Assembly (NCBI GenBank): GCA_029945375.1
Contig: JAQOTE010000022.1
Location: 1-64,000, forward strand
Reading direction: 5' to 3'
Length of the DNA stretch: 64,000 bases
Source of the DNA: Agaricus subrufescens
Taxonomy: Eukaryota; Basidiomycota; Agaricomycetes; Agaricales; Agaricaceae
Below, piece by piece: positions 1-64,000 of this stretch (position 1 is its first letter; each line of letters begins with the position of its first letter). The position numbers were made by a program, and so were the translations under genes. The notes under the pieces were generated by a model. It was not told the DNA's origin and made no database searches. It worked only from the letters and a program-made list of their open reading frames with translations.

Positions 1-1128
1 CAAGTTCAGTACAGAAAGAACATCCAACATAAGGGATTCGCCATTACATTCCGCGCAAAGCGCACCAAGCGAGTAAATTGCTGATTAAAATTTAGAAGAG
101 GCTGGGAAGTAGCACAACGAAACACACAGCTAGTAAATTTGTATAGTGTCGTGCATTCCCGAGCAGTATAATTTCCAAAGCGAGCTAAAATTAAATGTTA
201 CTAAGTTTTCAAAAGCTCTTTGACGCGTGTGGGACTCACAAAGTAACAGCGGGAGATGTAATGCGAGGGGTAGGTAGCGTGTAAGGAGATACAGAAGCTT
301 TGTTCGTACCCCTGTAGCATTCCATATAAGCTCGACTTCGCAATCAAGGTTCAGAAGCCAATCAAAGGACTAGCAGAAAAATTTGAACGGGAGTTTGTCG
401 TTTGTCTGTGGAGACTTACTGCAATTAAGAAGCCAGCCACTGTCGTTTGGACGTCAGTCGCAATGGGGTGCATACAGTGTCCAGTGGAACGTACGTATGG
501 TATACTATAGTAAAAATGCAACTTGCGTTGGACCAAGATACAATGGAATAGTAAAGAACAACCAGACATACATTGAATGTCCTTGACCCCAAAGGCCCCC
601 CCATCACATCTTCAGTCATTGACAACGGGGTGGCGGGGTCCATGAACAGTGCGACCTGACACTTCGCACGGGAGGTATCGGGGCAACAGGATAGAAAATG
701 CTTTGCCACAGAGCTCAGGGGACTGTCAAGCAGGTAGCCGGGGGCCGGCGAAATATCAAATCAAGTTAATCTAATAATCGGTGCGTGATGCCTAACGTGA
801 TTCTCAGCGTGATAATAATAGTCTCGGGTCCTCGGAAGAACCTACATTAGGGAATTTTTAGGAGGCCATGTCGTGGGTTGCTTTGAATTCAGAGCATCAG
901 CGATAATGAAGTGTTACCATAGTTACAGAGTCACGAGCAAGCCCAAGCAAATTATCAGGCTGAGGATACTTGTCTAATGCTCTCGTCTAGAGAGATAGTG
1001 ACATGTCCGTACAACTATAGTAGTAATATCAAGAAATGTGGAGGAGTAATACAGATGGATAGAAAATGATCTTGTCACAAGAACATGGGTTCACTTCGCT
1101 GAGCCCGAAACGAGGCGCGCCTATTAGC
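1..1128. other. Gene-less left edge
   Basis: I see no convincing gene here. Short open frames occur on both strands but they overlap each other, lack plausible splice structure and resemble no family I know. The stretch may include the 3' untranslated region of the minus-strand membrane protein gene that ends at 1129. Confidence 0.5.
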
Positions 1129-3273
1129 TCATATGCCTTCCTTGCGTACAACACTACGGTCCATGCGTTCTGTCCGGCGCTCCTCTCGTCTCCTTCCATG
1201 CCTCGCGCTATCACTCCTCGCTCTCTCCCTTCCTCTCCGTTCAAAAGCCACTTCTAAAACTTCATTATTTCGGGTTTGAGTTATAGCAAGGATAGATGCA
1301 GGCCTCTCGCTCGGCGTTATTGCTTGCACGCGAGGTCTTGGGTGTTGATGAACATCTCCGAGGACCCCTAGCCTAGCTTGTGGACTAGTTAGAATGCTTT
1401 CCGATCGTCCTGCATTTATGCCATAACTTTTCAGGGTACTGATAATGAGATATAGGTATAAGAATCCGAGGAAGACAACGAAGGTTATAACAATGCGGGG
1501 ACCGAGAATTACTGTTTCGCTGAGGGGATCACGTGGGGATGGATCAGACGCAGAGCCAGTGCGCCAGACGAACGTCAGAATTGATACCATGAAAATAACC
1601 ATTGACCTGTATGAAAGCCATTCAGAGATCAAGTTATCCATAACGTACTTGGGATGAGACGCGTACCAAGCCAACCAAACCGCAGGCATTGCCAATAAGA
1701 CCCAAACGTTCCACAAGATCATGGTGTTAGTTCTTCGCACTTCCTATGGCATGTTTTAATCAGTCGTTGTGATTCTAGAACCGATAAGCATACCTCTGCC
1801 CATCTCGAAGCTCTGAGTAGGCTTCTCATCGCCCCGAACCGAACGATATACATACACCCATACGTCAAACTCATTAGCGAGCAAATCAATGACACTACGG
1901 CAGTTGAACGTGTGACCGGATCTGCTGCTGCATCTGGTATCTGGAAAATTGTCAAGATTGCTCTGTTTTATCAATGTTCGTCAGTAATTTATCCGAAGAG
2001 CAAAAAAATACACTCAACGATGCAAGTAAGGCTGAGACTACGTTTAAAGTTTTCCATTCCCTCAATAATGAATCGATGAACATTTCCCACGAGAGTTTGA
2101 ATCGTCGCATGGCAGGCGTGATGTTGCATTCAGGCTCTGGACGAGCTCCCTGCCCAGGGGTTGGGCCGACTACACCGACGCCACTTGTAGCACCATGATA
2201 TCTTGCTCCATCCCGGCGGCCTTTTCCATGCCTCTTCTTATCTCCGCCGATGTCTGATGTCTCACCCAGCGATGGAGGAACTGCAGGACCTAAATAATAG
2301 ACATCTTGGTTGTCGAGTGCTGAAGGTAAGACGCAGTACTGCCCCGCGTCAACCATCCTCTCTATATCAGGCCTACTGACTTCCGCCTCTCTGAAAACCC
2401 GAGCTACGCGAGAAAAGTACATGGCTGGGAGTCGGAGTAACAGGCTGAGGTATATCAACCTTGGCAAGACGTCCAATAAAAAGACATTGGCATGTCTAGC
2501 GAAATCCCGGGCAGATGATATCATCAAGATTTCATCGCAGTTACCTGCGCCAACGCTGCTATCAGACGAATTACTGGTCGACATCGAACCTTCCGCCATT
2601 TCAATATCAGCTTCCGTTTTCTGTGATTTGGTACCGAATGGAGACCACTTCTTGAAATTGAAGCTAATCTGGGAGATGAAAGGGTTGATTGGAACGAATC
2701 GCTCCTCTGCTTCCTGCGGATTTTGATGTCTATGTTGATGTAGGCCCGCTGAGATAGACTGAATGAATCGAAGAGGCGAGACGGCGCGGGACCTGGAATG
2801 GGAAGGAGATCGCGAACGAGGAAAATTGAAGCGCTTGCTGCGGGGGCTGGCATCCCCGTTCGTAGCGCGGGTAGAAAGAGGTGATCCCACTTCTGAATCA
2901 CTTCCTATTCTTTCATGTCCTATAAAATCGTCGGTTCTCTTACGTTGAACATGAGTCTGCAGTACTCACCTATATGTACAGAACGTTTAGAATGTACCTT
3001 GTCCATCTGCAATCTGCCATAGCTCGGGGAATTCTCTTCAGAGGCACTAGTCAGGGGAGCGGTACTGGGAGATCCACGTGCTCCTAGCTGGTTTCTCAGC
3101 TTGCGCAACGGTGAGAGTTCGGGTTCAGACATTAATGAAGGAAAGTTAAGCAGTGAACTGTCAAGGCTCCGTCGTCGATCGGGTTCCGCGTGGCTGGCGG
3201 GAGATGTGCTTCTCTGGAGCTCTAAGAGAGACCCATCGTATTGTACGTTCCTAGCCTTGTCGGTCGGCGTCAT
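1129..3273 (-). CDS. Polytopic membrane protein, conserved in basidiomycetes, function unknown
   Basis: I assemble four exons (3273-2998, 2938-2019, 1962-1794, 1743-1129) that splice in frame with GT-AG introns of 50-60 nt to about 659 residues. The first third is polar and rich in Ser, Arg and Pro (SRSPSHSRSRAVSP), as expected for a cytosolic tail. Hydrophobic segments follow: one containing FLLDVLPRLIYLSLLL, then NVVSALLASAILTIF, TAVVSLICSLMSLTYGC, ILWNVWVLLAMPAVWLAWY, a segment around MVIFMVSILTFVW, and VITFVVFLGFLYLYLII. That gives about six membrane spans, with a charged Arg-rich C-terminus. The intron at 1794/1743 cuts the fourth and fifth spans apart. The family looks like a conserved basidiomycete hypothetical protein and I assign no function. 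The start at 3273 is the first Met that opens the frame. Confidence 0.72.
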
Positions 3274-4084
3274 TGCTCGAAAACCTTGCCGACGTGAAGA
3301 GAAGCTTGGATGACTCTCTCCTGCAAATGTGTAAAGGATCAGAAGTCAGTCAGTTGGACGATTCGTAAGGGACCACTGAATGTTGATATCGCACCTAGAT
3401 CTTCACTTGTGGGAAACCACAGTGGTGGTCAAGGTTCAACAACGAAGAAAGGGTCGCAATAAATATCTCCGCCGGGTTTTTCAGGCTTAAATCCTTGGGC
3501 CCAGAGGATTCTCTCGGAGCGGGCCAGGAGCTCAGCCGACTTAACTCGATCAACTCGCCCGACACGTCGCGCCTCTGGCCGTGACATATCCTTTTTGGGG
3601 GAACAAGAGGAGCATAACGCTCTATTTGGCCCTTGGCGTCCCAGAGCTGAGTCACAGTTACTGAGCTAGTATGAGTTTGACGGTATGGGGGATTTGGTGA
3701 GAAATAAGAAAGCGGCGAACTATTCAATGACGTGCACTGACGGAGTAGGCCACCTGCCAAGTCCCACGGTACGATGAGCCTGCCCCACCAGACAAGTGCT
3801 TTAAGCGTACCTACGCTGTTTTGCCCCCTCGCAGTACCTCTTATAAGACGTTACTCCTCGGAAATGATATCATGAAGGGGTAGTTTCTAGGGAGTGAAAC
3901 GATGGAATCCTGAATCATGCATACTCACTGACAAATCCAATGAGACCCTAGTCAGTTAGTGTCCCCTACATATCCTTAATGGGCTATTGGTTTTACAAGC
4001 AGATATTATGTACCACCTCCAAACAGGATAAGTGGGTCTCGTTCAATACGAGGAAGAAAGGTACGCGAAAAACACAAATGCAAG
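3274..4084. other. Spacer upstream of the membrane protein gene
   Basis: Presumed promoter and 5' region of the minus-strand membrane protein gene. A minus-strand open frame at 3395-3760 has no domain or splice logic I can support, so it is left uncalled. Confidence 0.4.
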
Positions 4085-4925
4085 TAGCTACCCTACTAGT
4101 CGGCTTAGTAGTATAAGGAAAACAACAGAAGATCTTTTGATATTCTCCCATCCGAGTATCTATCAAGTTTGATGCTTACAACCGATGGCCTTGGGCATCA
4201 CGGAGGAAATGACCCCTATGAGAATAAAATATCCTGATAGGTAATGCGGCACAGACTCAACTGTCAGACGCCACTTTTGTCACCAGGGTGTAAAGATATT
4301 CCATCACGATCAGTACTCCACTGTGACTTTGTAAATTGAGGCTTCTTTTCTTGTACTAATCATTGTCCCGGGCTTGTTTCCCCTCTGCTGGTAGGCTTCA
4401 TGGTTGTAATGACTACTATACAAGTCTGCGAGTGCCAACATCCGGGGCTACTGCTATGATCCGGCTGTGATCTAACATTTTTCAGCGGTCTTCTATTTAA
4501 ATGCAATACAGAAGGTGTAAGCACAGAGATATCGTCTTTGCTGCTATCTCACTACCGTCCCAGAGCATATCAAATATTTGACCAACTAATGCAGAGTTGC
4601 AAAAAGTCAAACGAACTTATAGAACACAGACACTCGAAGAACTGATGAACATGGAACTGTACGTTCGATCTCGCGCCTCTCAGGATTATATCATAATGAT
4701 CTTTTCCCAACCTTTCAACAGTTTCTGTGTATTATTGGCAGAAACTCTCAAGCCTTTTGGCGGATACAATCACAGCGCGATCACGCATCGAAGACGGTGA
4801 TACTCCAATAGAGATTGATGCAGAGTTGGCAACGACGTTTCTGTAGCCATTTAGGTCGAGGAATCTGACCGGGGCGGAGTTATCCTATCAGGTAGTGGTA
4901 GAACCTTATTATCGACCCCACCACA

Positions 4926-6519
4926 ATGTCGCCGATATCAGAAGTAAAGGGAGCTCAGGACATAACGATAACAGTAGGTCTCATTTACCATACACTCTCT
5001 GCGGTTACCTTCGTCAATGTAACTCACATTATGTATAGTCTGTCCAGTGTAGGTATCACTTTACTGTGGACTAAATCACTTCCTCAACTCATATCCTAAT
5101 ATCAGTTGTCGTCTTTATACTTACGGTAAGTAATTGGGATTTCCTCAATGATCTAACATACTTTCGTATGACATCGATCTCATACCTGCGGTAGTATTAC
5201 GACTGGCTTTTGACTTTTGCCTCAGAGGTTGAACTCGTATGGAAAGCCCAAGGGATGAAGATGAAAATTTTATTCTTAACAACACGCTACCTTCCCCTAG
5301 TGTATTTTCTCTTGCTTTTGTTTGTTAATAAGTCATAATTTGTACGTTCTAGAATGTTCATAACCTTCCGATCAAGACATCCCCACGGATCTAACAGCAT
5401 GTGCAACTGTGACTGCCATTAACATCTGTGAGTCAACTTCCTTGTGTTCACCATGAATTCGATAAATCTCAACTGACTCCGATCAGTACTGTTCTTGATT
5501 ACTACTGTCTGTTCTGCTTGTAAGTGTGAAGTCTCTGTATAACATGCCCTCTTGCTCTAGAAATATAAATACTGGCAGTGACAATTAGGACGTGGGCTGT
5601 CTGGGAGAATGGAAAGTATTTTTCCTACTTTTTATTCGGAACATATGCCATAGTAGTGGCCGTGATGTCAGTGTTGATTGCATTGACTTGGAAATCTCTG
5701 AGAAGTGAGTTTTTACGATTGTTCATACTTGATTCAAGCGTCATGGATTTATGTTTCGTTTCTTTTGTTGTAGGTCTTTGCTCTGATCGACTGCTGGATC
5801 TATATGTTCCTGGAGCATTTGTGGTGGAGACGGCCTTTGATACAGGTCAGTGACCAGTTATATTTGTGAAGTTGTAATCGTTGCATACCCTTCTCCCCTT
5901 CAAAATTACAGTCATTCTTATGCTAATGCTCATACGGGGAGTATCTCTTTGTGAGCCTTTTTTTTTGTTACAGAAAAAATTAAAATTCAGGAATAACGAT
6001 TGCAATACTTGAATATACTTAGATTATTTTGGGCACAGATCGCGTCTCTTCCAAACAATGTATCAGGACGGTCAGTATCTTACAGTCTGAATCACTTCGA
6101 CATGCTGACACAGCTTTACAAAGGGATCATGTTCTATGTATATATAACCGGTAAGATAATTTTTACTGGTATTGAGTACTGGGGTATTCAAACCCAGTCA
6201 TCGCCAGCATTGTCCATCGCAAACGTCGTCTTATTATTTGGCCAGGTCAGTATCTCGAGTTACATCCATACCCCTAGCTCTACTGATAGTTCATTTTACA
6301 GAGTGATTATCAGATCCTTTTGTTAATGTAGGTCAAATTATATAACGGATCTTCAACACTGATTACAATGGTCCAAGGCCCCAAGGAGCTATTCGTTCCG
6401 TCCTGACCTGCCGAGTAATTTTACATCTGCGAATCCAGTTTCGCAGACAACTCTTGCTCGAGGATACCGGATCAACAATCAGAAGTGATCAAAGAATTCA
6501 CTCACTGAGGGAGGTGTAG
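4926..6519 (+). CDS. DUF6533-like seven-helix membrane protein, gene A
   Basis: Several short exons encode the signature of the fungal DUF6533 family. The family core YYDWLLTFASEVELVWKAQG followed by KMKILFLTTRYLPLVYF lies near 5195-5310. The next conserved helix, TIRTWAVWENGKYFSYFLFG, lies near 5578-5640, and the C-terminal GAIRSVLTCRVILHLRIQF lies near 6394-6450, ending at the stop at 6517-6519. The start at 4926 is inferred, and the exons between 5300 and 5560 are hard to place, so the gene may be partly degraded. These proteins are predicted multi-pass membrane proteins of unknown role. It is the first of three same-strand paralogues, and the only one without a copy in the inverted duplicate. 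Confidence 0.6.
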
Positions 6520-7064
6520 CTTCATATCGCATGCACAAAAATAGTCGTGAGTAATAGCCTAGTAGAACGGTTATGGGCAACACCGGTTAGGATTGGATGA
6601 GGAAGTTGCGGTGACCACATCAGGATTCCATGTTTTAATCACGACTGCGGTGCGGAAAGAAAAGAAAGGGTATCAATCACTCCAAGCTTCTTGGATAGGG
6701 ATGGAAGTTTTTAAATAGTCTGTCCAAACAGAAGTGTTATTGTATGAACAGTTTATGCGGAGCAAGCTCCAAGAACATGTCAAAACTCTGTGAAGCTATT
6801 CACGGAGGTCTGGTTGATATGGAATATCAGACAGTGATTTTCCCATGCAGGCGAAAGAAAGGTAGAGGGTTCTAGTATCTGCAACAGGCCTTAAGGGGAT
6901 ATCAATATGCGGTTCTGATTGATTTGTTACAGGCGGTTCACCAAGTAACAAGATGGTGCTATAAAGGTATGCGCCTTTATAAGTATCTATACATTTCTGT
7001 TGAGGTCTTAGTTCTTTCCACCCCCTCTTATCACTTGAGCTAGTGAGCCACAAAGCTACTTATT

Positions 7065-8723
7065 ATGGCAGACACTGCCTTAGCTGTCGAAGAACTTGCA
7101 AAAGCGCTGCAGAAGTCAAGGGTGGTTAACGTATGTCCCTCGTCCTTTAGCGCTTTAACACCCAGCGCTCAGCGCTCAGCATTGGCTTGTTCCGGAGAAA
7201 CTCACAAAATTGACAGTGCGCTAGTTGTATGTCACATTATACTATGAAGTGAGGGCCTCTCTGATTTATTATACCGAACATTGATGTCAGTGGCCGGATT
7301 CACACTCATAGTAAGCACATGTCCCGACACCGGCACGCTTGAATCCAATTCTGATAAAGACCTTTGAGTAGTATTTCGATTGGCTTCTTGTCTTCAACTC
7401 AGAAATCAAGCTGATACGGAATTCAAATGGAGTGAAGATGAAGATTTTGTATTTACTAACACGCTATCTGCCCTTATTATATTCCCCGCTCGTTCTGTAT
7501 TGTGTGTCCTGCTCCAATAGAACCTTTGAAGTGTTAGACTTACCATTGCAGACCTTTTCAGTGATAGCCCTATTGAATCAGAGTGCAACATCTTGTATAA
7601 AATTATCGCTTGTGAGTTATTCCCAATACAGAGATAACCACTATTAACATGAGGTGTTAAGCAATGTTCACCATCGCCGCCATCTGCGCTGCACGTAGGT
7701 GCCGGTGAAACATCAATTCGTTTTTTGCCCTGATAATTGTTCAGTTATTATAACAATTAGGACTTGGGCTGTCTGGGCCAAGGAGATACACATTACCTAT
7801 GTTTTATTTGGAACATACGCTGTGGCGTCAACTTTGATGCTGGCTATGAGTATAGTATCCTTGAGATACACCAACGGTATGTCTCATTTTCATGACTCTT
7901 ACTTCTCACCGATGCTGAATTGCTGCCTTCTCCCTTCTTTCTGGCAGACCAAACTTTCAGTGGGATTCCGCTTTTGCTCGGCTGCATTCCAATATATCAA
8001 AGCTCATATTTGGCGGCCGCATACGTGGTTGAAGCAGTCCACGATACTAGTAAGCAACTATATACTAGTGGAGCACCGTTCATCTTGTAGATCATATAGT
8101 CGTTCTTTTATTCATGCTCATTCGAGGAGCATCACTTTGCGAGTTTCTTATACCTTTTTACAACAGCTATCCTCTGACAATTGTGGCGCAGTCCATTGGG
8201 GGAAAGATTCTAGCCTCTTTCGAACAATCTACGGTGATGGTGAGCACTTCATGTCCCCAATGCACAATGTATTGATATGCCTCTCACAAGGGATGTTATT
8301 TTACGTATACATCACTGGTACATTGTTTGTCGAGTTGCTTGTATGGCAGAGTGTTCTGACTTGTTATTTTTCAGTCATATCCATTGCAAACTTTAGCCTC
8401 TTGTTTACCAAGGTATGATGTGATGAGCCAGGTCGAACGTGATTGTGTCTATTCGTTTATTGATACACCACAACATATATCTTTGCAGGGACCCTATCAG
8501 TCATCTCTGGTATTGTAAGTCAAGTGACGGAAAACATGCCTTCGATACTGAGAGCCATATTTTAAGTGTACAAGGAGCCACCCGGTCCATTTTGGCATGC
8601 CGAATAATACTGCGCATACGAATGCAACATAACAAACAACAAGCAAAAGGGCAACTAGATATCACAGATGGTCGTGTTAATACCAATACCAACAGGAGGG
8701 CCTTTGTGTCTTTGGATGCGTAG
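7065..8723 (+). CDS. DUF6533-like seven-helix membrane protein, gene B
   Basis: Exon 1 starts at the ATG at 7065 (MADTALAVEELAKALQKSRVVN, donor gtatgt). A tiny exon encodes VAGFTLI near 7290-7310. The DUF6533 core YFDWLLVFNSEIKLIRN and KMKILYLLTRYLPLLYS lies near 7375-7490. The next helix, TIRTWAVWAKEIHITYVLFG, is near 7755-7815, and the C-terminal GATRSILACRIILRIRMQ leads to a stop at 8721-8723. The piece between 7500 and 7620 seems to need an extra intron or carries a frame disruption compared with gene C. Function is unknown. This is the parent-like copy of the split gene D on the minus strand. Confidence 0.65.
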
Positions 8724-10161
8724 AGTGGCTATGCGTACATACATGAAGTTGTTGTGGGTGATGGGAGAGAGCCATAGTAGTCTTGGTAGAGTCTCTTGAG
8801 TATTCTGACGGGCACAATTTCTGCGTAATAAATTTCCCGTGATGTGTCGTTCTATTAAATATGACTGTAGAACAGTAAAACATTTCCGTGACCTTTTGGA
8901 GTTACTAGCATTTGCTACATTACCATCGAGTCTGCGGGCATACCCTCGTCCTCACTGGCTTCCTTCAGAACTCATATTTCAGAACTCATATTTTCACCTG
9001 AATAATCTCCTTCATTTCCCCCTACCTTTCTCGTCAACCTCTTGGTGATCGTCTCGGGCATGTCAAACATGGGCGTTATCCAGTATACCTTTGATCGTGT
9101 AGCCCACAGGCTCGATCCGATAGTACAACAGTGTCAGTACAACTGACATTTGCATCATGTTGATGAGAGGACGCGTTGACACTAGCACGAGCTGTCAAAA
9201 GCACTAAAAATGTCGCAAATTTGTGATTAATGAACGGAAGTTTCTTCAAATTGCTAAATCAGCGGACCTTGCGTTGGATTCGGACTGAAAGTTTGCAAGG
9301 TTTCATTGGAACAATCATGAGTAGGACTCACACCATACTCAGGAATCACAAATTGATCATCAAAATGGCCATGTTGATCCAAGCTATGTAGCCCTTTGTT
9401 TTGAAGATATCTTTTGTATGCGCTCAACCGAGTTACGCACTCACTGCTATGCTGTGGTAGCAATAGATAGTCGCCATTAACGCGGTATTTGGCTCGAGGG
9501 ACAGGATTATAGCTGATTTGACCTGTAAGTTTAGATGCACGACAAAAGTAGAAATGAACTTTGAGTGCTTCTACTACAAACTTCCTTAGAATGTGGAGGA
9601 CCGCATCGCGGAGGGATGGGTGGGATGCATTAGTGTGTCTTTATTTCGCACGCTTTTGGCCCTTATACTTCTCCCGCATCAATGCCATTTAAGCTTGCCG
9701 AGCTCAGTAGCCAGACAAACAAGGAAGGTAAAGGCGACCCGACCGCGTTCCTTATTCGGACCTTGGCACTGGGGGTCACTTTTTCATTCAGCCGTCATTC
9801 CTCAGAGGTGCCGCAGTACTCTCATCATCAGGCGGTGCATAACCATTCGTCATGTCTGGCCATGATTGGATATCGGTAACATTGAGATAGACCAATTCTC
9901 CGATACGATATCCTGAAGTTAAATGAGCTGACAGCTGATGCGGTACAACCTCAACAGAGGGATCATTCTCTTGTGTTGCTATTGGCAGCTCATCAGAGTG
10001 GTAAGAATAAATTGACTGTAGGCGATGTGTTGTTGTGAGGCAACGATTCACCCATCATAGGTCTTCAGCAAAAGCATTTTTTGACTGGCTTCTTAAGATA
10101 AAGCGTCCTTTCTAGCTCCCCTCACTTTGCTATATCCTGGTTGTCAACCAAACTCTTTACG
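8724..10161. other. Spacer between genes B and C
   Basis: No gene recognised. The part up to about 9630 is also present, inverted, at 19.3-20.4 kb. At 9325-9334 lies the decamer GACTCACACC, which is the unoccupied site of the MITE found in the right arm. The rest is presumed promoter of gene C. Confidence 0.5.
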
Positions 10162-11784
10162 ATGGACCCTGCCACCCTTGCCATGGTTGACGAGCTCGCA
10201 GAAGGGCTTCGAAAATCAACGATTGTTAATGTACGCCTTTCGTTCACCAGTGTCCCGCAGGTACGGCCAACTAACAAGATGCATAGTACGGTCATCGTAA
10301 GCTTCCCAATATGCCCGGGTTGAAGCATCCGTTTAATTTAGCTATCTAAATGTTGACAACAGTGGCCGGTTTCATAATCGTGGTAAGCATTTATACGCAG
10401 CGCACTATTCCCTCGTTCTGATATTGTTCCTCAACCAGTATTTCGATTGGCTCCAAGTTTTAGACTCAGAAATCAAGCTGATATGGAACGCGCAAGGGGT
10501 AAAAATGAAGATTTTATATCTATTCACACGTTATCTGCCCCTCATATACTTTCCTCTTTTTCTATTGTGTGGGTCCTATTTCATGTAAGGTCTTTGAGGT
10601 AACCATGAATCTTGTTATAGACCGCTTCGACAACAGCCTCACTGAATTCGACTGCTCCGTCTTGTACGATACTATCAGCTGTAAGTCAATCTGTATGGAT
10701 GAACATTGCCGCTGATATTCGGAAATAGTAATGTTTACGCTCGCTGCTATCTTTGCTGCATGTAAGGACAAGAAATTTGACCGAGATTTTGCCCCTCACG
10801 ATTTCCAGTGGTTGCAACGATTAGAACTTGGGCTGTCTGGGCCAAGGAAAAGCGCATAACATATGTCTTATTCGGAACATATACTGTGGCCTCGGCATTT
10901 ATTATGATTTTATATATAATATCCTTGAAAGACACAAGAGGTATGTCTCGTTTCACACGACACCTACTTTGTAAAGATACTGAATTATGAGTTGGCCCCT
11001 TTTTGTGCAGAACAAGTTGTCAGTGGGCTTAGGTTTCCGCTGGGGTGCAACCCACAGTTTGACGGTTATTATTTACCCGCGGCGTTTGTGGTGGAAGCTG
11101 CCTTTGACACAGGTTAGTGGATTTCATGCAAGCAAAAAGACGTTCACCACACCGGTCATATAGTGGTTCTCATACTCATGTTCATTCGAGGGGCATCAAT
11201 GTGTAAGGTTTTTGTGACTTTTGCTAACAACCGCTATCTAATTATCAGAGTGCAGACCGCTGGGCGAAAGATTCTAGCCTCTTCCGAACCATCTACAGTG
11301 ATGGTAAGCACGTTGTTTCTTCAAGGCATGGCACATTGAAATGTTCCTGCATAGGAATATCGTTTTACGCCTACATGAGCAGTATGTGGCCATTTTCAGA
11401 GTCATCTAAAGAGGAGATAATTCAGACTCATCATTGATAGTCATTTCGATCACAAACTTTAGCCTCTTGTTTACAAAGGTACGTTATGACTGAATTGATG
11501 TGACTATTCCTATCGGGGTACTGAAGTGTTATAATATACAGGGCCCTCACGAGTCGCTGTTCCTGATGTAAGTTACACTTGCAAAATATGTCCTCAATAC
11601 TAATTTCCTTATTCTAAGGTTTCAGGGAGCTGTGCGATCGGTCTTGGCCTGTCGAATAGTACTGCACGTACGAATACGACATAATAATCAGAAAGGAAAT
11701 GGGCAACTCAATATGCCAGGTACCGACAATGGATATGCAGCTGTGCGTATCGAAAGAAGTATCGTTGAATCATCAGATGCATAA
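10162..11784 (+). CDS. DUF6533-like seven-helix membrane protein, gene C
   Basis: Exon 1 begins at the ATG at 10162 (MDPATLAMVDELAEGLRKST, donor gtacgc). The short VAGFIIV exon precedes the core YFDWLQVLDSEIKLIWNAQG and KMKILYLFTRYLPLIYFPL near 10440-10560. A following exon reads FEVTMNLVIDRFDNSLTEFD, then TIRTWAVWAKEKRITYVLFG near 10815-10875, and the tail GAVRSVLACRIVLHVRIRH near 11630-11690. The stop is at 11782-11784. This is the least damaged of the three tandem copies. It is probably an integral membrane protein; the role of DUF6533 proteins is not known. Confidence 0.68.
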
Positions 11785-12360
11785 CCTCGGAGTACCTGCC
11801 GGTTACTCTTATCCATGGGTTTCGGATAATTTTCGTCGGGGAAGTTTTTTTTTTTTTTTTGTTGTAAACGCTCGCGAGAGCGATTCTTTTGATTTTTTTT
11901 TTTTTGATTTTGATTTTGATTTTTTTTTGTTTTTGATTTTGGTTCAGCCCTGTACTCTAGATCAACTGATTCTTAATTTTCTGGAGGTCACTTTGTCAAT
12001 TTCTTTCCCCGATCTATCACTAGTATACATCCCGAGGAGATAGTACCGTTATGGTGGCGTTGTAAAGCACACGCATAGTATTAATCCTTACCGGTTTACC
12101 CTTAATCTAGGGTTCCATGAACATAGAGCCATTTTTACGCTTTGGTCTGTCTATCGTCGCAACTTGAAAGGTAATTTGATCAGCCGTCGCCGCCCGAAGG
12201 GTGATCATTTGACTACACTTATCGAAAAGGTGCTGTATATATGTAAGGTTAATTGTGAATAATCCAGGCGGCAACAGTGCATGTCAGAGCTAATGGTATA
12301 ATGCAAATGGACTAATGAGTTTATGATTACATTGATCGTCAGTCTTTCCATAGAGGGGCG
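11785..12360. other. T-rich low-complexity spacer between convergent genes
   Basis: Downstream of gene C lie runs of T at 11847-11860 and a degenerate (TTTTGA)n tract at about 11886-11942. The neighbour on the right is on the minus strand, so this is a shared 3' region that could hold polyadenylation signals. No gene seen. Confidence 0.6.
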
Positions 12361-13315
12361 TTACCAGTCAGTGAATCCAACAAGCTTACCATCCCAACTC
12401 CACCATATCATTTCGTTTTCCTCCGGGACGTTTATTTCTTGATTCGGGGACACAGGTGGATCTCGAAGACCACTCTTCGCTGTTACCCATACGCCTTCAA
12501 CTAGTTTTTTCTTCTTCGTTGACAAAGTTTTGCTTTCTTGTGATGGCCATGATTCACTGATGAAATCATCTAGTGCGGCTTCCATTTGTTTTTGAAGATT
12601 TTGGCGAGGTATCCAGACGGGGTGTACGAATCGTCTTGGGGCTCGCAGTAGGACATGTATTTGAGATGGGGCTTAGGTGATTTGATAAGAGGATAGTTGA
12701 CACGAATGGGATTGCGGACTTACACATCTCGTTAGAGATTCCGTGCCCTTCGGCATCTGCTGAGGCGAGGACCTGTGCTAATAGGCGGTCGGCAGAGTGA
12801 AGGAATCGTTGTTCCTCTGCAAATGACTGTTGCGAGTGGGTGGAAGGTGGCGACGATTGACTCTCTCGTTTTGGAGGTCTATCATCATCATTCTCCTCAG
12901 GCGCCTTTTGCCCGTCCTGATAGCTTTCAGAGTTTTCCCTATCACCCTCAGGTGTATCTTCCTCTTCGGAGTCCGTTTCCACTGAACTCCCACTTTCAGT
13001 TGAACCATCCTCTTCATCATCCTCGCTATCTTCAGGATATTCTTCTCCACTATCTTCCTCATCAGCCTCGGCCTCGTTGTCGTCTCGAGTACCCCAAACA
13101 TGAGTAGCAAAATTATCGACACCATAGATTACTTTTGATTTTGCGGTTCCTAGGCTCGGCCCGACGAGGACAGCCATATAGGCCCGACTGACATTGACAT
13201 CGTCATCAGAGGGGGATGAGGACTTGGCCTTGGCAAGAGCGGTGGAAAGAGCCGAAAAGGTGGTGACCAGATGGGAAGTGAGTGCATCGAAGGAGGACAA
13301 AAACTCCGTCCTCAT
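12361..13315 (-). CDS. Acidic conserved fungal protein with C-terminal WWSWDGKL motif, unknown function
   Basis: Two exons (13315-12724 and 12671-12361) join with a 52-nt intron (donor gtaagt, phase 1) to give 300 residues. The N-terminus (MRTEFLSSFDALTSHLVTTF) looks helical. Residues about 80-150 are a long Glu/Asp/Ser-rich acidic tract. After the junction the protein becomes compact and conserved-looking: PSQIHVLLRAPRRFVHPVW, GVWVTAKSGL, then ENEMIWWSWDGKLVGFTDW at the very end. I cannot name the family. The gene is divergent from SMC1, with about 430 bp between the two start codons, so they may share a promoter region. Confidence 0.75.
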
Positions 13316-13745
13316 TTTCGCAGCTTTTATATTACCCTATTCTCCAGACTGTTATTTCAATTCGACAGAGGCTCGAGCTAGAGAGCGCACCTTGCGATTT
13401 GTCATACGTGCTAGTTGCACAATGGGTCTTGTAAACGATAGTATAAGGTTTAGTGAGCCAGATTCGAGGGTGAAGAAACAAACAGAGGGATTTGATTCTT
13501 GAGATAGAGGACATGGCCCAATAAAGTTGTCGCTAGCCTCGAGGCGACGGTGTCAGTCAGGACGTCGACATTGAGAGCGACGACGGGAATTCTGGACTTT
13601 TCGTGACTTTTGAGGCATTCTTCAGCCGCTGCCTGGGGTGGTTGGACCATCAATGGATGACTGAATTCGGCGACAAATGAGGTTCGAGCTGCTGACTCAG
13701 CAGAGCTCGCGTTGGGACGCGACCTGTTTGGCGACCAACAAGACA

Positions 13746-16700
13746 ATGCCTCTCGTGCGCATCGAGGTGTGCGACTTCAAGTCCTACAGGTGCATATAGC
13801 CGCTCATCTGGACCTCCCATGAGTAACTGAGCTCGCTTGCAGAGGCCACCAGACAATCGGACCGTTCAAGAACTTCACATCGGTCATCGGTCCTAATGGC
13901 GCGGGCAAATCTAATCTCATGGATGCCATTTCGTTTGTCTTGGGCGTGAAGAGCGCCCAGTTGCGGAGTTCTCAGCTCAAAGACCTTGTGTATAGAGGAC
14001 GGCGGCTCGCCAGGATAAACGAGGACGGCTCTATGGCGCAAGATGAGGACGAAGAAGACGACGAACAGGACGGGGAAGGGACTGCAAAGAAGGCTTGGGT
14101 TCTCGCTGTCTTTCTAGACTCTACTGGGACTGAATGGAAATTCCAGCGAACGTGCGTTGTGGTGTCCCGTAATCCTTCACTTAACTGAACTTTCTCGCGT
14201 CCTCTGCAGGATTTCTACCACAGGTGCCTCCGAGTACAAACTCAACAACAAGGTCGTCACCTACTCCGCATACAATGCCGCTCTCGTCTCACACAACATC
14301 CTCGTCAAAGCCAAGAACTTTCTCGTGTTTCAAGGCGACGTCGAAGCTGTCGCATCTCAATCTCCTCGCGAACTCTCACGTCTCATCGAGCAGATTAGTG
14401 GTTCACTTGAGTTGGCGGGAGAATACGAGAAAGCCAAGGAGTCACAGGACAGGGCTACGGAGAACGCGACATTTAACTTCAACAAACGGAGAGGAATTGC
14501 TGGTGAGATCAAGCAGTACAAAGAACAGAAGGGAGAGGCGGAGAGGTTCGAAGCTCTTGTGGAGAAAAGGGTACGCGTCACTCAACTGTCTTGATTGTGT
14601 TCTCACACTGTTCTGCAGGATGATCTTATTCTACAGCGCATACTATTCAAACTATTCCATATTGAAGACGCCATAAACAGTAGCTCTGAAACTATTGTCA
14701 AGAAAAATAAAGAGCTAAAGGGTCTTCGCGCCGAGCAACGTACCCACGACAAGGAGCTCGAAGAAGCGCGTGCAGAACAGGCTAAAGCAAGGGGAGCTGT
14801 AATGCAAAAGGAAAAGGCCATAAAAAAGGCAGAAAAATCGCTTGATGCAAAGGTAGGCTTCATACTCAATGTGTCTCTTGGGCCGTTTATCTGAATTCTA
14901 TGGGTACCAGAAACCTGACCTTGTAGCACTAGAAGCTCAAATCGCTCATGGTACTCGTAAAGTCAATAACGCTCTCAAGGCAAAAGAGGAGTCAGCTAGG
15001 ACCGAAGAAAATCTGGCTCAGAAGGTGGAAAATTACGAGAACGAGTTAGCTTCGGTGAAGAGGGCTGCTGATAAAGCGCAAGGCATGATTATCTCTTATA
15101 AATGACTATTCCTCTCCCGCTCACAGTACTACGTTGCAGAGGAACAACGTCGCGCATCTCAGCAAAACGTTGCATTGACTGAAGAAAGCTTAGAAGAGTA
15201 TCGTCAACTGTAAGTATTCTTGACCGTATGCGCTGTCAGGCTTATAGTTTCATGCTCAATAGCAAAGCACGAGCCAATGTTCTTGCGGTGGACGAACGGC
15301 AGCAGCTTGAAACTCTGACTCGGGATGAAAAAACCACTAAGCGTACGCTTGTACAACTAACAGAGAGGCGACAAGGCTTCGAAGAGAAGATTGCCACGCG
15401 TAATGAAGATCTAAATACCCAAACCGAGAAGAGAGCAGAGGTATTTCATCGTTGTCGGCCTATACCTGATGCCATATTGACCTGATTGATTCCGGTATGT
15501 AGCTAGAGGTGAAAATATCATCTCTTCAAGCGGAGTTGACGCAAGCTAGATCAGAGTTGGATAAGCAACAGTCAGAACGGACCAGAATTGCGTGCGTTAT
15601 TCTGTTCTTGATGTGCAATACGTCACTGATGCTCTCATTTCTAAAGTAAACTTGAAGCGGAGGCAGACGAAAAACTTCAAACTGTATATCAACAATTACT
15701 TCAAGCCGGTGTAGACAAAAATCAAAATGAGAGAGAAGTCAAGCTGAGAGAGACATTGGCGAGTCTGCAAGACTTATTCCCTGGTAAGACTTATCCCCTT
15801 TCTATAACTTTTGAAGCACTAACGTGGTCAATCTGCGGCAGGGGTGAGAGGGAGAATGATTGATTTATGTAAACCCACTGCGAAGAAATATGAGACAGCC
15901 ATTTCGGTCGTACTCGGTCGGAATATTGATGCTATCGTTGTAGACGAAGAAAAGACTGCCATTGATTGCATTGAGGTAAATCCATTTCTATCCCACTAAC
16001 CAAAATCGCAACTTAGCGATGTTACCTCTTAGTATATGCGTAACCAGCGTGCTGGTCAGGCCACTTTCATCCCGTTGGACACTATTCAAGTGAAACCAAC
16101 CAATGACAAGTTCCGCGCCTTCGCGAAAGGCACGAGATTGGCTGTTGATGTGGTGCAATACGAACCGGTGATTCAAAGAGCTGTACATCATGCTTGCGGA
16201 AATGCTTTAGTTTGTGACTCGATGGAAGTCGCTAGATATGTATGTTATGAGAAGGGTCAAGAAGTCAAAGGTGCGGTCCTCCTTCCTCTTGATAACAGGA
16301 GTTAGTAGCTGAAATCTGTGAATTGTAGCTGTGACATTAGAAGGAACAGTCATTCACAAAAGCGGATTAATTACTGGTGGAAGAAGCTCGCATAACTCAA
16401 GTAAGAAATGGGACGAGAAGGACGTGCAAGGTGATTTTCAATATATTCATTTACTTCACTCTTCCATCTGATGCGCCGTGCTTCTCAGGCCTCATTCGCA
16501 GTCGCGAAAGTTTACTCAGTCAGTTGAAAGAATTGAATAAACAAAAGCCTCGTACAAAAACAGACGAAAATTTGTTGGCGGAAATTTCGAGATTGGAATC
16601 ATTGCTGACTGTACAACGTGACGATTTGGTATGTTTTTTCCCAAACATTCTTTACTAATGCGTTCACTGACGATAATCTCAGACTGCTTGTAAATCGCGC

Positions 16701-18716
16701 CTCACTGGGATTAAGGAAGAATTACGACACCTTGAGCGTGATCGCAAATCGAATACTCCTGAATTGAAAAAGGTAACAACAATTCTCACGTTATCCTCCA
16801 TGCTTTGACTTAGCGCGCTTGCTACAGGCGCAAACGACTCATTCGGCACTTCAGTCTCGTATCGAACGATTCGCCGCAGTCGTGCATGAAGCTGAAGACA
16901 ATGTCTTCGGTTCGTTTTGTGCAAAGATTGGCGTAGAGAATATTCGGGAGTATGAAGAGAGGCAACTTAAAGTGGCCCAAGAGGAGAGTCACGCGAGGTT
17001 GAGATTTGATACTCAAATCGCTCGTTTAACGCACCAGTTCGTCTTTCTAACCAATTTCCATTCTGACTTGACTAATGTTTCGGGTTGCCCGTCGCCGTAC
17101 AGGCTTGCATTCGAATCGGAAGGTCTCACAACAGCCCGTGAACGCATTCAGCGTCTTGAACAAACCGTCCAAAGTGAAAATGCAAATCTCACAAATCTCA
17201 ATACTCAAAAGGAAAGACTGCGACAAGAGTTGGAAGAGAGTGAGACTGCGATTGGCGGGTTGAAGCAGGAATTGGAGGCGTTGCAAGCGACTCTGGAAGA
17301 GAAGACGAAAGTGGTAGAGCAAGTGAAGAAGATCGGGGCGAGGAGTGCGAAAGTGCTTGATCTGGCTCTGAAAGAAATCAGCTCTTGTGTGAGTCTTTCC
17401 TTTCCTTGTCTGGCGTTGGGATTTTTGTCTGAAGATTGCCTTCTTTGGTATAGAATGATGAAATTGAGAAACTAGCTCTGGAGCGGTCGTCAATATACAG
17501 GAAATGTCGACTAGAAGAGATCAGATTACCACTGTTATCTGGCAATTTGAAAAATGTCCCGATGGAAGAGGTATGAGTTTTTTTCATACGTTTGAGGTTT
17601 AGGTGACTGATTGGATTGCCGTCATCTCTTTTCCTTCCCTACCACTAGAATCTAAGAGAAGAAGTAACTATGGATATTGATGATGATGAGGACGGCACCC
17701 AAAAGCCGAAAGCGGTCGCAGATTATGGAATTGAAGTAAACTTCGAATCGATAGATGAGGACGATAGGGTGCAAGACCCCGTAGAGATGGTTGCGCAGTT
17801 TGATAAAGAGATTGCGAGCGCGAATAATGATATTGAGAGGATGGCGCCAAATATGAAGGCTGTTGAAAGGTTCGCGTGGCTCTCCTCTTTTCAAAATCCC
17901 CATTTGGAAAGTCCCAGTTTTGAACGATGCTTACTTCATTCCGTGTAGGTTGGATGATGTCGAGGCCAAATTAGCTATGACGGAGAAAGAGGCAGATAAA
18001 GCGAGAAAGGAGTCGAAGACTGCTCGGGATTACTACAACGAAGTGAAGACTAAACGGTGAGTTCATACTTGCCAATAATGTCAATACGCTGATGCGAAAT
18101 TGGTAGCTGCGAGCTTTTCAATAAGGCGTATAACCATATCTCCGATCGGATCGACCAGGTGTACAAGGATCTTACCAAAGGGAAGGCTGCGCCTATGGGT
18201 GGTGTAGCATACCTAAGCTTAGAGGACAGTGAGGTAAGTCCTTCCACTGTGTATTCCATACTATCAATTTCTGACACTGACTGGATACTAGGAACCATAT
18301 CTCGGAGGTATCAAATACCACGCCATGCCGCCTATGAAACGCTTCCGGGATATGGAACAACTATCGGGTGGTGAAAAAACTGTTGCCGCTTTGGCGTTAC
18401 TTTTTGCCATTCATAGCTATCAACCAGCACCATTCTTTGTTTTGGATGAAGTAGACGCCGCGCTGGATAACACTAACGTAGCCAAAGTCGCTAACTATAT
18501 AAGGAGCCGAGCGTCGGCAGATTTCCAGTTTATTGTGATCAGTCTGAAGGGGTCGTTGTATGAGAAGGGACAGTCGTTGGTTGGGATTTATAGAGATCAG
18601 GATGTGAATAGTTCGAGGACTTTGACGTTGGATGTGAGTCGACGTTTCATTCTTTTTGAGAACGTGGTATCTGACTGACTGGCCTTTGCGTTAAGTTAAC
18701 GCAATATGATGATTAG
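13746..18716 (+). CDS. SMC1: Cohesin subunit SMC1 (structural maintenance of chromosomes 1)
   Basis: ATPase subunit of the cohesin ring that holds sister chromatids together in the nucleus. The start [14 protein letters not shown] at 13746-13789 splices at 13843 into [20 protein letters not shown]. The Walker A motif [19 protein letters not shown] is near 13890-13945. Long coiled-coil exons follow (14.2-15.8 kb). The hinge spans about 15.84-16.4 kb ([20 protein letters not shown] to [13 protein letters not shown]). The second coiled coil runs to 18.05 kb. The ABC signature [20 protein letters not shown] is at 18361-18420, and Walker [14 protein letters not shown] at 18434-18472. The last intron, 18634-18695, joins TLTLD to a 7-codon final exon (LTQYDD, stop 18714-18716). 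About twenty short introns are needed; no break was found in the parts checked. A truncated copy lies at 50-51.3 kb. Confidence 0.95.
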
Positions 18717-19100
18717 TGCATGCAATATTCTTCATTGTTAACCGGTTTTTTTGTTGCTCGCGAGCTGTTTGAATTCCGTAGTTTGGCTTGTATTTTTAGT
18801 GTTGTTATTTATCGTTTAATAGTAATCACAGTTTATGCGCAGTGATGTCTCCTAATGACTTTGGAGAGGCAATCTCGCTTGATGTCGTGTGCGATGCTAT
18901 TTTGTGTCGGTGGGGATCAAGTATCACAGGAATGAATCAAATTATTATTTGCATGATACGGGACAGACCTAAATCTACACCGAGATGGAAGCTTTACACT
19001 GGCCTCTCGATCAGGCTCACCACTGTCTGTGACGTTTGTCATTCTCGCTCTCTTCCCAAGTGACTGAGATTCAGCCATAGAGAATAGATTAGTATGTTTG

Positions 19101-19294
19101 CTAGGAACCAAGTTTCAAATCAACGCCTTCCATCGTATCAATAAAAGTCGCAGTTTCAGGCGCCACACAAACCTGTAGACATCTTCATAGGTAGTTTGTT
19201 TATCCCTGTCCCCCGACGATGCGATAGAAGTATTAAGGGCGAAAAGAGTTGAATAAGGACACATCAAGGCGTGTCCGACGAAGTGCACGCAGTC
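19101..19294 (-). pseudogene. C-terminal remnant of a FunK1-type kinase gene
   Basis: Read on the minus strand, this piece ends with EGVDLKLGS and a TAG stop (19101-19103), matching the C-terminus EGVDLQLGS of the FunK1 kinase at 51.7-54.3 kb. Upstream residues such as SSGDRDKQTTYEDVYRFVW match the same gene's FGDRDSKTSYERVYESLW. The match stops near 19295, exactly where the inverted copy of the DUF6533 region begins. Everything upstream, including the catalytic domain, is gone. The sequence between here and the SMC1 stop also matches the region downstream of the SMC1 pseudogene at 51.3-51.7 kb. Confidence 0.8.
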
Positions 19295-19599
19295 GTACCC
19301 ATCCCTCCACGATGCGGTCCTCCGACACATTCTAGGGAATTTTGTAGTAGCAGTACTCAAAGTTCATTTCTACTTTTGTTGTGCATCTATATTGACAGAT
19401 CAACGCAGTTCTGACCCGGTCCCTCGAGCTAACTACTGCGCCGATGGGAACTATCTATTGCTACCACAACATAACAGTGAGTAACCCGGCCGAGCGAATA
19501 CAAAAGAAACAAAGGGCTATGTAGCTTGGATCAACACGACCATTCTGATGATCAATTTGTGGTTCCTGATCAGAGTATGGCAAGAGTATGGTGTGAGTC

Positions 19600-19847
19600 A
19601 GGGGGACGGCATCGGAGAAACCCGAGCATACAACTGTCTCTGCCCCCTCGACGACAAGTGTCCGGAGTCCTTGCATAGCTCTAGCTAAAATTGGCTAATT
19701 TACGTCTAATTAAGTAGATCGAAATATAATTAGTCACTGCGTTCATACACCAAACATGGTAGGGACCCAACAAGGACTCCGGACAAGGCTTGTCGTCGAG
19801 GAGACAAAGACAGTTGTATGCTCGGATTTCTCCGATGCCGTCCCCCT
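19600..19847. mobile_element. Mutator-like MITE with long terminal inverted repeats and 10-bp target duplication
   Basis: A 248-bp element whose ends are long inverted repeats of about 75 bp. The left end AGGGGGACGGCATCGGAGAA (19600-19619) is mirrored at 19828-19847, and the repeats extend inward to about 19673 and 19770. The core between them is AT-rich and non-coding. It is flanked on both sides by GGTGTGAGTC (19590-19599 and 19848-19857). Long terminal inverted repeats with 9-11-bp target duplications are typical of Mutator-like elements. The homologous place in the left arm (9325-9334) has the decamer once and no element. Confidence 0.85.
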
Positions 19848-20418
19848 GGTGTGAGTCGTGATCATGATTGTCCCAATGAAGCTGCGCAAGCTTTCTGTCC
19901 AAATCCAACGCAAGGTCCGTTGATTTAGCAATTTGAAGAAGCTTCCGTTCAGTAATCACAGATTTGCAACATTTTGAGCGCTTTTGACAACTCTTACTAG
20001 TGTCAACTTTTCATCCTCTTGTCAACACGATGCAAATATCTGTTTTACTGGCACTGTAGTATATCTCGAGCTTATGAACTACAAAGTCAAAAATATTTTG
20101 GATAACACTCATGTTTGACATGCCTGGGACGATCACAAAGAGGTTGATGAGGTAGGGGGAAATGAAGACGATTATTCAAGTAAACACACGAGTTCTGAAG
20201 CAACAAAAGCCAGCCAGGACGAGGCCACGCCCGCAGACTCGATGATAATGGAGTAGATGATAGAGACTCTTAAACGTCGCGGAAATGCTTTAAATGTTTT
20301 ACAGTGATATTTGAGAGAACGACGCATCACGGGAAATTTATTACGCAGATTTGTGCCCATCAAAATACTCAAGAGACTACCAAGACTACGATGGCTCTTT
20401 CGCATTACCCACAACAGC

Positions 20419-21716
20419 TTATTGTATGTACGCACAGCCACCCTGTGCATCCGAAGACCCAAAAGCCCTCCTGTTGATATTGGTAGTAACAAGACCATCT
20501 CTGACATCTAGTTGCCCCTTCGCTTGTTGTTTGTCATGTTGCATTCGTATGCGCAGTATTATTCGGCATGCCAAGACGGACCGGGTGGCTCCTTGGAAAC
20601 TTGAAATACGAAACTCAATATCGAAGACATGTTTTCCGTCGCTTGACTTACAATGATAGAAATGATTCATAGGGTCCCTGCGAAATTGTAATGCAATGTA
20701 TCAGTAAATGAATAGACACAATCAGATTCGACCTGGCTCATCACATCATACCTTGCTAAACAAGAGGCTAAAGTTTGCGATGGATATGACTGAAACAATA
20801 AGTCAGAATGCTTTACTTTACAAGCAACTCGACCAATAGTGTACCGCTTATGTATACGTAAAATGATATCCCTTGCGAGAGACATATTAATATGTGAGCA
20901 AAGAGGACACGAAATACTCACCATCGCTGTACATCGATCTGAAGAGACTAGAATCTTTTCCCCAGCGGACTGCATCGCAATTATCAGAGGACAGTGGTTC
21001 TAGAAAGTATAAGAAACTTGCAAAGTGATGCCCCTCGAACGAGCATGAGCACAAGTACAACTGTTTGAAAAATAAGGTGAGCAGCACTTCATTATGACTT
21101 AGGTTGCTTGCCAGCATCATAGATTGCTTCGACCACGAATGAAGCCGCTAGATACGGGCTATTATATACTGGAGTGCAGCCAAGCGGAAGCGGAATCCCA
21201 CTAAGAACCAGTTCTGTAAGAAAAAATAAAAAGGCAACAATTCAGTATTGGCGAGAAAAGTTATGAAGAATGAGGCACACCTTGGATATATCTCAAAGCT
21301 ACTATATACGTTGCCAGAACCAAAGCTGATGCCACAACGTATGTTCCAGATAAAAAATAGGCCATGCGTATTCCCTTAGCCCAGACAGCCCAAGTTCTAA
21401 TTGTCACAACGACTGAACAATTATCAGGGCCAAAACTGAATGAACGTTTTGCTGGAACCTACATGCAGCACACATGGCAGCGGAGGCAAACATTGCTGAT
21501 AGCCAATATCAATAGTGGTTATATCTGCGTTGAGACCAACTCACCGGTGATAACCCTATACATTATGTTGCATTCGGACTCAGTGGGATTATCACTGAAA
21601 AGGTCTATAATGATGAATTAGTACCGTAACAGGTTCTATATGGAGTAAGACCCACAATACAGTAGGAGCGGGAAATATAACAAGGGCAGATAGCGTGTTA
21701 GCAAATACACAATCTT
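20419..21716 (-). pseudogene. DUF6533 gene D, 3' portion (split gene)
   Basis: Minus-strand copy of gene B from the TRYLPL exon onward. It contains the helix TIRTWAVWAKGIRMAYFLSG (about 21419-21360), a region reading GATRSVLACRIILRIRMQ (about 20590-20540) and the tail NINRRAFGSSDA near 20450. The 5' part of the same gene (exon 1 MTDTTFKIVEEFTQVLEKSR and the EVKLIWN-like core exon) is at 44934-45293. The two parts are separated by the 23.2-kb TIR-bounded block, which interrupts the exon encoding KMKILYLLTRY. The gene cannot be expressed as one unit. Confidence 0.8.
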
Positions 21717-22480
21717 CATCGGGAAAATGGAATATCGGTAATATATCCTACATGACATAATATTATACAAAGTTAGTATAAGATAGTATATAATAGATAA
21801 ATTCACTAAATCATTCTATATATACACCAGGACTATAAATCCTGCATACCATTATTCCGAAGTCACTAATTAATTATACTTATATTGCAAACAAAATTAT
21901 ACTATAGATTAATGGTTAAACTAATATGCAATTCAGAAGTCATATAGCCTTAAATTAAACGGCAAATATCCCTAGATTAGTTGTAAATTATCTTATATTG
22001 TTACATAATATACATTTATCTAATCTGGTGACATAGTCGTAATTTCCATGGGAGACTGCTAAGGTTATGTATAAATCATTTATATATAACCAGTCAGGTG
22101 TATCTAAAATCTTGCTTACATATACAATCAAGCATGAGTAAATTGTTAATGATTTCATCTTTGAATAAGCTTAAGAGCTTGTTGATGTAGTTTGTTATGC
22201 ACTGATAAATTGTACTTGGTTTTGATTAAGTCTATTCTGAATTTAGTTATAAGTAATGCCGGGATAATACAATGTTATCTTACTGTTAAAGTGAGTTGGT
22301 GATATAGCTATGTTTACTTGCAAGCGAAAACACCTTATTAGTGGACAGATATTACTAAGCATCTATACAATCGATTTGCATCACACTGGGGATCAACCTT
22401 AAGCTTATTGGTGAACAAAGTCGGAACTGTGCGAATGTAAAAATATATTATGACAAATAAAAGTAATATGTGTTTGTCAT

Positions 22481-24378
22481 CAAAGTGGCTGTGAAATCGT
22501 AGATGAAAAAGATCCTGCTGAACTCGGCTCTGATTGTTCGTATGCTGTCGTTGACCCATCAAAATCCTCCATTCCATCAAAGTCAACCATGTCGCTAAGC
22601 CCTTGTGCGATAGTGTGCCCAACAGTAGGAATATAAGCTCTAAATAAACAAAAGTATTAGAGACTTATTTTAGTCACTGTAATTCACTTACTTGGTTCTC
22701 ATGTAGATGCGATGAAGCATCGCATGATACTTCGAAGGACTCTTTTTCTCCAATGATGCAAGATATTCTTGATGGCCTTGATAAACATCTTCGACGATGT
22801 CTACCACAAAGTCGCTTCGTTTGTAGATGCCAGTCGCCCAGTCTGCTATGGCAGCATGAACCTATAAGATCAAATAAGTTAATTTTAATTCACAATAAAA
22901 ATAGGCTTACCCCTGTGGCCGCCAGGCATACCAAGCCTACAGGCATTTCGAGTTCATCACTGAATTTTGATGAAAAGATCTGAATATTGTTTTCACCCAA
23001 AGTACCCTTCCGAGCTCCATCATCAAATAAGAATTTCCTCAAAGTTCGGATGATGACTGGATTCTCGTATGGTTTTGACACACTGACAGTACCATTTACC
23101 TATTATAATGATTGTTATATTGGTTAAATATTATGTGGTATGGTTTGCTTACCTCTAGTGGGAATATATATGTGGACTTTCGGTTGAGCTCATTAGCCTT
23201 GACCTGGATTTCTTCGGGCCTGGCATTGGGATCATCAAAACCGAAAAAGAAACCAACAAGACCTTCAGCAATTCTTTTAATCTTTGATCTACGAAGGGTT
23301 AGACGATGCTGAATCTGTTTTAGAAATGATATTAGTTTCGTTGTTACTAAGTAAATATATGAGAAACATACCACCCGAGCAACATCTTGTGAAAAATTCA
23401 AATCTTCCCGGAAGGCAACTACAAGATGGGGAAAGTTGAGATTAACTGCAACTTTCTCCAGCATAGTGGTTAGCGCTGTATATCCCAAATCATTGATAAC
23501 AAAAAAAGTATCGGCCAAAGCCTGCCTAAGTGCTAGCTTTTCCCCATGAGCTATCACTCGCCTGAGCTCAGGACTCTGGTTTCTCAACGGAATAAGCCTT
23601 CTCCCTGGATATGTTGTGTTACAGGTATCGTCCTCATCATCGGACTGGTTTGTAAATGAGACACTTATTCATTCAAGAATCAAAGAATTTACTAACTTGG
23701 TTTTGTGGTAAGTCCCTTGAAGACGAAGACCATTCTGGAACCTTAAAAAGATTTAAATTCATCAATTCATATTTTAGCTAATAAACAATACCTCTGCCCG
23801 ATATCGAGAATTGCGAAGATTTTGGCGATGTTGAATTTGGTGAGAAGCCCCCTCATCTTGTTCATCATCCCACTCATTTCCAACCACCTGGATAGCCTAG
23901 GTGTTTTTAAGTGACATGATCGATCAAAAGAAAATAAAGTGAACATACCTCCAGATCAAGTGCAGCCTGCACTTCATCGTCACCTAGACCGAGTAGATTC
24001 TCGTCAATATCACTGCCTTGGTGGCCATCAGAGCTGTTGTCTTCATTGTTTCTATCCTTATCGCTATTTTCATCAGTCAAGAGGTCATCTGAATCAGAAT
24101 CCTCATTGATTGAGGGAGGGCGAAAGATTTGTTGTGAATTCGATGCTGAAACAGGTATGTAAGTTTCTTAAGCCAAAGTGTCACCATAATAGATACTTAC
24201 CATTGCGACTCCTTTTGACAGGTCGGGGTGGGTTGGCAGGAGGTAGTTGTCGCTTTCTTGGTGGGCCATGTTGTTGAGCTTGTGTGCGAGAGCGACGAGC
24301 AGTAGTAGTAAGATTGACAGAAGACTGTCCAGCTGAGGTAGATTGAGAACTTTCTCGCCGACTAGAACGACGAGGCAT
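22481..24378 (-). CDS. DUF6532-domain protein, transposon-linked
   Basis: Several exons on the minus strand. The N-terminus is basic and low complexity (MPRRSSRRESSQSTSAGQSS, start at 24376-24378), followed by an acidic tract (SDSDDLLTDENSDKDRNNED). The conserved DUF6532 part runs from RNQSPELRRVIAHGEKLALR (23587 down) through IKRIAEGLVGFFFGFDD and STYIFPLEV to PVGLVCLAATG near 22930-22900. The last exons (EDVYQGHQEYLASLEKKSPS, HAMLHRIYMRTKAYIPTVGH) lead to TISQPL and a stop at 22481-22483. DUF6532 is a common fungal domain of unknown function, and copies are often found beside DNA transposons. The gene is divergent from the Plavaka transposase, with about 320 bp between starts, and appears intact. 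Confidence 0.78.
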
Positions 24379-24703
24379 TGGGGGGAAAGAAAAAAAAAGT
24401 AATCAAGTCGACTTTATGTAGTGAGAAGAAATGGCATTGATACCTATTAAAGATATCAAGGTCCCAACACCAGATTTGGAACTCGAGCAATTTGTCTCAC
24501 ATACTCATATTCCTAATATAGAATATCGTCCAACCAATATAATATCTCCAAATAGAATTCCATGGACCTCAAGCTAAACCCGAACATTCTATATCCAATG
24601 TGAAGTTACCCCAGTTGTTTGATAGTCGATTTGTATTGTGTAACTTCTAGAATGTAGCCGGTTTTACTAGACTGCGATTCATTAAACGATTTCATTTCTG
24701 CCA

Positions 24704-27700
24704 ATGATCTGCCCATCATGCCAAAATTCTTATAGGTCCCGGGGGCTTCGAAACCACTTTTTGCATAGTCCAGCCTGTCAACGGAAATTACAGGAGGAGG
24801 GTAAAATTATTGGACAGGAGATGGCTGAATTAGCATTTGTTGCTATTCAGGGCAGTGAGATAGGTGGGTCAATTTATGAATACCTGACTTGGTATCGTAT
24901 TCCCAATTGGTAATAATATTGTTGCAGTTGGTTTTTCAAACAATAAATCTAGCGATTATCAAGCAAAAGAGACAGATATGGTTATTGATACCAATGCCGA
25001 TGATGAAACCTGGAGCTCGGATGATAGAGATAGTGGAAATGAGTGCTTGGACACCAGTGATAGTGAAGATGATGGGACTAGTGATCATGACATAGAAAAC
25101 TACCTGGAGCCATATCGACCACCAATTTTTCATGGAGAAGATGAATACGACGAGTATAACAACTATGATGAAGATGCCAATTCTGCATCAACAGTTACAA
25201 AAACAGTTTATGATGCAAGCTGCCATTTACACCGACCTCCGACTGTCCAGAAATTTCCTGGAGAAGCAGGAAAAATCTATAGCATTGAAAATACTGGCAA
25301 TGAAAAGTATGGGGAGATGGTCGGAATATCAGAGAATGTCTATGCCCCTTTTTCATCCAAACTGGAATGGGAGATTGTAAAGTGGGCAAAACTTCAGGGA
25401 TCAACTTCAGCTGCATTTAACGATATGATGAAGATTGAAAATGTAAGTCGATACAAATTCATGTACCAAAGCTATAGTCTTATCAAAAATTAGGTACCTG
25501 AACATCTCGGTCTTTCCTTTAAATCGACAGCTGACATGAATAAGATAATCGACACAAAGCTACCTTGTGCAAGACCCCAGTTCACCCACCACCAGGTGAT
25601 AGTTGGCTCTGAAACATGTGATGTCTATTTTCGCAATATCAAAGAATGCATTCAAGCATTGCTGAACGATCCAATTCTTGCCAAGCACATGTTTTTTGCT
25701 CCTGAAAAACATTATACTGATGAATCAAAAACGACACGAATGTATCACGATATGTATACAAGCAAGTGGTGGTGGGCAACTCAAAAGGCTGTTGAAAAAC
25801 AGTCACCAGGGGCTACTATCGTTCCAGTCATTATTTCAACCGACAAAACTCAACTTACTCTATTTCGAAACAAAAGTGCATATCCTGTCTACCTGACAAT
25901 TGGAAATATTCCAAAGGAGATTCGTCGCAAACCATCGGCCCATGCTTATATTCTTCTTGGATATCTCCCAACAACACATCTCGAGACTGTTACCAATAAA
26001 GCTGCTCGGCGACGAATGATAAACAATCTATATCATTCATGTATGGGCAAGATTCTGAAACCACTGCAATGACTTGGTGAAGAGGGCACTATGATGGCTA
26101 CCACAGATGGTCATCTGCGACGAATACACCCAATTGTTGCTGCATTTGTTGGAGATTATCCCGAACAAGTTCTTACTGCTTGTATCTTCACTGGCGATTG
26201 TCCATGCTGCAAGGTATCTCGCCACAAGCTTGGAGATGCTAGTGTTCGCCATGAGCCTCGTAACCTGGCTGATGTTCTTGAAGTCCTATCTTTTGTCGAT
26301 GCTAATCCTCAAGGTTTTCTTCATGCATGCAAAGAATTTCGCATCAAACCTGTTATCTCTCCTTTTTGGAAAAACCTTCCTTACTTGGACATCTTTAACT
26401 CGATTACCCCTGATATCCTTCACCAGCTCTACCAAGGGCTCATTAAACATCTTGTTAATTGGATTCTTCAAGCATTTGGGCCTCTCGAGATTGATGCTCG
26501 GTCTCGTCGTCTTCCTCCAAACCACAACATTCGGATATTTACCAAGGGTATCAGCCCACTATCACACATTTCTGGTAAAGAGCATGATCAAATTGCCAAA
26601 ATTCTTATAGGCCTAGTTATTGGCCTTCGCCTTGACAATGGCAGCTCACCTGTGCGACTTGTTCGCTCAGTGCGAGGCATCCTAGACTTTTTATACCTGG
26701 CCCAATTCCCAGTCCATACCGACATAACTCTAGGCCTACTTCAGAAGGCAATCGACCAGTTTCACGACAACAAGGATATATTCATCCAACTAGGCATCCG
26801 AACCAACTTCAACCTTCCCAAACTTCACTTTGCAGCTCATTACATACAAAAAATCAAGTTTTTTGGCACAACCGATAACTTCAACACTGAATACACTGAA
26901 CGTCTGCATATTGATTTTGCAAAGAATGCATATTGGGCTACAAATAAAAAGGACGAATTTATTCAAATGACAACATGGTTGGAAAGAAAGGAGAAAATTC
27001 ACCGACATGAACAATTTATTCAATCAAAGTTGGAAAAAGGAAAAAGGGAGACTACTGGTGAAGAGGATTGGATTACTCCAGGGCTCTCAATCGACAGAAA
27101 ACTTCATCTTGCACATTGTCCTAGTGCAAGAAAAGTTTCAATATCCATCTTCGTTGACAAATATGGTGCTACCTACTTTCGGGAAGCATTTGCACGATTT
27201 GTTGTCTTGTCTCGCAATCCCTCACTATCGTCAACTCAGTTAGAGGAAGCCTTATGGGGTGTACAAATGCCGATTCATAACTTATGGGCCTGGCATAAAA
27301 TAAGGTTTGTGTCGACTGATAGATTTTCCCAAGCATCAACAACAGTGGATGCGATTCATGCTAATCCGGAGAACCAGAGATTTGATACTGCTCTACTACT
27401 AGTTGAAGAGGGGGCTCATGGAATACACCGTAAGTTTTGCTTCAAAAAATGTAATGTTTATCTATATTTAATGCTTCTGATAAGGTTTTCGTGTGGGTCG
27501 TATTCGGGTCATTTTTTCAATGCCCCAAAACATTCGCAAAGCAGTATTCTCAGGAATCACTATCCCTGAACATCTGGCCTATGTCGAATGGTATACCAAA
27601 TTTCCTCAATATCCTGATGCTACCCATAGGATGTACAAGATTTCTCTGCAGCATGATAGAAATGGTTCATCAAATCATGGAATCGGAAGTATTGTTCCTG

Positions 27701-27849
27701 TTTCTGACATTGTTCGGAGTGTCCATTTATTTCCAATTTTTGGACCATATGCAAACTCTGAATGGACAAACAAAAATGTTCTTGATTCTTGTAAATCCTT
27801 TTTTGTAAACCCATTTACCGACAAGTCACTATATAGATTGCTAGGATAG
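24704..27849 (+). pseudogene. Plavaka-family transposase, one in-frame stop
   Basis: Transposase of the fungal Plavaka group (CACTA superfamily), assembled from five exon pieces. The first holds a zinc-finger-like start (MICPSCQNSYRSRGLRNHF, 24704). An acidic linker exon (about 24926-25442) follows. The catalytic body starts at VPEHLGLSFKSTADMNKIID (25495). Characteristic pieces are IIDTKLPCARPQF, MYTSKWWWATQ, VPVIISTDKTQLTLFRN, TGDCPCCKVSRHKLGD, SITPDILHQLYQGLIKHLVN and FNTEYTERLHIDFAKNAYWA. The final exon (GFRVGRIRVIFSMPQNIRKA) ends SLYRLLG at 27849. A TGA at 26070-26072 interrupts the frame between KPLQ and LGEEG, while the frame and similarity continue on both sides. The gene is therefore probably inactive, or alive only through readthrough. 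The recent-looking remainder suggests late loss. Confidence 0.85.
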
Positions 27850-28222
27850 TATGTGCATTCTGAAATTGGAACTAGATTCAATCGTGGATACCAGGAAATG
27901 GGAACATGAGATTAATATCAAGGCATGAACAAAATGGTGGACATTAAGCGATTTACATGTAAGTAGAAACTGTGTACAACCTATATTAAGTAGTCGTACT
28001 CTGCATGCAGGTGCTGCATGTTTGGCTAACAAAGCCAAACATTTCGTTAAGAAGTGTGCTGTCGAAACCTGTATTCCGTTCTCCCCCATGGGTGTCTGCA
28101 AGCCTACTCCTATATATTTGTGACAAGCTGCTATCTCAATGTCGCTCTCCTGTGCTCTAACCACTGTACACACTCTCAAGTATTACTCCCGACACTATTC
28201 CCGCCGCACCCATACCAACAAC

Positions 28223-30007
28223 ATGGCAACTCCTTGGACCAAAAACGAAGTAGAGCTTCTCTTAGCGTTTGTACAGGAGCGATATTTTGCTGAAGGGAAA
28301 ACCAACCCACTCCCATCTATTCTTACCGAGAGCAAAAAGGCCCATTTCTCTGGTGCCCAAGCAAAGGTCAAGACCCGAACCAATGACCAGTGTTTCGAAA
28401 AATGGTCGCGCGTAAGTTTTCTACTGATTTTTTTTTTTTGTCAAACTAAGTTATCGTTACTAGCTTTGCAGAACATATCATCTCATTCACTCATACATCA
28501 AGACACCTGGGGCGATTTGGGACAAGGATGTTGGAATTCAACTTCGCTCGTCTGATGAACAAGACCAGTTCAACCAATATATCGCTACACTTGAACCCAC
28601 CCAGGTATGTTACTAAACTATTATCCTTCGCTACTGAGTACTGTGACTCACCTTGATAAACTATAGGCTCGCCAACTTCGCCAATTTGTGACTATCGGTT
28701 GGCATTATTGGCCACAAATGGCACACTTCGCAACTATTCTTGCATCTTCAAAACCTGCTGCTCCTGTCCATGAAGTTTCCCCCTCTTCTCAAGCTGCTGC
28801 CCCCTCTCATGAAGTTGCCCCCTCCTCTCAGGCTGCAACTCTGTCTTGCGAGGTTGCCCCCCTCTCCTCTCAGGCTACCACTTCATCTTGCGAACTTGAC
28901 TCCTCTTCCCATGTTTCTTCGTCGTCTTGTAAAGTTGCCTCTCCCTCCCAGGTTATTCTCCCCTCCCACAGAGTCGCCTCAAAATCCCAGGCTATTCTTA
29001 CTTCTTGTGAGGTCATTCACTCTTCGTTCCAACCTGCTCCCTCTTATGGAGTCGTCCCTTTCTCTTCCCCTTCCCAGTTTCCTCCTCAATTTGCTCCCTT
29101 TGCTTCTCAAGCTGCTCCCTCTACTTTCTCCTCCCACGACATCTCTGTTGCTATGGCCGAGAACAGCTTGGCCCAAGCTACTCATGATGCCCTGAATACC
29201 CTGGCTCATGCGACCCAAGATGTCCCTGCACAGATACAGAACCTTCTCGGCTATGCCAACCCACAATGTGTTGGTCCTGCACCTGCAGCTGGCGACACTC
29301 ACACGATTGACGGTCAACTGTACCCTTTGTACGATGATATCAATCAGCACTCTGATCACAGTTCGACTCATAATCAGACTTTTGATAATCGCTTTATTGC
29401 TGGGCCTGCATCTTCCTTTGTTGGAAGCTTTTCTTCCCCTGCTGGGCATCCTCCAGCAACTTCCCCTGCTGATACCGACCATATTTCTGACTGGAATTCC
29501 ACACATATGGCTAGCACTGGGAGAGGATCGTCTATTGGCGAGCATGCAGTTCCTCTTCCTGAGACTTCCCTGCTCCGGGTTCGCAACGAGAGGTCAGGGC
29601 GCGGTGCCCAAAGTTCTCCCTATACTCGTGGTACCCCTGCCATATCACAAGAGTTAGACGAAGTTGGGGGAAATGTTGTCAGCCCTGTGGTCGCAGCTGC
29701 TGCATTACACCATGCGGTCGCTCATCTCTGTAATGTTCTAGATCGCGTTCCCCAGCCTAATCAGGCCCAAGAGGAACCTCCTGAGCTTGTGGCGACACGC
29801 AGGGTTTCTGAGGATCAAACATTATCTACGAAGGTGCAGGCACATGCAGCTGCATTATTCGCTGGTTTTTCCGATTACCCTGATGCTGCTGCAGCTGGAT
29901 TGCGAGGAGCTGCCTCATATAATTGTCTTGCTGAGGAAAGTGAAGTTCAGCGCGAGTTTATCAAGGTAGTAGTTAACAAGATCATGTCAAAAGAGCCGAC
30001 TGACTGA
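28223..30007 (+). CDS. Myb/SANT-like DNA-binding protein, transposon-linked
   Basis: Three exons (28223-28411, 28464-28604, 28667-30007), all phase 0, give 556 residues. The first 110 residues look like a Myb/SANT-type DNA-binding module of the kind found near transposases: MATPWTKNEVELLLAFVQER, TNDQCFEKWSRLCRTYHLIH, KTPGAIWDKDVGIQL. The middle is Ser/Pro-rich with about a dozen degenerate copies of a 12-14-residue unit (SSQAAAPSHEVAP, SSQATTSSCELDS). The C-terminus contains HAAALFAGFSDYPDAAAAGL and ends EFIKVVVNKIMSKEPTD. It lies just after the transposase on the same strand, so a DNA-binding accessory role is plausible, but that is inference. Confidence 0.7.
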
Positions 30008-31274
30008 TATCCACTTCACTTCGATAACACCATCTCTTTGCCTATGGCCACTGGTGTAGCGCAGTTTTGTTTATGTCAGTGCCTCATCTTGTTTATGCCC
30101 GTTTATACCTGTGCCAGTGTCTCTGAGTTATCTTACCTACATGTACTTTTGCTCGAGCCGTGTCGTTGTTTCTCTCATACTATATGTTTACTATTGGATG
30201 TAGATCACATGCTTTCTCTTTTGTTTTCCTTACTACCTGCCCAATGATCACCCGAACATGTTACTTGTCTCCATCCCATACCTCAATTCTTCAGTAGCCC
30301 ATCCAATCCAAATCAGTCCTCTGCAGTCGCCAAGGAGGGCTCTAGACTTTCCGTTAAGATTTTCTTTCATATAGGATTTGGGACAAGAATAACGAAGATG
30401 AACCAGTTCGTGGCTAGCATTCAACACGTTCTCATTCGGGGGCCCATACGAGAGGCTGGGTTGAAGGAGGACCAGATAGCGGGAGCGGTGTTAGCGGTTG
30501 GAACTAGGTAGCTTATATAGTAGGTTCTGGCTGCGATGGTGGTGTGGGGAGTTTCCCTGATGCTGGAATATGGAATGTTAAGGTCAATCGTTAATATTAT
30601 GCCATGCAACACTCACAATGGCGGCACCTTGTCTCGCCAGATTCCCTAGTGTTGCACCTCAGCATAAGCGAACCGTTTCCAAAACATGCACCGACAAACC
30701 CACCACGCGTCTATTTATACATCGTTCCAAGTCTGACGTGGTAAGTAGCAGCGACGAAAAGAAAAGAGGTTGGTTGAATATGCCCAGCGTGGTCCCGGTC
30801 CAATGCGGCCCGATCAAACCGATCCGACAAATGCACTTGATGAAACACAGGCCATGGTGCCCTCTTCCACCCTCCTCTGCTATTCCTCTAGTACTCTGGT
30901 CGTCCATCGGCATGCCTCCACCACCAACGCTTATAGACACTCTCTTTTACCCCCACCACACTCTCGAGATTCCGTACCTACACACGACAACCCCACCTAG
31001 AACTACTGGCTCTCCGACTACACCGCGATCGATAAAAAGTATCGATTGATATATCGCGGGTGATGGTGTTGAAGGTGAGTGCCGAGTAAGGTGAGAAGGA
31101 AGTTGTGCATAGGACCATGTCACGACGTGGTCACACATTCTCCAAGTCGCGACAACATATTGATATTCTTTGTCGCCCTGCAGCTCTTCATCACCGGACT
31201 TTGACGGAAATGCTGGCTGAGTTGTTGTAGATTGTAACACAGCTATTCATGATCTCGTTGTTCTCCGTTTGGGT
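30008..31274. other. Unassigned segment left of the copia element
   Basis: No gene I can support. A minus-strand frame at 30612-30421 (NIPYSSIRETPHTT, YYISYLVPTANTAPAIW) reads like protein but matches nothing I know. A block at about 30283-30400 is repeated in diverged form at about 37897-38010. The last bases before the LTR, tgggt (31270-31274), are one copy of the copia target duplication. Confidence 0.45.
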
Positions 31275-31537
31275 TATTGAAATGGCTTCGGTAATGTCTT
31301 AACTTCATCTCTATTTTTATGACCTATTCTATTTTTACTTATTCTACATTTCTTTCGCCGTCTAACTTTTATCTTCATTCCGACTTCTGCCCCTCTCTTA
31401 TAACTATACAGTTTCACCTTTTCTACTATATAGTTTTACTTGTGCTGCTTCATGCCGAGAACTTATATCCGCAGCCACCATGTATCCACCTCAGCGGTCA
31501 GCTACATCTTCGTTGACGCTGAGATTGTATTCTTTTA
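31275..31537 (+). repeat. 5' LTR of the copia element (263 bp)
   Basis: Starts TATTGAAATGGCTTCGGTAA and ends GATTGTATTCTTTTA. It has the same length as the 3' LTR and differs at only three positions, each T here and C there. It is followed at once by GGTTATGGGCCCC, which looks like a primer binding site complementary to the anticodon arm of initiator tRNA-Met (contains CAT in complement). Confidence 0.93.
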
Positions 31538-31617
31538 GGTTATGGGCCCCGGTCTGTGAATCTACAGCAACGAAGTTTTTTTTGAGCAAAACAAACCGCA
31601 TACTCCAACTTTACAAC

Positions 31618-34600
31618 ATGTCTAGCACTGGTGGGAGCGCCCCCCCTATTTTCGCAGACAGCGCCAAGTTCAACAGATCGAACTGGGTGACATGGAAGGG
31701 TCTAATCCAGATAGCGGCCGACTTACGAGGCGTATCTGGGTACCTGGATGGTACTATACTGAATCCCTCCCCACAACAAACTACAAACACTACAACACCA
31801 GCCATTCCTACTGCCCCCACGGCCCCTACAACCGGAACGGCTGCCACACCTGCACAAGCCCCTGAAACGCCATGGGAATCCACATCTCCTACTCCCGCTG
31901 AGTGGAAAGTACGCAACGCCTGGGCAATGGGATTGCTCATCTATAACACAACCGACCCCCTGGGTCTCGGTATCAACATCTTGGGCACTGCTGCCGAGGC
32001 CTGGAAATCTTACACTGATGGGTATCAATTTGCCTCTGAAGTTGCGCTAGCGAATGCTGAACAAGATCTTCGCAACATGTCCTATAGCGATGGACAAGAC
32101 TTTGTCGACTTCATATCTAAGCTCAGGACTAAATGGTCTAATGCCACTGCCCTCGGAGCGAAGATCGACGATTCCGCATTCAGAATGATTATTTTGAACG
32201 CCCTACCTCGGTCATGGGATTCGATCGTTGCTACCTTATACACCACCCACACTTCTCGTGACGCCATCAACCAACTTATGACACACTGGGCTAGGATTAG
32301 CCGTGATCGTGTCATAAACCCTCAGACAACTACTGCTGCCCTTCGTGCCGAAGGTAGTGGCGGGAATGGCAACAACGGTGGCAATAGCAACAACCAAGCT
32401 CGTATATGCAGTAACTCGAATTGCAACAGGCATGGGCACACTATCGAAAACTGCTATTGGCCCGGCGGGGGCAAAGCTGGGCAGTTTCCCCCTGGCTTTG
32501 GGAAGCGTAACAATAGGAGACAGCAGAACGGATCCTCTAGTACCCAACAAACATCTGCGAACGCCGTTAGCAAAAACGCTGAGCAAGTCTTCGCCTTAGT
32601 CACTTACATCCCCACCGACACCTCTGAGGTATCTACACAGCCGTCGTCCCAGCCGTTTTCCCAATCTGACTCCATCGCACCCATTGCTAGGTCGTTCAAA
32701 TCTGATCTAGTTTTTGGCACGGCTGATGTGAGAGATGTGTTGGGAGATACTTCTAAGGACTTCACCTCGTTTATACCACAATGCCTAAATGTCCATACAA
32801 CCGTTAACAAAGCCTCCACTCTTCTTGATTCCGGCGCCAGCGATCATTGTTTCGTCGCCAGGGAATTCTTTTCTGCATACAAAGCTATGACACCACCCAG
32901 AACTGGAAACTCGGCAGGGAAAGGGTCGACTTTCTCTATCGAGGGCTCTGGCACCGCCGAATTCAGTACCACGATTGATGGCATCTCGTTGAAGATACTG
33001 ATGGCGGGTGCACTTCATACGCCACAACTTCGATCAAATTTGATATCTGTGTCGAAGTTGGTTAGCAAAGGTTTACACGTAAGCTTTGAGGGGGATATGG
33101 CGAGGGTGAAACAACCTGGCGGAAAGACAGTCCTTACAGCTATAAAACAGAACGGATTATATGTTGTGCCGATGAATGAAAATGCACGCACGAATGTTAA
33201 TACTTTCCAATTTAAACGGAAGGCTGTTTCTTTTGACATATGGCACCGAAGACTTGGACATGTGGGCGCCGACTCTCTGAAGGGGATGGTGAATGAGGGT
33301 TTGGTGGATGGATTGGAGATGAGTGGACCGGCGGAGATGAAGGCGCTTTGCGAAGATTGCATCTACGGGACGCACACGAGCCATCCATTTGCAGAGTCGA
33401 CCGCAAGCGAAGTTGAGCCACTAGAGCGGGTATACATAGACATTTGGGGACCAGCCTCCACACAATCGGCTGGGGGTGCTAGCTACTTCATGCTGATTGT
33501 TGACGGCACCACAGGGTATCGCGTCGTATACTTCTTGGCTTCGAAGTCTGCGGATGCAACGCTACGCGTGTTTAAGGAGTTCCACTCGATGGCGGAGCGA
33601 CAGACAGGCAGGAAGTTAAAACGAGTGCGCGCAGACATGGGCAAGGAGTGGTGCAACGCCACGTGGGACGAATACATAAAAAGGTTCGGCATCACTTTGG
33701 ACTTTACTACCCCCTACGCCCACCAGCAAAATGGCAAGGCTGAGCACTCCATGCGCACTTTGCTGGATACCGCGCGAACCATGCTGGCGGATTCTGGCCT
33801 GCCGCAGAAGTTCTGGGCCGACGCCGTTCAAACTGCGGTATATACTAGGAATTTTATTCCGAGTGCTCGCTCACCTTCTGCTATCCCGGCAGGCACTTGG
33901 TTCAAATGTCGTCAAGATATCTCCCATCTCTGGCCTTTTGGCTCCACAGCATATGCGCATATACCTCACGAAGTCAGCCCCTCGAAACTCGCTCCCCGAT
34001 TGGCGAAGCTGACGCTACTGGGTTACTTTGACCGGTCTGGGTACAAGTTGGTGGATCGTACAACTGGATCTGTCTACAAGTCCAGAGATGTTATATTTGA
34101 AGAATCCCCGCCACATTTTAGCACTGACCCCATCATCCGTTTCACGCCCGACGACCTCACACCGTACAGCACCGCGATTGCGCCACGACCAAAGTCCACA
34201 ACAAGTCTTCACCCCTCGACCGCGCCACCACCGCCACCTGCACCACCTGCGCCGCCTGTTCATACTCAACCCGCTCCTGGTCCTGTCTTGCCACCAGCGG
34301 GTGTTGACGCTGGGCGCAACAGTGAAGACGAGGTGTCTGACGCTGTCATGCCTGGGGGAGACCTACCCATCGCTATTTGGAAGGCGAAGAGAGAGACAAG
34401 GACTTCTGCGAGGATGAAGGACAGCCTTGAATACCTAAGCCGACCAACAGCGAGTATGGCTACAATGGATCTTGATGACTCCGCCGTTCCTTCGATGTTC
34501 CACCAGGCGATGAAACGACCTGAACTGTGGTTACAACCAATGATGAAGGAACTAGCTGTGATGGAAGCTAAGGGCGTGTTTCGTCTGGTACCGCGACCTG

Positions 34601-36030
34601 TTGGAAAGAATGTTGTGAAGTCTAAGTGGGTCTTTGCCAATAAGTATGACGATGAAGGGGCGATTGTTGACAGAAAGGCGAGATTAGTAGCGAAGGGCTT
34701 CACGCAAATTCTTGGGGAAGATTATGATGAAACTTATGCCTCGGTTGCACGCTTGGAGTCGGTCCGGATGGTGTGCGCTATAGCTGCCTCTTGTGGCTTG
34801 CGACTATGGCAGGTCGACTTTGTCTCTGCGTTTTTGAACAGCGAGAATACGTTCGAGATATTCATGGAACAGCCGCCGGGTTTCGACGAGGGGGGAGATT
34901 ATGTTTGGTTGCTCCTCAAAACCCTTTACGGGACGATGCAAGGAGCCCATGATTGGGCCGTCACGCTTGAACGCGCATATAACAGCCACGGATATTACAC
35001 TTCAAAGGCGGATTCACAAGTCAGGTCTAAACTGGTCAACGGCGAGTTTACAATAACCTCAACATGGACAGACGATATATTGGGGGCGTCATCAACAGAA
35101 GCGGGAGAAAAAAAGGCCAAGGAGGAGCTGAAGAGTAGCTATGAGATAAAGGATCTGGGTACAGCGAGGTACATTTTGGGGATGAAGATTGAGCGCAGAG
35201 ACGATGGAAGCATCAAGCTATCGCAGCGGGCTTACTCAGAACGTGTATTGACTCGCTTCAATATGGATGAAGCTAAACCACGAAGTACTCCGCTACCAGC
35301 AGGACTGATACTGTCGAATAAGGAATCACCGGTGATGGAGGAGGAAATACGCGATATGAAAGAAGTGCTGTACCGCGAAGCCCTTGGGTCACTGATGTGG
35401 CTGCAAGTGGCGACTAGACCGGATCTCTCATTTGCGGTGAACCTTCTCTCTCGTTTTGCACATAACCCGGGACGAGCACATTGGAATGCGCTTAAGCACA
35501 CTCTTGCTTATCTCAAAAACACCCTCGACTATGGTATTGTCTACTTTTACAATTCTAGCCTGCGACCTTTTGGGTATGTCGATGCGGACTATGCAGGCGA
35601 CATTGACGTCCGACGATCAACTGAGGGCTACGTCTTCTTCATGGCAGGAGGACCTGTATCATGGGCTAGCAAACGTCAAGAAACAGTTGCGCTGTCGACA
35701 GTAGAGGCGGAATACATGGCTTTCACCCGAGCTATTCAACATGCGATCTGGATGGACAAGTTTTTAGATGAGGTTGGGTTGACACAAGAGAAGCCGACTA
35801 AGATCTTCGGGGACAACACAGGAGCCATTGCGAACACGCAAAACAACAAAAACCATCGACGGACTAAACATATTGATATTAAGCATCACTTTATCAAGGA
35901 GAAAGTCGCTTCTGGTATAGTAGCTTTCAACTACGTCCCGACAGCAGAGAATCTGGCCGACATATTAACGAAGCCATTGGCGAAGGATGCCATCCTGAGA
36001 TGCTGCAAGGAAATGGGAATAAGGGGATGA
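31618..36030 (+). CDS. Copia Gag-Pol polyprotein
   Basis: A single 1470-residue frame starting MSSTGGSAPPIFADSAKF at 31618. An upstream in-frame ATG at 31480 lies within the LTR and is less likely. Order of domains: Gag (about residues 1-250), zinc knuckle CSNSNCNRHGHTIENC, aspartic protease LLDSGASDHCF, integrase zinc-binding WHRRLGH with CEDC, and integrase core with Asp in YIDIWGP, Asp in RADMGKEW and Glu in NGKAEHSMR. The reverse transcriptase has LWQVDFVSAFLNSE and an active-site TWTDDILGAS, so the usual YVDD tyrosine/valine positions are Trp/Thr. RNase H has YVDADYAGD, ALSTVEAEYMA and the closing HRRTKHIDIKHHFI. No stop or frameshift is present, so it may be active. Stop at 36028-36030. 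Confidence 0.93.
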   Translation: MSSTGGSAPPIFADSAKFNRSNWVTWKGLIQIAADLRGVSGYLDGTILNPSPQQTTNTTTPAIPTAPTAPTTGTAATPAQAPETPWESTSPTPAEWKVRNAWAMGLLIYNTTDPLGLGINILGTAAEAWKSYTDGYQFASEVALANAEQDLRNMSYSDGQDFVDFISKLRTKWSNATALGAKIDDSAFRMIILNALPRSWDSIVATLYTTHTSRDAINQLMTHWARISRDRVINPQTTTAALRAEGSGGNGNNGGNSNNQARICSNSNCNRHGHTIENCYWPGGGKAGQFPPGFGKRNNRRQQNGSSSTQQTSANAVSKNAEQVFALVTYIPTDTSEVSTQPSSQPFSQSDSIAPIARSFKSDLVFGTADVRDVLGDTSKDFTSFIPQCLNVHTTVNKASTLLDSGASDHCFVAREFFSAYKAMTPPRTGNSAGKGSTFSIEGSGTAEFSTTIDGISLKILMAGALHTPQLRSNLISVSKLVSKGLHVSFEGDMARVKQPGGKTVLTAIKQNGLYVVPMNENARTNVNTFQFKRKAVSFDIWHRRLGHVGADSLKGMVNEGLVDGLEMSGPAEMKALCEDCIYGTHTSHPFAESTASEVEPLERVYIDIWGPASTQSAGGASYFMLIVDGTTGYRVVYFLASKSADATLRVFKEFHSMAERQTGRKLKRVRADMGKEWCNATWDEYIKRFGITLDFTTPYAHQQNGKAEHSMRTLLDTARTMLADSGLPQKFWADAVQTAVYTRNFIPSARSPSAIPAGTWFKCRQDISHLWPFGSTAYAHIPHEVSPSKLAPRLAKLTLLGYFDRSGYKLVDRTTGSVYKSRDVIFEESPPHFSTDPIIRFTPDDLTPYSTAIAPRPKSTTSLHPSTAPPPPPAPPAPPVHTQPAPGPVLPPAGVDAGRNSEDEVSDAVMPGGDLPIAIWKAKRETRTSARMKDSLEYLSRPTASMATMDLDDSAVPSMFHQAMKRPELWLQPMMKELAVMEAKGVFRLVPRPVGKNVVKSKWVFANKYDDEGAIVDRKARLVAKGFTQILGEDYDETYASVARLESVRMVCAIAASCGLRLWQVDFVSAFLNSENTFEIFMEQPPGFDEGGDYVWLLLKTLYGTMQGAHDWAVTLERAYNSHGYYTSKADSQVRSKLVNGEFTITSTWTDDILGASSTEAGEKKAKEELKSSYEIKDLGTARYILGMKIERRDDGSIKLSQRAYSERVLTRFNMDEAKPRSTPLPAGLILSNKESPVMEEEIRDMKEVLYREALGSLMWLQVATRPDLSFAVNLLSRFAHNPGRAHWNALKHTLAYLKNTLDYGIVYFYNSSLRPFGYVDADYAGDIDVRRSTEGYVFFMAGGPVSWASKRQETVALSTVEAEYMAFTRAIQHAIWMDKFLDEVGLTQEKPTKIFGDNTGAIANTQNNKNHRRTKHIDIKHHFIKEKVASGIVAFNYVPTAENLADILTKPLAKDAILRCCKEMGIRG

Positions 36031-36058
36031 TAGACTGCTATAACCGAAGCAGGGGGAG

Positions 36059-36321
36059 TATTGAAATGGCTTCGGTAACGTCTTAACTTCATCTCTATTT
36101 TTATGACCTATTCTATTTTTACTTATTCTACATTTCTTTCGCCGTCTAACTTTTATCTTCATTCCGACTTCTGCCCCTCTCTTATAACCATACAGTTTCA
36201 CCTTTTCTACTATATAGTTTTACTTGTGCCGCTTCATGCCGAGAACTTATATCCGCAGCCACCATGTATCCACCTCAGCGGTCAGCTACATCTTCGTTGA
36301 CGCTGAGATTGTATTCTTTTA
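36059..36321 (+). repeat. 3' LTR of the copia element (263 bp)
   Basis: The direct repeat of 31275-31537, with C at the three positions where the 5' LTR has T. It is preceded by the polypurine tract and followed by cgggt, the right copy of the target duplication. Confidence 0.93.
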
Positions 36322-36326
36322 CGGGT

Positions 36327-39199
36327 GATTACGAGCATTTCGCCGTCACTTCACCGTGTTTTTTGTGTTGTATGCATTCGGAATGAGAAGCGTAGATGGC
36401 GTACAAGAGGCGCACCTCGGTCTCAATCAGCATGAATGTGTAGACCAGGATGCGAAAGTCGTCTAGAGAACGTTCAGAAGTCACAGAGGTGCAGTCCAAG
36501 GCCACCAGAGCCAGCATAAAGACGAATTCAGCATGAGAAGACGGCGGTCGTAAGTCAGAAAGTAGAACACCAAGAAATGAAGTTTTCGGTTCTATCAAAG
36601 CAGATAGATTGAAGTAGATCAAGACGTTATATATGTTCAAAAACAAAGCTGAGTCCTCTCGATACGTGAGTTTCTCGTGGTACCTAATCTATCTGTAAGA
36701 ACGGCTCAGATTATGGATTTGAGGATCAAAAGAATACGAACCTTTTCAACATATCGGGGATCTATATGTTTGACAAAGAGGATTGGCGAGCAGGGGGCTG
36801 AAATTTTTCTTTTGAGTCAATCTAACATTTGCGAAAAGATAAGAGACCAACATACCAACAATTCTGGCCTTATAATTGAGAAGTTTATGGCAGAGCTTAA
36901 TGTGCTTCTCATGTCTCGTCGGCACCTTGAGATGTGTGCCCACTTCTTTCACAGCAAAGTCGGCAAACCGTTAGCGGGTATTGATCCACCAGCTACTCGC
37001 ATTTGCCACCCTGTCCCTCTACTTCTTGATTTTATGCTAGTCCAACGTTTTGCTGATTGCATCTCTCGTGATAGTTTTGCTATCTTTTTCCGATTTTTCA
37101 AGCTTTCACATGTCCACAGGTATCGCCGGCAGAGTGGCCAAATAAAACGAGAGTCGATTCGTCAACATCTGTGCCATCATGATTTTATGTTAACTTAGGA
37201 CGCATATCAAATATAGACAGACATACTGATCATCGTATACGTTCACCTGTCATCGTTCGCAATACCGTCGCATCCGGATCTGGTCCATTCATGGTGGCTC
37301 ATGTGGTGTTCGTGCATGTCGCGAACTGTATCCCCACGCGCGAATAAACTGATGCACGACCATACGCAAACCTTTTACTGGAGCCGTATAGGGTTAGCAC
37401 TTTATCTCTCTAGCGGTCATCACCACTTCAATCCACGCAGATGCTATGCCATAAGCACAGTACACATGGACCTTCCTGTCGTCTGCACAAATAGATGTAG
37501 TCGGTTATATGGCTGTTCACTGTCATACTGCTCCACTTACCCGGTACCAAAATACCCGATCTCAACCCGATCTCATTCGTCAGAAGTAGCCCTCTGGAAT
37601 AATGTTTGCTTTGAAACACGTGGGACGTTCGATGTTGCTGATTTCTGGACGACGGAGGTGACAAGAATCGAGTAGCGTTCAATACCATGTATTTCAATCC
37701 GGGCCTGTGACCGAGTCCATAACCATTTCATAGACAAAGGTATCGACAAACAGATGCTATTGCGATTGTGACAGACGTGGCGCTGCGGAACTTGGTGTTC
37801 TATATGTCTAAACTTGAAAGGCGACTTTGTCAGCTTTTCCGGACATACGCCACCATAACAGAATGAGAGGCGTACCCATTATCTCTGGCTCGTACTTGAA
37901 CTCTCCAGTAGCCTGTCCGATCCAAACGAAAATTTAGTCCTGTACGCCCAGAGGGCTCTGGATATTCCGTCAAAAATTTCTCTCATGCAGCATTAGGGAC
38001 AAAGAAATTGCTCACATGAGTTGACATCGCATTAACCATATGGTAGAGTTGTTATGCAGCGTTCGCGTCTGCGCAGTTTGCAGCCGCCACCGTTGGACTC
38101 CAGACCTTCCAGACCATCAAACTAAACCAAGCATAGTGTTCGACGTGCCTTTGCAGCCTGAGAATGAAGAACGTGACGAGGATGCAATGTGGCGGGAGGC
38201 ATATCTCTCTGACTCAAGATGGGTAAAGGTATCTGTTTCGATCAGTCAAAATCAACGACGGTCACACCGGGTCATGCTTACCATTACACTTTTGTTGTCA
38301 AGTCACTGAGTGTTGAGCCCGTGTCGAATGGAGTCATGGTTCCGGCGTAATACTTGGGCTGATGCAGGGGTGGGGGATGAAAAAGTAAACTGGAGGTAGA
38401 CTCGTGGGATGTTCCTATTCACAGGCACAAAATTGTATGACCGAGAGGCTGGTGAGGGAGGAATGGCATGGTGGATCAGGGCTTTTGAGCATGAAAGCGA
38501 GAGCCATAAGGGAGTGACCACGTACAAGTGTTGAAAATGCCTTGGGTCGCCCTAATATTAGGTCTCCAGCGATCACCACCACTCCAAACGACATCAATGC
38601 ATCAGCATAAGTGTCTATACAGAAATAGATAGTCAGTCGTGCTACTGTTCACTTTATTCTTTCCAACTTACCTGCTGCCTGACCGTCAGATAGAATTAAG
38701 CCCCAAATGCCAGTTCATTACCCTCGTTGGGCATCATAATTCCTTCCTACTCTATTGGATTACAGCGTATCTTGAGGATGGCAAGTCATTGTTTGAGTGG
38801 AAACAGGATTTGCTGCTGCCCTGCGCACCGCGAAGATATAACGTTGTGAAAGCGACAGAAGACTTGCTGAGAGACGCGCGTCTGTATACAAAATGTCCAC
38901 CGTTGAACGTGAATTCTGAAGCCACAGAAAGTCACGGGCTAACAAAGACAAGAGCCAAGCACGGGGGGCCCTGGGCTAGAGAGCATGCGAGATTGTGACG
39001 TCACGCTCTCGACTTGTCCTGCAATCTCATGGCCCCGGCATCTCCAAACAGCAGCGATCGCATCTTCGGGCACGAATCTGTTTGCTGTTTGCCCAGCCAC
39101 TCTCGCCCTCCATGGCCGACCTCCTGTCCCCGCCACTCACCACCAGCCAACGCCAGAACCGGGCCGCCGTCTGTCCGTCCTCTACCACCTCCTTCCCGT
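36327..39199. other. Unassigned segment right of the copia element
   Basis: Nearly 2.9 kb with no supportable gene. Frames at 36677-37198 (plus) and 36646-36329 (minus) are open but lack family resemblance or splice logic. A block at about 37897-38010 is a diverged repeat of 30283-30400. The part from 38985 onward becomes GC-rich and runs into the KRE6 fragment. Confidence 0.45.
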
Positions 39200-39866
39200 C
39201 CCCCGCTCTCTTCCCGCCCACCCTCTCGTTCCACCACCACCCTCTCCGCGTTCACTCTGTCCTCCTCAGCCCTCATCCTTGCCCTTCGCGCCCTCTTTGT
39301 GTTCTATCCAATTTTTTCCGTGACCGAGGGAGGAACGATTCTATTGTTGGTAATGTACGCGTCACCAGCATAGGTAAGTCATCCATTACCTCCTCCATTC
39401 CCTTCTCAATTTTTGTCTACAGGACAATCACCTGCCCGACTCCATCGATCGTAGCGCTCCCAAAGCAGCAGCCTCGTATTGGTTTCAGCGGTAAAGGATC
39501 CGAGCTCGTCTTCTCCGACGAGTCCAACCAGGACGGCAGGTCATTCTATCCCGGTGACGACCCCTTCTGGGAAGCTGCTGAGCTCTGGTATGGTCTAACC
39601 AGGGGTTCAGAGTGGCGTGACCCGCAATAACTCACCACTCGTGATGGTGCCCTCGCCATAACCCTTGAATCCTGCGGCACTCTTCAACCTCACCTCACTC
39701 CTAGTCAGTACCCCTCCTTGTTGTTGATAATTCCTCCTTTGTTAACGACATCACAGGTTCGACTGCTCCATTCACTACCGCTGACAATCAGGACCCGAAT
39801 TACCGCAGTAGGATGCTTCAATCATGGAACAAATTCTGCTTTACTCAAGACATGCTCGTCATCTAA
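39200..39866 (+). pseudogene. Fragment of a KRE6/SKN1-type beta-1,6-glucan synthesis gene
   Basis: KRE6/SKN1 proteins are type II membrane proteins with a GH16-like lumenal domain, needed for cell-wall beta-glucan. Here only the N-terminal part is present. A hydrophobic stretch (SSALILALRALFVFYPIF, about 39258-39311) would be the membrane anchor. After an intron-like gap comes SGKGSELVFSDESNQDGRSF, then YPGDDPFWEAAELW, both matching the start of the family's catalytic domain, and later NYRSRMLQSWNKFCFTQD (39799-39852). A stop at 39628-39630 breaks the frame between WRDPQ and LTTRDGALAITLE. The rest of the domain is missing, and the sequence passes straight into an acetolactate synthase fragment. 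It looks like a captured host gene piece. Confidence 0.75.
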
Positions 39867-39897
39867 GTCGCACCACCGTTGTGAATACGAGCCCAGC

Positions 39898-41395
39898 TCC
39901 CCCTCTGTCCGTCTTCAGTGTTATCCGTTCTCTGCACTTCTCTAACTTCCCCGCTGCAGCCACCCCAGTCAAGCACCTGCAAACCAACCCATCCCCACAC
40001 TTATAACGTCCATCTACCCCCCACGCACATCAATGGTCCAGGACCCGCGCCCCACCTGCCTCTGGATCATGCTTTCGTTGGTCTCTCCGGCGGACAGATC
40101 TTTCATGAAATGATGCTTCGCCATGGGGTAAAGCATATTTTTGGATGCCCGGGAGGTGCCATCCTTCCCGTGTTTGGTGCCATCTACAACTCCCCCAATT
40201 TTGAATTTGTCCTCCCCCGCCATGAACAAGGTGTTGGTCATATGGCGGAGGGCTATGCCCGCGTATCCGGAAAGCCAGGTATCGCTCTCGTCACATCTGG
40301 CCCTGGTGCCACCAATGCCATCACCCCGATGCAGGATGCCCTACGCGACGGCATTCCTCCCGTCGTGTTCTGCGGCCAAGTGGCGACTTCTGCCATCGGT
40401 TCTGGTGCCTTCCAGAAGGCCGGCGTTGCCAGTATCTCGCGAAGTTGCACTAAATGGAACGTCATGGTCAAGGATATCTCTGAACTACCCAGACGTATCA
40501 ATGAAGCCTTCAAAATTGCAACTTCAGGTCGTCCTGGCCCTGTCCTCATTGACCTGCCAAAAGATACCACCACCGGCATCCTCCGCCAACCTCATCCCCT
40601 GTAAAACTACCACTCCTGGTATCCCTCTGCATCCTCTCCATTTACCCGATTTCCCTGCAGACGTTCAGTCTACCAAGCAGGCAGCCGCCTTGATCAACCA
40701 GGCACAACGGCCTGTCGTTTATGCTGGAAACGGCATACCCGCCTCTCCTTAAGGCCCGCTCATTCTCCAAAAGCTGGCGGAAAAAGGAAACATTCCTGCA
40801 ACGACAAGTTTACAGGGTCCCGGTGCATTCAACGAAGAAGATCCTCGTCCACTGCACATGTTTGGTATGCGCGGCAGCACGTACGCCAACCTTGCCATGC
40901 AACAAGCCGGTGCCATCACCGCTCCTGGTGCTCTTTTTGATGATCGTGTAACTGGCAGAGTAGACCAATTCGCACCCGCTGCTCGCGCCGCCGCCGCCTA
41001 AGGCCGCAGTGGTATAATCCATTTTGAAATTCAACCCAAAAATATCAACAAGGCCGCCGGTGCTTCCATCCCGATCTTAGGAGACGCAGCAATGGACCTG
41101 GGGGCTCCCGTTCCTATGACCGAGTTTTCACCCCGTGAACCTTGGTTCAACGACATTCAAAAATGGAAGAGTCAATACCCGTCCGTATCCCAAAAGAGTG
41201 GGAAAGGAGAGACGATGAAGCCCCAGGAGATGATTGAAGAGATGGACCGGCAATGCGCCTTGAAAAAGGACGATGCCGTGGTGTCAACTGGTGTTGGACA
41301 ACATCAAATGTGGACAGCACAACACTAGGTGGAGACATCCAAGATCTCTCCCCCACTTCCGGTGGTCTAGGCGTGCGTTTGCCCTTTCTTTTTCT
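39898..41395 (+). pseudogene. ILV2: Broken acetolactate synthase catalytic subunit gene (ILV2-like)
   Basis: Acetolactate synthase is the mitochondrial enzyme that starts branched-chain amino acid synthesis. The N-terminal domain is well preserved at 40080-40600: GLSGGQIFHEMMLRHGVKHI, FGCPGGAILPVF, PRHEQGVGHMAEGYARVSG, VTSGPGATNAITP, and GRPGPVLIDLPKD. It is then broken: a stop at 40602-40604, a frame change by about 40660, stops at 40750-40752 and 40999-41001, and another after MWTAQH near 41326-41328. Family parts remain between the breaks: AQRPVVYAGNGI, LHMFGMRGSTYANLAMQQAG, the FAD-domain motif FDDRVTGRVDQFAPAARAA, and VSTGVGQHQMW. The C-terminal thiamine-diphosphate part after TSGGLG is absent. 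It is GC-rich like the neighbouring KRE6 fragment. Confidence 0.9.
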
Positions 41396-42914
41396 AACTT
41401 TCCCCGGTGAGACCATTGTCCCAATGCTACCGTTTTAACTCGCTGATCTCATGTGCCAGATTTCATGAACACACCAATAAGACGCTTGAGTGCTGACGTG
41501 CGGACGCAGCTGAGTTATACCAACCACCCGCTAGATTGTTGCCAGTATGCAGGAATTTCGGCCTGCGAAAACCACGGGGAACCAAAACAAAAGTACCCAA
41601 ACAAGCCGAATAAGCCACCAGTGTTTATTTCCTCTTCTAATGGGCCCCCATCTGCCGTTCCCCTAACTACCAAGATTACGAATTATCTGGTCCCAGTGGT
41701 GGGTGGCCACTGGTCTGCCGCGCCCACCCTATCACGTGATTTATGTTTAGTTTCCAAGCAGCTGCCCCGGGCTAGTTGCAGCCTGCCACCACTGCACCAG
41801 GCCCCATTGGTTGGCAATGTTACACTACCAGGCCTAGTCCCCGCACTGCCAGCACCCCACTCCCCCATCCGCCAGTTGCGCACCCCGCAGTCCGAAAATA
41901 CCATGCCATTGAGTGCGTGTGCTCCGCGGTCCTAGGTGCTTTTGCGCCGGACGCGTTGTGTGCTCTGGATGGGAAAATAGGCTGCGCCGCGCACCTGGCT
42001 AGTCCTGGCCCCGCAAGCACCGCGCCCACCAGTTGCGCATCCTGCTGTCCGAAAATACCGCGCCATTGGGCACGTGTGCTCTGCGGTCCTAGGTGCTTTT
42101 GCGCCGGACGCGTTGTGTGCTCTGGATGGGAAAATAGGCTGCAGCACGCACCACCCCTGTTCCCGGTGCCAACCCGCAGCCGGGCACTCCATGGACCTAG
42201 GCACTTTTGTACTAGACTGGCACCCCGCCGCCCTTTCCCCCCCCCCCCCTCCACTTCTGCCAGACCCACAGCATGCGCCCTGGGGCTATGCTTTGCTGAT
42301 CCCAAGTACCTGGCACAGTTGTCCAATGGATTCAGCAGCATCCACCCAAGTATCGTAAGCTGTTATTCCGCCTGCCAGTCCATATCCAAATTCCCATCTG
42401 ACCACTTTTCCAGTGCGTTTGGCGGCTGTTCTCCATGGACTGTATTCCTCCCCAGTTGCACCGCCCCTGTGGTTCTGTTCACGGCTGCCTCTTCTGCATG
42501 GAGGTAAACTTCTGGAAACATAAGCTTGGGCGGACGTCAACTAAGTGCAGGTTGCGGGATGGACAGTGGGAGAGCAGGAGAGGGAATATGGTGGTCGAAA
42601 CTGCAGTGGTGGCAGCGCCAGCGCTCCAGATGGGAAAACAGCCTGCAGTGCGCGCTGCCCCCCCCTCCTATCAGCTGCCACCGGTTGTCTACCACCTGCT
42701 ACCCATGCCGCAGATTGCTATATTTAATACATTTATAATACATTTATAATGGTAACATATTATTTACTTGGGATGCAGCCTGATTGGCAGCCGCTAAAAC
42801 ATACTATATAAACAAACCCAGGTAGATCTTCCCACCTGCTGCCCACCTATTGCCTGCGACCATCCTTCCACTACTCCTACCTCCCACCAACTTGTCTACT
42901 ATACTAGTTCTACT
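41396..42914. other. GC-rich gene-less segment with degenerate tandem repeats
   Basis: No gene seen; the many open frames here come from high GC and repetition. It includes the tandem repeat listed separately and a C-run at 42239-42252. The last 200 bp (42720-42914) turn AT-rich and probably form the promoter of the dioxygenase gene. Confidence 0.5.
41830..42230. repeat. Degenerate tandem repeat, unit about 155 bp
   Basis: Two similar units lie at about 41830-41985 and 41997-42144, sharing tccgaaaatacc, gcggtcctaggtgcttttg and gctctggatgggaaaatagg. A third, decayed unit follows (ccatggacctaggcactttt near 42190). A further trace (gctccagatgggaaaacagc) lies near 42624. It is GC-rich and looks like a minisatellite inside the composite element. 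Confidence 0.75.
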
Positions 42915-44560
42915 ATGGGCAAGCGCCGGTCCCGCCAACCTTTTGTAGATGCAAGAACGAAAGCTGCTGAGAGGGAGCAGATTGATCGCGAAGAATTGGT
43001 GTATCGATCTGCAGTGCAGGATGAAGAAATATGCACTCTCTTGAGAAATGCCCGCACCCACCAGGACCAACAAGAGATCGGGCAGAGGATCAAGAGCAGG
43101 TGGCCCGAAGAACTCACAGCACCCCCTCCAACAATTGTCGGCAATCTTCTCTCTTGGGCTGGTAGGAGGGATGTCAGGCCCACTCTGGAAGGAATTTCTT
43201 CTATTGGACAAATTCTTGACTACCGAAAACGAACCCAAACCAATTATCGCTCTGCCAAACGACAATTAATTACACTCAGCCATCTAAACCCCAACAAATT
43301 TGATAAGGCTACATTTTATTCCTCAGTACCTCAGTATTCGTGCCACCGCCTCCCTAAGGACAAGCCCTACCCCCCTCTCAGTATATATGCTGCTGAGACT
43401 GCTGAAATCACACGACGAAACTACAAATTTGTCAACGAGCGGGAACTTCCAGATCGCCGCAAATCTCGGAAATTAATATGCAATTTGTGGGATGGAACCA
43501 CTGGTGACTTCCGATTTGATTTAGATCCAAATGAAAGTGGAGTATTTAGGGATGCAAAAACTGGCGAGTTGGTTGCTGTTGCAATCCGGGGAGCTTGTGG
43601 AGATCAGAGGGTAGTGGGTTTTTTGGATCGTGCGATCCAGAAAGTCATAGAGACTCGCACTAATATTCGTGTAAGCACAGTTTGCTGGTTCTGTATTTTA
43701 TTTATCAGCTACTGACTATCTAGTAGAAGGAAGACCGGGGCCATATGTCGCAGATGGGACTTTCAGCTGGCTCCCTTAGCCATGGTATGCTCGGTTGGGT
43801 CAGGAATGTCGCCCGAAAGAAGAAAGACCTTGAAGAACACCGTATGGTTGATTACGATGCATCTTCTGCATTTGCTGTCCTTTGGGGACTAGCCCGCACA
43901 CTTCTCCCTGATGAAATAATCAGGGATTTTGCTGAATTCATTGAAAGCCTAGGTCCTGAGTTGCGAATGGATGGCAACAAATCCATGGATGTTGATTCAA
44001 CTGGATGCGGAACTTACCACATTGATATAGGTACGAAGGATCTTGAATACCACCATGCTGAGCTATCCCCCCCTGCTGGTGTTATGTCCGAAAATTATTG
44101 CAGGTATACACATTTGGAAAGCTCGCCACACAAATTCGCCATATCATTCACAACATCCCGTTCCTATGATCCTAGTATCAATGCAGTTGATGCAGGGGGA
44201 CACTTCTATATTGCTTCTTATGGTATTCGCATTCAAGCAGCTTCGGATACTCTCATTGCATGGAAGCCAACCGATCTGCATGGGACCACTCTTCTCCACA
44301 TTGATCCTTATAATCCTCCACAAGAATATCACCAGCGAAATATGGCCCTTGTTACTAGCCCTCGTATTCCAGGAGTAGTGAAGAAATGGAGAGATGGCAT
44401 CTATTCGAGAGAGGAGATGGAGAGGGAAGCAGCAGTTGCCGATTACCACGACAATCTTGATGATGAGCTGGAGGAGATAAATAATTCATTGAAGAAACAA
44501 GATGTTCGGAGGTCAAAGCGTCTTGAAGGCAAAGCACAGCTTGACTATTCCTTGTTCTGA
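42915..44560 (+). CDS. Probable TET/JBP-like 2-oxoglutarate/Fe(II) dioxygenase, transposon-linked
   Basis: Two exons (42915-43670, 43727-44560, phase 0, 56-nt intron) give 529 residues. The N-terminal 200 residues (MGKRRSRQPFVDARTKAAER) are basic and helical. The C-terminal half looks like a double-stranded beta-helix oxygenase: HLE at residues 381-383 as candidate HxD/E metal ligands, GGHFYIASYGIRI as core strands, TLIAWKPTDLHGTT with the distal His at about residue 437, and QRNMALVTS with Arg about 456 as candidate 2-oxoglutarate binder. The tail VRRSKRLEGKAQ is basic. Basidiomycete TET/JBP-type enzymes, which oxidise 5-methylcytosine, are known to travel with KDZ-type transposons. This gene lies 373 bp from the right terminal repeat of the composite element. 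The family call is inference from motifs; the frame is intact. Confidence 0.65.
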
Positions 44561-44933
44561 GTGGCTAGCAGTGAAATTTATCTTTTTACTTTTTGTCTTA
44601 GTGTGCTACCTTGTCGTAACTGCTCTACAGTTTATATATTTGAATTCCCTTGTCCATTGGGAAACCAAGTTATTTGTATGGGCTGCTAGAACACATGCAA
44701 TATTGGCGGTTACAAACTCCAGCCCTTGTTGTTAAAATATAACAAACTATACTAACTAATCCAAAATTAATCAAAATTATGCTTGATTTATATGCACCAA
44801 AAATTTGCACTCTTGAACCAATAATACCTTCAATACAATTTAGTGAACCTAGCTTAAATTATCTAAATTACTCCGGCTTAAACTGTCTTATCTGGTATTA
44901 CTGCCCATTTAACGATCTCCCATTTTCCTGATG
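44561..44933. other. AT-rich right terminal region of the composite element
   Basis: Non-coding, AT-rich. It carries subterminal sequence resembling the left end (ttcactaaat-type motif near 44840 in complement) and the right terminal inverted repeat at 44909-44933. Confidence 0.6.
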
Positions 44934-45293
44934 TTCATCCCCACCCCGTTTGAATTCCATATCAGTTTGACTTCTAAGTTGAAGACAAGAAGCCAATCGA
45001 AATACTGGGCAGTCTATATCAGAATTTGAGTGTGCCAGTGCTGGGACATGTGCTTACTACGACAGTGAATCCAGCCACTGACGTCAATGTTCCGATAGAA
45101 TAAATCAGAGAGGCCCTCACTTCAGAAAATAATGTGACATACAATGACCGTACTGTTGGTTCTGTGAGTTGTGGCGGAACAAGCCAATGCTGATCGTTGA
45201 AGCGCTAAAGGACATGGGACGTACGTTAGCCACCCTTGACTTCTCCAGCACTTGTGTAAATTCTTCGACAATCTTGAAGGTGGTGTCCGTCAT
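44934..45293 (-). pseudogene. DUF6533 gene D, 5' portion (split gene)
   Basis: Exon 1 starts at the ATG whose complement is 45291-45293 (MTDTTFKIVEEFTQVLEKSR, donor gtacgt), matching exon 1 of gene B. The small VAGFTVV-like exon is near 45080. The core exon (PVFRLASCLQLRSQTDMEFK in one frame; the DUF6533-like frame reads YFDWLLVFNLEVKLIWN) runs to the insertion point at 44934. Downstream codons are found only at 21716 and below, so the gene is disrupted. Confidence 0.78.
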
Positions 45294-46375
45294 AACAAGT
45301 AGCTTTGTGGCTTACTAGCTCGAGTGGGAAGCGGAGGTGTAAAGAACGAAGACAACAAAAGAAGATACTTATAAGAACGCGTACATTTATCCGAGAACCA
45401 TTTTGTTACTTGATGAGTAATGCCCGTTGCAGAAATTAGAACTATCCTCTTTCAACTAAGTCGATGTAGGTATTATCAATCAGGATATTTTGTTTCACGA
45501 CGCCATATCAGGATGATACGGACATCCTCTTGGGCATTCCACACGCTTTGAAATCTGCATTTCCTCAGCCTGCGTGGGGAGATAGTTCTATATCAGCTGG
45601 ACCTCTGTGAATAGCACACAGCTTCTTGTTCATCGTGTTTGTGGTGTTTTCTTGGAGTTTAAATTGCATAAACTGTTAACACGACAACTCTTGATTGGGG
45701 CAGGTTATCTAAGATCTTGCATCTTGTTCAATGCTTTACAGAAACTTGGAGTGAGCATTTGTTTCCAGATTGCAGTCGTGATTAAAACATGAAAAATCCT
45801 GGTGCCGTCACTATATTCAGCCAATCTCAATCAGCATTGATCATGACCATTCTATCAGGCTACTCCTCCCAACTATTCTTGTGCGTTGCGTGAGGTGTGA
45901 TCGCGCTGTGATTGTATCCACTAGAGGCCTTGAGAGTTTCTGCCAGCAATACAGTGTATCTTCGCTATAGTGGTCTTTGACCTCAAAAATGTTCTCAATG
46001 AGAATCCATCACATAAGGCATAAATCGGACTTCATCTTGGACAAGCCTGCTAATGTTATTATTCCCAAGCTCCCAGGTGACTCCACAGCTGTCCGATCAA
46101 GTTGGAAGAAGATTGTTCTATGGTCCCGAGAACCGAGACCAGATCAAACGCGCAATTTCATGTTCATCAGTGGTTCAGGTGTCCTTAGCGGCAAAAGTGG
46201 TGTCTGACAGTTGAGTTTGTGCCGCATTACCTGTCAAAATATTTTATTCTCATAGGGACAATTTCCTCAGTGATGTCAATATTGTTAGGCCATCTGTCGT
46301 GAGCGCGCTCAGGTCGGAGAATATCAAAAGGTTTTCTGTGATTTCCCTTATACATCAGCAAAACGGCTCAAAGTA
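44934..46375 (-). repeat. Right arm of the inverted duplication, distal half
   Basis: Reverse-complement similarity continues from the insertion point. 44934-45320 mirrors 7430-7060. 45430-45640 mirrors about 6790-7010 (shared gctattcac-gaggtc-type stretch). 45640-45830 mirrors about 6605-6780 (catgttttaatcacgactgc). 45900-45960 mirrors 4735-4790, and 46180-46375 mirrors about 4085-4290. Gene A is skipped. Beyond about 46375 I see no match. Confidence 0.75.
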
Positions 46376-46655
46376 GGTAAGGCGTTAAAATTCATCGACA
46401 ATGTGTAAAGTCTCTTGCCATCCCTAAAGTCTGCGAGAAGGTGGAAACTTGATGTTATTTTCACGAATAGATCTCATACAATACATTCTTTTTTGAAGAA
46501 TGGCAAAGAATGGATGGAGGGCTTACAATCTTTTCCAACATTGAATACATTCACAGGCTTTTGTTAGACCTTCTATTTCGAGTGCGAGACAACGCAAAAC
46601 ATCAGTCAAGTCAGAATGGAAACTGATGAGAAAGGTTAATTGGTGCGTGAGCTAC

Positions 46656-46750
46656 ACGAGCGAATTAGGTATATTTGGCTGTATGTTGCCACGGAGCCTG
46701 CTGGTGCCCACTGCTTTGCTTTGCCACAGGAGCTTTCCGCACGCTTCAAA
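46656..46750 (-). repeat. Dispersed repeat, inverted partner of 49966-50060
   Basis: Shares with 49966-50060, in opposite orientation, ggctccgtggc, cagcaggctcc, agcaaagcagtgg and ttcgctcg. The 49966-50060 copy abuts the SMC1 pseudogene, so this pair marks a rearrangement junction. Confidence 0.75.
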
Positions 46751-47050
46751 ACGCGATTATAGTATCATGAGTAAAGTGTCCCTACTACAGAAAATACCTA
46801 ACACTACTGTAAAATCGTGATTTGCGATCGGGGGTAATCCACCGTTTATTCTATCTCTGAACCCTCCTACAGAGTCTCTGTTCAAGCTTTTTTGGGATCC
46901 ATCAAGTGATGTTCAATCGAGGATACACGGAGACTGCGTTACACTACCAGAGGACCTAAGGATGAAAGTCAAGCTTAGATGCGTTCTCACCGCCATCGGG
47001 TATCATCGATTTATCAGTCACATCTACTCATACAGCCTGTCGACCATATG

Positions 47051-47197
47051 GAAGCACTGGGATTATGACAACTTAAGACGGCATCCATTGGCAGCTTCTG
47101 TCAGTTGAGGCCGAAAGAAATTTAGCCTGTGAATTTCGGCCTCGTCTGATAGAAGCTGCCAATGGATGCTGTCAGTCTGTCATGATACCAGTGCTTC
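47051..47197. repeat. Foldback sequence, arms about 65 bp, short loop
   Basis: The left arm gaagcactgggattatgaca ... ggccgaaa (47051-47116) is mirrored by 47134-47197 with a few mismatches and a 17-base spacer. Perfect core blocks include gcatccattggcagcttct. No clear target duplication was found at its edges, so it may be a miniature element or a local inverted duplication. Confidence 0.85.
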
Positions 47198-47807
47198 AAC
47201 ATGCACATTTACTATTAGGACACTGTTATGAATGATATCGCATTGATCTAGGTACACTTTCCGATCAAAAAGGGGCAGTTTCAACAATCTACGATGGCAT
47301 CGATACTTCTGGTGGGATATGCTTGAACCTTGATAGAAATTTAATTTTGTCAACAGTATGATATGATGTGATTCAGCTAACTACGCTACCTTTGTATACT
47401 GATTTACTCTTGTAGTCACTATATTTCTTGAAGTACATTGCATCTCATTCGCTGCATATCGAAGTCTGTGATCGTATCATTTGCAACGCTTATGGCGTCT
47501 GAGGACATTTATATCATGCTTATAATAAATGCTCCGCGGGTATCTAACATCAATATGGAGTGATTTCACAGCCGCTACAACCACGAGAAAACGCCCTCAA
47601 ATAGCTGGAATGTGTATGTTTTATTGGCCCGCAAATATAGCATTCCATGTAGTATACAAAGAGCTGAACTTAATGGTATCCTGTGAGAGAAGAATGTTCA
47701 CAAGTTATCAAGTATAGTGATTATCAGAAATGGGGTCGAATTAGGTTCTTGGTGGCTCGGGTATATAGCTGCAGCGGTATCAGCCCTATTCACCCCAACA
47801 CCAAGAA

Positions 47808-49007
47808 ATGTTGTCTCGCGTCTGGTTCAGTGAGCACTACCACTAATCTAATTTTCTAACCATTAGTTTTTCTTAACATTTTACCCTAGTCACAGGTTAA
47901 CTCTCTTCACTCACTCACGCCAGAAAACAATTGACACTAAAGCAGGTGCCTCTACCGGGTTCGGATACTATCTTGCTTGTTTCGCCCTTGAGAAAGGGGA
48001 TAAAGTTGTTGCCACCATGCGCAACCCGGACTCTGGTGGACAAGCGCTCCGATCCCAGTATCCGATTCACATTACAGAGGGGCTGCTCCTCATATTGAAA
48101 CTGGACGTTAAGGATTCCCAGGCTATATCGCAAGCTTTTGACACTGCCCGAGAACAACATGGGCGTATTGATGTAGTATTTAATAATGCCGGCTATGTTA
48201 TTTTTGGAGAGCTTGAAGGTATTCCTGAAGACAGTGCCAGAGATTTATTTGATGTATGTCTCTTGCTCTCTATGTGCAGGTTCGCTGAAGTTCAAATTTT
48301 ATCTAGACAAACTTCTGGGGAGCAACTAATGTTACGAAAGAATCAGTTAAAGCATTCAGAGAAAACTCACCCCCTGGAGGCCGACTCATTCAAAATTCCT
48401 CTGTCTCCACGCTTGGTGGTCAACCCGGGCTGGCGTATTACGCTGCATCGTACGTATCCTCAGACCTACATTTCTACCCCAGTGGTTAACGATAGCTACG
48501 GTTTGCAGGAAAGCCGGTGGGTTTATTCACACTATATTGAGTCCGAACATGTCAGAAATTGATGCTCGGTCTAGCACTTGAATTAGTCACGGAATCCCTA
48601 AAGCATGAGCTTGACCCAGCATGGAACATTAAGGTACGCTTCGCCTGTTTGAAGATCTTCAGCTGCCTTGACTCAACTAATTTTTGTTGAAGATGACTGA
48701 CCTTCAACCCGGCCTGTTCAATACCAAAGCTATATCTGAAAGCATGATTGTGTTCCCCTCGCCCCCAGCGTACTCAGCAGCCCTTGCTGTGGGCGCGTCG
48801 AAAGCTTCACGTGAGCGAGGAGATATTGCCAAAAGAGCAGCCGACCCTGCCAAAGCGGCGAAATTATTTTATCGACTCTCGACCTTGGAGAATCCTCCAG
48901 CTAAATTGCCGTTACATCCCGTATCACTCAAGGCCTCCATCGCTAAGGCTGAGAAGATACAAAAGGAGGTCGAGGAGTATAAGAGTTGGAGCGATGAAAT
49001 CTTCTGA
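47808..49007 (+). CDS. Short-chain dehydrogenase/reductase with two microexons
   Basis: NAD(P)-dependent oxidoreductase of the classical SDR fold. Seven exons: 47808-47829, 47890-47895 (6 nt), 47946-48253, 48307-48449, 48509-48516 (8 nt), 48575-48633, 48693-49007; all introns are GT-AG and 50-60 nt. The spliced product is 286 residues. It begins MLSRVWFITGASTGFG with the TGxxxGxG cofactor motif, has NNAG (mid-exon 3), NSSVSTLGGQPG with the catalytic Ser region, and Y157-x3-K161 (YYAASKAALE). Without the 6-nt exon the cofactor motif is broken; without the 8-nt exon the catalytic Lys is lost and a stop follows. The C-terminus ends VEEYKSWSDEIF. The substrate cannot be inferred. The gene appears intact. 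Confidence 0.88.
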
Positions 49008-49464
49008 ACCATAGCAGTGAAGATGGAGGTACTATTGCAGTATTGTTTTGAGCGAAAGGATGTATATACACTAGTGTCAAAGGATGACCTGGGAAGGGAA
49101 CATGGTTGAATATACACATAGGGTCGAAAGCGTGCAACAAAAGTAAAATTCACGTAAATGGTACATCTCCGACTGAGCCCTCCGACTCTCCGACTCTCAA
49201 CCGGGGCTCACAGGAAAGTGCGGGCATGCACGCGGGCCATATCCGGCGTTTTACCCACACTTTCTTGGGAGGGTCAACGTCTAAACTTCGAGCCCGCGTA
49301 GGTCCCGCAGCCTCGTCTAATGTCATGTGTGTTGCATCCCTCAATGGCGGATATCATTACCGAGATGATCTGGCTACTCTCTGCAATAAACAATGACGAG
49401 CGGTCGTTGTCTAGGTAATTTTATTAGTCGAGAAATGATAATAAACAAACAAGATAGACTTACC
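49008..49464. other. Spacer after the dehydrogenase gene
   Basis: Presumed 3' region of the dehydrogenase and possible downstream exon(s) of the minus-strand fragment that ends at a donor site at 49463. Frames at 49106-49396 and 49344-49150 are mutual shadows without support. Confidence 0.4.
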
Positions 49465-49850
49465 TTTACTCCCACTAACTGAAGATGAAATTCGGCGACG
49501 ACGGTCTCTAGCTTTTCCCGAAACTCAAACACGGTTCGCTGTGCTTTCTCTATTGTCGTTATTGTGTCCTTAACCGAGAAGATTTGAATCTCCCTCACGA
49601 ATGGAGTCAAATTGTCGTCATCAGTTGCCTCGTCAATAGATTGAATATACAGAATTGCAAAACCCTGGCTTGACATGACCGCATTGCAAATCGGGAGCAT
49701 CTTGTTGTCCATGACTTCCCGAGCTTTGACTAGAGTTTTCATAGCCGGTGGAGAGGGGTTGAGGTAGAAGTACATGCTAAGCGAGATCGTGTATTCGTAG
49801 GAACAGTTGATCACTGGGAGGGAGATATGAATATTGTAGATGTCGTACCT
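49465..49850 (-). CDS. Exon of an unrecognised minus-strand gene, probably a fragment
   Basis: An open minus-strand stretch reads YDIYNIHISLPVINCSYEY through FVREIQIFSVKDTITTIEKA to EKLETVVAEFHLQLVGVK and stops at a good donor (gtaagt, plus-strand acttac at 49459-49464). An acceptor-like tttgtag precedes it near 49850. An ATG near 49914 (MADQPPI, donor gtatgt) could be exon 1, but the phase does not join cleanly. The amphipathic helical content suggests a real protein. I do not recognise the family. It sits between the dehydrogenase and the rearranged SMC1 piece, so it may be truncated. Confidence 0.4.
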
Positions 49851-49965
49851 ACAAAGATGAACTCAGGAGCCTACCTTGAAGAAGACACATACAATAGGCG
49901 GTTGATCAGCCATGGTGGGAAGGGGGGAGCGGGAAAGATGTTAACTCTTTTGTGGCGACAAGCGT

Positions 49966-50060
49966 GCGGTAAGCTCCGGCGGCAAAACAAAGCAGTGGAC
50001 ACTTGTGGGCACCAGCAGGCTCCGTGGCAAAACACAGCCAAACATACTTAATTCGCTCGT
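49966..50060 (+). repeat. Dispersed repeat abutting the SMC1 pseudogene
   Basis: Inverted partner of 46656-46750. It ends at the octamer TCGCTCGT (50053-50060), which is also present at the matching place in SMC1 (17018-17025) and, in complement, at 46656-46663. Confidence 0.75.
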
Positions 50061-51309
50061 CTAACCAGTTCGTCTTTGTCATCGATTTGACTGACATTTC
50101 GGGATGTCTCGCATTCGAATTGGAAGGTCTAACAGAAGCCTGCGAGCGTATTCAACATTTTGATCGACCTGGCCAAAGTGAAAATGCGAATCTCACAAAT
50201 ATCAATACTCAAGAGGAAAGACTGCAACAAGAGTTGGAAAAGGGTGAGACTGCGATCGGTGGGTTGAAGCAGGAATTGGAGGTGTTACAAGCGACTTTGG
50301 AAGAGAAGACGAAAGTGAAGAAGGTCAGGACAAGGAGTGCGAAGTGCTTGATCTGGCTCTGAAAGAAGTGTGAGCCTTTCCTTTCTTGTTTGGCGTTGTC
50401 TGACGATAGCCCTTTTTGGTATAGAATGATGAAACTGAGAAACTAGCTCTAGAGGTGTCGTCAATATATAGGAAATGTCAAAAAAAGAAAAGATAATTGC
50501 TGTTATCTGGCAATTTGAAAAATGTCCCGATGGAAGAGGTATGAGTTTTGGTCGTATATTTGAGATTTAGGTGACTGATTGGATTGCCGTCATCTCTTTT
50601 CCTTCCCTACCACTAGAACCTAAGAGAAGAAGTAACTATGGATATTGATGATGACGATGACGGCACCCAGAAACTGCAAGCGGTTGCAGATTATGGAATT
50701 GAAATAAACTCTAATCGATATATGAGGATGGCAGGGTGCAAGACCTCGCAGAGATGATTGCGCAGTTTGATAAAGAGATTGCGAGTGCGGATACTGATAT
50801 CGAGAGGATAGCGCCAAATATGAAAAGGTTCGCGTGGCTCCCCTTTCTCAAAATTCCCATTTGGGGTGTCTCAGTTTTGAACGACGCTTACTTTACTCGG
50901 CGCAGGTTGGATGATGTCGAGGCCAACTTAGCTATGACGGAGAAATGGGCGGATAAAGCGAGAAAGGAGTCGAAGACTGCTCGGGATTACTACAACAAAG
51001 TGAAGACGTCATCCACAGCTATCAGCCAGCACCATTCTTCGTCTTGGATGAGATACATCCTGCGCTCGATAATGCCAACGTAGCAAAATATATAAGGAGC
51101 CGAGCGTCGACAGATCTCCAGTTTATTCTGATCACTCTGAAGGGTTCGTTGTATGAGAAGGAATAGTCGTTTATTGGGGTTTATAGAGATCAAGATGTGA
51201 ATAGTTCGAAGGCTTTGACGTTGGATGTGAGTCGATGTTTCATTCTTTTTGAGAACGTGGTATCTGACTGACTGGCCTTTGCGTTAAGTTAACGCAATAT
51301 GATGATTAG
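50053..51309 (+). pseudogene. SMC1: Truncated SMC1 3' copy
   Basis: Starts inside the second coiled coil of SMC1 (equivalent to 17018) and runs to the final exon and stop (LTQYDD, 51288-51309). Matching parts include [18 protein letters not shown] near 50260-50310, the intron and exon pattern around 50520-50640, and [13 protein letters not shown] Walker B codons near 51030. About 360 bp are deleted relative to SMC1 between 18053 and 18410, removing the LSGGE signature. Several small indels and stops are present, and the N-terminal two thirds and hinge are absent. The homology continues past the stop into the convergent kinase gene, as at the intact locus. Confidence 0.92.
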
Positions 51310-51693
51310 TGCATGCAATATTCTTCGTTGTTAACCGGCTTTTTTGTTGCTCGCGAGCTGTTTGAATTCCGTAGTTTGGCTTGTATTTTTAGTGTTGTTA
51401 TTTATCATTTAATAGTAATCGCAGTTTATGCGCAGTAATGTCTCCTAATGATTTTGGAGAGGCAATCTCGCTTGGTGTCGTGGGTGATACTATTCTGTGT
51501 CGGTGGGGATCAAGTATCACAGGAATGAATCGAATTATTATTTGCATGATACGGAACAGACCCAAATCTACATTCAGACGGAGCTTCTACAATGGTTCTT
51601 AAATCAGGCGCACCACCATTTGCGATATCTGTCATTCTCGCCCTCTTCCCAAGGGACTGACAGTCAACCATAAAGGGTGGATTGGTACGTTCG

Positions 51694-54300
51694 CTAGGAC
51701 CCAAGTTGCAAATCGACACCTTCCATATTACCAATAAAAGTTGCAGTTTCATCCCACAAAGACTCGTAGACGCGCTCGTAGCTAGTCTTGCTATCCCTGT
51801 CTCCGAATTGGTAGAATCTGAGGAGTTTATGGTTCCAGATGGCAAGATAATCGTGCACTAGGCAGTCTTGCAGCGAGGGATGTATGAGAGAGTAGATATT
51901 AGAGGACAGTGAAACACCTTTCTTGAAAAAGGACTGCCGAGCCTGGCCGGGCTCATGGTCCGTAGTGAAGATGTTAGTGGACGGTGAATTTGAGCCTGTG
52001 ACGCGGAAAAGGAGGGTCCATACAGTGATCCACCACAATGATTCAATGTCGTGTACGAAAATGTACTTGAGGGATGGAGTAGCTTGTATAGGTTTTGGAG
52101 TAGACTTAGTCCGGTCACTGGTTTTCGCAAGGCGCGCGGGGGATTTTGGAAGCTGAGCGTATAGGAAGTCTCCAGAGTGTATTTCTATTGGCATAAAGTA
52201 TGGCGTCCCCTGAGTCAAATCCGACAGAAGTGAATGATGGGTTTTAAATCATGATAATGGAAACACTCTCTGACCGTTTTGGGATCAGTGCTGACTGCCT
52301 GATTATTCTCGTAGAAGTCCCTTGCGTACTCTAGGTCACTCAACCTCCCTCTCACTCCGTGTTCATCCTGCACCAAGATGATGTTCCCCGCACTCACGTC
52401 TCGGTGCACCCAACCGGCCAAAAACAACAACGTCAATGCTAATCATATATCAGATTTGTTTCTCATATTTTGAAGCGCAATGCTCACCAATCAACGCATC
52501 TTCGAACCCCCGGACGGCCTCAGAAACACTGGTCGCATGGGCAAATGATTTGCCGACACAGGCATAAATAACACGGTAGTGTTGCTTGACTTTGTATTCA
52601 CGCTTCTTGTAAGCCTTTTGGCCTATTGCCGACGGTCCTGGCTCACGAGGGCGTGTATTGTACAAACTGGACGACTGTGTCATGAGTTGCGACGAATTTT
52701 GAGAACTGGGAATAAGACTGGTGCTGCTTCCGCTATTACTTTGATTTGGACGTGCTAATAAGTGCGGTGCAGGTTCGTACTTCGGCTTCTCCTTGTTCTT
52801 CCCGGATTCCTCCTTCCAGTCTAATATCACCTCCATAAAGTACGCTTGTGGATATGCGAGTGCCTCCTCCAGCTTCCCTTCCAGTCCTGATGGCGCCCAC
52901 GAATAGTCGGACTCCTGAACACTTGCCAGCTTTTCAAAAACCTTGCTCTGTATCTCCTTCTCCGAGGGGGCGTCTCCATCTACCCAGCAATCTTTCAGTG
53001 CAACTTCTGAAGCATTTGGCATCGGCTCCAAGTTTTCTGGACTATGGACCTCGATGGCCTTCCACACTCGCGATTTGCGACCCGCGATGCAATCAGAGCG
53101 AGGATAGTACAACGGCTCCAAGGCCTTGTAGTATCTTGAACCGGTAGATGATTTCATTTCGAATACACAGCGCCATGTGCCGCCGTCATTTTTCCGTTGA
53201 ATTGTTGAATCATGACCAAGTTCCTCATCGGTCGCGTAAAGGAACGATAGGAAGACTCGAATGAAGTTGTCAAATTCCTGGAGGGATGTGAGATAGGCGC
53301 ACACAAATAGAGATAAGAACACTCACTTTGGTGAAATTAAAAGGTCGAGATTTCATCGAGTATGACCGTGAAAAGTACCAGAGGGACATCTCAGTGTTTT
53401 CGATTGTAACCTTTGCGACATCAGATATCATATAGGAACCAAAGAAGAAGTTTGACATACACCGTACATCCAGTTTCGGCGCGGGTCTTCATTCATGATG
53501 TGATTCGCAGCAGACACCAGCTGTTTTCGATTCTGTAGTAAACTATGAGAAATAAGCAACGAAATACTGGCCAAAGTACCCACCTCATATACATATTTGG
53601 CGGTCGCTCTTTTCTTGAATTCCATTACAACTGCTGTCTGCACCGGTGCCAATTTAACCTCTTGACTTGACCCCTGGTATATACTAGGGTTCGCGACGAC
53701 AGAATCAACTTTGAAATTACAACCCATAAGTTCCGATCTCATTACTCGATAGGGGCAGTCTTGGTACTCATATCCATTTGACTTGCGTTGTTTGCTAGGG
53801 TCGGGGCACTCAAGTAGTGCATTGACGATCTTCTGCAGGGGCTTGAAAACGAGCACTTCCTTCTGTTTCGCATTTCTGGGCTCGACGCCGTACGCCTGCC
53901 ATTCGACTCTATCTGAAGTCTGTTTCTATCGTTAGACTCCATCCTGAAATTTGGCCAGCTATGGACACATACGTCTGCATTGACTCCAGGCTCTGTGGTT
54001 GGCGCCTCTGCTACAGCTCTTGTTTGGGCAGCAATCCTATTGCTCCTCCTTCTTCCCGGAGCGTCATCAACAACAGGGAGAGCCCTCTCCGCAGGAGTCT
54101 TCAGTAACCCGCTGTCCTTCAGATGTCGACGGGCACTCGCAACCCATTGATTATCCGGCAAGAACGGAACGAGCTTGTCCAAAAAGTCTTCAAAAGTACA
54201 TTCGAGCATTTCATCGCGCGTCGCGTCTGCTATCTTGTCACGAACCTCGGTCTGGTTTGTCAGGCCACTGTCAACTTTTGCTTTTCGTGGCGTAAAGCTC
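51694..54300 (-). CDS. FunK1-type fungal protein kinase, copy 1
   Basis: Member of the basidiomycete-expanded FunK1 kinase family. The N-terminal part (RDKIADATRDEMLECTFEDF) precedes a spliced junction giving TSDRVEWQAYGVEPRNAKQK. The Lys subdomain VALKDCWVD lies near 53000-52975. The catalytic loop reads VHRDVSAGNIILV near 52415-52375, with LSDLEYAR where typical kinases have DFG. Next come GTPYFMPIEIHSGDF near 52205 and FVHDIESLWWITVWTL, and the end EGVDLQLGS with stop at 51694-51696. About six exons. The upstream limit is an acceptor site (tgtgtgcag) near 54300; no clear ATG exon was found before it, so the true start is unresolved. No internal stop was seen. It is convergent with the SMC1 pseudogene. 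Confidence 0.82.
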
Positions 54301-54361
54301 GGGCTGCACACAAGATATTAGGTCACGTGTGCGTGAGTGCCGTCTGTCACACTCACTTTTG

Positions 54362-54378
54362 CTGATCACTGTGATCAG
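54362..54378. promoter_or_regulatory. 17-bp perfect palindrome upstream of kinase copy 1
   Basis: CTGATCAC-T-GTGATCAG lies just upstream of the first supported exon of the minus-strand kinase gene. The dyad resembles a dimer binding site, but no factor is assigned. Confidence 0.3.
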
Positions 54379-54586
54379 TGTTCACCCTTAGCTAAATAAA
54401 AAAGCCGAAAAAACCAAATGGAACTATATATCAGAATACAAGATTTCACAATAGCGACCAAGTATATACTAGTTAAGTATTAGAAGTATGGAAACACGGC
54501 CAAGCCAATTACCCTAACTCCACTCTTGAAGTGCTCAACCATTTTGGTCACTCCGGGATACCTCCGTTATCCTGCCTGGCAAAATC

Positions 54587-57110
54587 CTAATCTGTATCGT
54601 CCTTCCCTGAATCGTTTTCACTTCCATCTTCAAAAACGTCTCTACCCCTTTTCGATTTCTTCCTTGATGAGCTTTCTTCGGCCGCCGTACTGTTGTCTGA
54701 CGCACCCATAGACCTTGCCCTCTTCCTGATTTCTGGGTCAGCAGGGAGGTCTCTGATAGAGGGTGGGGAACGGTTGTATGGGTCTTCAAGTTCCATTGTG
54801 ACACTGGAGATACTCGGAATGGAAACCACCATGCCGTCCCATATATTTTCGTAGATGCATTTATAGCTGGAAATGTCTTGTCGGTTGCCTGTGTCGTAAA
54901 ATTGGCAAAGCCATTGCTTGTAAAAGGCAAGGAAGTCGGGAGCATGACAATCACAAAGAATTTCGTGAGTGATGTCTTTGAGGTACTCGATTATATCTTC
55001 CTCATTTGTGAAAAGATCGCTTCGTTGAGTAGAGGGAGAATCTGCCACTACAAAGATTGACTGGAAAGAATCCCATCCATCCTTGATGCGTACGATAATG
55101 ATCCATATCATGATCCACCATAACGATTCCAGGTCATGCACGAAAGTGTACATCAAAACTGAACAGCGCTCATTGGACGTAGAAACGTTACTCTGGCCTG
55201 ACACCAGTGCGGCCACATCAATTTGATTTCGTTTGGGTGGCCGTTTTGTATAAAGAAATGATCCTTTATGAATCTCTATCGGCATGAAGTATGGAGTTCC
55301 CTGTGTAACTCTACATCAGATAGAATCAGACACAACCCAACAAAAGTCATACCGTCTTCGGATCAGTGCCGACAGCCCCATCTCTACTCCCGAAAGACCG
55401 TGCATACTCTAGATCACTCAATTTTGCCCTGATCCCACCCTTCCCACGCACCAAGATGATGTTACCCTCACTGATGTCTCGGTGTACCCAACGTGCTAAA
55501 TAGAGAAGAGTTAAGGCTGAATGTACATGAGATAGGTGTCAGGTATGTTGCAAATGACGACACTCACCAACAAAGATATCTTCAAATGCTCGCACTGCAT
55601 CTGACAGACTAGTTGCGTGGGCTAGTGATTCACCAACCTCGGCATAAATGACACGGTAGTGTCATTTGGTATTGAAGCGACGCTGTTTGTAATCTGGGAG
55701 AGAGGAAGCAGGTAAAGGTGGTGCCGACGAGTGGGACGTATTCATTGTAAGTGGCGGTGTTTGAGTGCTGCGGGAGGCTTGTACCCTATCCAAGCCAGAC
55801 CGTTCAATCGGAGGTGAGAGCAAATCGGGATCAGTACTACAAAAAGGTTTGGCGTTGTTGAAGCCCAGGTCCCAATCTGATATGATCTTCATGAAATACT
55901 TCTCTGGATGCGCGATAGCATCCAAAAGCTTGGTCTTCAGTCCGTTAGGTGCCCATCCATAATCCTCCTCCTTAAGCCCCGCAAGTGCTGCAAATATTTC
56001 ATCCTGCTTCTCCTTTTCTGTCAGGTCGTTCTTGTCTACCCAGCAGTCCTTCAACACGACCTCTGATGCATTCGGCTTGGGCTCCAGGCTGTTTGGACCA
56101 ACAACCTCGATGACCTTCCACACGCGTGATTTTCGACCTGTGATGCAAAGGGTACGAGGATTGAACAGTGGTCGTACAGTCTTATAGTACTTGAGACCGG
56201 TGTCTGTCTGCATCCCATATACCATGCCCCATGTTCCATTTTGATATATCCGCTGAATAGATGTGTCATAGCCCAGCTCCTCATGAGTAGCATATAGGAA
56301 GGATAGGAATGTGCGAATGAACTTGTTGAAATCCTGGAGAGACGTGAGATAGGTGCACACAGGTGAAGGAAAGAACACTGACATTGATGAAATTAAAAGG
56401 TTGAGATTTCATTGAGTATGACCGTGAAAAGTACCACAGGGACATGTCACTATCTTCGATTGTAATCTTCGCAACATCAGGTATGATACGGGAAACAGAA
56501 AGGAAGTAAGACATACACCATACATCCACTTCCAGCGGGGGTCATCGTTCATGACGTGGTTTGCCGCAGACACCAATTTTGTTCGATTCTGCAGCAACTA
56601 TGAGATGAAAGCGACAAAACAGAATCTCCATCACCTACATCATGTACATTTTCACGGGTTTGCTGCTTTTTGAATTCCATCAGAACTGCTATCTTCGACA
56701 CCTTTAAACTGATCTTTGATTTTTCGTCATCGTCATGTATATCTTGGCCGGCCACCGTCTCCACCACTTCTATTACCCCAAGCTCGACGTCGGCTATCAC
56801 AGCATCAACTCTGAAGTTACAACCCTCAATTTGCGATTCCATTCGTTGATCGGGACAGTCCTTGTAGTGGTATCCATTGTGCTTTCTGTCCCTGTCAGGA
56901 TTGGGGCAGGTAAGTAGCGATTCCACGATTTTCTCCAGTGGTTCAAAAATCTTCTTTTCGGTCGCATCTAAAGCTCGAGGTGACCAGTCTCCGTAATCCA
57001 CCCATTGCAGTGAAGTTGGGTCCTAACATGATCATTTGTTACGGAGAACTAATATGGGTAGCGTGGGACACACACTTTAGTGTCGACTTTGGCCCCCGGA
57101 GCTCTAATCT
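54587..57110 (-). pseudogene. FunK1-type kinase, copy 2, 5'-truncated
   Basis: Tandem paralogue of copy 1 on the same strand. Parts: APGAKVDTK just inside 57110, then DPTSLQWVDYGDWSPRALDA, VVLKDCWVDKNDLTEK, the catalytic loop WVHRDISEGNIILV near 55485-55440, LSDLEYARSFGSRD, FVHDLESLWWIMIW, and a longer basic C-tail (SSSRKKSKRGRDVFEDGSEN). Two defects: a TGA at 55662-55664, where copy 1 has a Gln codon in the KQHYRVIYA stretch, and loss of the 5' exon where a gypsy LTR begins at 57111. It is therefore unlikely to encode a working kinase. Confidence 0.82.
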
Positions 57111-57802
57111 TGTTATATCCCGTTTCCAGAACTTTCCGATCATTCCTGACGTTTCCTTTTCTATCTAGAACGCTCCATTTCCATTTCCAGTATGTTCCAA
57201 GGTATCCCGCTGTCAAGTTTCCTTTCGATGGGATCCACTCAGGACCGTTGTCTTTCGGGTTCCTTTAACTGGTAAGTCCGCTTCCCGGAACCGGTAGTGG
57301 TTGGCCGGTTATGCCGTAGTTCCCTTTCCGGAACTACGGTTGCACTCCCGCAGTCGCTCTACGACCAACACAACGCGGGCCGTAACTTTCCAACGGCCAA
57401 CGCGACTGTATCCGGATCGGTACTCATTCCTAATGCGATGCGACTGCTATATCTCTATTCCGATTCCTATTTCTATTTTCCGGAACTATTCCTTTTCCGT
57501 AATTTACTCCTGTATACCTTCGTATATAGGTTCCGCAATCCTGTATCTATTCCTCAGTCTGAAATCGACTTAGATTCTATTCCCTCTCGATTCCTATCTT
57601 CCCGCTAAGCGTTCCGCAACTCGCGTTCTATTCCGCTATCGCTTTCTAGGCATCCAGAACCTGCTGGAGGGCACAGTGCGCCTTCGCGTCACTGAGGCCA
57701 ACGCCTATCTCCAAATCGGAACCGCCTAGTTCTGACTCTGCAGTCGTAGTCTTAACAGTATTTCAGACTCCCGCTCCAGCTGGTTCCACACTTCACTTTT
57801 GT

Positions 57803-59272
57803 ATGAGTCGCACTCGTAGTGTTACTTTCGCATCTGGTACTCCTCCTGGCGACATTCCACTTCCCCCTGCTCGTCAACCTAAACCTCGCAGTTCCGCGAA
57901 AACTTCGGATTCTCATACCCCTGTTTCCGAAACCCCTGACATGTCTCACCGAGTTTCCAGTTCGGGTTCTCGCACCCCTCAAGACCGGGAAGGTTCTCAA
58001 TCGGTACCCCCTGGTCGCTCTCAGGAGGGTACTCCTGTTTCCGACGTTCCCGGTACTCACCGGAACCCCGGAACTTACGATGGATCGGGTGGAAGGGAAA
58101 AGGGTAAGGGAAGAGATGGTGGTGGTGGTGGTGACGATGGAGGTGGAGATGGAGGTGGAGATCCGGGAGATGGAGATGGAGATGGAGAAGAGGATGGAGA
58201 TGACGATGAAGACGGTCAACACGTTCCGAATCACGTTCTAGCCAACCTCCTATCAACTATCTCGGATACACTCACTCGGAATTCTTCGCAACCTCCCGCC
58301 AAAACTCCTAAAGTCGCAATCAAGGAACCGACTTCATTCAACGGCAAGGAACCTCACAAGCTCAACGAATTCATTTTTCAGTGCCGCCTCTACTTCGAGG
58401 CTAATCCGAATCAATTTCCATCGCAACACACAAAGGTTTCCTTCGCCCTCTCTTATCTTTCCGGTTCCGCTCAAACTTGGTTTCAAACGACTCTCGAGGA
58501 GAATCCGATATGGGAATTAGTTCCCTGGTATAACGACTGGGACTTGTTCGTCGATGAACTCGTCTCCAACTTTGGTTCCTTGGATCCGGTGAACGAGGCG
58601 GCGGAAGAGATTGAGCATCTTACCATGTCCGCTAACGACCACATCAACAAGTATAACGTCTCATTTGCTCGTCTCGCATCGCGTCTTCACTGGCCGGATT
58701 CCGTTTTGGTCCATCGTTATTATCGCGGTCTTCCCGATCGCATCCAGGACGTCCTTTCCTCACTTCCAACCGACAAACCCTCCACTCTTCGGGAATTACG
58801 GGACCTGGCTATGCGCATCGACAACCGCCACTGGGAACGCCATCGCGAACGGAACCGCGCCAACAAGCAATCCACTTCGAAGGACTCCAACCTGCAACAA
58901 AAGCAGAAGAACAAAACCACAAATTCCGGCAACAACAATTCGCAATCGCAATCATCGTCCTCCGGTAACCAATCCAACAACAATGCTAAACCCGGAAAAC
59001 CCGCAAACGCAAATTCGCAATCCGGTTCCTCTTCCTCGTCCTTGAATCCTCTTGCAAATGTCCTCGGTCGCAACGGCAAACTCACTCCTCAGGAACGCCA
59101 GTGTCGGAAGGACAAGAACTTATGTATGTTCTGTGGAGGAGGCGGCCATACCGCTGAGAATTGCCCGAAGAAGAATACCGGCAAATCCGACAACTCTAAC
59201 AAGCCAAAGGGCCGATCAGCTGTAGCTGAAGGTACTTCCGCGAGTTCCGCTCCTGCGAGCTCAGGAAACTAA
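57803..59272 (+). CDS. Gypsy Gag protein
   Basis: 489 residues, uninterrupted. The N-terminal third is low complexity (Ser/Pro, then a Gly/Asp-rich run). The retrotransposon gag core includes EPTSFNGKEPHKLNEFIFQC, VSFALSYLSGSAQTWFQTTL, DLFVDELVSNFGSLDP and NKYNVSFARLASRLHW. A CCHC zinc knuckle CMFCGGGGHTAENC lies near 59125-59166. The stop is at 59270-59272. The pol frame is in -1 relative to gag and opens about 45 nt before this stop, so pol is probably made by frameshifting. Confidence 0.9.
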   Translation: MSRTRSVTFASGTPPGDIPLPPARQPKPRSSAKTSDSHTPVSETPDMSHRVSSSGSRTPQDREGSQSVPPGRSQEGTPVSDVPGTHRNPGTYDGSGGREKGKGRDGGGGGDDGGGDGGGDPGDGDGDGEEDGDDDEDGQHVPNHVLANLLSTISDTLTRNSSQPPAKTPKVAIKEPTSFNGKEPHKLNEFIFQCRLYFEANPNQFPSQHTKVSFALSYLSGSAQTWFQTTLEENPIWELVPWYNDWDLFVDELVSNFGSLDPVNEAAEEIEHLTMSANDHINKYNVSFARLASRLHWPDSVLVHRYYRGLPDRIQDVLSSLPTDKPSTLRELRDLAMRIDNRHWERHRERNRANKQSTSKDSNLQQKQKNKTTNSGNNNSQSQSSSSGNQSNNNAKPGKPANANSQSGSSSSSLNPLANVLGRNGKLTPQERQCRKDKNLCMFCGGGGHTAENCPKKNTGKSDNSNKPKGRSAVAEGTSASSAPASSGN

Positions 59273-62200
59273 TCCGCGGTCCCCTTGACTCTGCACAGGC
59301 GGGGGATCGCGTTGACACCCTCTGTGCTTCAGAGAGAGTTCGTCTCAACGCTTCCGCTCTTTCCGATCCGAATTCCCTTCGCGTTTTTCTTTCTCCTACG
59401 GACATTTCTTCTATTTCCGACATTCCTGCGCTGGTGGACAGTGGTTCGACTCATTGTTTTATTTCGAATTCCTTTGTTCGTAAACATGGTATCCCGACAG
59501 TTCCGATTCCTCCTGTTAAGCTTCATCTCTTCGATGGGACTTCTAGCTCTTTTGTTTCCGAGGTTGCGAAATTTCCTGTATCTTTTCCTACTGGTGAATC
59601 TATGACACTTTCCCTCTATGTCACTTCGCTGGATCCGCAGACTCTAGTGGTTCTTGGGCACGACTGGCTGTCCCGCTACAATCCGTTGATTGACTGGGTT
59701 ACTGGCTGCATCACTTTCCGTTCCACTCCTGTCGAGATTCCGCCTACTCTTCGCGCGCTGCCTTCCGATGACACTGTGCCACGAACGTCGGTATCAGATT
59801 CCATCACGGAAGCAACTTCCGATTCACCCGCCAGAATAGACATTCGTCTAGTCAATGCCGCTGCCTTTGCGCAAGCATCCCGACTTCCTGGCTCTCATCG
59901 CTTCGCCCTCAACCTTCGCTCAGTTATCGCTGCAGCATCCTCTGTCAAGGAATCTCCTGTCGACCTTTCCGCTATTCCGGCGGAATACCATGATTTTGCG
60001 GATGTGTTCAGCAAGTCCCGTGCGGATACGCTACCGACACATCGACACTACGATCTTAAGATCGACTTAGAGGACGGTACCGCACCTCCTATAGGTCCGA
60101 TCTATTCCCTGTCGCAAACGGAACTTCAAGCTCTTCGTGAATTCATTGACGAAAACCTCTCTATCGGTTTCATCCAACCCGCAACCTCTCCCCATGGCAC
60201 TCCTGTTCTTTTTGTGAAGAAGAAGGATGGTTCCCTTCGTCTTTGCGTCGATTTCCGTGGTCTCAATCGGATTACTCGGAAAGATCGCTACCCACTTCCC
60301 CTCATTTCGGATCTCCTTGACTCTCCTCGCAAAGCTCGCATCTATACAAAGATTGATCTTCGGCACGCATATCACCTTGTCCGTATAGCGGAAGGCAACG
60401 AGTGGAAAACGGCCTTCCGGACTCGTTACGGGTCCTTTGAATGGCTCATCATGCCTTTCGGTCTTAGCAATGCTCCCGCCGCATTCCAGCGGTTCATGAA
60501 CGACATCTTCCAGGACTTGCTAGACGTATGCGTTACCATCTACCTCGACGACATCCTCATCTATTCCGACGATCCGACTCAACACCGGAAACATGTCAGA
60601 GAGGTGCTGAAGAGACTTCGCGAACATGGTCTCTATGCGCGAGCTGACAAATGCAAATTCAATTCCGACACGGTGGAATATCTCGGGTATATCCTTTCGA
60701 CTGACGGTCTCACTATGTCCGACGACAAGGTCAAGACTATCCAGGACTGGCTGGAACCCCAGAAAGTAAAGGACATCCAGTCCTTCTTAGGGTTCGCAAA
60801 CTTTTATCGTCGCTTCATCTATGGCTATTCCGACATCGTGGTTCCTTTAACTTGCCTTACTCGCAAAGGGATCCCTTGGAACTTTGGTTCCGATGCTCGG
60901 AATGCCTTCGAGACCCTCAAGAAGGCCTTCACTTCCGCTCCCATCCTCACCCACTAGACTCCGGACTCGCAAATCATCGTGGAGACCGACGCTTCCGACT
61001 ACGCTTTAGCCGCTATCCTTTCCATCGTATCCCCTGACGGTGACATTCATCCTATCGCATTCCATTCCCGCACTTTCTCGTCTCCGGAACTCAACTACGA
61101 CACTCATGATAAAGAGCTTCTCGCTATCTTTGAAGCGTTCCGCATCTGGCGTCATTACCTAGAGGGGGCTTCCCTTCCGATCGATGTCATTACCGACCAC
61201 AAGAACTTGGAATATTTCGCAACTACCAAGCTCCTTACCCGTCGGCAGGCACGATGGTCGGAATACCTCTCGCAGTTTAACCTGGTCATCCGTTTCCGAC
61301 CCGGTAAACTAGGAACGAAGCCGGATGCTTTGACGAGACGCTGGGACGTCTACCTAAAAGGGGAGGATAAGGGCTACGCTTCGGTCAATCCGCACAACTT
61401 CCGTCCAGTATTTACTCAAGAACAACTCGCTTCATCTCTCCGCGCCTCATCCCTCGCGACCCCTGTGTTCCATGCCGCTACTATCATAGATCTTTCGCAA
61501 CTCCATTCTGACATCCTTTCCGCACTTCCCGAAGATCCCATTGCTGCACAACACCTCGCGTCGCCCCAAGGGAGATGGTCTCTCACTTCCGATGGCTTCC
61601 TTAGGCTCGATGACCAGATCTATGTTCCCGACGCTAACACTTTACGACTTCGCATCACGCAATATCACCACGACCATATCCTGGCTGGCCACTTCGGTCA
61701 GAATAAGACTCTGGAATTAATCCGAAGGAGTTATACGTGGCCCGGAATCCGCGACTTCGTCAAGCACTTCTGCAAGAGTTGCGTTACCTGCATGTGATCC
61801 AAACCTCAACGTCATCGACCCTACGGGACTCTCAAGCAGCTTCCGATCCCGGAACGTCCCTGGCATTCTATCTCTATGGACTTTATCGAGAAACTTCCGC
61901 AATCCTCTGGATTCGATAGCATTCTAGTTATCGTGGACCGCCTCACGAAACAAGCCATTTCTATTCCGACATACGATACCATTAATTCCGCTGAACTCGC
62001 TCGACTCTTCGTTATCCATGTATTCTCCAAGCACGTGTTCCGTCCCATGTTACTTCCATCGCGGTTCCGAGTTTGTATCTCATTTCTTCCGCTCTCTTGG
62101 CCAAGCACTCGACATGAAACTCCATTTCACTTCCGGATATCATCCCAAAGGCGACGGTCAAATGGAACGGACGAATCAAACTCTGGAACAGTATCTCCGC

Positions 62201-62950
62201 ATCTACTGTAACTATCAGCAAGACAACTGGTCGGAACTCCTCCCGCTTGCGGAATTCGCATTCAATAATGCTCCCAGCGCTACTACTGGTATCTCACCTT
62301 TCTTCGCAAATAAAGGCTATCACCCATCCCTCGCTATCCATCCCAAACGCGACCTTGCATCCTCACGAGCTCGGGAATTTGCTATTGATCTCGACAAACT
62401 TCATGCTACTCTCAAATCCGAAATCGCATCCGCTCAACAACGCTACCAGGTATCCGCTGACGCTCATCAGTTACCAGCACCCGACTTCGGAATTGGTCAA
62501 AGAGTATTCATCAAGGCAAAGTATTTCCGCACTACCCGACCGTCGAAGAAACTTTCCGAAAAGTATCTTGGTCCTTACGAAATTATTGCTCAGGCCGGAA
62601 CCCATTCCTTCACTATCCGACTTCCAGATTCTATGCGTGCCGTCCATCCGGTATTCCATGTCTCCATGCTCGAACCCGCAACTACCAATCAAATTCCGGA
62701 TCGCGTCCAACCTCCTCCAGATCCCGTTGACGTCGAAGGCGAACCGGAATACGAAATATCTCGCATCGTCGACTCCAAGATCAATCGCCGGAGGGCGTGC
62801 AAGTTATTGTACAAGGTATTGTGGATGGGCTATGAGGATACCGACGAGGAATTCTCCTGGCTTCCCGCAACGGAACTCAGTCACGCTATGGAATTGGTTT
62901 CCGATTTTCACGCTGCTTATCCCGCTAAGCCTGGCCCTCTTCCGCTTTAG
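59230..62950 (+). pseudogene. Gypsy Pol (chromovirus), broken by two stops and a frame change
   Basis: Protease LVDSGSTHCFISNSFV (about 59430-59480); reverse transcriptase with IYLDDILIYS (60538-60567); a TAG stop at 60955-60957; RNase H starting ETDASDYALAAIL (60982); integrase zinc site with HHDHILAGHFGQNKT and CKSCVTC; a TGA stop at 61795-61797. The integrase core has Asp in SISMDFIEKLP. A net two-base loss near 62030-62060 moves the frame before RGSEFVSHFF, and the catalytic Glu follows in GDGQMERTNQ. A C-terminal chromodomain, EYEISRIVDSKINRRRACKL to FSWLPATEL (about 62745-62875), places it among chromoviruses, which target heterochromatin. It ends at 62948-62950. Confidence 0.9.
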
Positions 62951-63150
62951 TTTTCCGCTAATCCCTTTCCAATTCTCTATTTCCTTTCCAACTATTTCAG
63001 TTTTCTTTTATTCACTCTATCTTAACTTTCCAGTTCATTCTCAAGTCATTTCATCGCATTCAGTTTGGATTCCCATGACAACTTCAACCACAAGTAACCT
63101 AAAATGTTCCAAGTTCAAGAAACATTATACAAGGGAGGCGCCGGAACCGA

Positions 63151-64000
63151 TCACATCCGCCCTCCTGATCCACCGGGACTTCCTCCATACCTCGACCCCG
63201 ACTGCCTAGCCCGATCCCCGTAATCCATCCACTGATCCGACCTCTCTCCTCCATACCGACCCCGACGATCTTCACCCTCCCGACGTGCATCCGTGTTCAA
63301 TCGCATTGCGTCCACCATGTTCCTCATCTCGCGCGTCTGTTCCTCTGCTGCTCTCCGCACCCTTTCCTGTGCATCCATATTCCGATCCAGGGCCTCCAGA
63401 TTCTCCCGACGAGCCTCCAAGCTCTGCCTTTTCAACTCATTCGCGTCCTCCATCGCTTTCCGAGCCTTCGCGCTTTCATCTGCACTCCACGCAGTCTCGA
63501 TCCGCAACCTCTTCAGTTCCGATGCGACACCATCCACGGAATGTTTTTGAACTTCGACGTTCGGTTGTGGACTAGACAGCGAACGGTGGTGTGCGGGAGA
63601 GCGGCGGGAGATTTCCTTTTCGGGACTTGGGGCGGGAGATGGCGACGATTCCGAGAGGAATAACCGCGTTTTAACAGTTGGCCTTGGGGCCACGGGCGGT
63701 TTCTTGTTGAGGGGGGTGGTGGTGGTGAGGGGGGCGGGAGTGGAAACCGGAACGGAACTGTTTTCCAGAGTTCCGCTAGTCAGTAACTGGCCGGTCAAGG
63801 GGTGGTAGACATGCTTATCGGGTACGGTAGCGGTTCCGGCGGTCTCCTTTTCCTTCCGCTTCTTCGCGGCGGGACCCTGTGAGGAATGCGCACATCCCTT
63901 GCGCTGCTTTGAACACTCTACACAGGCAGTCCCGGCGGTATGGGTCCAACACACCAGACTCCTGTGGGCACACGAGCTACATTTCGTCGCATATACATGG
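63151..64000 (-). CDS. Antisense protein with Zn(II)2Cys6-like cluster and coiled coil, partial
   Basis: Open on the minus strand from the window edge to a stop at 63151-63153; the start lies outside. Near its visible N-terminus six cysteines follow the spacing C-x2-C-x6-C-x8-C-x2-C-x6-C (KCSSCAHRSLVC, then ACVECSKQRKGC), which fits a fungal binuclear zinc cluster, though the basic residues sit in the second rather than the first half. Next come KKRKEKE (possible nuclear signal), a Pro/Ser/Thr-rich linker, and a long charged helix (LKRLRIETAWSADESAKARK through ERVRRAAEEQTREMRNMVDA) that could form a coiled coil. It is tail-to-tail with pol and shares the TTCCG-rich base usage of the gypsy element, so it may be an extra gene of the element. 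Confidence 0.6.
   Translation of the reverse strand, partial: HVYATKCSSCAHRSLVCWTHTAGTACVECSKQRKGCAHSSQGPAAKKRKEKETAGTATVPDKHVYHPLTGQLLTSGTLENSSVPVSTPAPLTTTTPLNKKPPVAPRPTVKTRLFLSESSPSPAPSPEKEISRRSPAHHRSLSSPQPNVEVQKHSVDGVASELKRLRIETAWSADESAKARKAMEDANELKRQSLEARRENLEALDRNMDAQERVRRAAEEQTREMRNMVDAMRLNTDARREGEDRRGRYGGERSDQWMDYGDRARQSGSRYGGSPGGSGGRM

Follow-up and report, generated by a model that had tools for sequence, protein, structure and literature searches.

TET-bearing (TET+) PlavakaB transposons have been described in Agaricus bisporus and Gymnopus confluens, with CATCA..TGATG termini and target-site duplications (TSDs) of 2-3 bp (Kojima, December 2025; PMC12730594). Some mushroom genomes are rich in Plavaka elements; in Marasmius oreades, KDZ or Plavaka elements account for about half of the DNA elements (PMC8290104). 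Enlarged En/Spm (CACTA) families of 16-20 kb occur in the red alga Chondrus crispus, and fungal Helitrons with captured gene fragments reach up to 14 kb (both cited in PMC6431247).

Here, we analyze positions 21717-44933 of a 64,000-nucleotide stretch from Agaricus subrufescens, referred to as the window. We read this block as one PlavakaB-type (CMC/CACTA-like) DDE transposon with CATC..GATG ends, which split a DUF6533 gene and contains genes and host pieces; we assign this reading a probability of about 0.85. As judged from sequence, its ends, its transposase (PF18759) and its TSD fit the PlavakaB lineage in its published main-text description (PMC12730594).

Ends and insertion site

The block comprises 23,217 bp, and its inverted ends match at 21 of 25 bases, an identity that was never reached when internal 25-mers were paired at random 200,000 times. 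The following features delimit the insertion and its uninterrupted counterpart.

21717..21741, + strand: left terminal inverted repeat, starting with CATCGGGAAAATGGAATATCGGTAA at 21717 (CATCGGGAAAATGG...)
44909..44933, - strand: right terminal inverted repeat, with the reverse complement CATCAGGAAAATGGGAGATCGTTAA up to 44933 (CATCAGGAAAATGG... on the minus strand)
21715..21716, no strand: left copy of the TSD, TT, from empty-site comparison
44934..44935, no strand: right copy of the TSD, TT, from empty-site comparison
6938..9335, + strand: uninterrupted paralogue of the target (DUF6533 locus), inverted relative to the target; an empty site

Compared with the PlavakaB termini 5'-CATCA..TGATG-3', the right end reads CATCA and the left end CATCG, a single-base departure, while the TT/TT duplication, together with gapless empty sites, agrees with the 2 or 3 bp of that lineage. 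In the inverted paralogue, homology to the left flank extends up to 21720 and homology to the right flank starts at 44931, without a gap across the junction. Two further copies of this locus in the same genome, C1:1733500-1742500 and C2:498000-506500, are devoid of the block and show a single TT; there, the sequence of 17.4-21.7 kb of the window directly adjoins that of 44.9-46.0 kb, again without a gap. The insertion point corresponds to 7437-7445 of the paralogue, within a DUF6533 match at 7372-7479 (33.0 bits; cut-off 24.1). This domain sits in the exon preceding the ORF 7699-8415, which itself had no match in a Pfam scan. The insertion duplicated 2 bp (TT) and split one copy of the DUF6533 gene. 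A first-pass annotation of the window had proposed imperfect matching terminal repeats and flanks that rejoin to restore a DUF6533 gene, and both proposals hold.

Gene content of the block

Between the ends, we distinguish the following features.

22341..24413, - strand: companion gene, DUF6532-like (core 23099-23668; outer limits drawn by eye on the basis of ORFs)
24686..27846, + strand: Plavaka transposase gene, several exons, PF18759 (limits from ORFs, by eye)
28223..30007, + strand: intact SANT/Myb-like gene, 556 aa (exons 28223-28411, 28464-28604, 28667-30007)
30265..31274, + strand: KRE6-family-derived block, left part
31275..36321, + strand: nested Ty1/copia retrotransposon, 5,047 bp (LTRs 31275-31537 and 36059-36321)
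36322..39849, + strand: KRE6-family-derived block, right part (DNA upstream of a KRE6-like gene and the 5' part of the gene)
39851..41407, + strand: ILV2 (acetolactate synthase) fragment
41401..41527, + strand: RAD1/XPF fragment 1 (78% identity to C1)
41580..41659, + strand: RAD1/XPF fragment 2 (81% identity to C1)
41668..42786, no strand: non-coding stretch with a tandem pair, 41869-41995/42026-42152
42915..44560, + strand: intact TET/JBP-like dioxygenase gene, 529 aa (exons 42915-43670, 43727-44560)

The Plavaka transposase named in the first-pass annotation is present, its domain PF18759 being matched in two pieces (E 6.2e-67 and 3.6e-44) that are split by an in-frame TGA at 26070-26072. 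Because of this TGA, which had been overlooked, the element is probably non-autonomous at present. A TAG at 25491-25493 is, by eye, probably intronic. The companion gene had been called DUF6532; a match to PF20149 exists, with 19.8 bits below the curated cut-off of 24. A related DUF6532-like protein occupies the same position in the 5,989-bp element at C9:1511850 (38% identity over 81 aa, E 7e-16), and a Pfam scan of this counterpart gave no match. The DUF6532-like gene and the Plavaka transposase form a core that is also present in this smaller relative. For the SANT-like gene, the first-pass label likewise stands as a match below threshold (SANT/Myb, 19.1 bits; curated cut-off 27). With its first-exon ORF as query, no second copy was found in the genome, and none of 7,997 scored candidates qualified as a homologue of the protein at E<=0.001; its low-complexity tail may have crowded this list.

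The dioxygenase gene proposed near the right end is confirmed, and its kind can now be refined. Its motif, together with a predicted fold, identifies it as TET/JBP-like of the HxE ('PE') type. The protein contains HLE and a distal H (His codons at 44111 for HxE and at 44279 for the distal residue); in the TET-like alignment, with eight of 11 rows in frame and three unusable, the in-frame rows show HxE in 7/8, HNK in 1/8 and the distal H in 8/8. A TET-like fold emerged via the predicted model of the A. bisporus homologue (49% identity, mean pLDDT of 63.8), where TMt values were low (0.36-0.51 for hits at E<=0.001) and TET2 and CMD1 had E above 0.001; a model of exon 2 of the window protein was poor (43.6). 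When the TET alignment served as sequence profile against solved structures, no TET came up, a replisome organizer being the sole hit (E 0.066). The gene lies inside the terminal repeats (right end at 44933), as in TET+ PlavakaB. We also considered other TET-like copies of the genome as Plavaka cargo, and ten loci of 3.3-3.5 kb each revealed no supporting ends: in L029-L032 (two loci, each represented twice), end-motif matches with one mismatch are internal to the TET-like coding region, and a single match in L025 has two mismatches.

Pieces of three separate host loci are contained in the element: the KRE6 family, ILV2 and RAD1/XPF. The KRE6 and ILV2 pieces had been recognized before, and we find PF03935 (KRE6) at 39475-39672 and 39774-39872 (E 1.3e-15) and TPP_enzyme_N (E 4.1e-36) in the ILV2 fragment. 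The latter is 92-93% identical to C10:1530088-1531643 and C28:24487-26042, and it is decayed, with a broken reading frame. The two RAD1/XPF fragments, new to the annotation, are separated by 2.2 kb in their source. Sequences 41668-41879 and 42711-42786 of the non-coding stretch are also found side by side, with their order kept, in a separate 5-copy repeat, along with a KRE6 piece. This repeat was considered as a Plavaka element and rejected: CATCNGGAAAATG had no match in stretches of 9, 5 and 5 kb, and the 14-base motif at two mismatches had CATCAGGAAAAACT in L042 as its sole match.

Ty1/copia retrotransposons are characterized by LTRs, gag, integrase and RVT_2. The nested element, also missed in the first pass, has LTRs that differ at 3 of 263 sites and a gag-pol ORF at 31366-36027 (1,554 aa), with gag and an integrase before RVT_2. 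It sits nearly intact within the KRE6 block and is a later insertion, a nested passenger outside the Plavaka unit. The 23-kb cargo-bearing Plavaka of the first-pass annotation is upheld inasmuch as its outer ends embrace the entire 23 kb, including accessory genes and pieces of host genes; its size includes 5,047 of 23,217 bp (22%) of copia sequence, and 18.2 kb remain without it.

Related elements and the arrival of the cargo

The motif of the ends, CATCRGGAAAATGG, has 124 matches genome-wide at up to one mismatch, versus 6 for a backwards-read control pattern, and it also bounds transposase-bearing elements elsewhere in the genome. The 100 matches listed out of these 124 include 19 neighboring pairs that lie 0.3-30 kb apart: 13 convergent (counting the window's own), 3 divergent and 3 same-strand, so that pairing of the ends elsewhere, a check proposed in the first pass, is borne out. 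An exact 2-bp TSD, with a chance of about 0.06 per pair, accompanies 6 of the 13 convergent pairs (5 of 12 if the identical-flank copies C6:1131209 and C9:852282 are counted once) and is absent in the other seven.

Exact TSD: window, TT; C9:1511850, AT; C9:852282, TA; C10:1193576, TT; C6:151557, TC; C6:1131209, TA
No exact TSD: C9:1388714, C9:1065576, C2:1029073, C5:2264742, C1:2151454, C10:1819095, C10:1923527

No second element with the same content was found in this genome, which is no proof of rarity, and the 184-bp left end as genome query matched itself alone. Two pairs of similar span were rejected as comparable elements. C9:1388714-1411803 (23.1 kb) consists of a Plavaka copy of 9.4 kb (98.9% identity) swollen by two LTR elements, copia-type by eye; C9:1065576-1089982 (24.4 kb) has a right 'end' reading CAACAGG... 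and no TSD.

The cargo may have accumulated in place after landing. It is quite conceivable, at somewhat less than even odds, that a smaller Plavaka with the DUF6532-like gene, the transposase and perhaps the SANT-like and TET-like genes landed, and that the KRE6/ILV2/RAD1 block and copia came later, via nested insertion or repair. In that case, neither a 23-kb nor an 18-kb unit would ever have been mobile. The single copy in the genome, the nearly intact copia inside the KRE6 block and the swollen 9.4-kb copy on C9 are in agreement with such growth. The non-coding sequences shared with the 5-copy repeat point in the same direction, and therefore part of the block could have arrived ready-made; the ILV2 and RAD1 pieces, however, have no match in this repeat. 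Dating is compatible with growth in place: the flanks share 89% identity with the empty C1 copy and the ILV2 piece shares 92-93% with its source, values that fit either order of capture and insertion. Against growth in place, a comparison of 30.0-30.6 with 41.35-42.9 kb revealed neither terminal repeats nor TSDs, the longest common words measuring 11 bases in direct and 10 in inverted orientation. Helitron or TIR boundaries of the host block were likewise rejected, as nothing beyond short shared words turned up there.

Alternatively, and with somewhat lower probability, a giant Plavaka may have landed with its cargo, i.e., with a transposase locus of its own, a TET-like enzyme acting against silencing, a SANT-like protein and chimeric pieces of at least three separate host genes, in an autonomous-type frame.

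In our main reading of the block, the transposase would have cut and pasted the element via its ends, the TET-like enzyme might have oxidized methylcytosine on the element DNA and so countered silencing, and the predicted SANT-like protein may have bound element DNA. The host pieces would have been joined end to end in the repair of breaks in the element, by end joining or template switching, as none of the examined junctions bears a transposon signature.

It is unlikely that a 6-kb Plavaka lacking its right end supplied the left end and a second, TET-carrying element the right one, with host DNA enclosed before a joint move. Such an origin would account for a right end 17.4 kb beyond the transposase homology, versus 0.53-0.66 kb in 8/8 relatives inspected, and for a right end that by eye resembles the left more than the right end of C9:1511850-1517838. 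Yet no remnant or right-type end occurs at up to two mismatches in 27.8-30.2 kb, where the first pass had suggested looking for a separate right end; interior minus-strand motif matches lie at 40638 and 41413 (two mismatches each) and, with three mismatches, include 27606, 28342 and 29872. Moreover, the gapless empty sites with TT/TT show that the present ends bound one insertion, a finding with which an older fusion elsewhere would still be compatible. Chance ends or an assembly artefact, suggested by a single copy on a 184-kb contig, are highly improbable given inverted ends that match at 21 of 25 bases precisely where homology breaks off, the same end motif on transposase-bearing elements elsewhere and two empty copies of the locus (C1 and C2).

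Comparison with known systems

The element shares with TET+ PlavakaB the Plavaka transposase, CATCA..TGATG-type termini, a 2-bp TSD and an HxE TET/JBP gene within the ends (PMC12730594). Relative to these families as the main text of that paper describes them, it seems to differ in its 23.2 kb, in a SANT-like gene for which no homologue is known, in pieces from three host loci and in a nested copia (PMC12730594). The first-pass annotation knew of no such element; capture of a TET/JBP gene by Plavaka has been published since December 2025 (PMC12730594), while size and composition, with pieces of three host genes and an orphan SANT-like gene between transposase and right end, seem to be new. Among the literature matches listed, titles and abstract openings named no Plavaka capturing other host-gene pieces.

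The En/Spm families of Chondrus crispus are likewise CMC-type, of similar size and richer in genes than usual; they differ in lineage, and host-gene fragments are unmentioned where PMC6431247 cites them. With fungal Helitrons (cited in PMC6431247) the element has chimeric host fragments in common. Unlike Helitrons, it has cut-and-paste ends and a TSD, and none of the 20 block ORFs scanned encodes a Helitron protein.

Pack-TYPE elements are non-autonomous and lack a transposase gene. Our element resembles them and plant CACTA elements with host gene fragments in its CMC-type inverted ends around fragments of several genes, here KRE6, ILV2 and RAD1/XPF, but it still has a transposase gene, albeit a broken one, as well as accessory genes, was found in one copy in this genome, and resides in a fungal host (PMC8903248, PMC1947982, PMC8978399). 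With one known copy, it would matter as a case of Plavaka picking up host DNA. Should the cargo move, Plavaka would join CACTA, Mutator and Helitron as shufflers of host genes, in a class whose TET-like enzymes have a proposed role against methylation silencing; had the element landed with its cargo, it would be a fungal counterpart of the gene-carrying CACTA elements of plants.

Insertion site and block-free copies

The contig is 184 kb long, opens with the 64-kb window and belongs to a genome of 44.65 Mb in 44 contigs. The block at 21717-44933 (23,217 bp) splits a copy of a DUF6533 gene. Its insertion point corresponds to 7437-7445 in an inverted, uninterrupted paralogue, within the DUF6533 match 7372-7479, and homology to this paralogue extends up to 21720 in the left flank and from 44931 in the right flank. 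Without the block, and with one TT retained, the flanks align to the paralogue with no gap over the junction. Two more block-free copies of the locus are present, on contigs C1 (~1.7375 Mb) and C2 (~0.502 Mb, inverted); compared over 8.5 kb, these two share 99.3% identity. The joined flanks match the C1 copy at 89.5% over 2,977 columns, again gapless at the junction and with a single TT. The claim of the first-pass annotation that the flanks rejoin into a DUF6533 gene is confirmed. The imperfect terminal repeats proposed there are likewise borne out: they show 21/25 inverted identity, which none of 200,000 random internal pairs equalled.

The surrounding region (window 1-11 kb and 17-50 kb) also occurs on C1 at ~1.716-1.742 Mb and, inverted, on C2 at ~0.498-0.524 Mb. 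The window copy is 89-96% identical to these, and the three versions represent either alleles or duplicated segments. Direct repeats at 17104-19213 and 50108-51804 (85-86% similar, ~33 kb apart) flank the element. By eye their text resembles an SMC protein; in Pfam, ORF 16777-17472 gives weak coiled-coil matches only. The left 11 kb of the window hold four of the genome's 145 DUF6533 matches (262-366, 5195-5302, 7372-7479, 10442-10546), and a Ty3-type retrotransposon with Ty3_capsid and RVT_1 matches lies at 57650-60954.

Gene content and captured host sequences

From left to right, the element is composed as follows.

Leftmost, minus strand: DUF6532-like gene; a related protein occupies the same position in a smaller relative, the C9 element
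Next: Plavaka transposase; its reading frame meets a TGA at 26070-26072
Next: SANT/Myb-like gene, intact, 556 aa
30265-31274 and 36322-39849: part of a KRE6-like gene with its upstream DNA, split by a copia element
31275-36321: Ty1/copia element, LTRs 98.9% identical
39851-41407: ILV2 fragment, 92-93% identical to the intact gene, frame broken
Right of the ILV2 fragment: two RAD1/XPF fragments
Between these and the dioxygenase gene: ~1.1 kb of non-coding sequence
Rightmost: TET/JBP-like dioxygenase gene, intact, 529 aa, its end 373 bp from the element's right end

The captured KRE6 and ILV2 pieces named by the first-pass annotation are both present, but its list fell short of the two RAD1/XPF fragments. 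Relatives of the pieces lie at separate loci (KRE6: C10 at 190-335 kb, C4, C5 and elsewhere; ILV2: C10 at 1.53 Mb and C28; RAD1: C1 at 5.54 Mb). The pieces were captured at the DNA level, because the KRE6 block keeps upstream DNA and the gap between two KRE6 coding matches. A counterpart of this block without copia is found on C5. The KRE6/ILV2 junction is abrupt, with one base between them assigned to neither. ILV2 homology points to an agaric as the probable host: in a listing of 120 homologues, the top one with an organism name comes from Leucocoprinus leucothites (82% across 92% of the query); a metagenome protein reaches 93%.

A genome search found no second copy of the SANT/Myb-like gene. 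A lone piece matching exon 1 of the window's TET-like gene, 86% identical, lies at C8:2161538-2161996, beside ORFs that by eye resemble a retroelement. Further TET-like genes (C7:2979764-2980667, C1:5970203-5971109, C5:2896452-2897318) show a short gap, probably an intron, within their match to exon 2, which is ungapped in the window.

Exon-level matches to the KRE6-like family (PF03935) number 96; many form clusters at C10:190-335 kb and C4:1-45 kb, others lie elsewhere, and several contain internal stops. A KRE6 5' piece together with a glycerol-3-phosphate-dehydrogenase-like N-terminus also occurs in a separate repeat with five near-identical copies (C11:2246500-2255500, C11:2284696-2293696, C7:2052012-2060811, C32:46713-55263, C4:3661407-3668528; C11 versus C7 99.94% over 5 kb compared), which looks as if it gathers gene fragments too.

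The end-motif family across the genome

Allowing at most one mismatch, CATCRGGAAAATGG has 124 matches genome-wide versus 6 for a reversed control. The 100 matches listed contain 19 pairs of neighbours at a spacing of 0.3-30 kb, of which 13 are convergent, including the window's own, 3 divergent and 3 same-strand. The end motif is therefore paired inversely elsewhere in the genome. Six of the 13 convergent pairs carry an exact 2-bp TSD (chance per pair ~0.06) and seven do not; only five of the six are independent, because the copies at C9:852282 and C6:1131209 have common flanks.

The transposase DNA is matched at more than 20 other genome places. The C9 element (C9:1511850-1517838, 5,989 bp) shares 65% DNA identity with the window transposase, and C9:852282-861694 (9,413 bp) encodes the Plavaka domain PF18759. 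In all eight relatives examined, about four groups of near-copies judging by coordinates, the right end lies 0.53-0.66 kb past the transposase homology, versus 17.4 kb in the window. A control at C9:1388714-1411803 is a 9.4-kb Plavaka that owes its growth to 23 kb solely to the insertion of two LTR elements; most of the window element's extra length, in contrast, is not copia.

Another 9.4-kb Plavaka copy stands on two contigs with identical flanks (C9:852282-861694, C6:1131209-1140621), which suggests a duplicated segment. Three sites (C10:1193576, 1819095, 1923527) hold a miniature element of 387 bp that has Plavaka ends; at one of them the 2-bp TSD is exact.

Proposed formation and movement, and relation to published Plavaka elements

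The ends, TSD, empty sites and gene content are observed. By inference, the transposase would cut and paste the element, the SANT-like protein would bind DNA, and host pieces would be gained through break repair. The TET-like enzyme would shield the element from methylation silencing, a protection that the abstract of PMC12730594 proposes for TET/JBP genes of this kind. Present autonomy is unlikely because of the in-frame TGA in the transposase. One copy of the whole element was found, so it may or may not have moved as one unit. The divergences of the flanks (89% versus the empty C1 copy) and of the ILV2 piece (92-93% versus its source) fit either order of capture and insertion.

The literature listings searched contained no account of a Plavaka element taking up host genes besides TET/JBP. 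PMC12730594 defines PlavakaB by CATCA..TGATG ends and TSDs of 2 or 3 bp, and places TET+ PlavakaB in Agaricus bisporus and Gymnopus confluens. By its ends and TSD, one base of the left end aside, the window element fits this definition; it is a real, mosaic and unusually large representative of a transposon group that was published recently.
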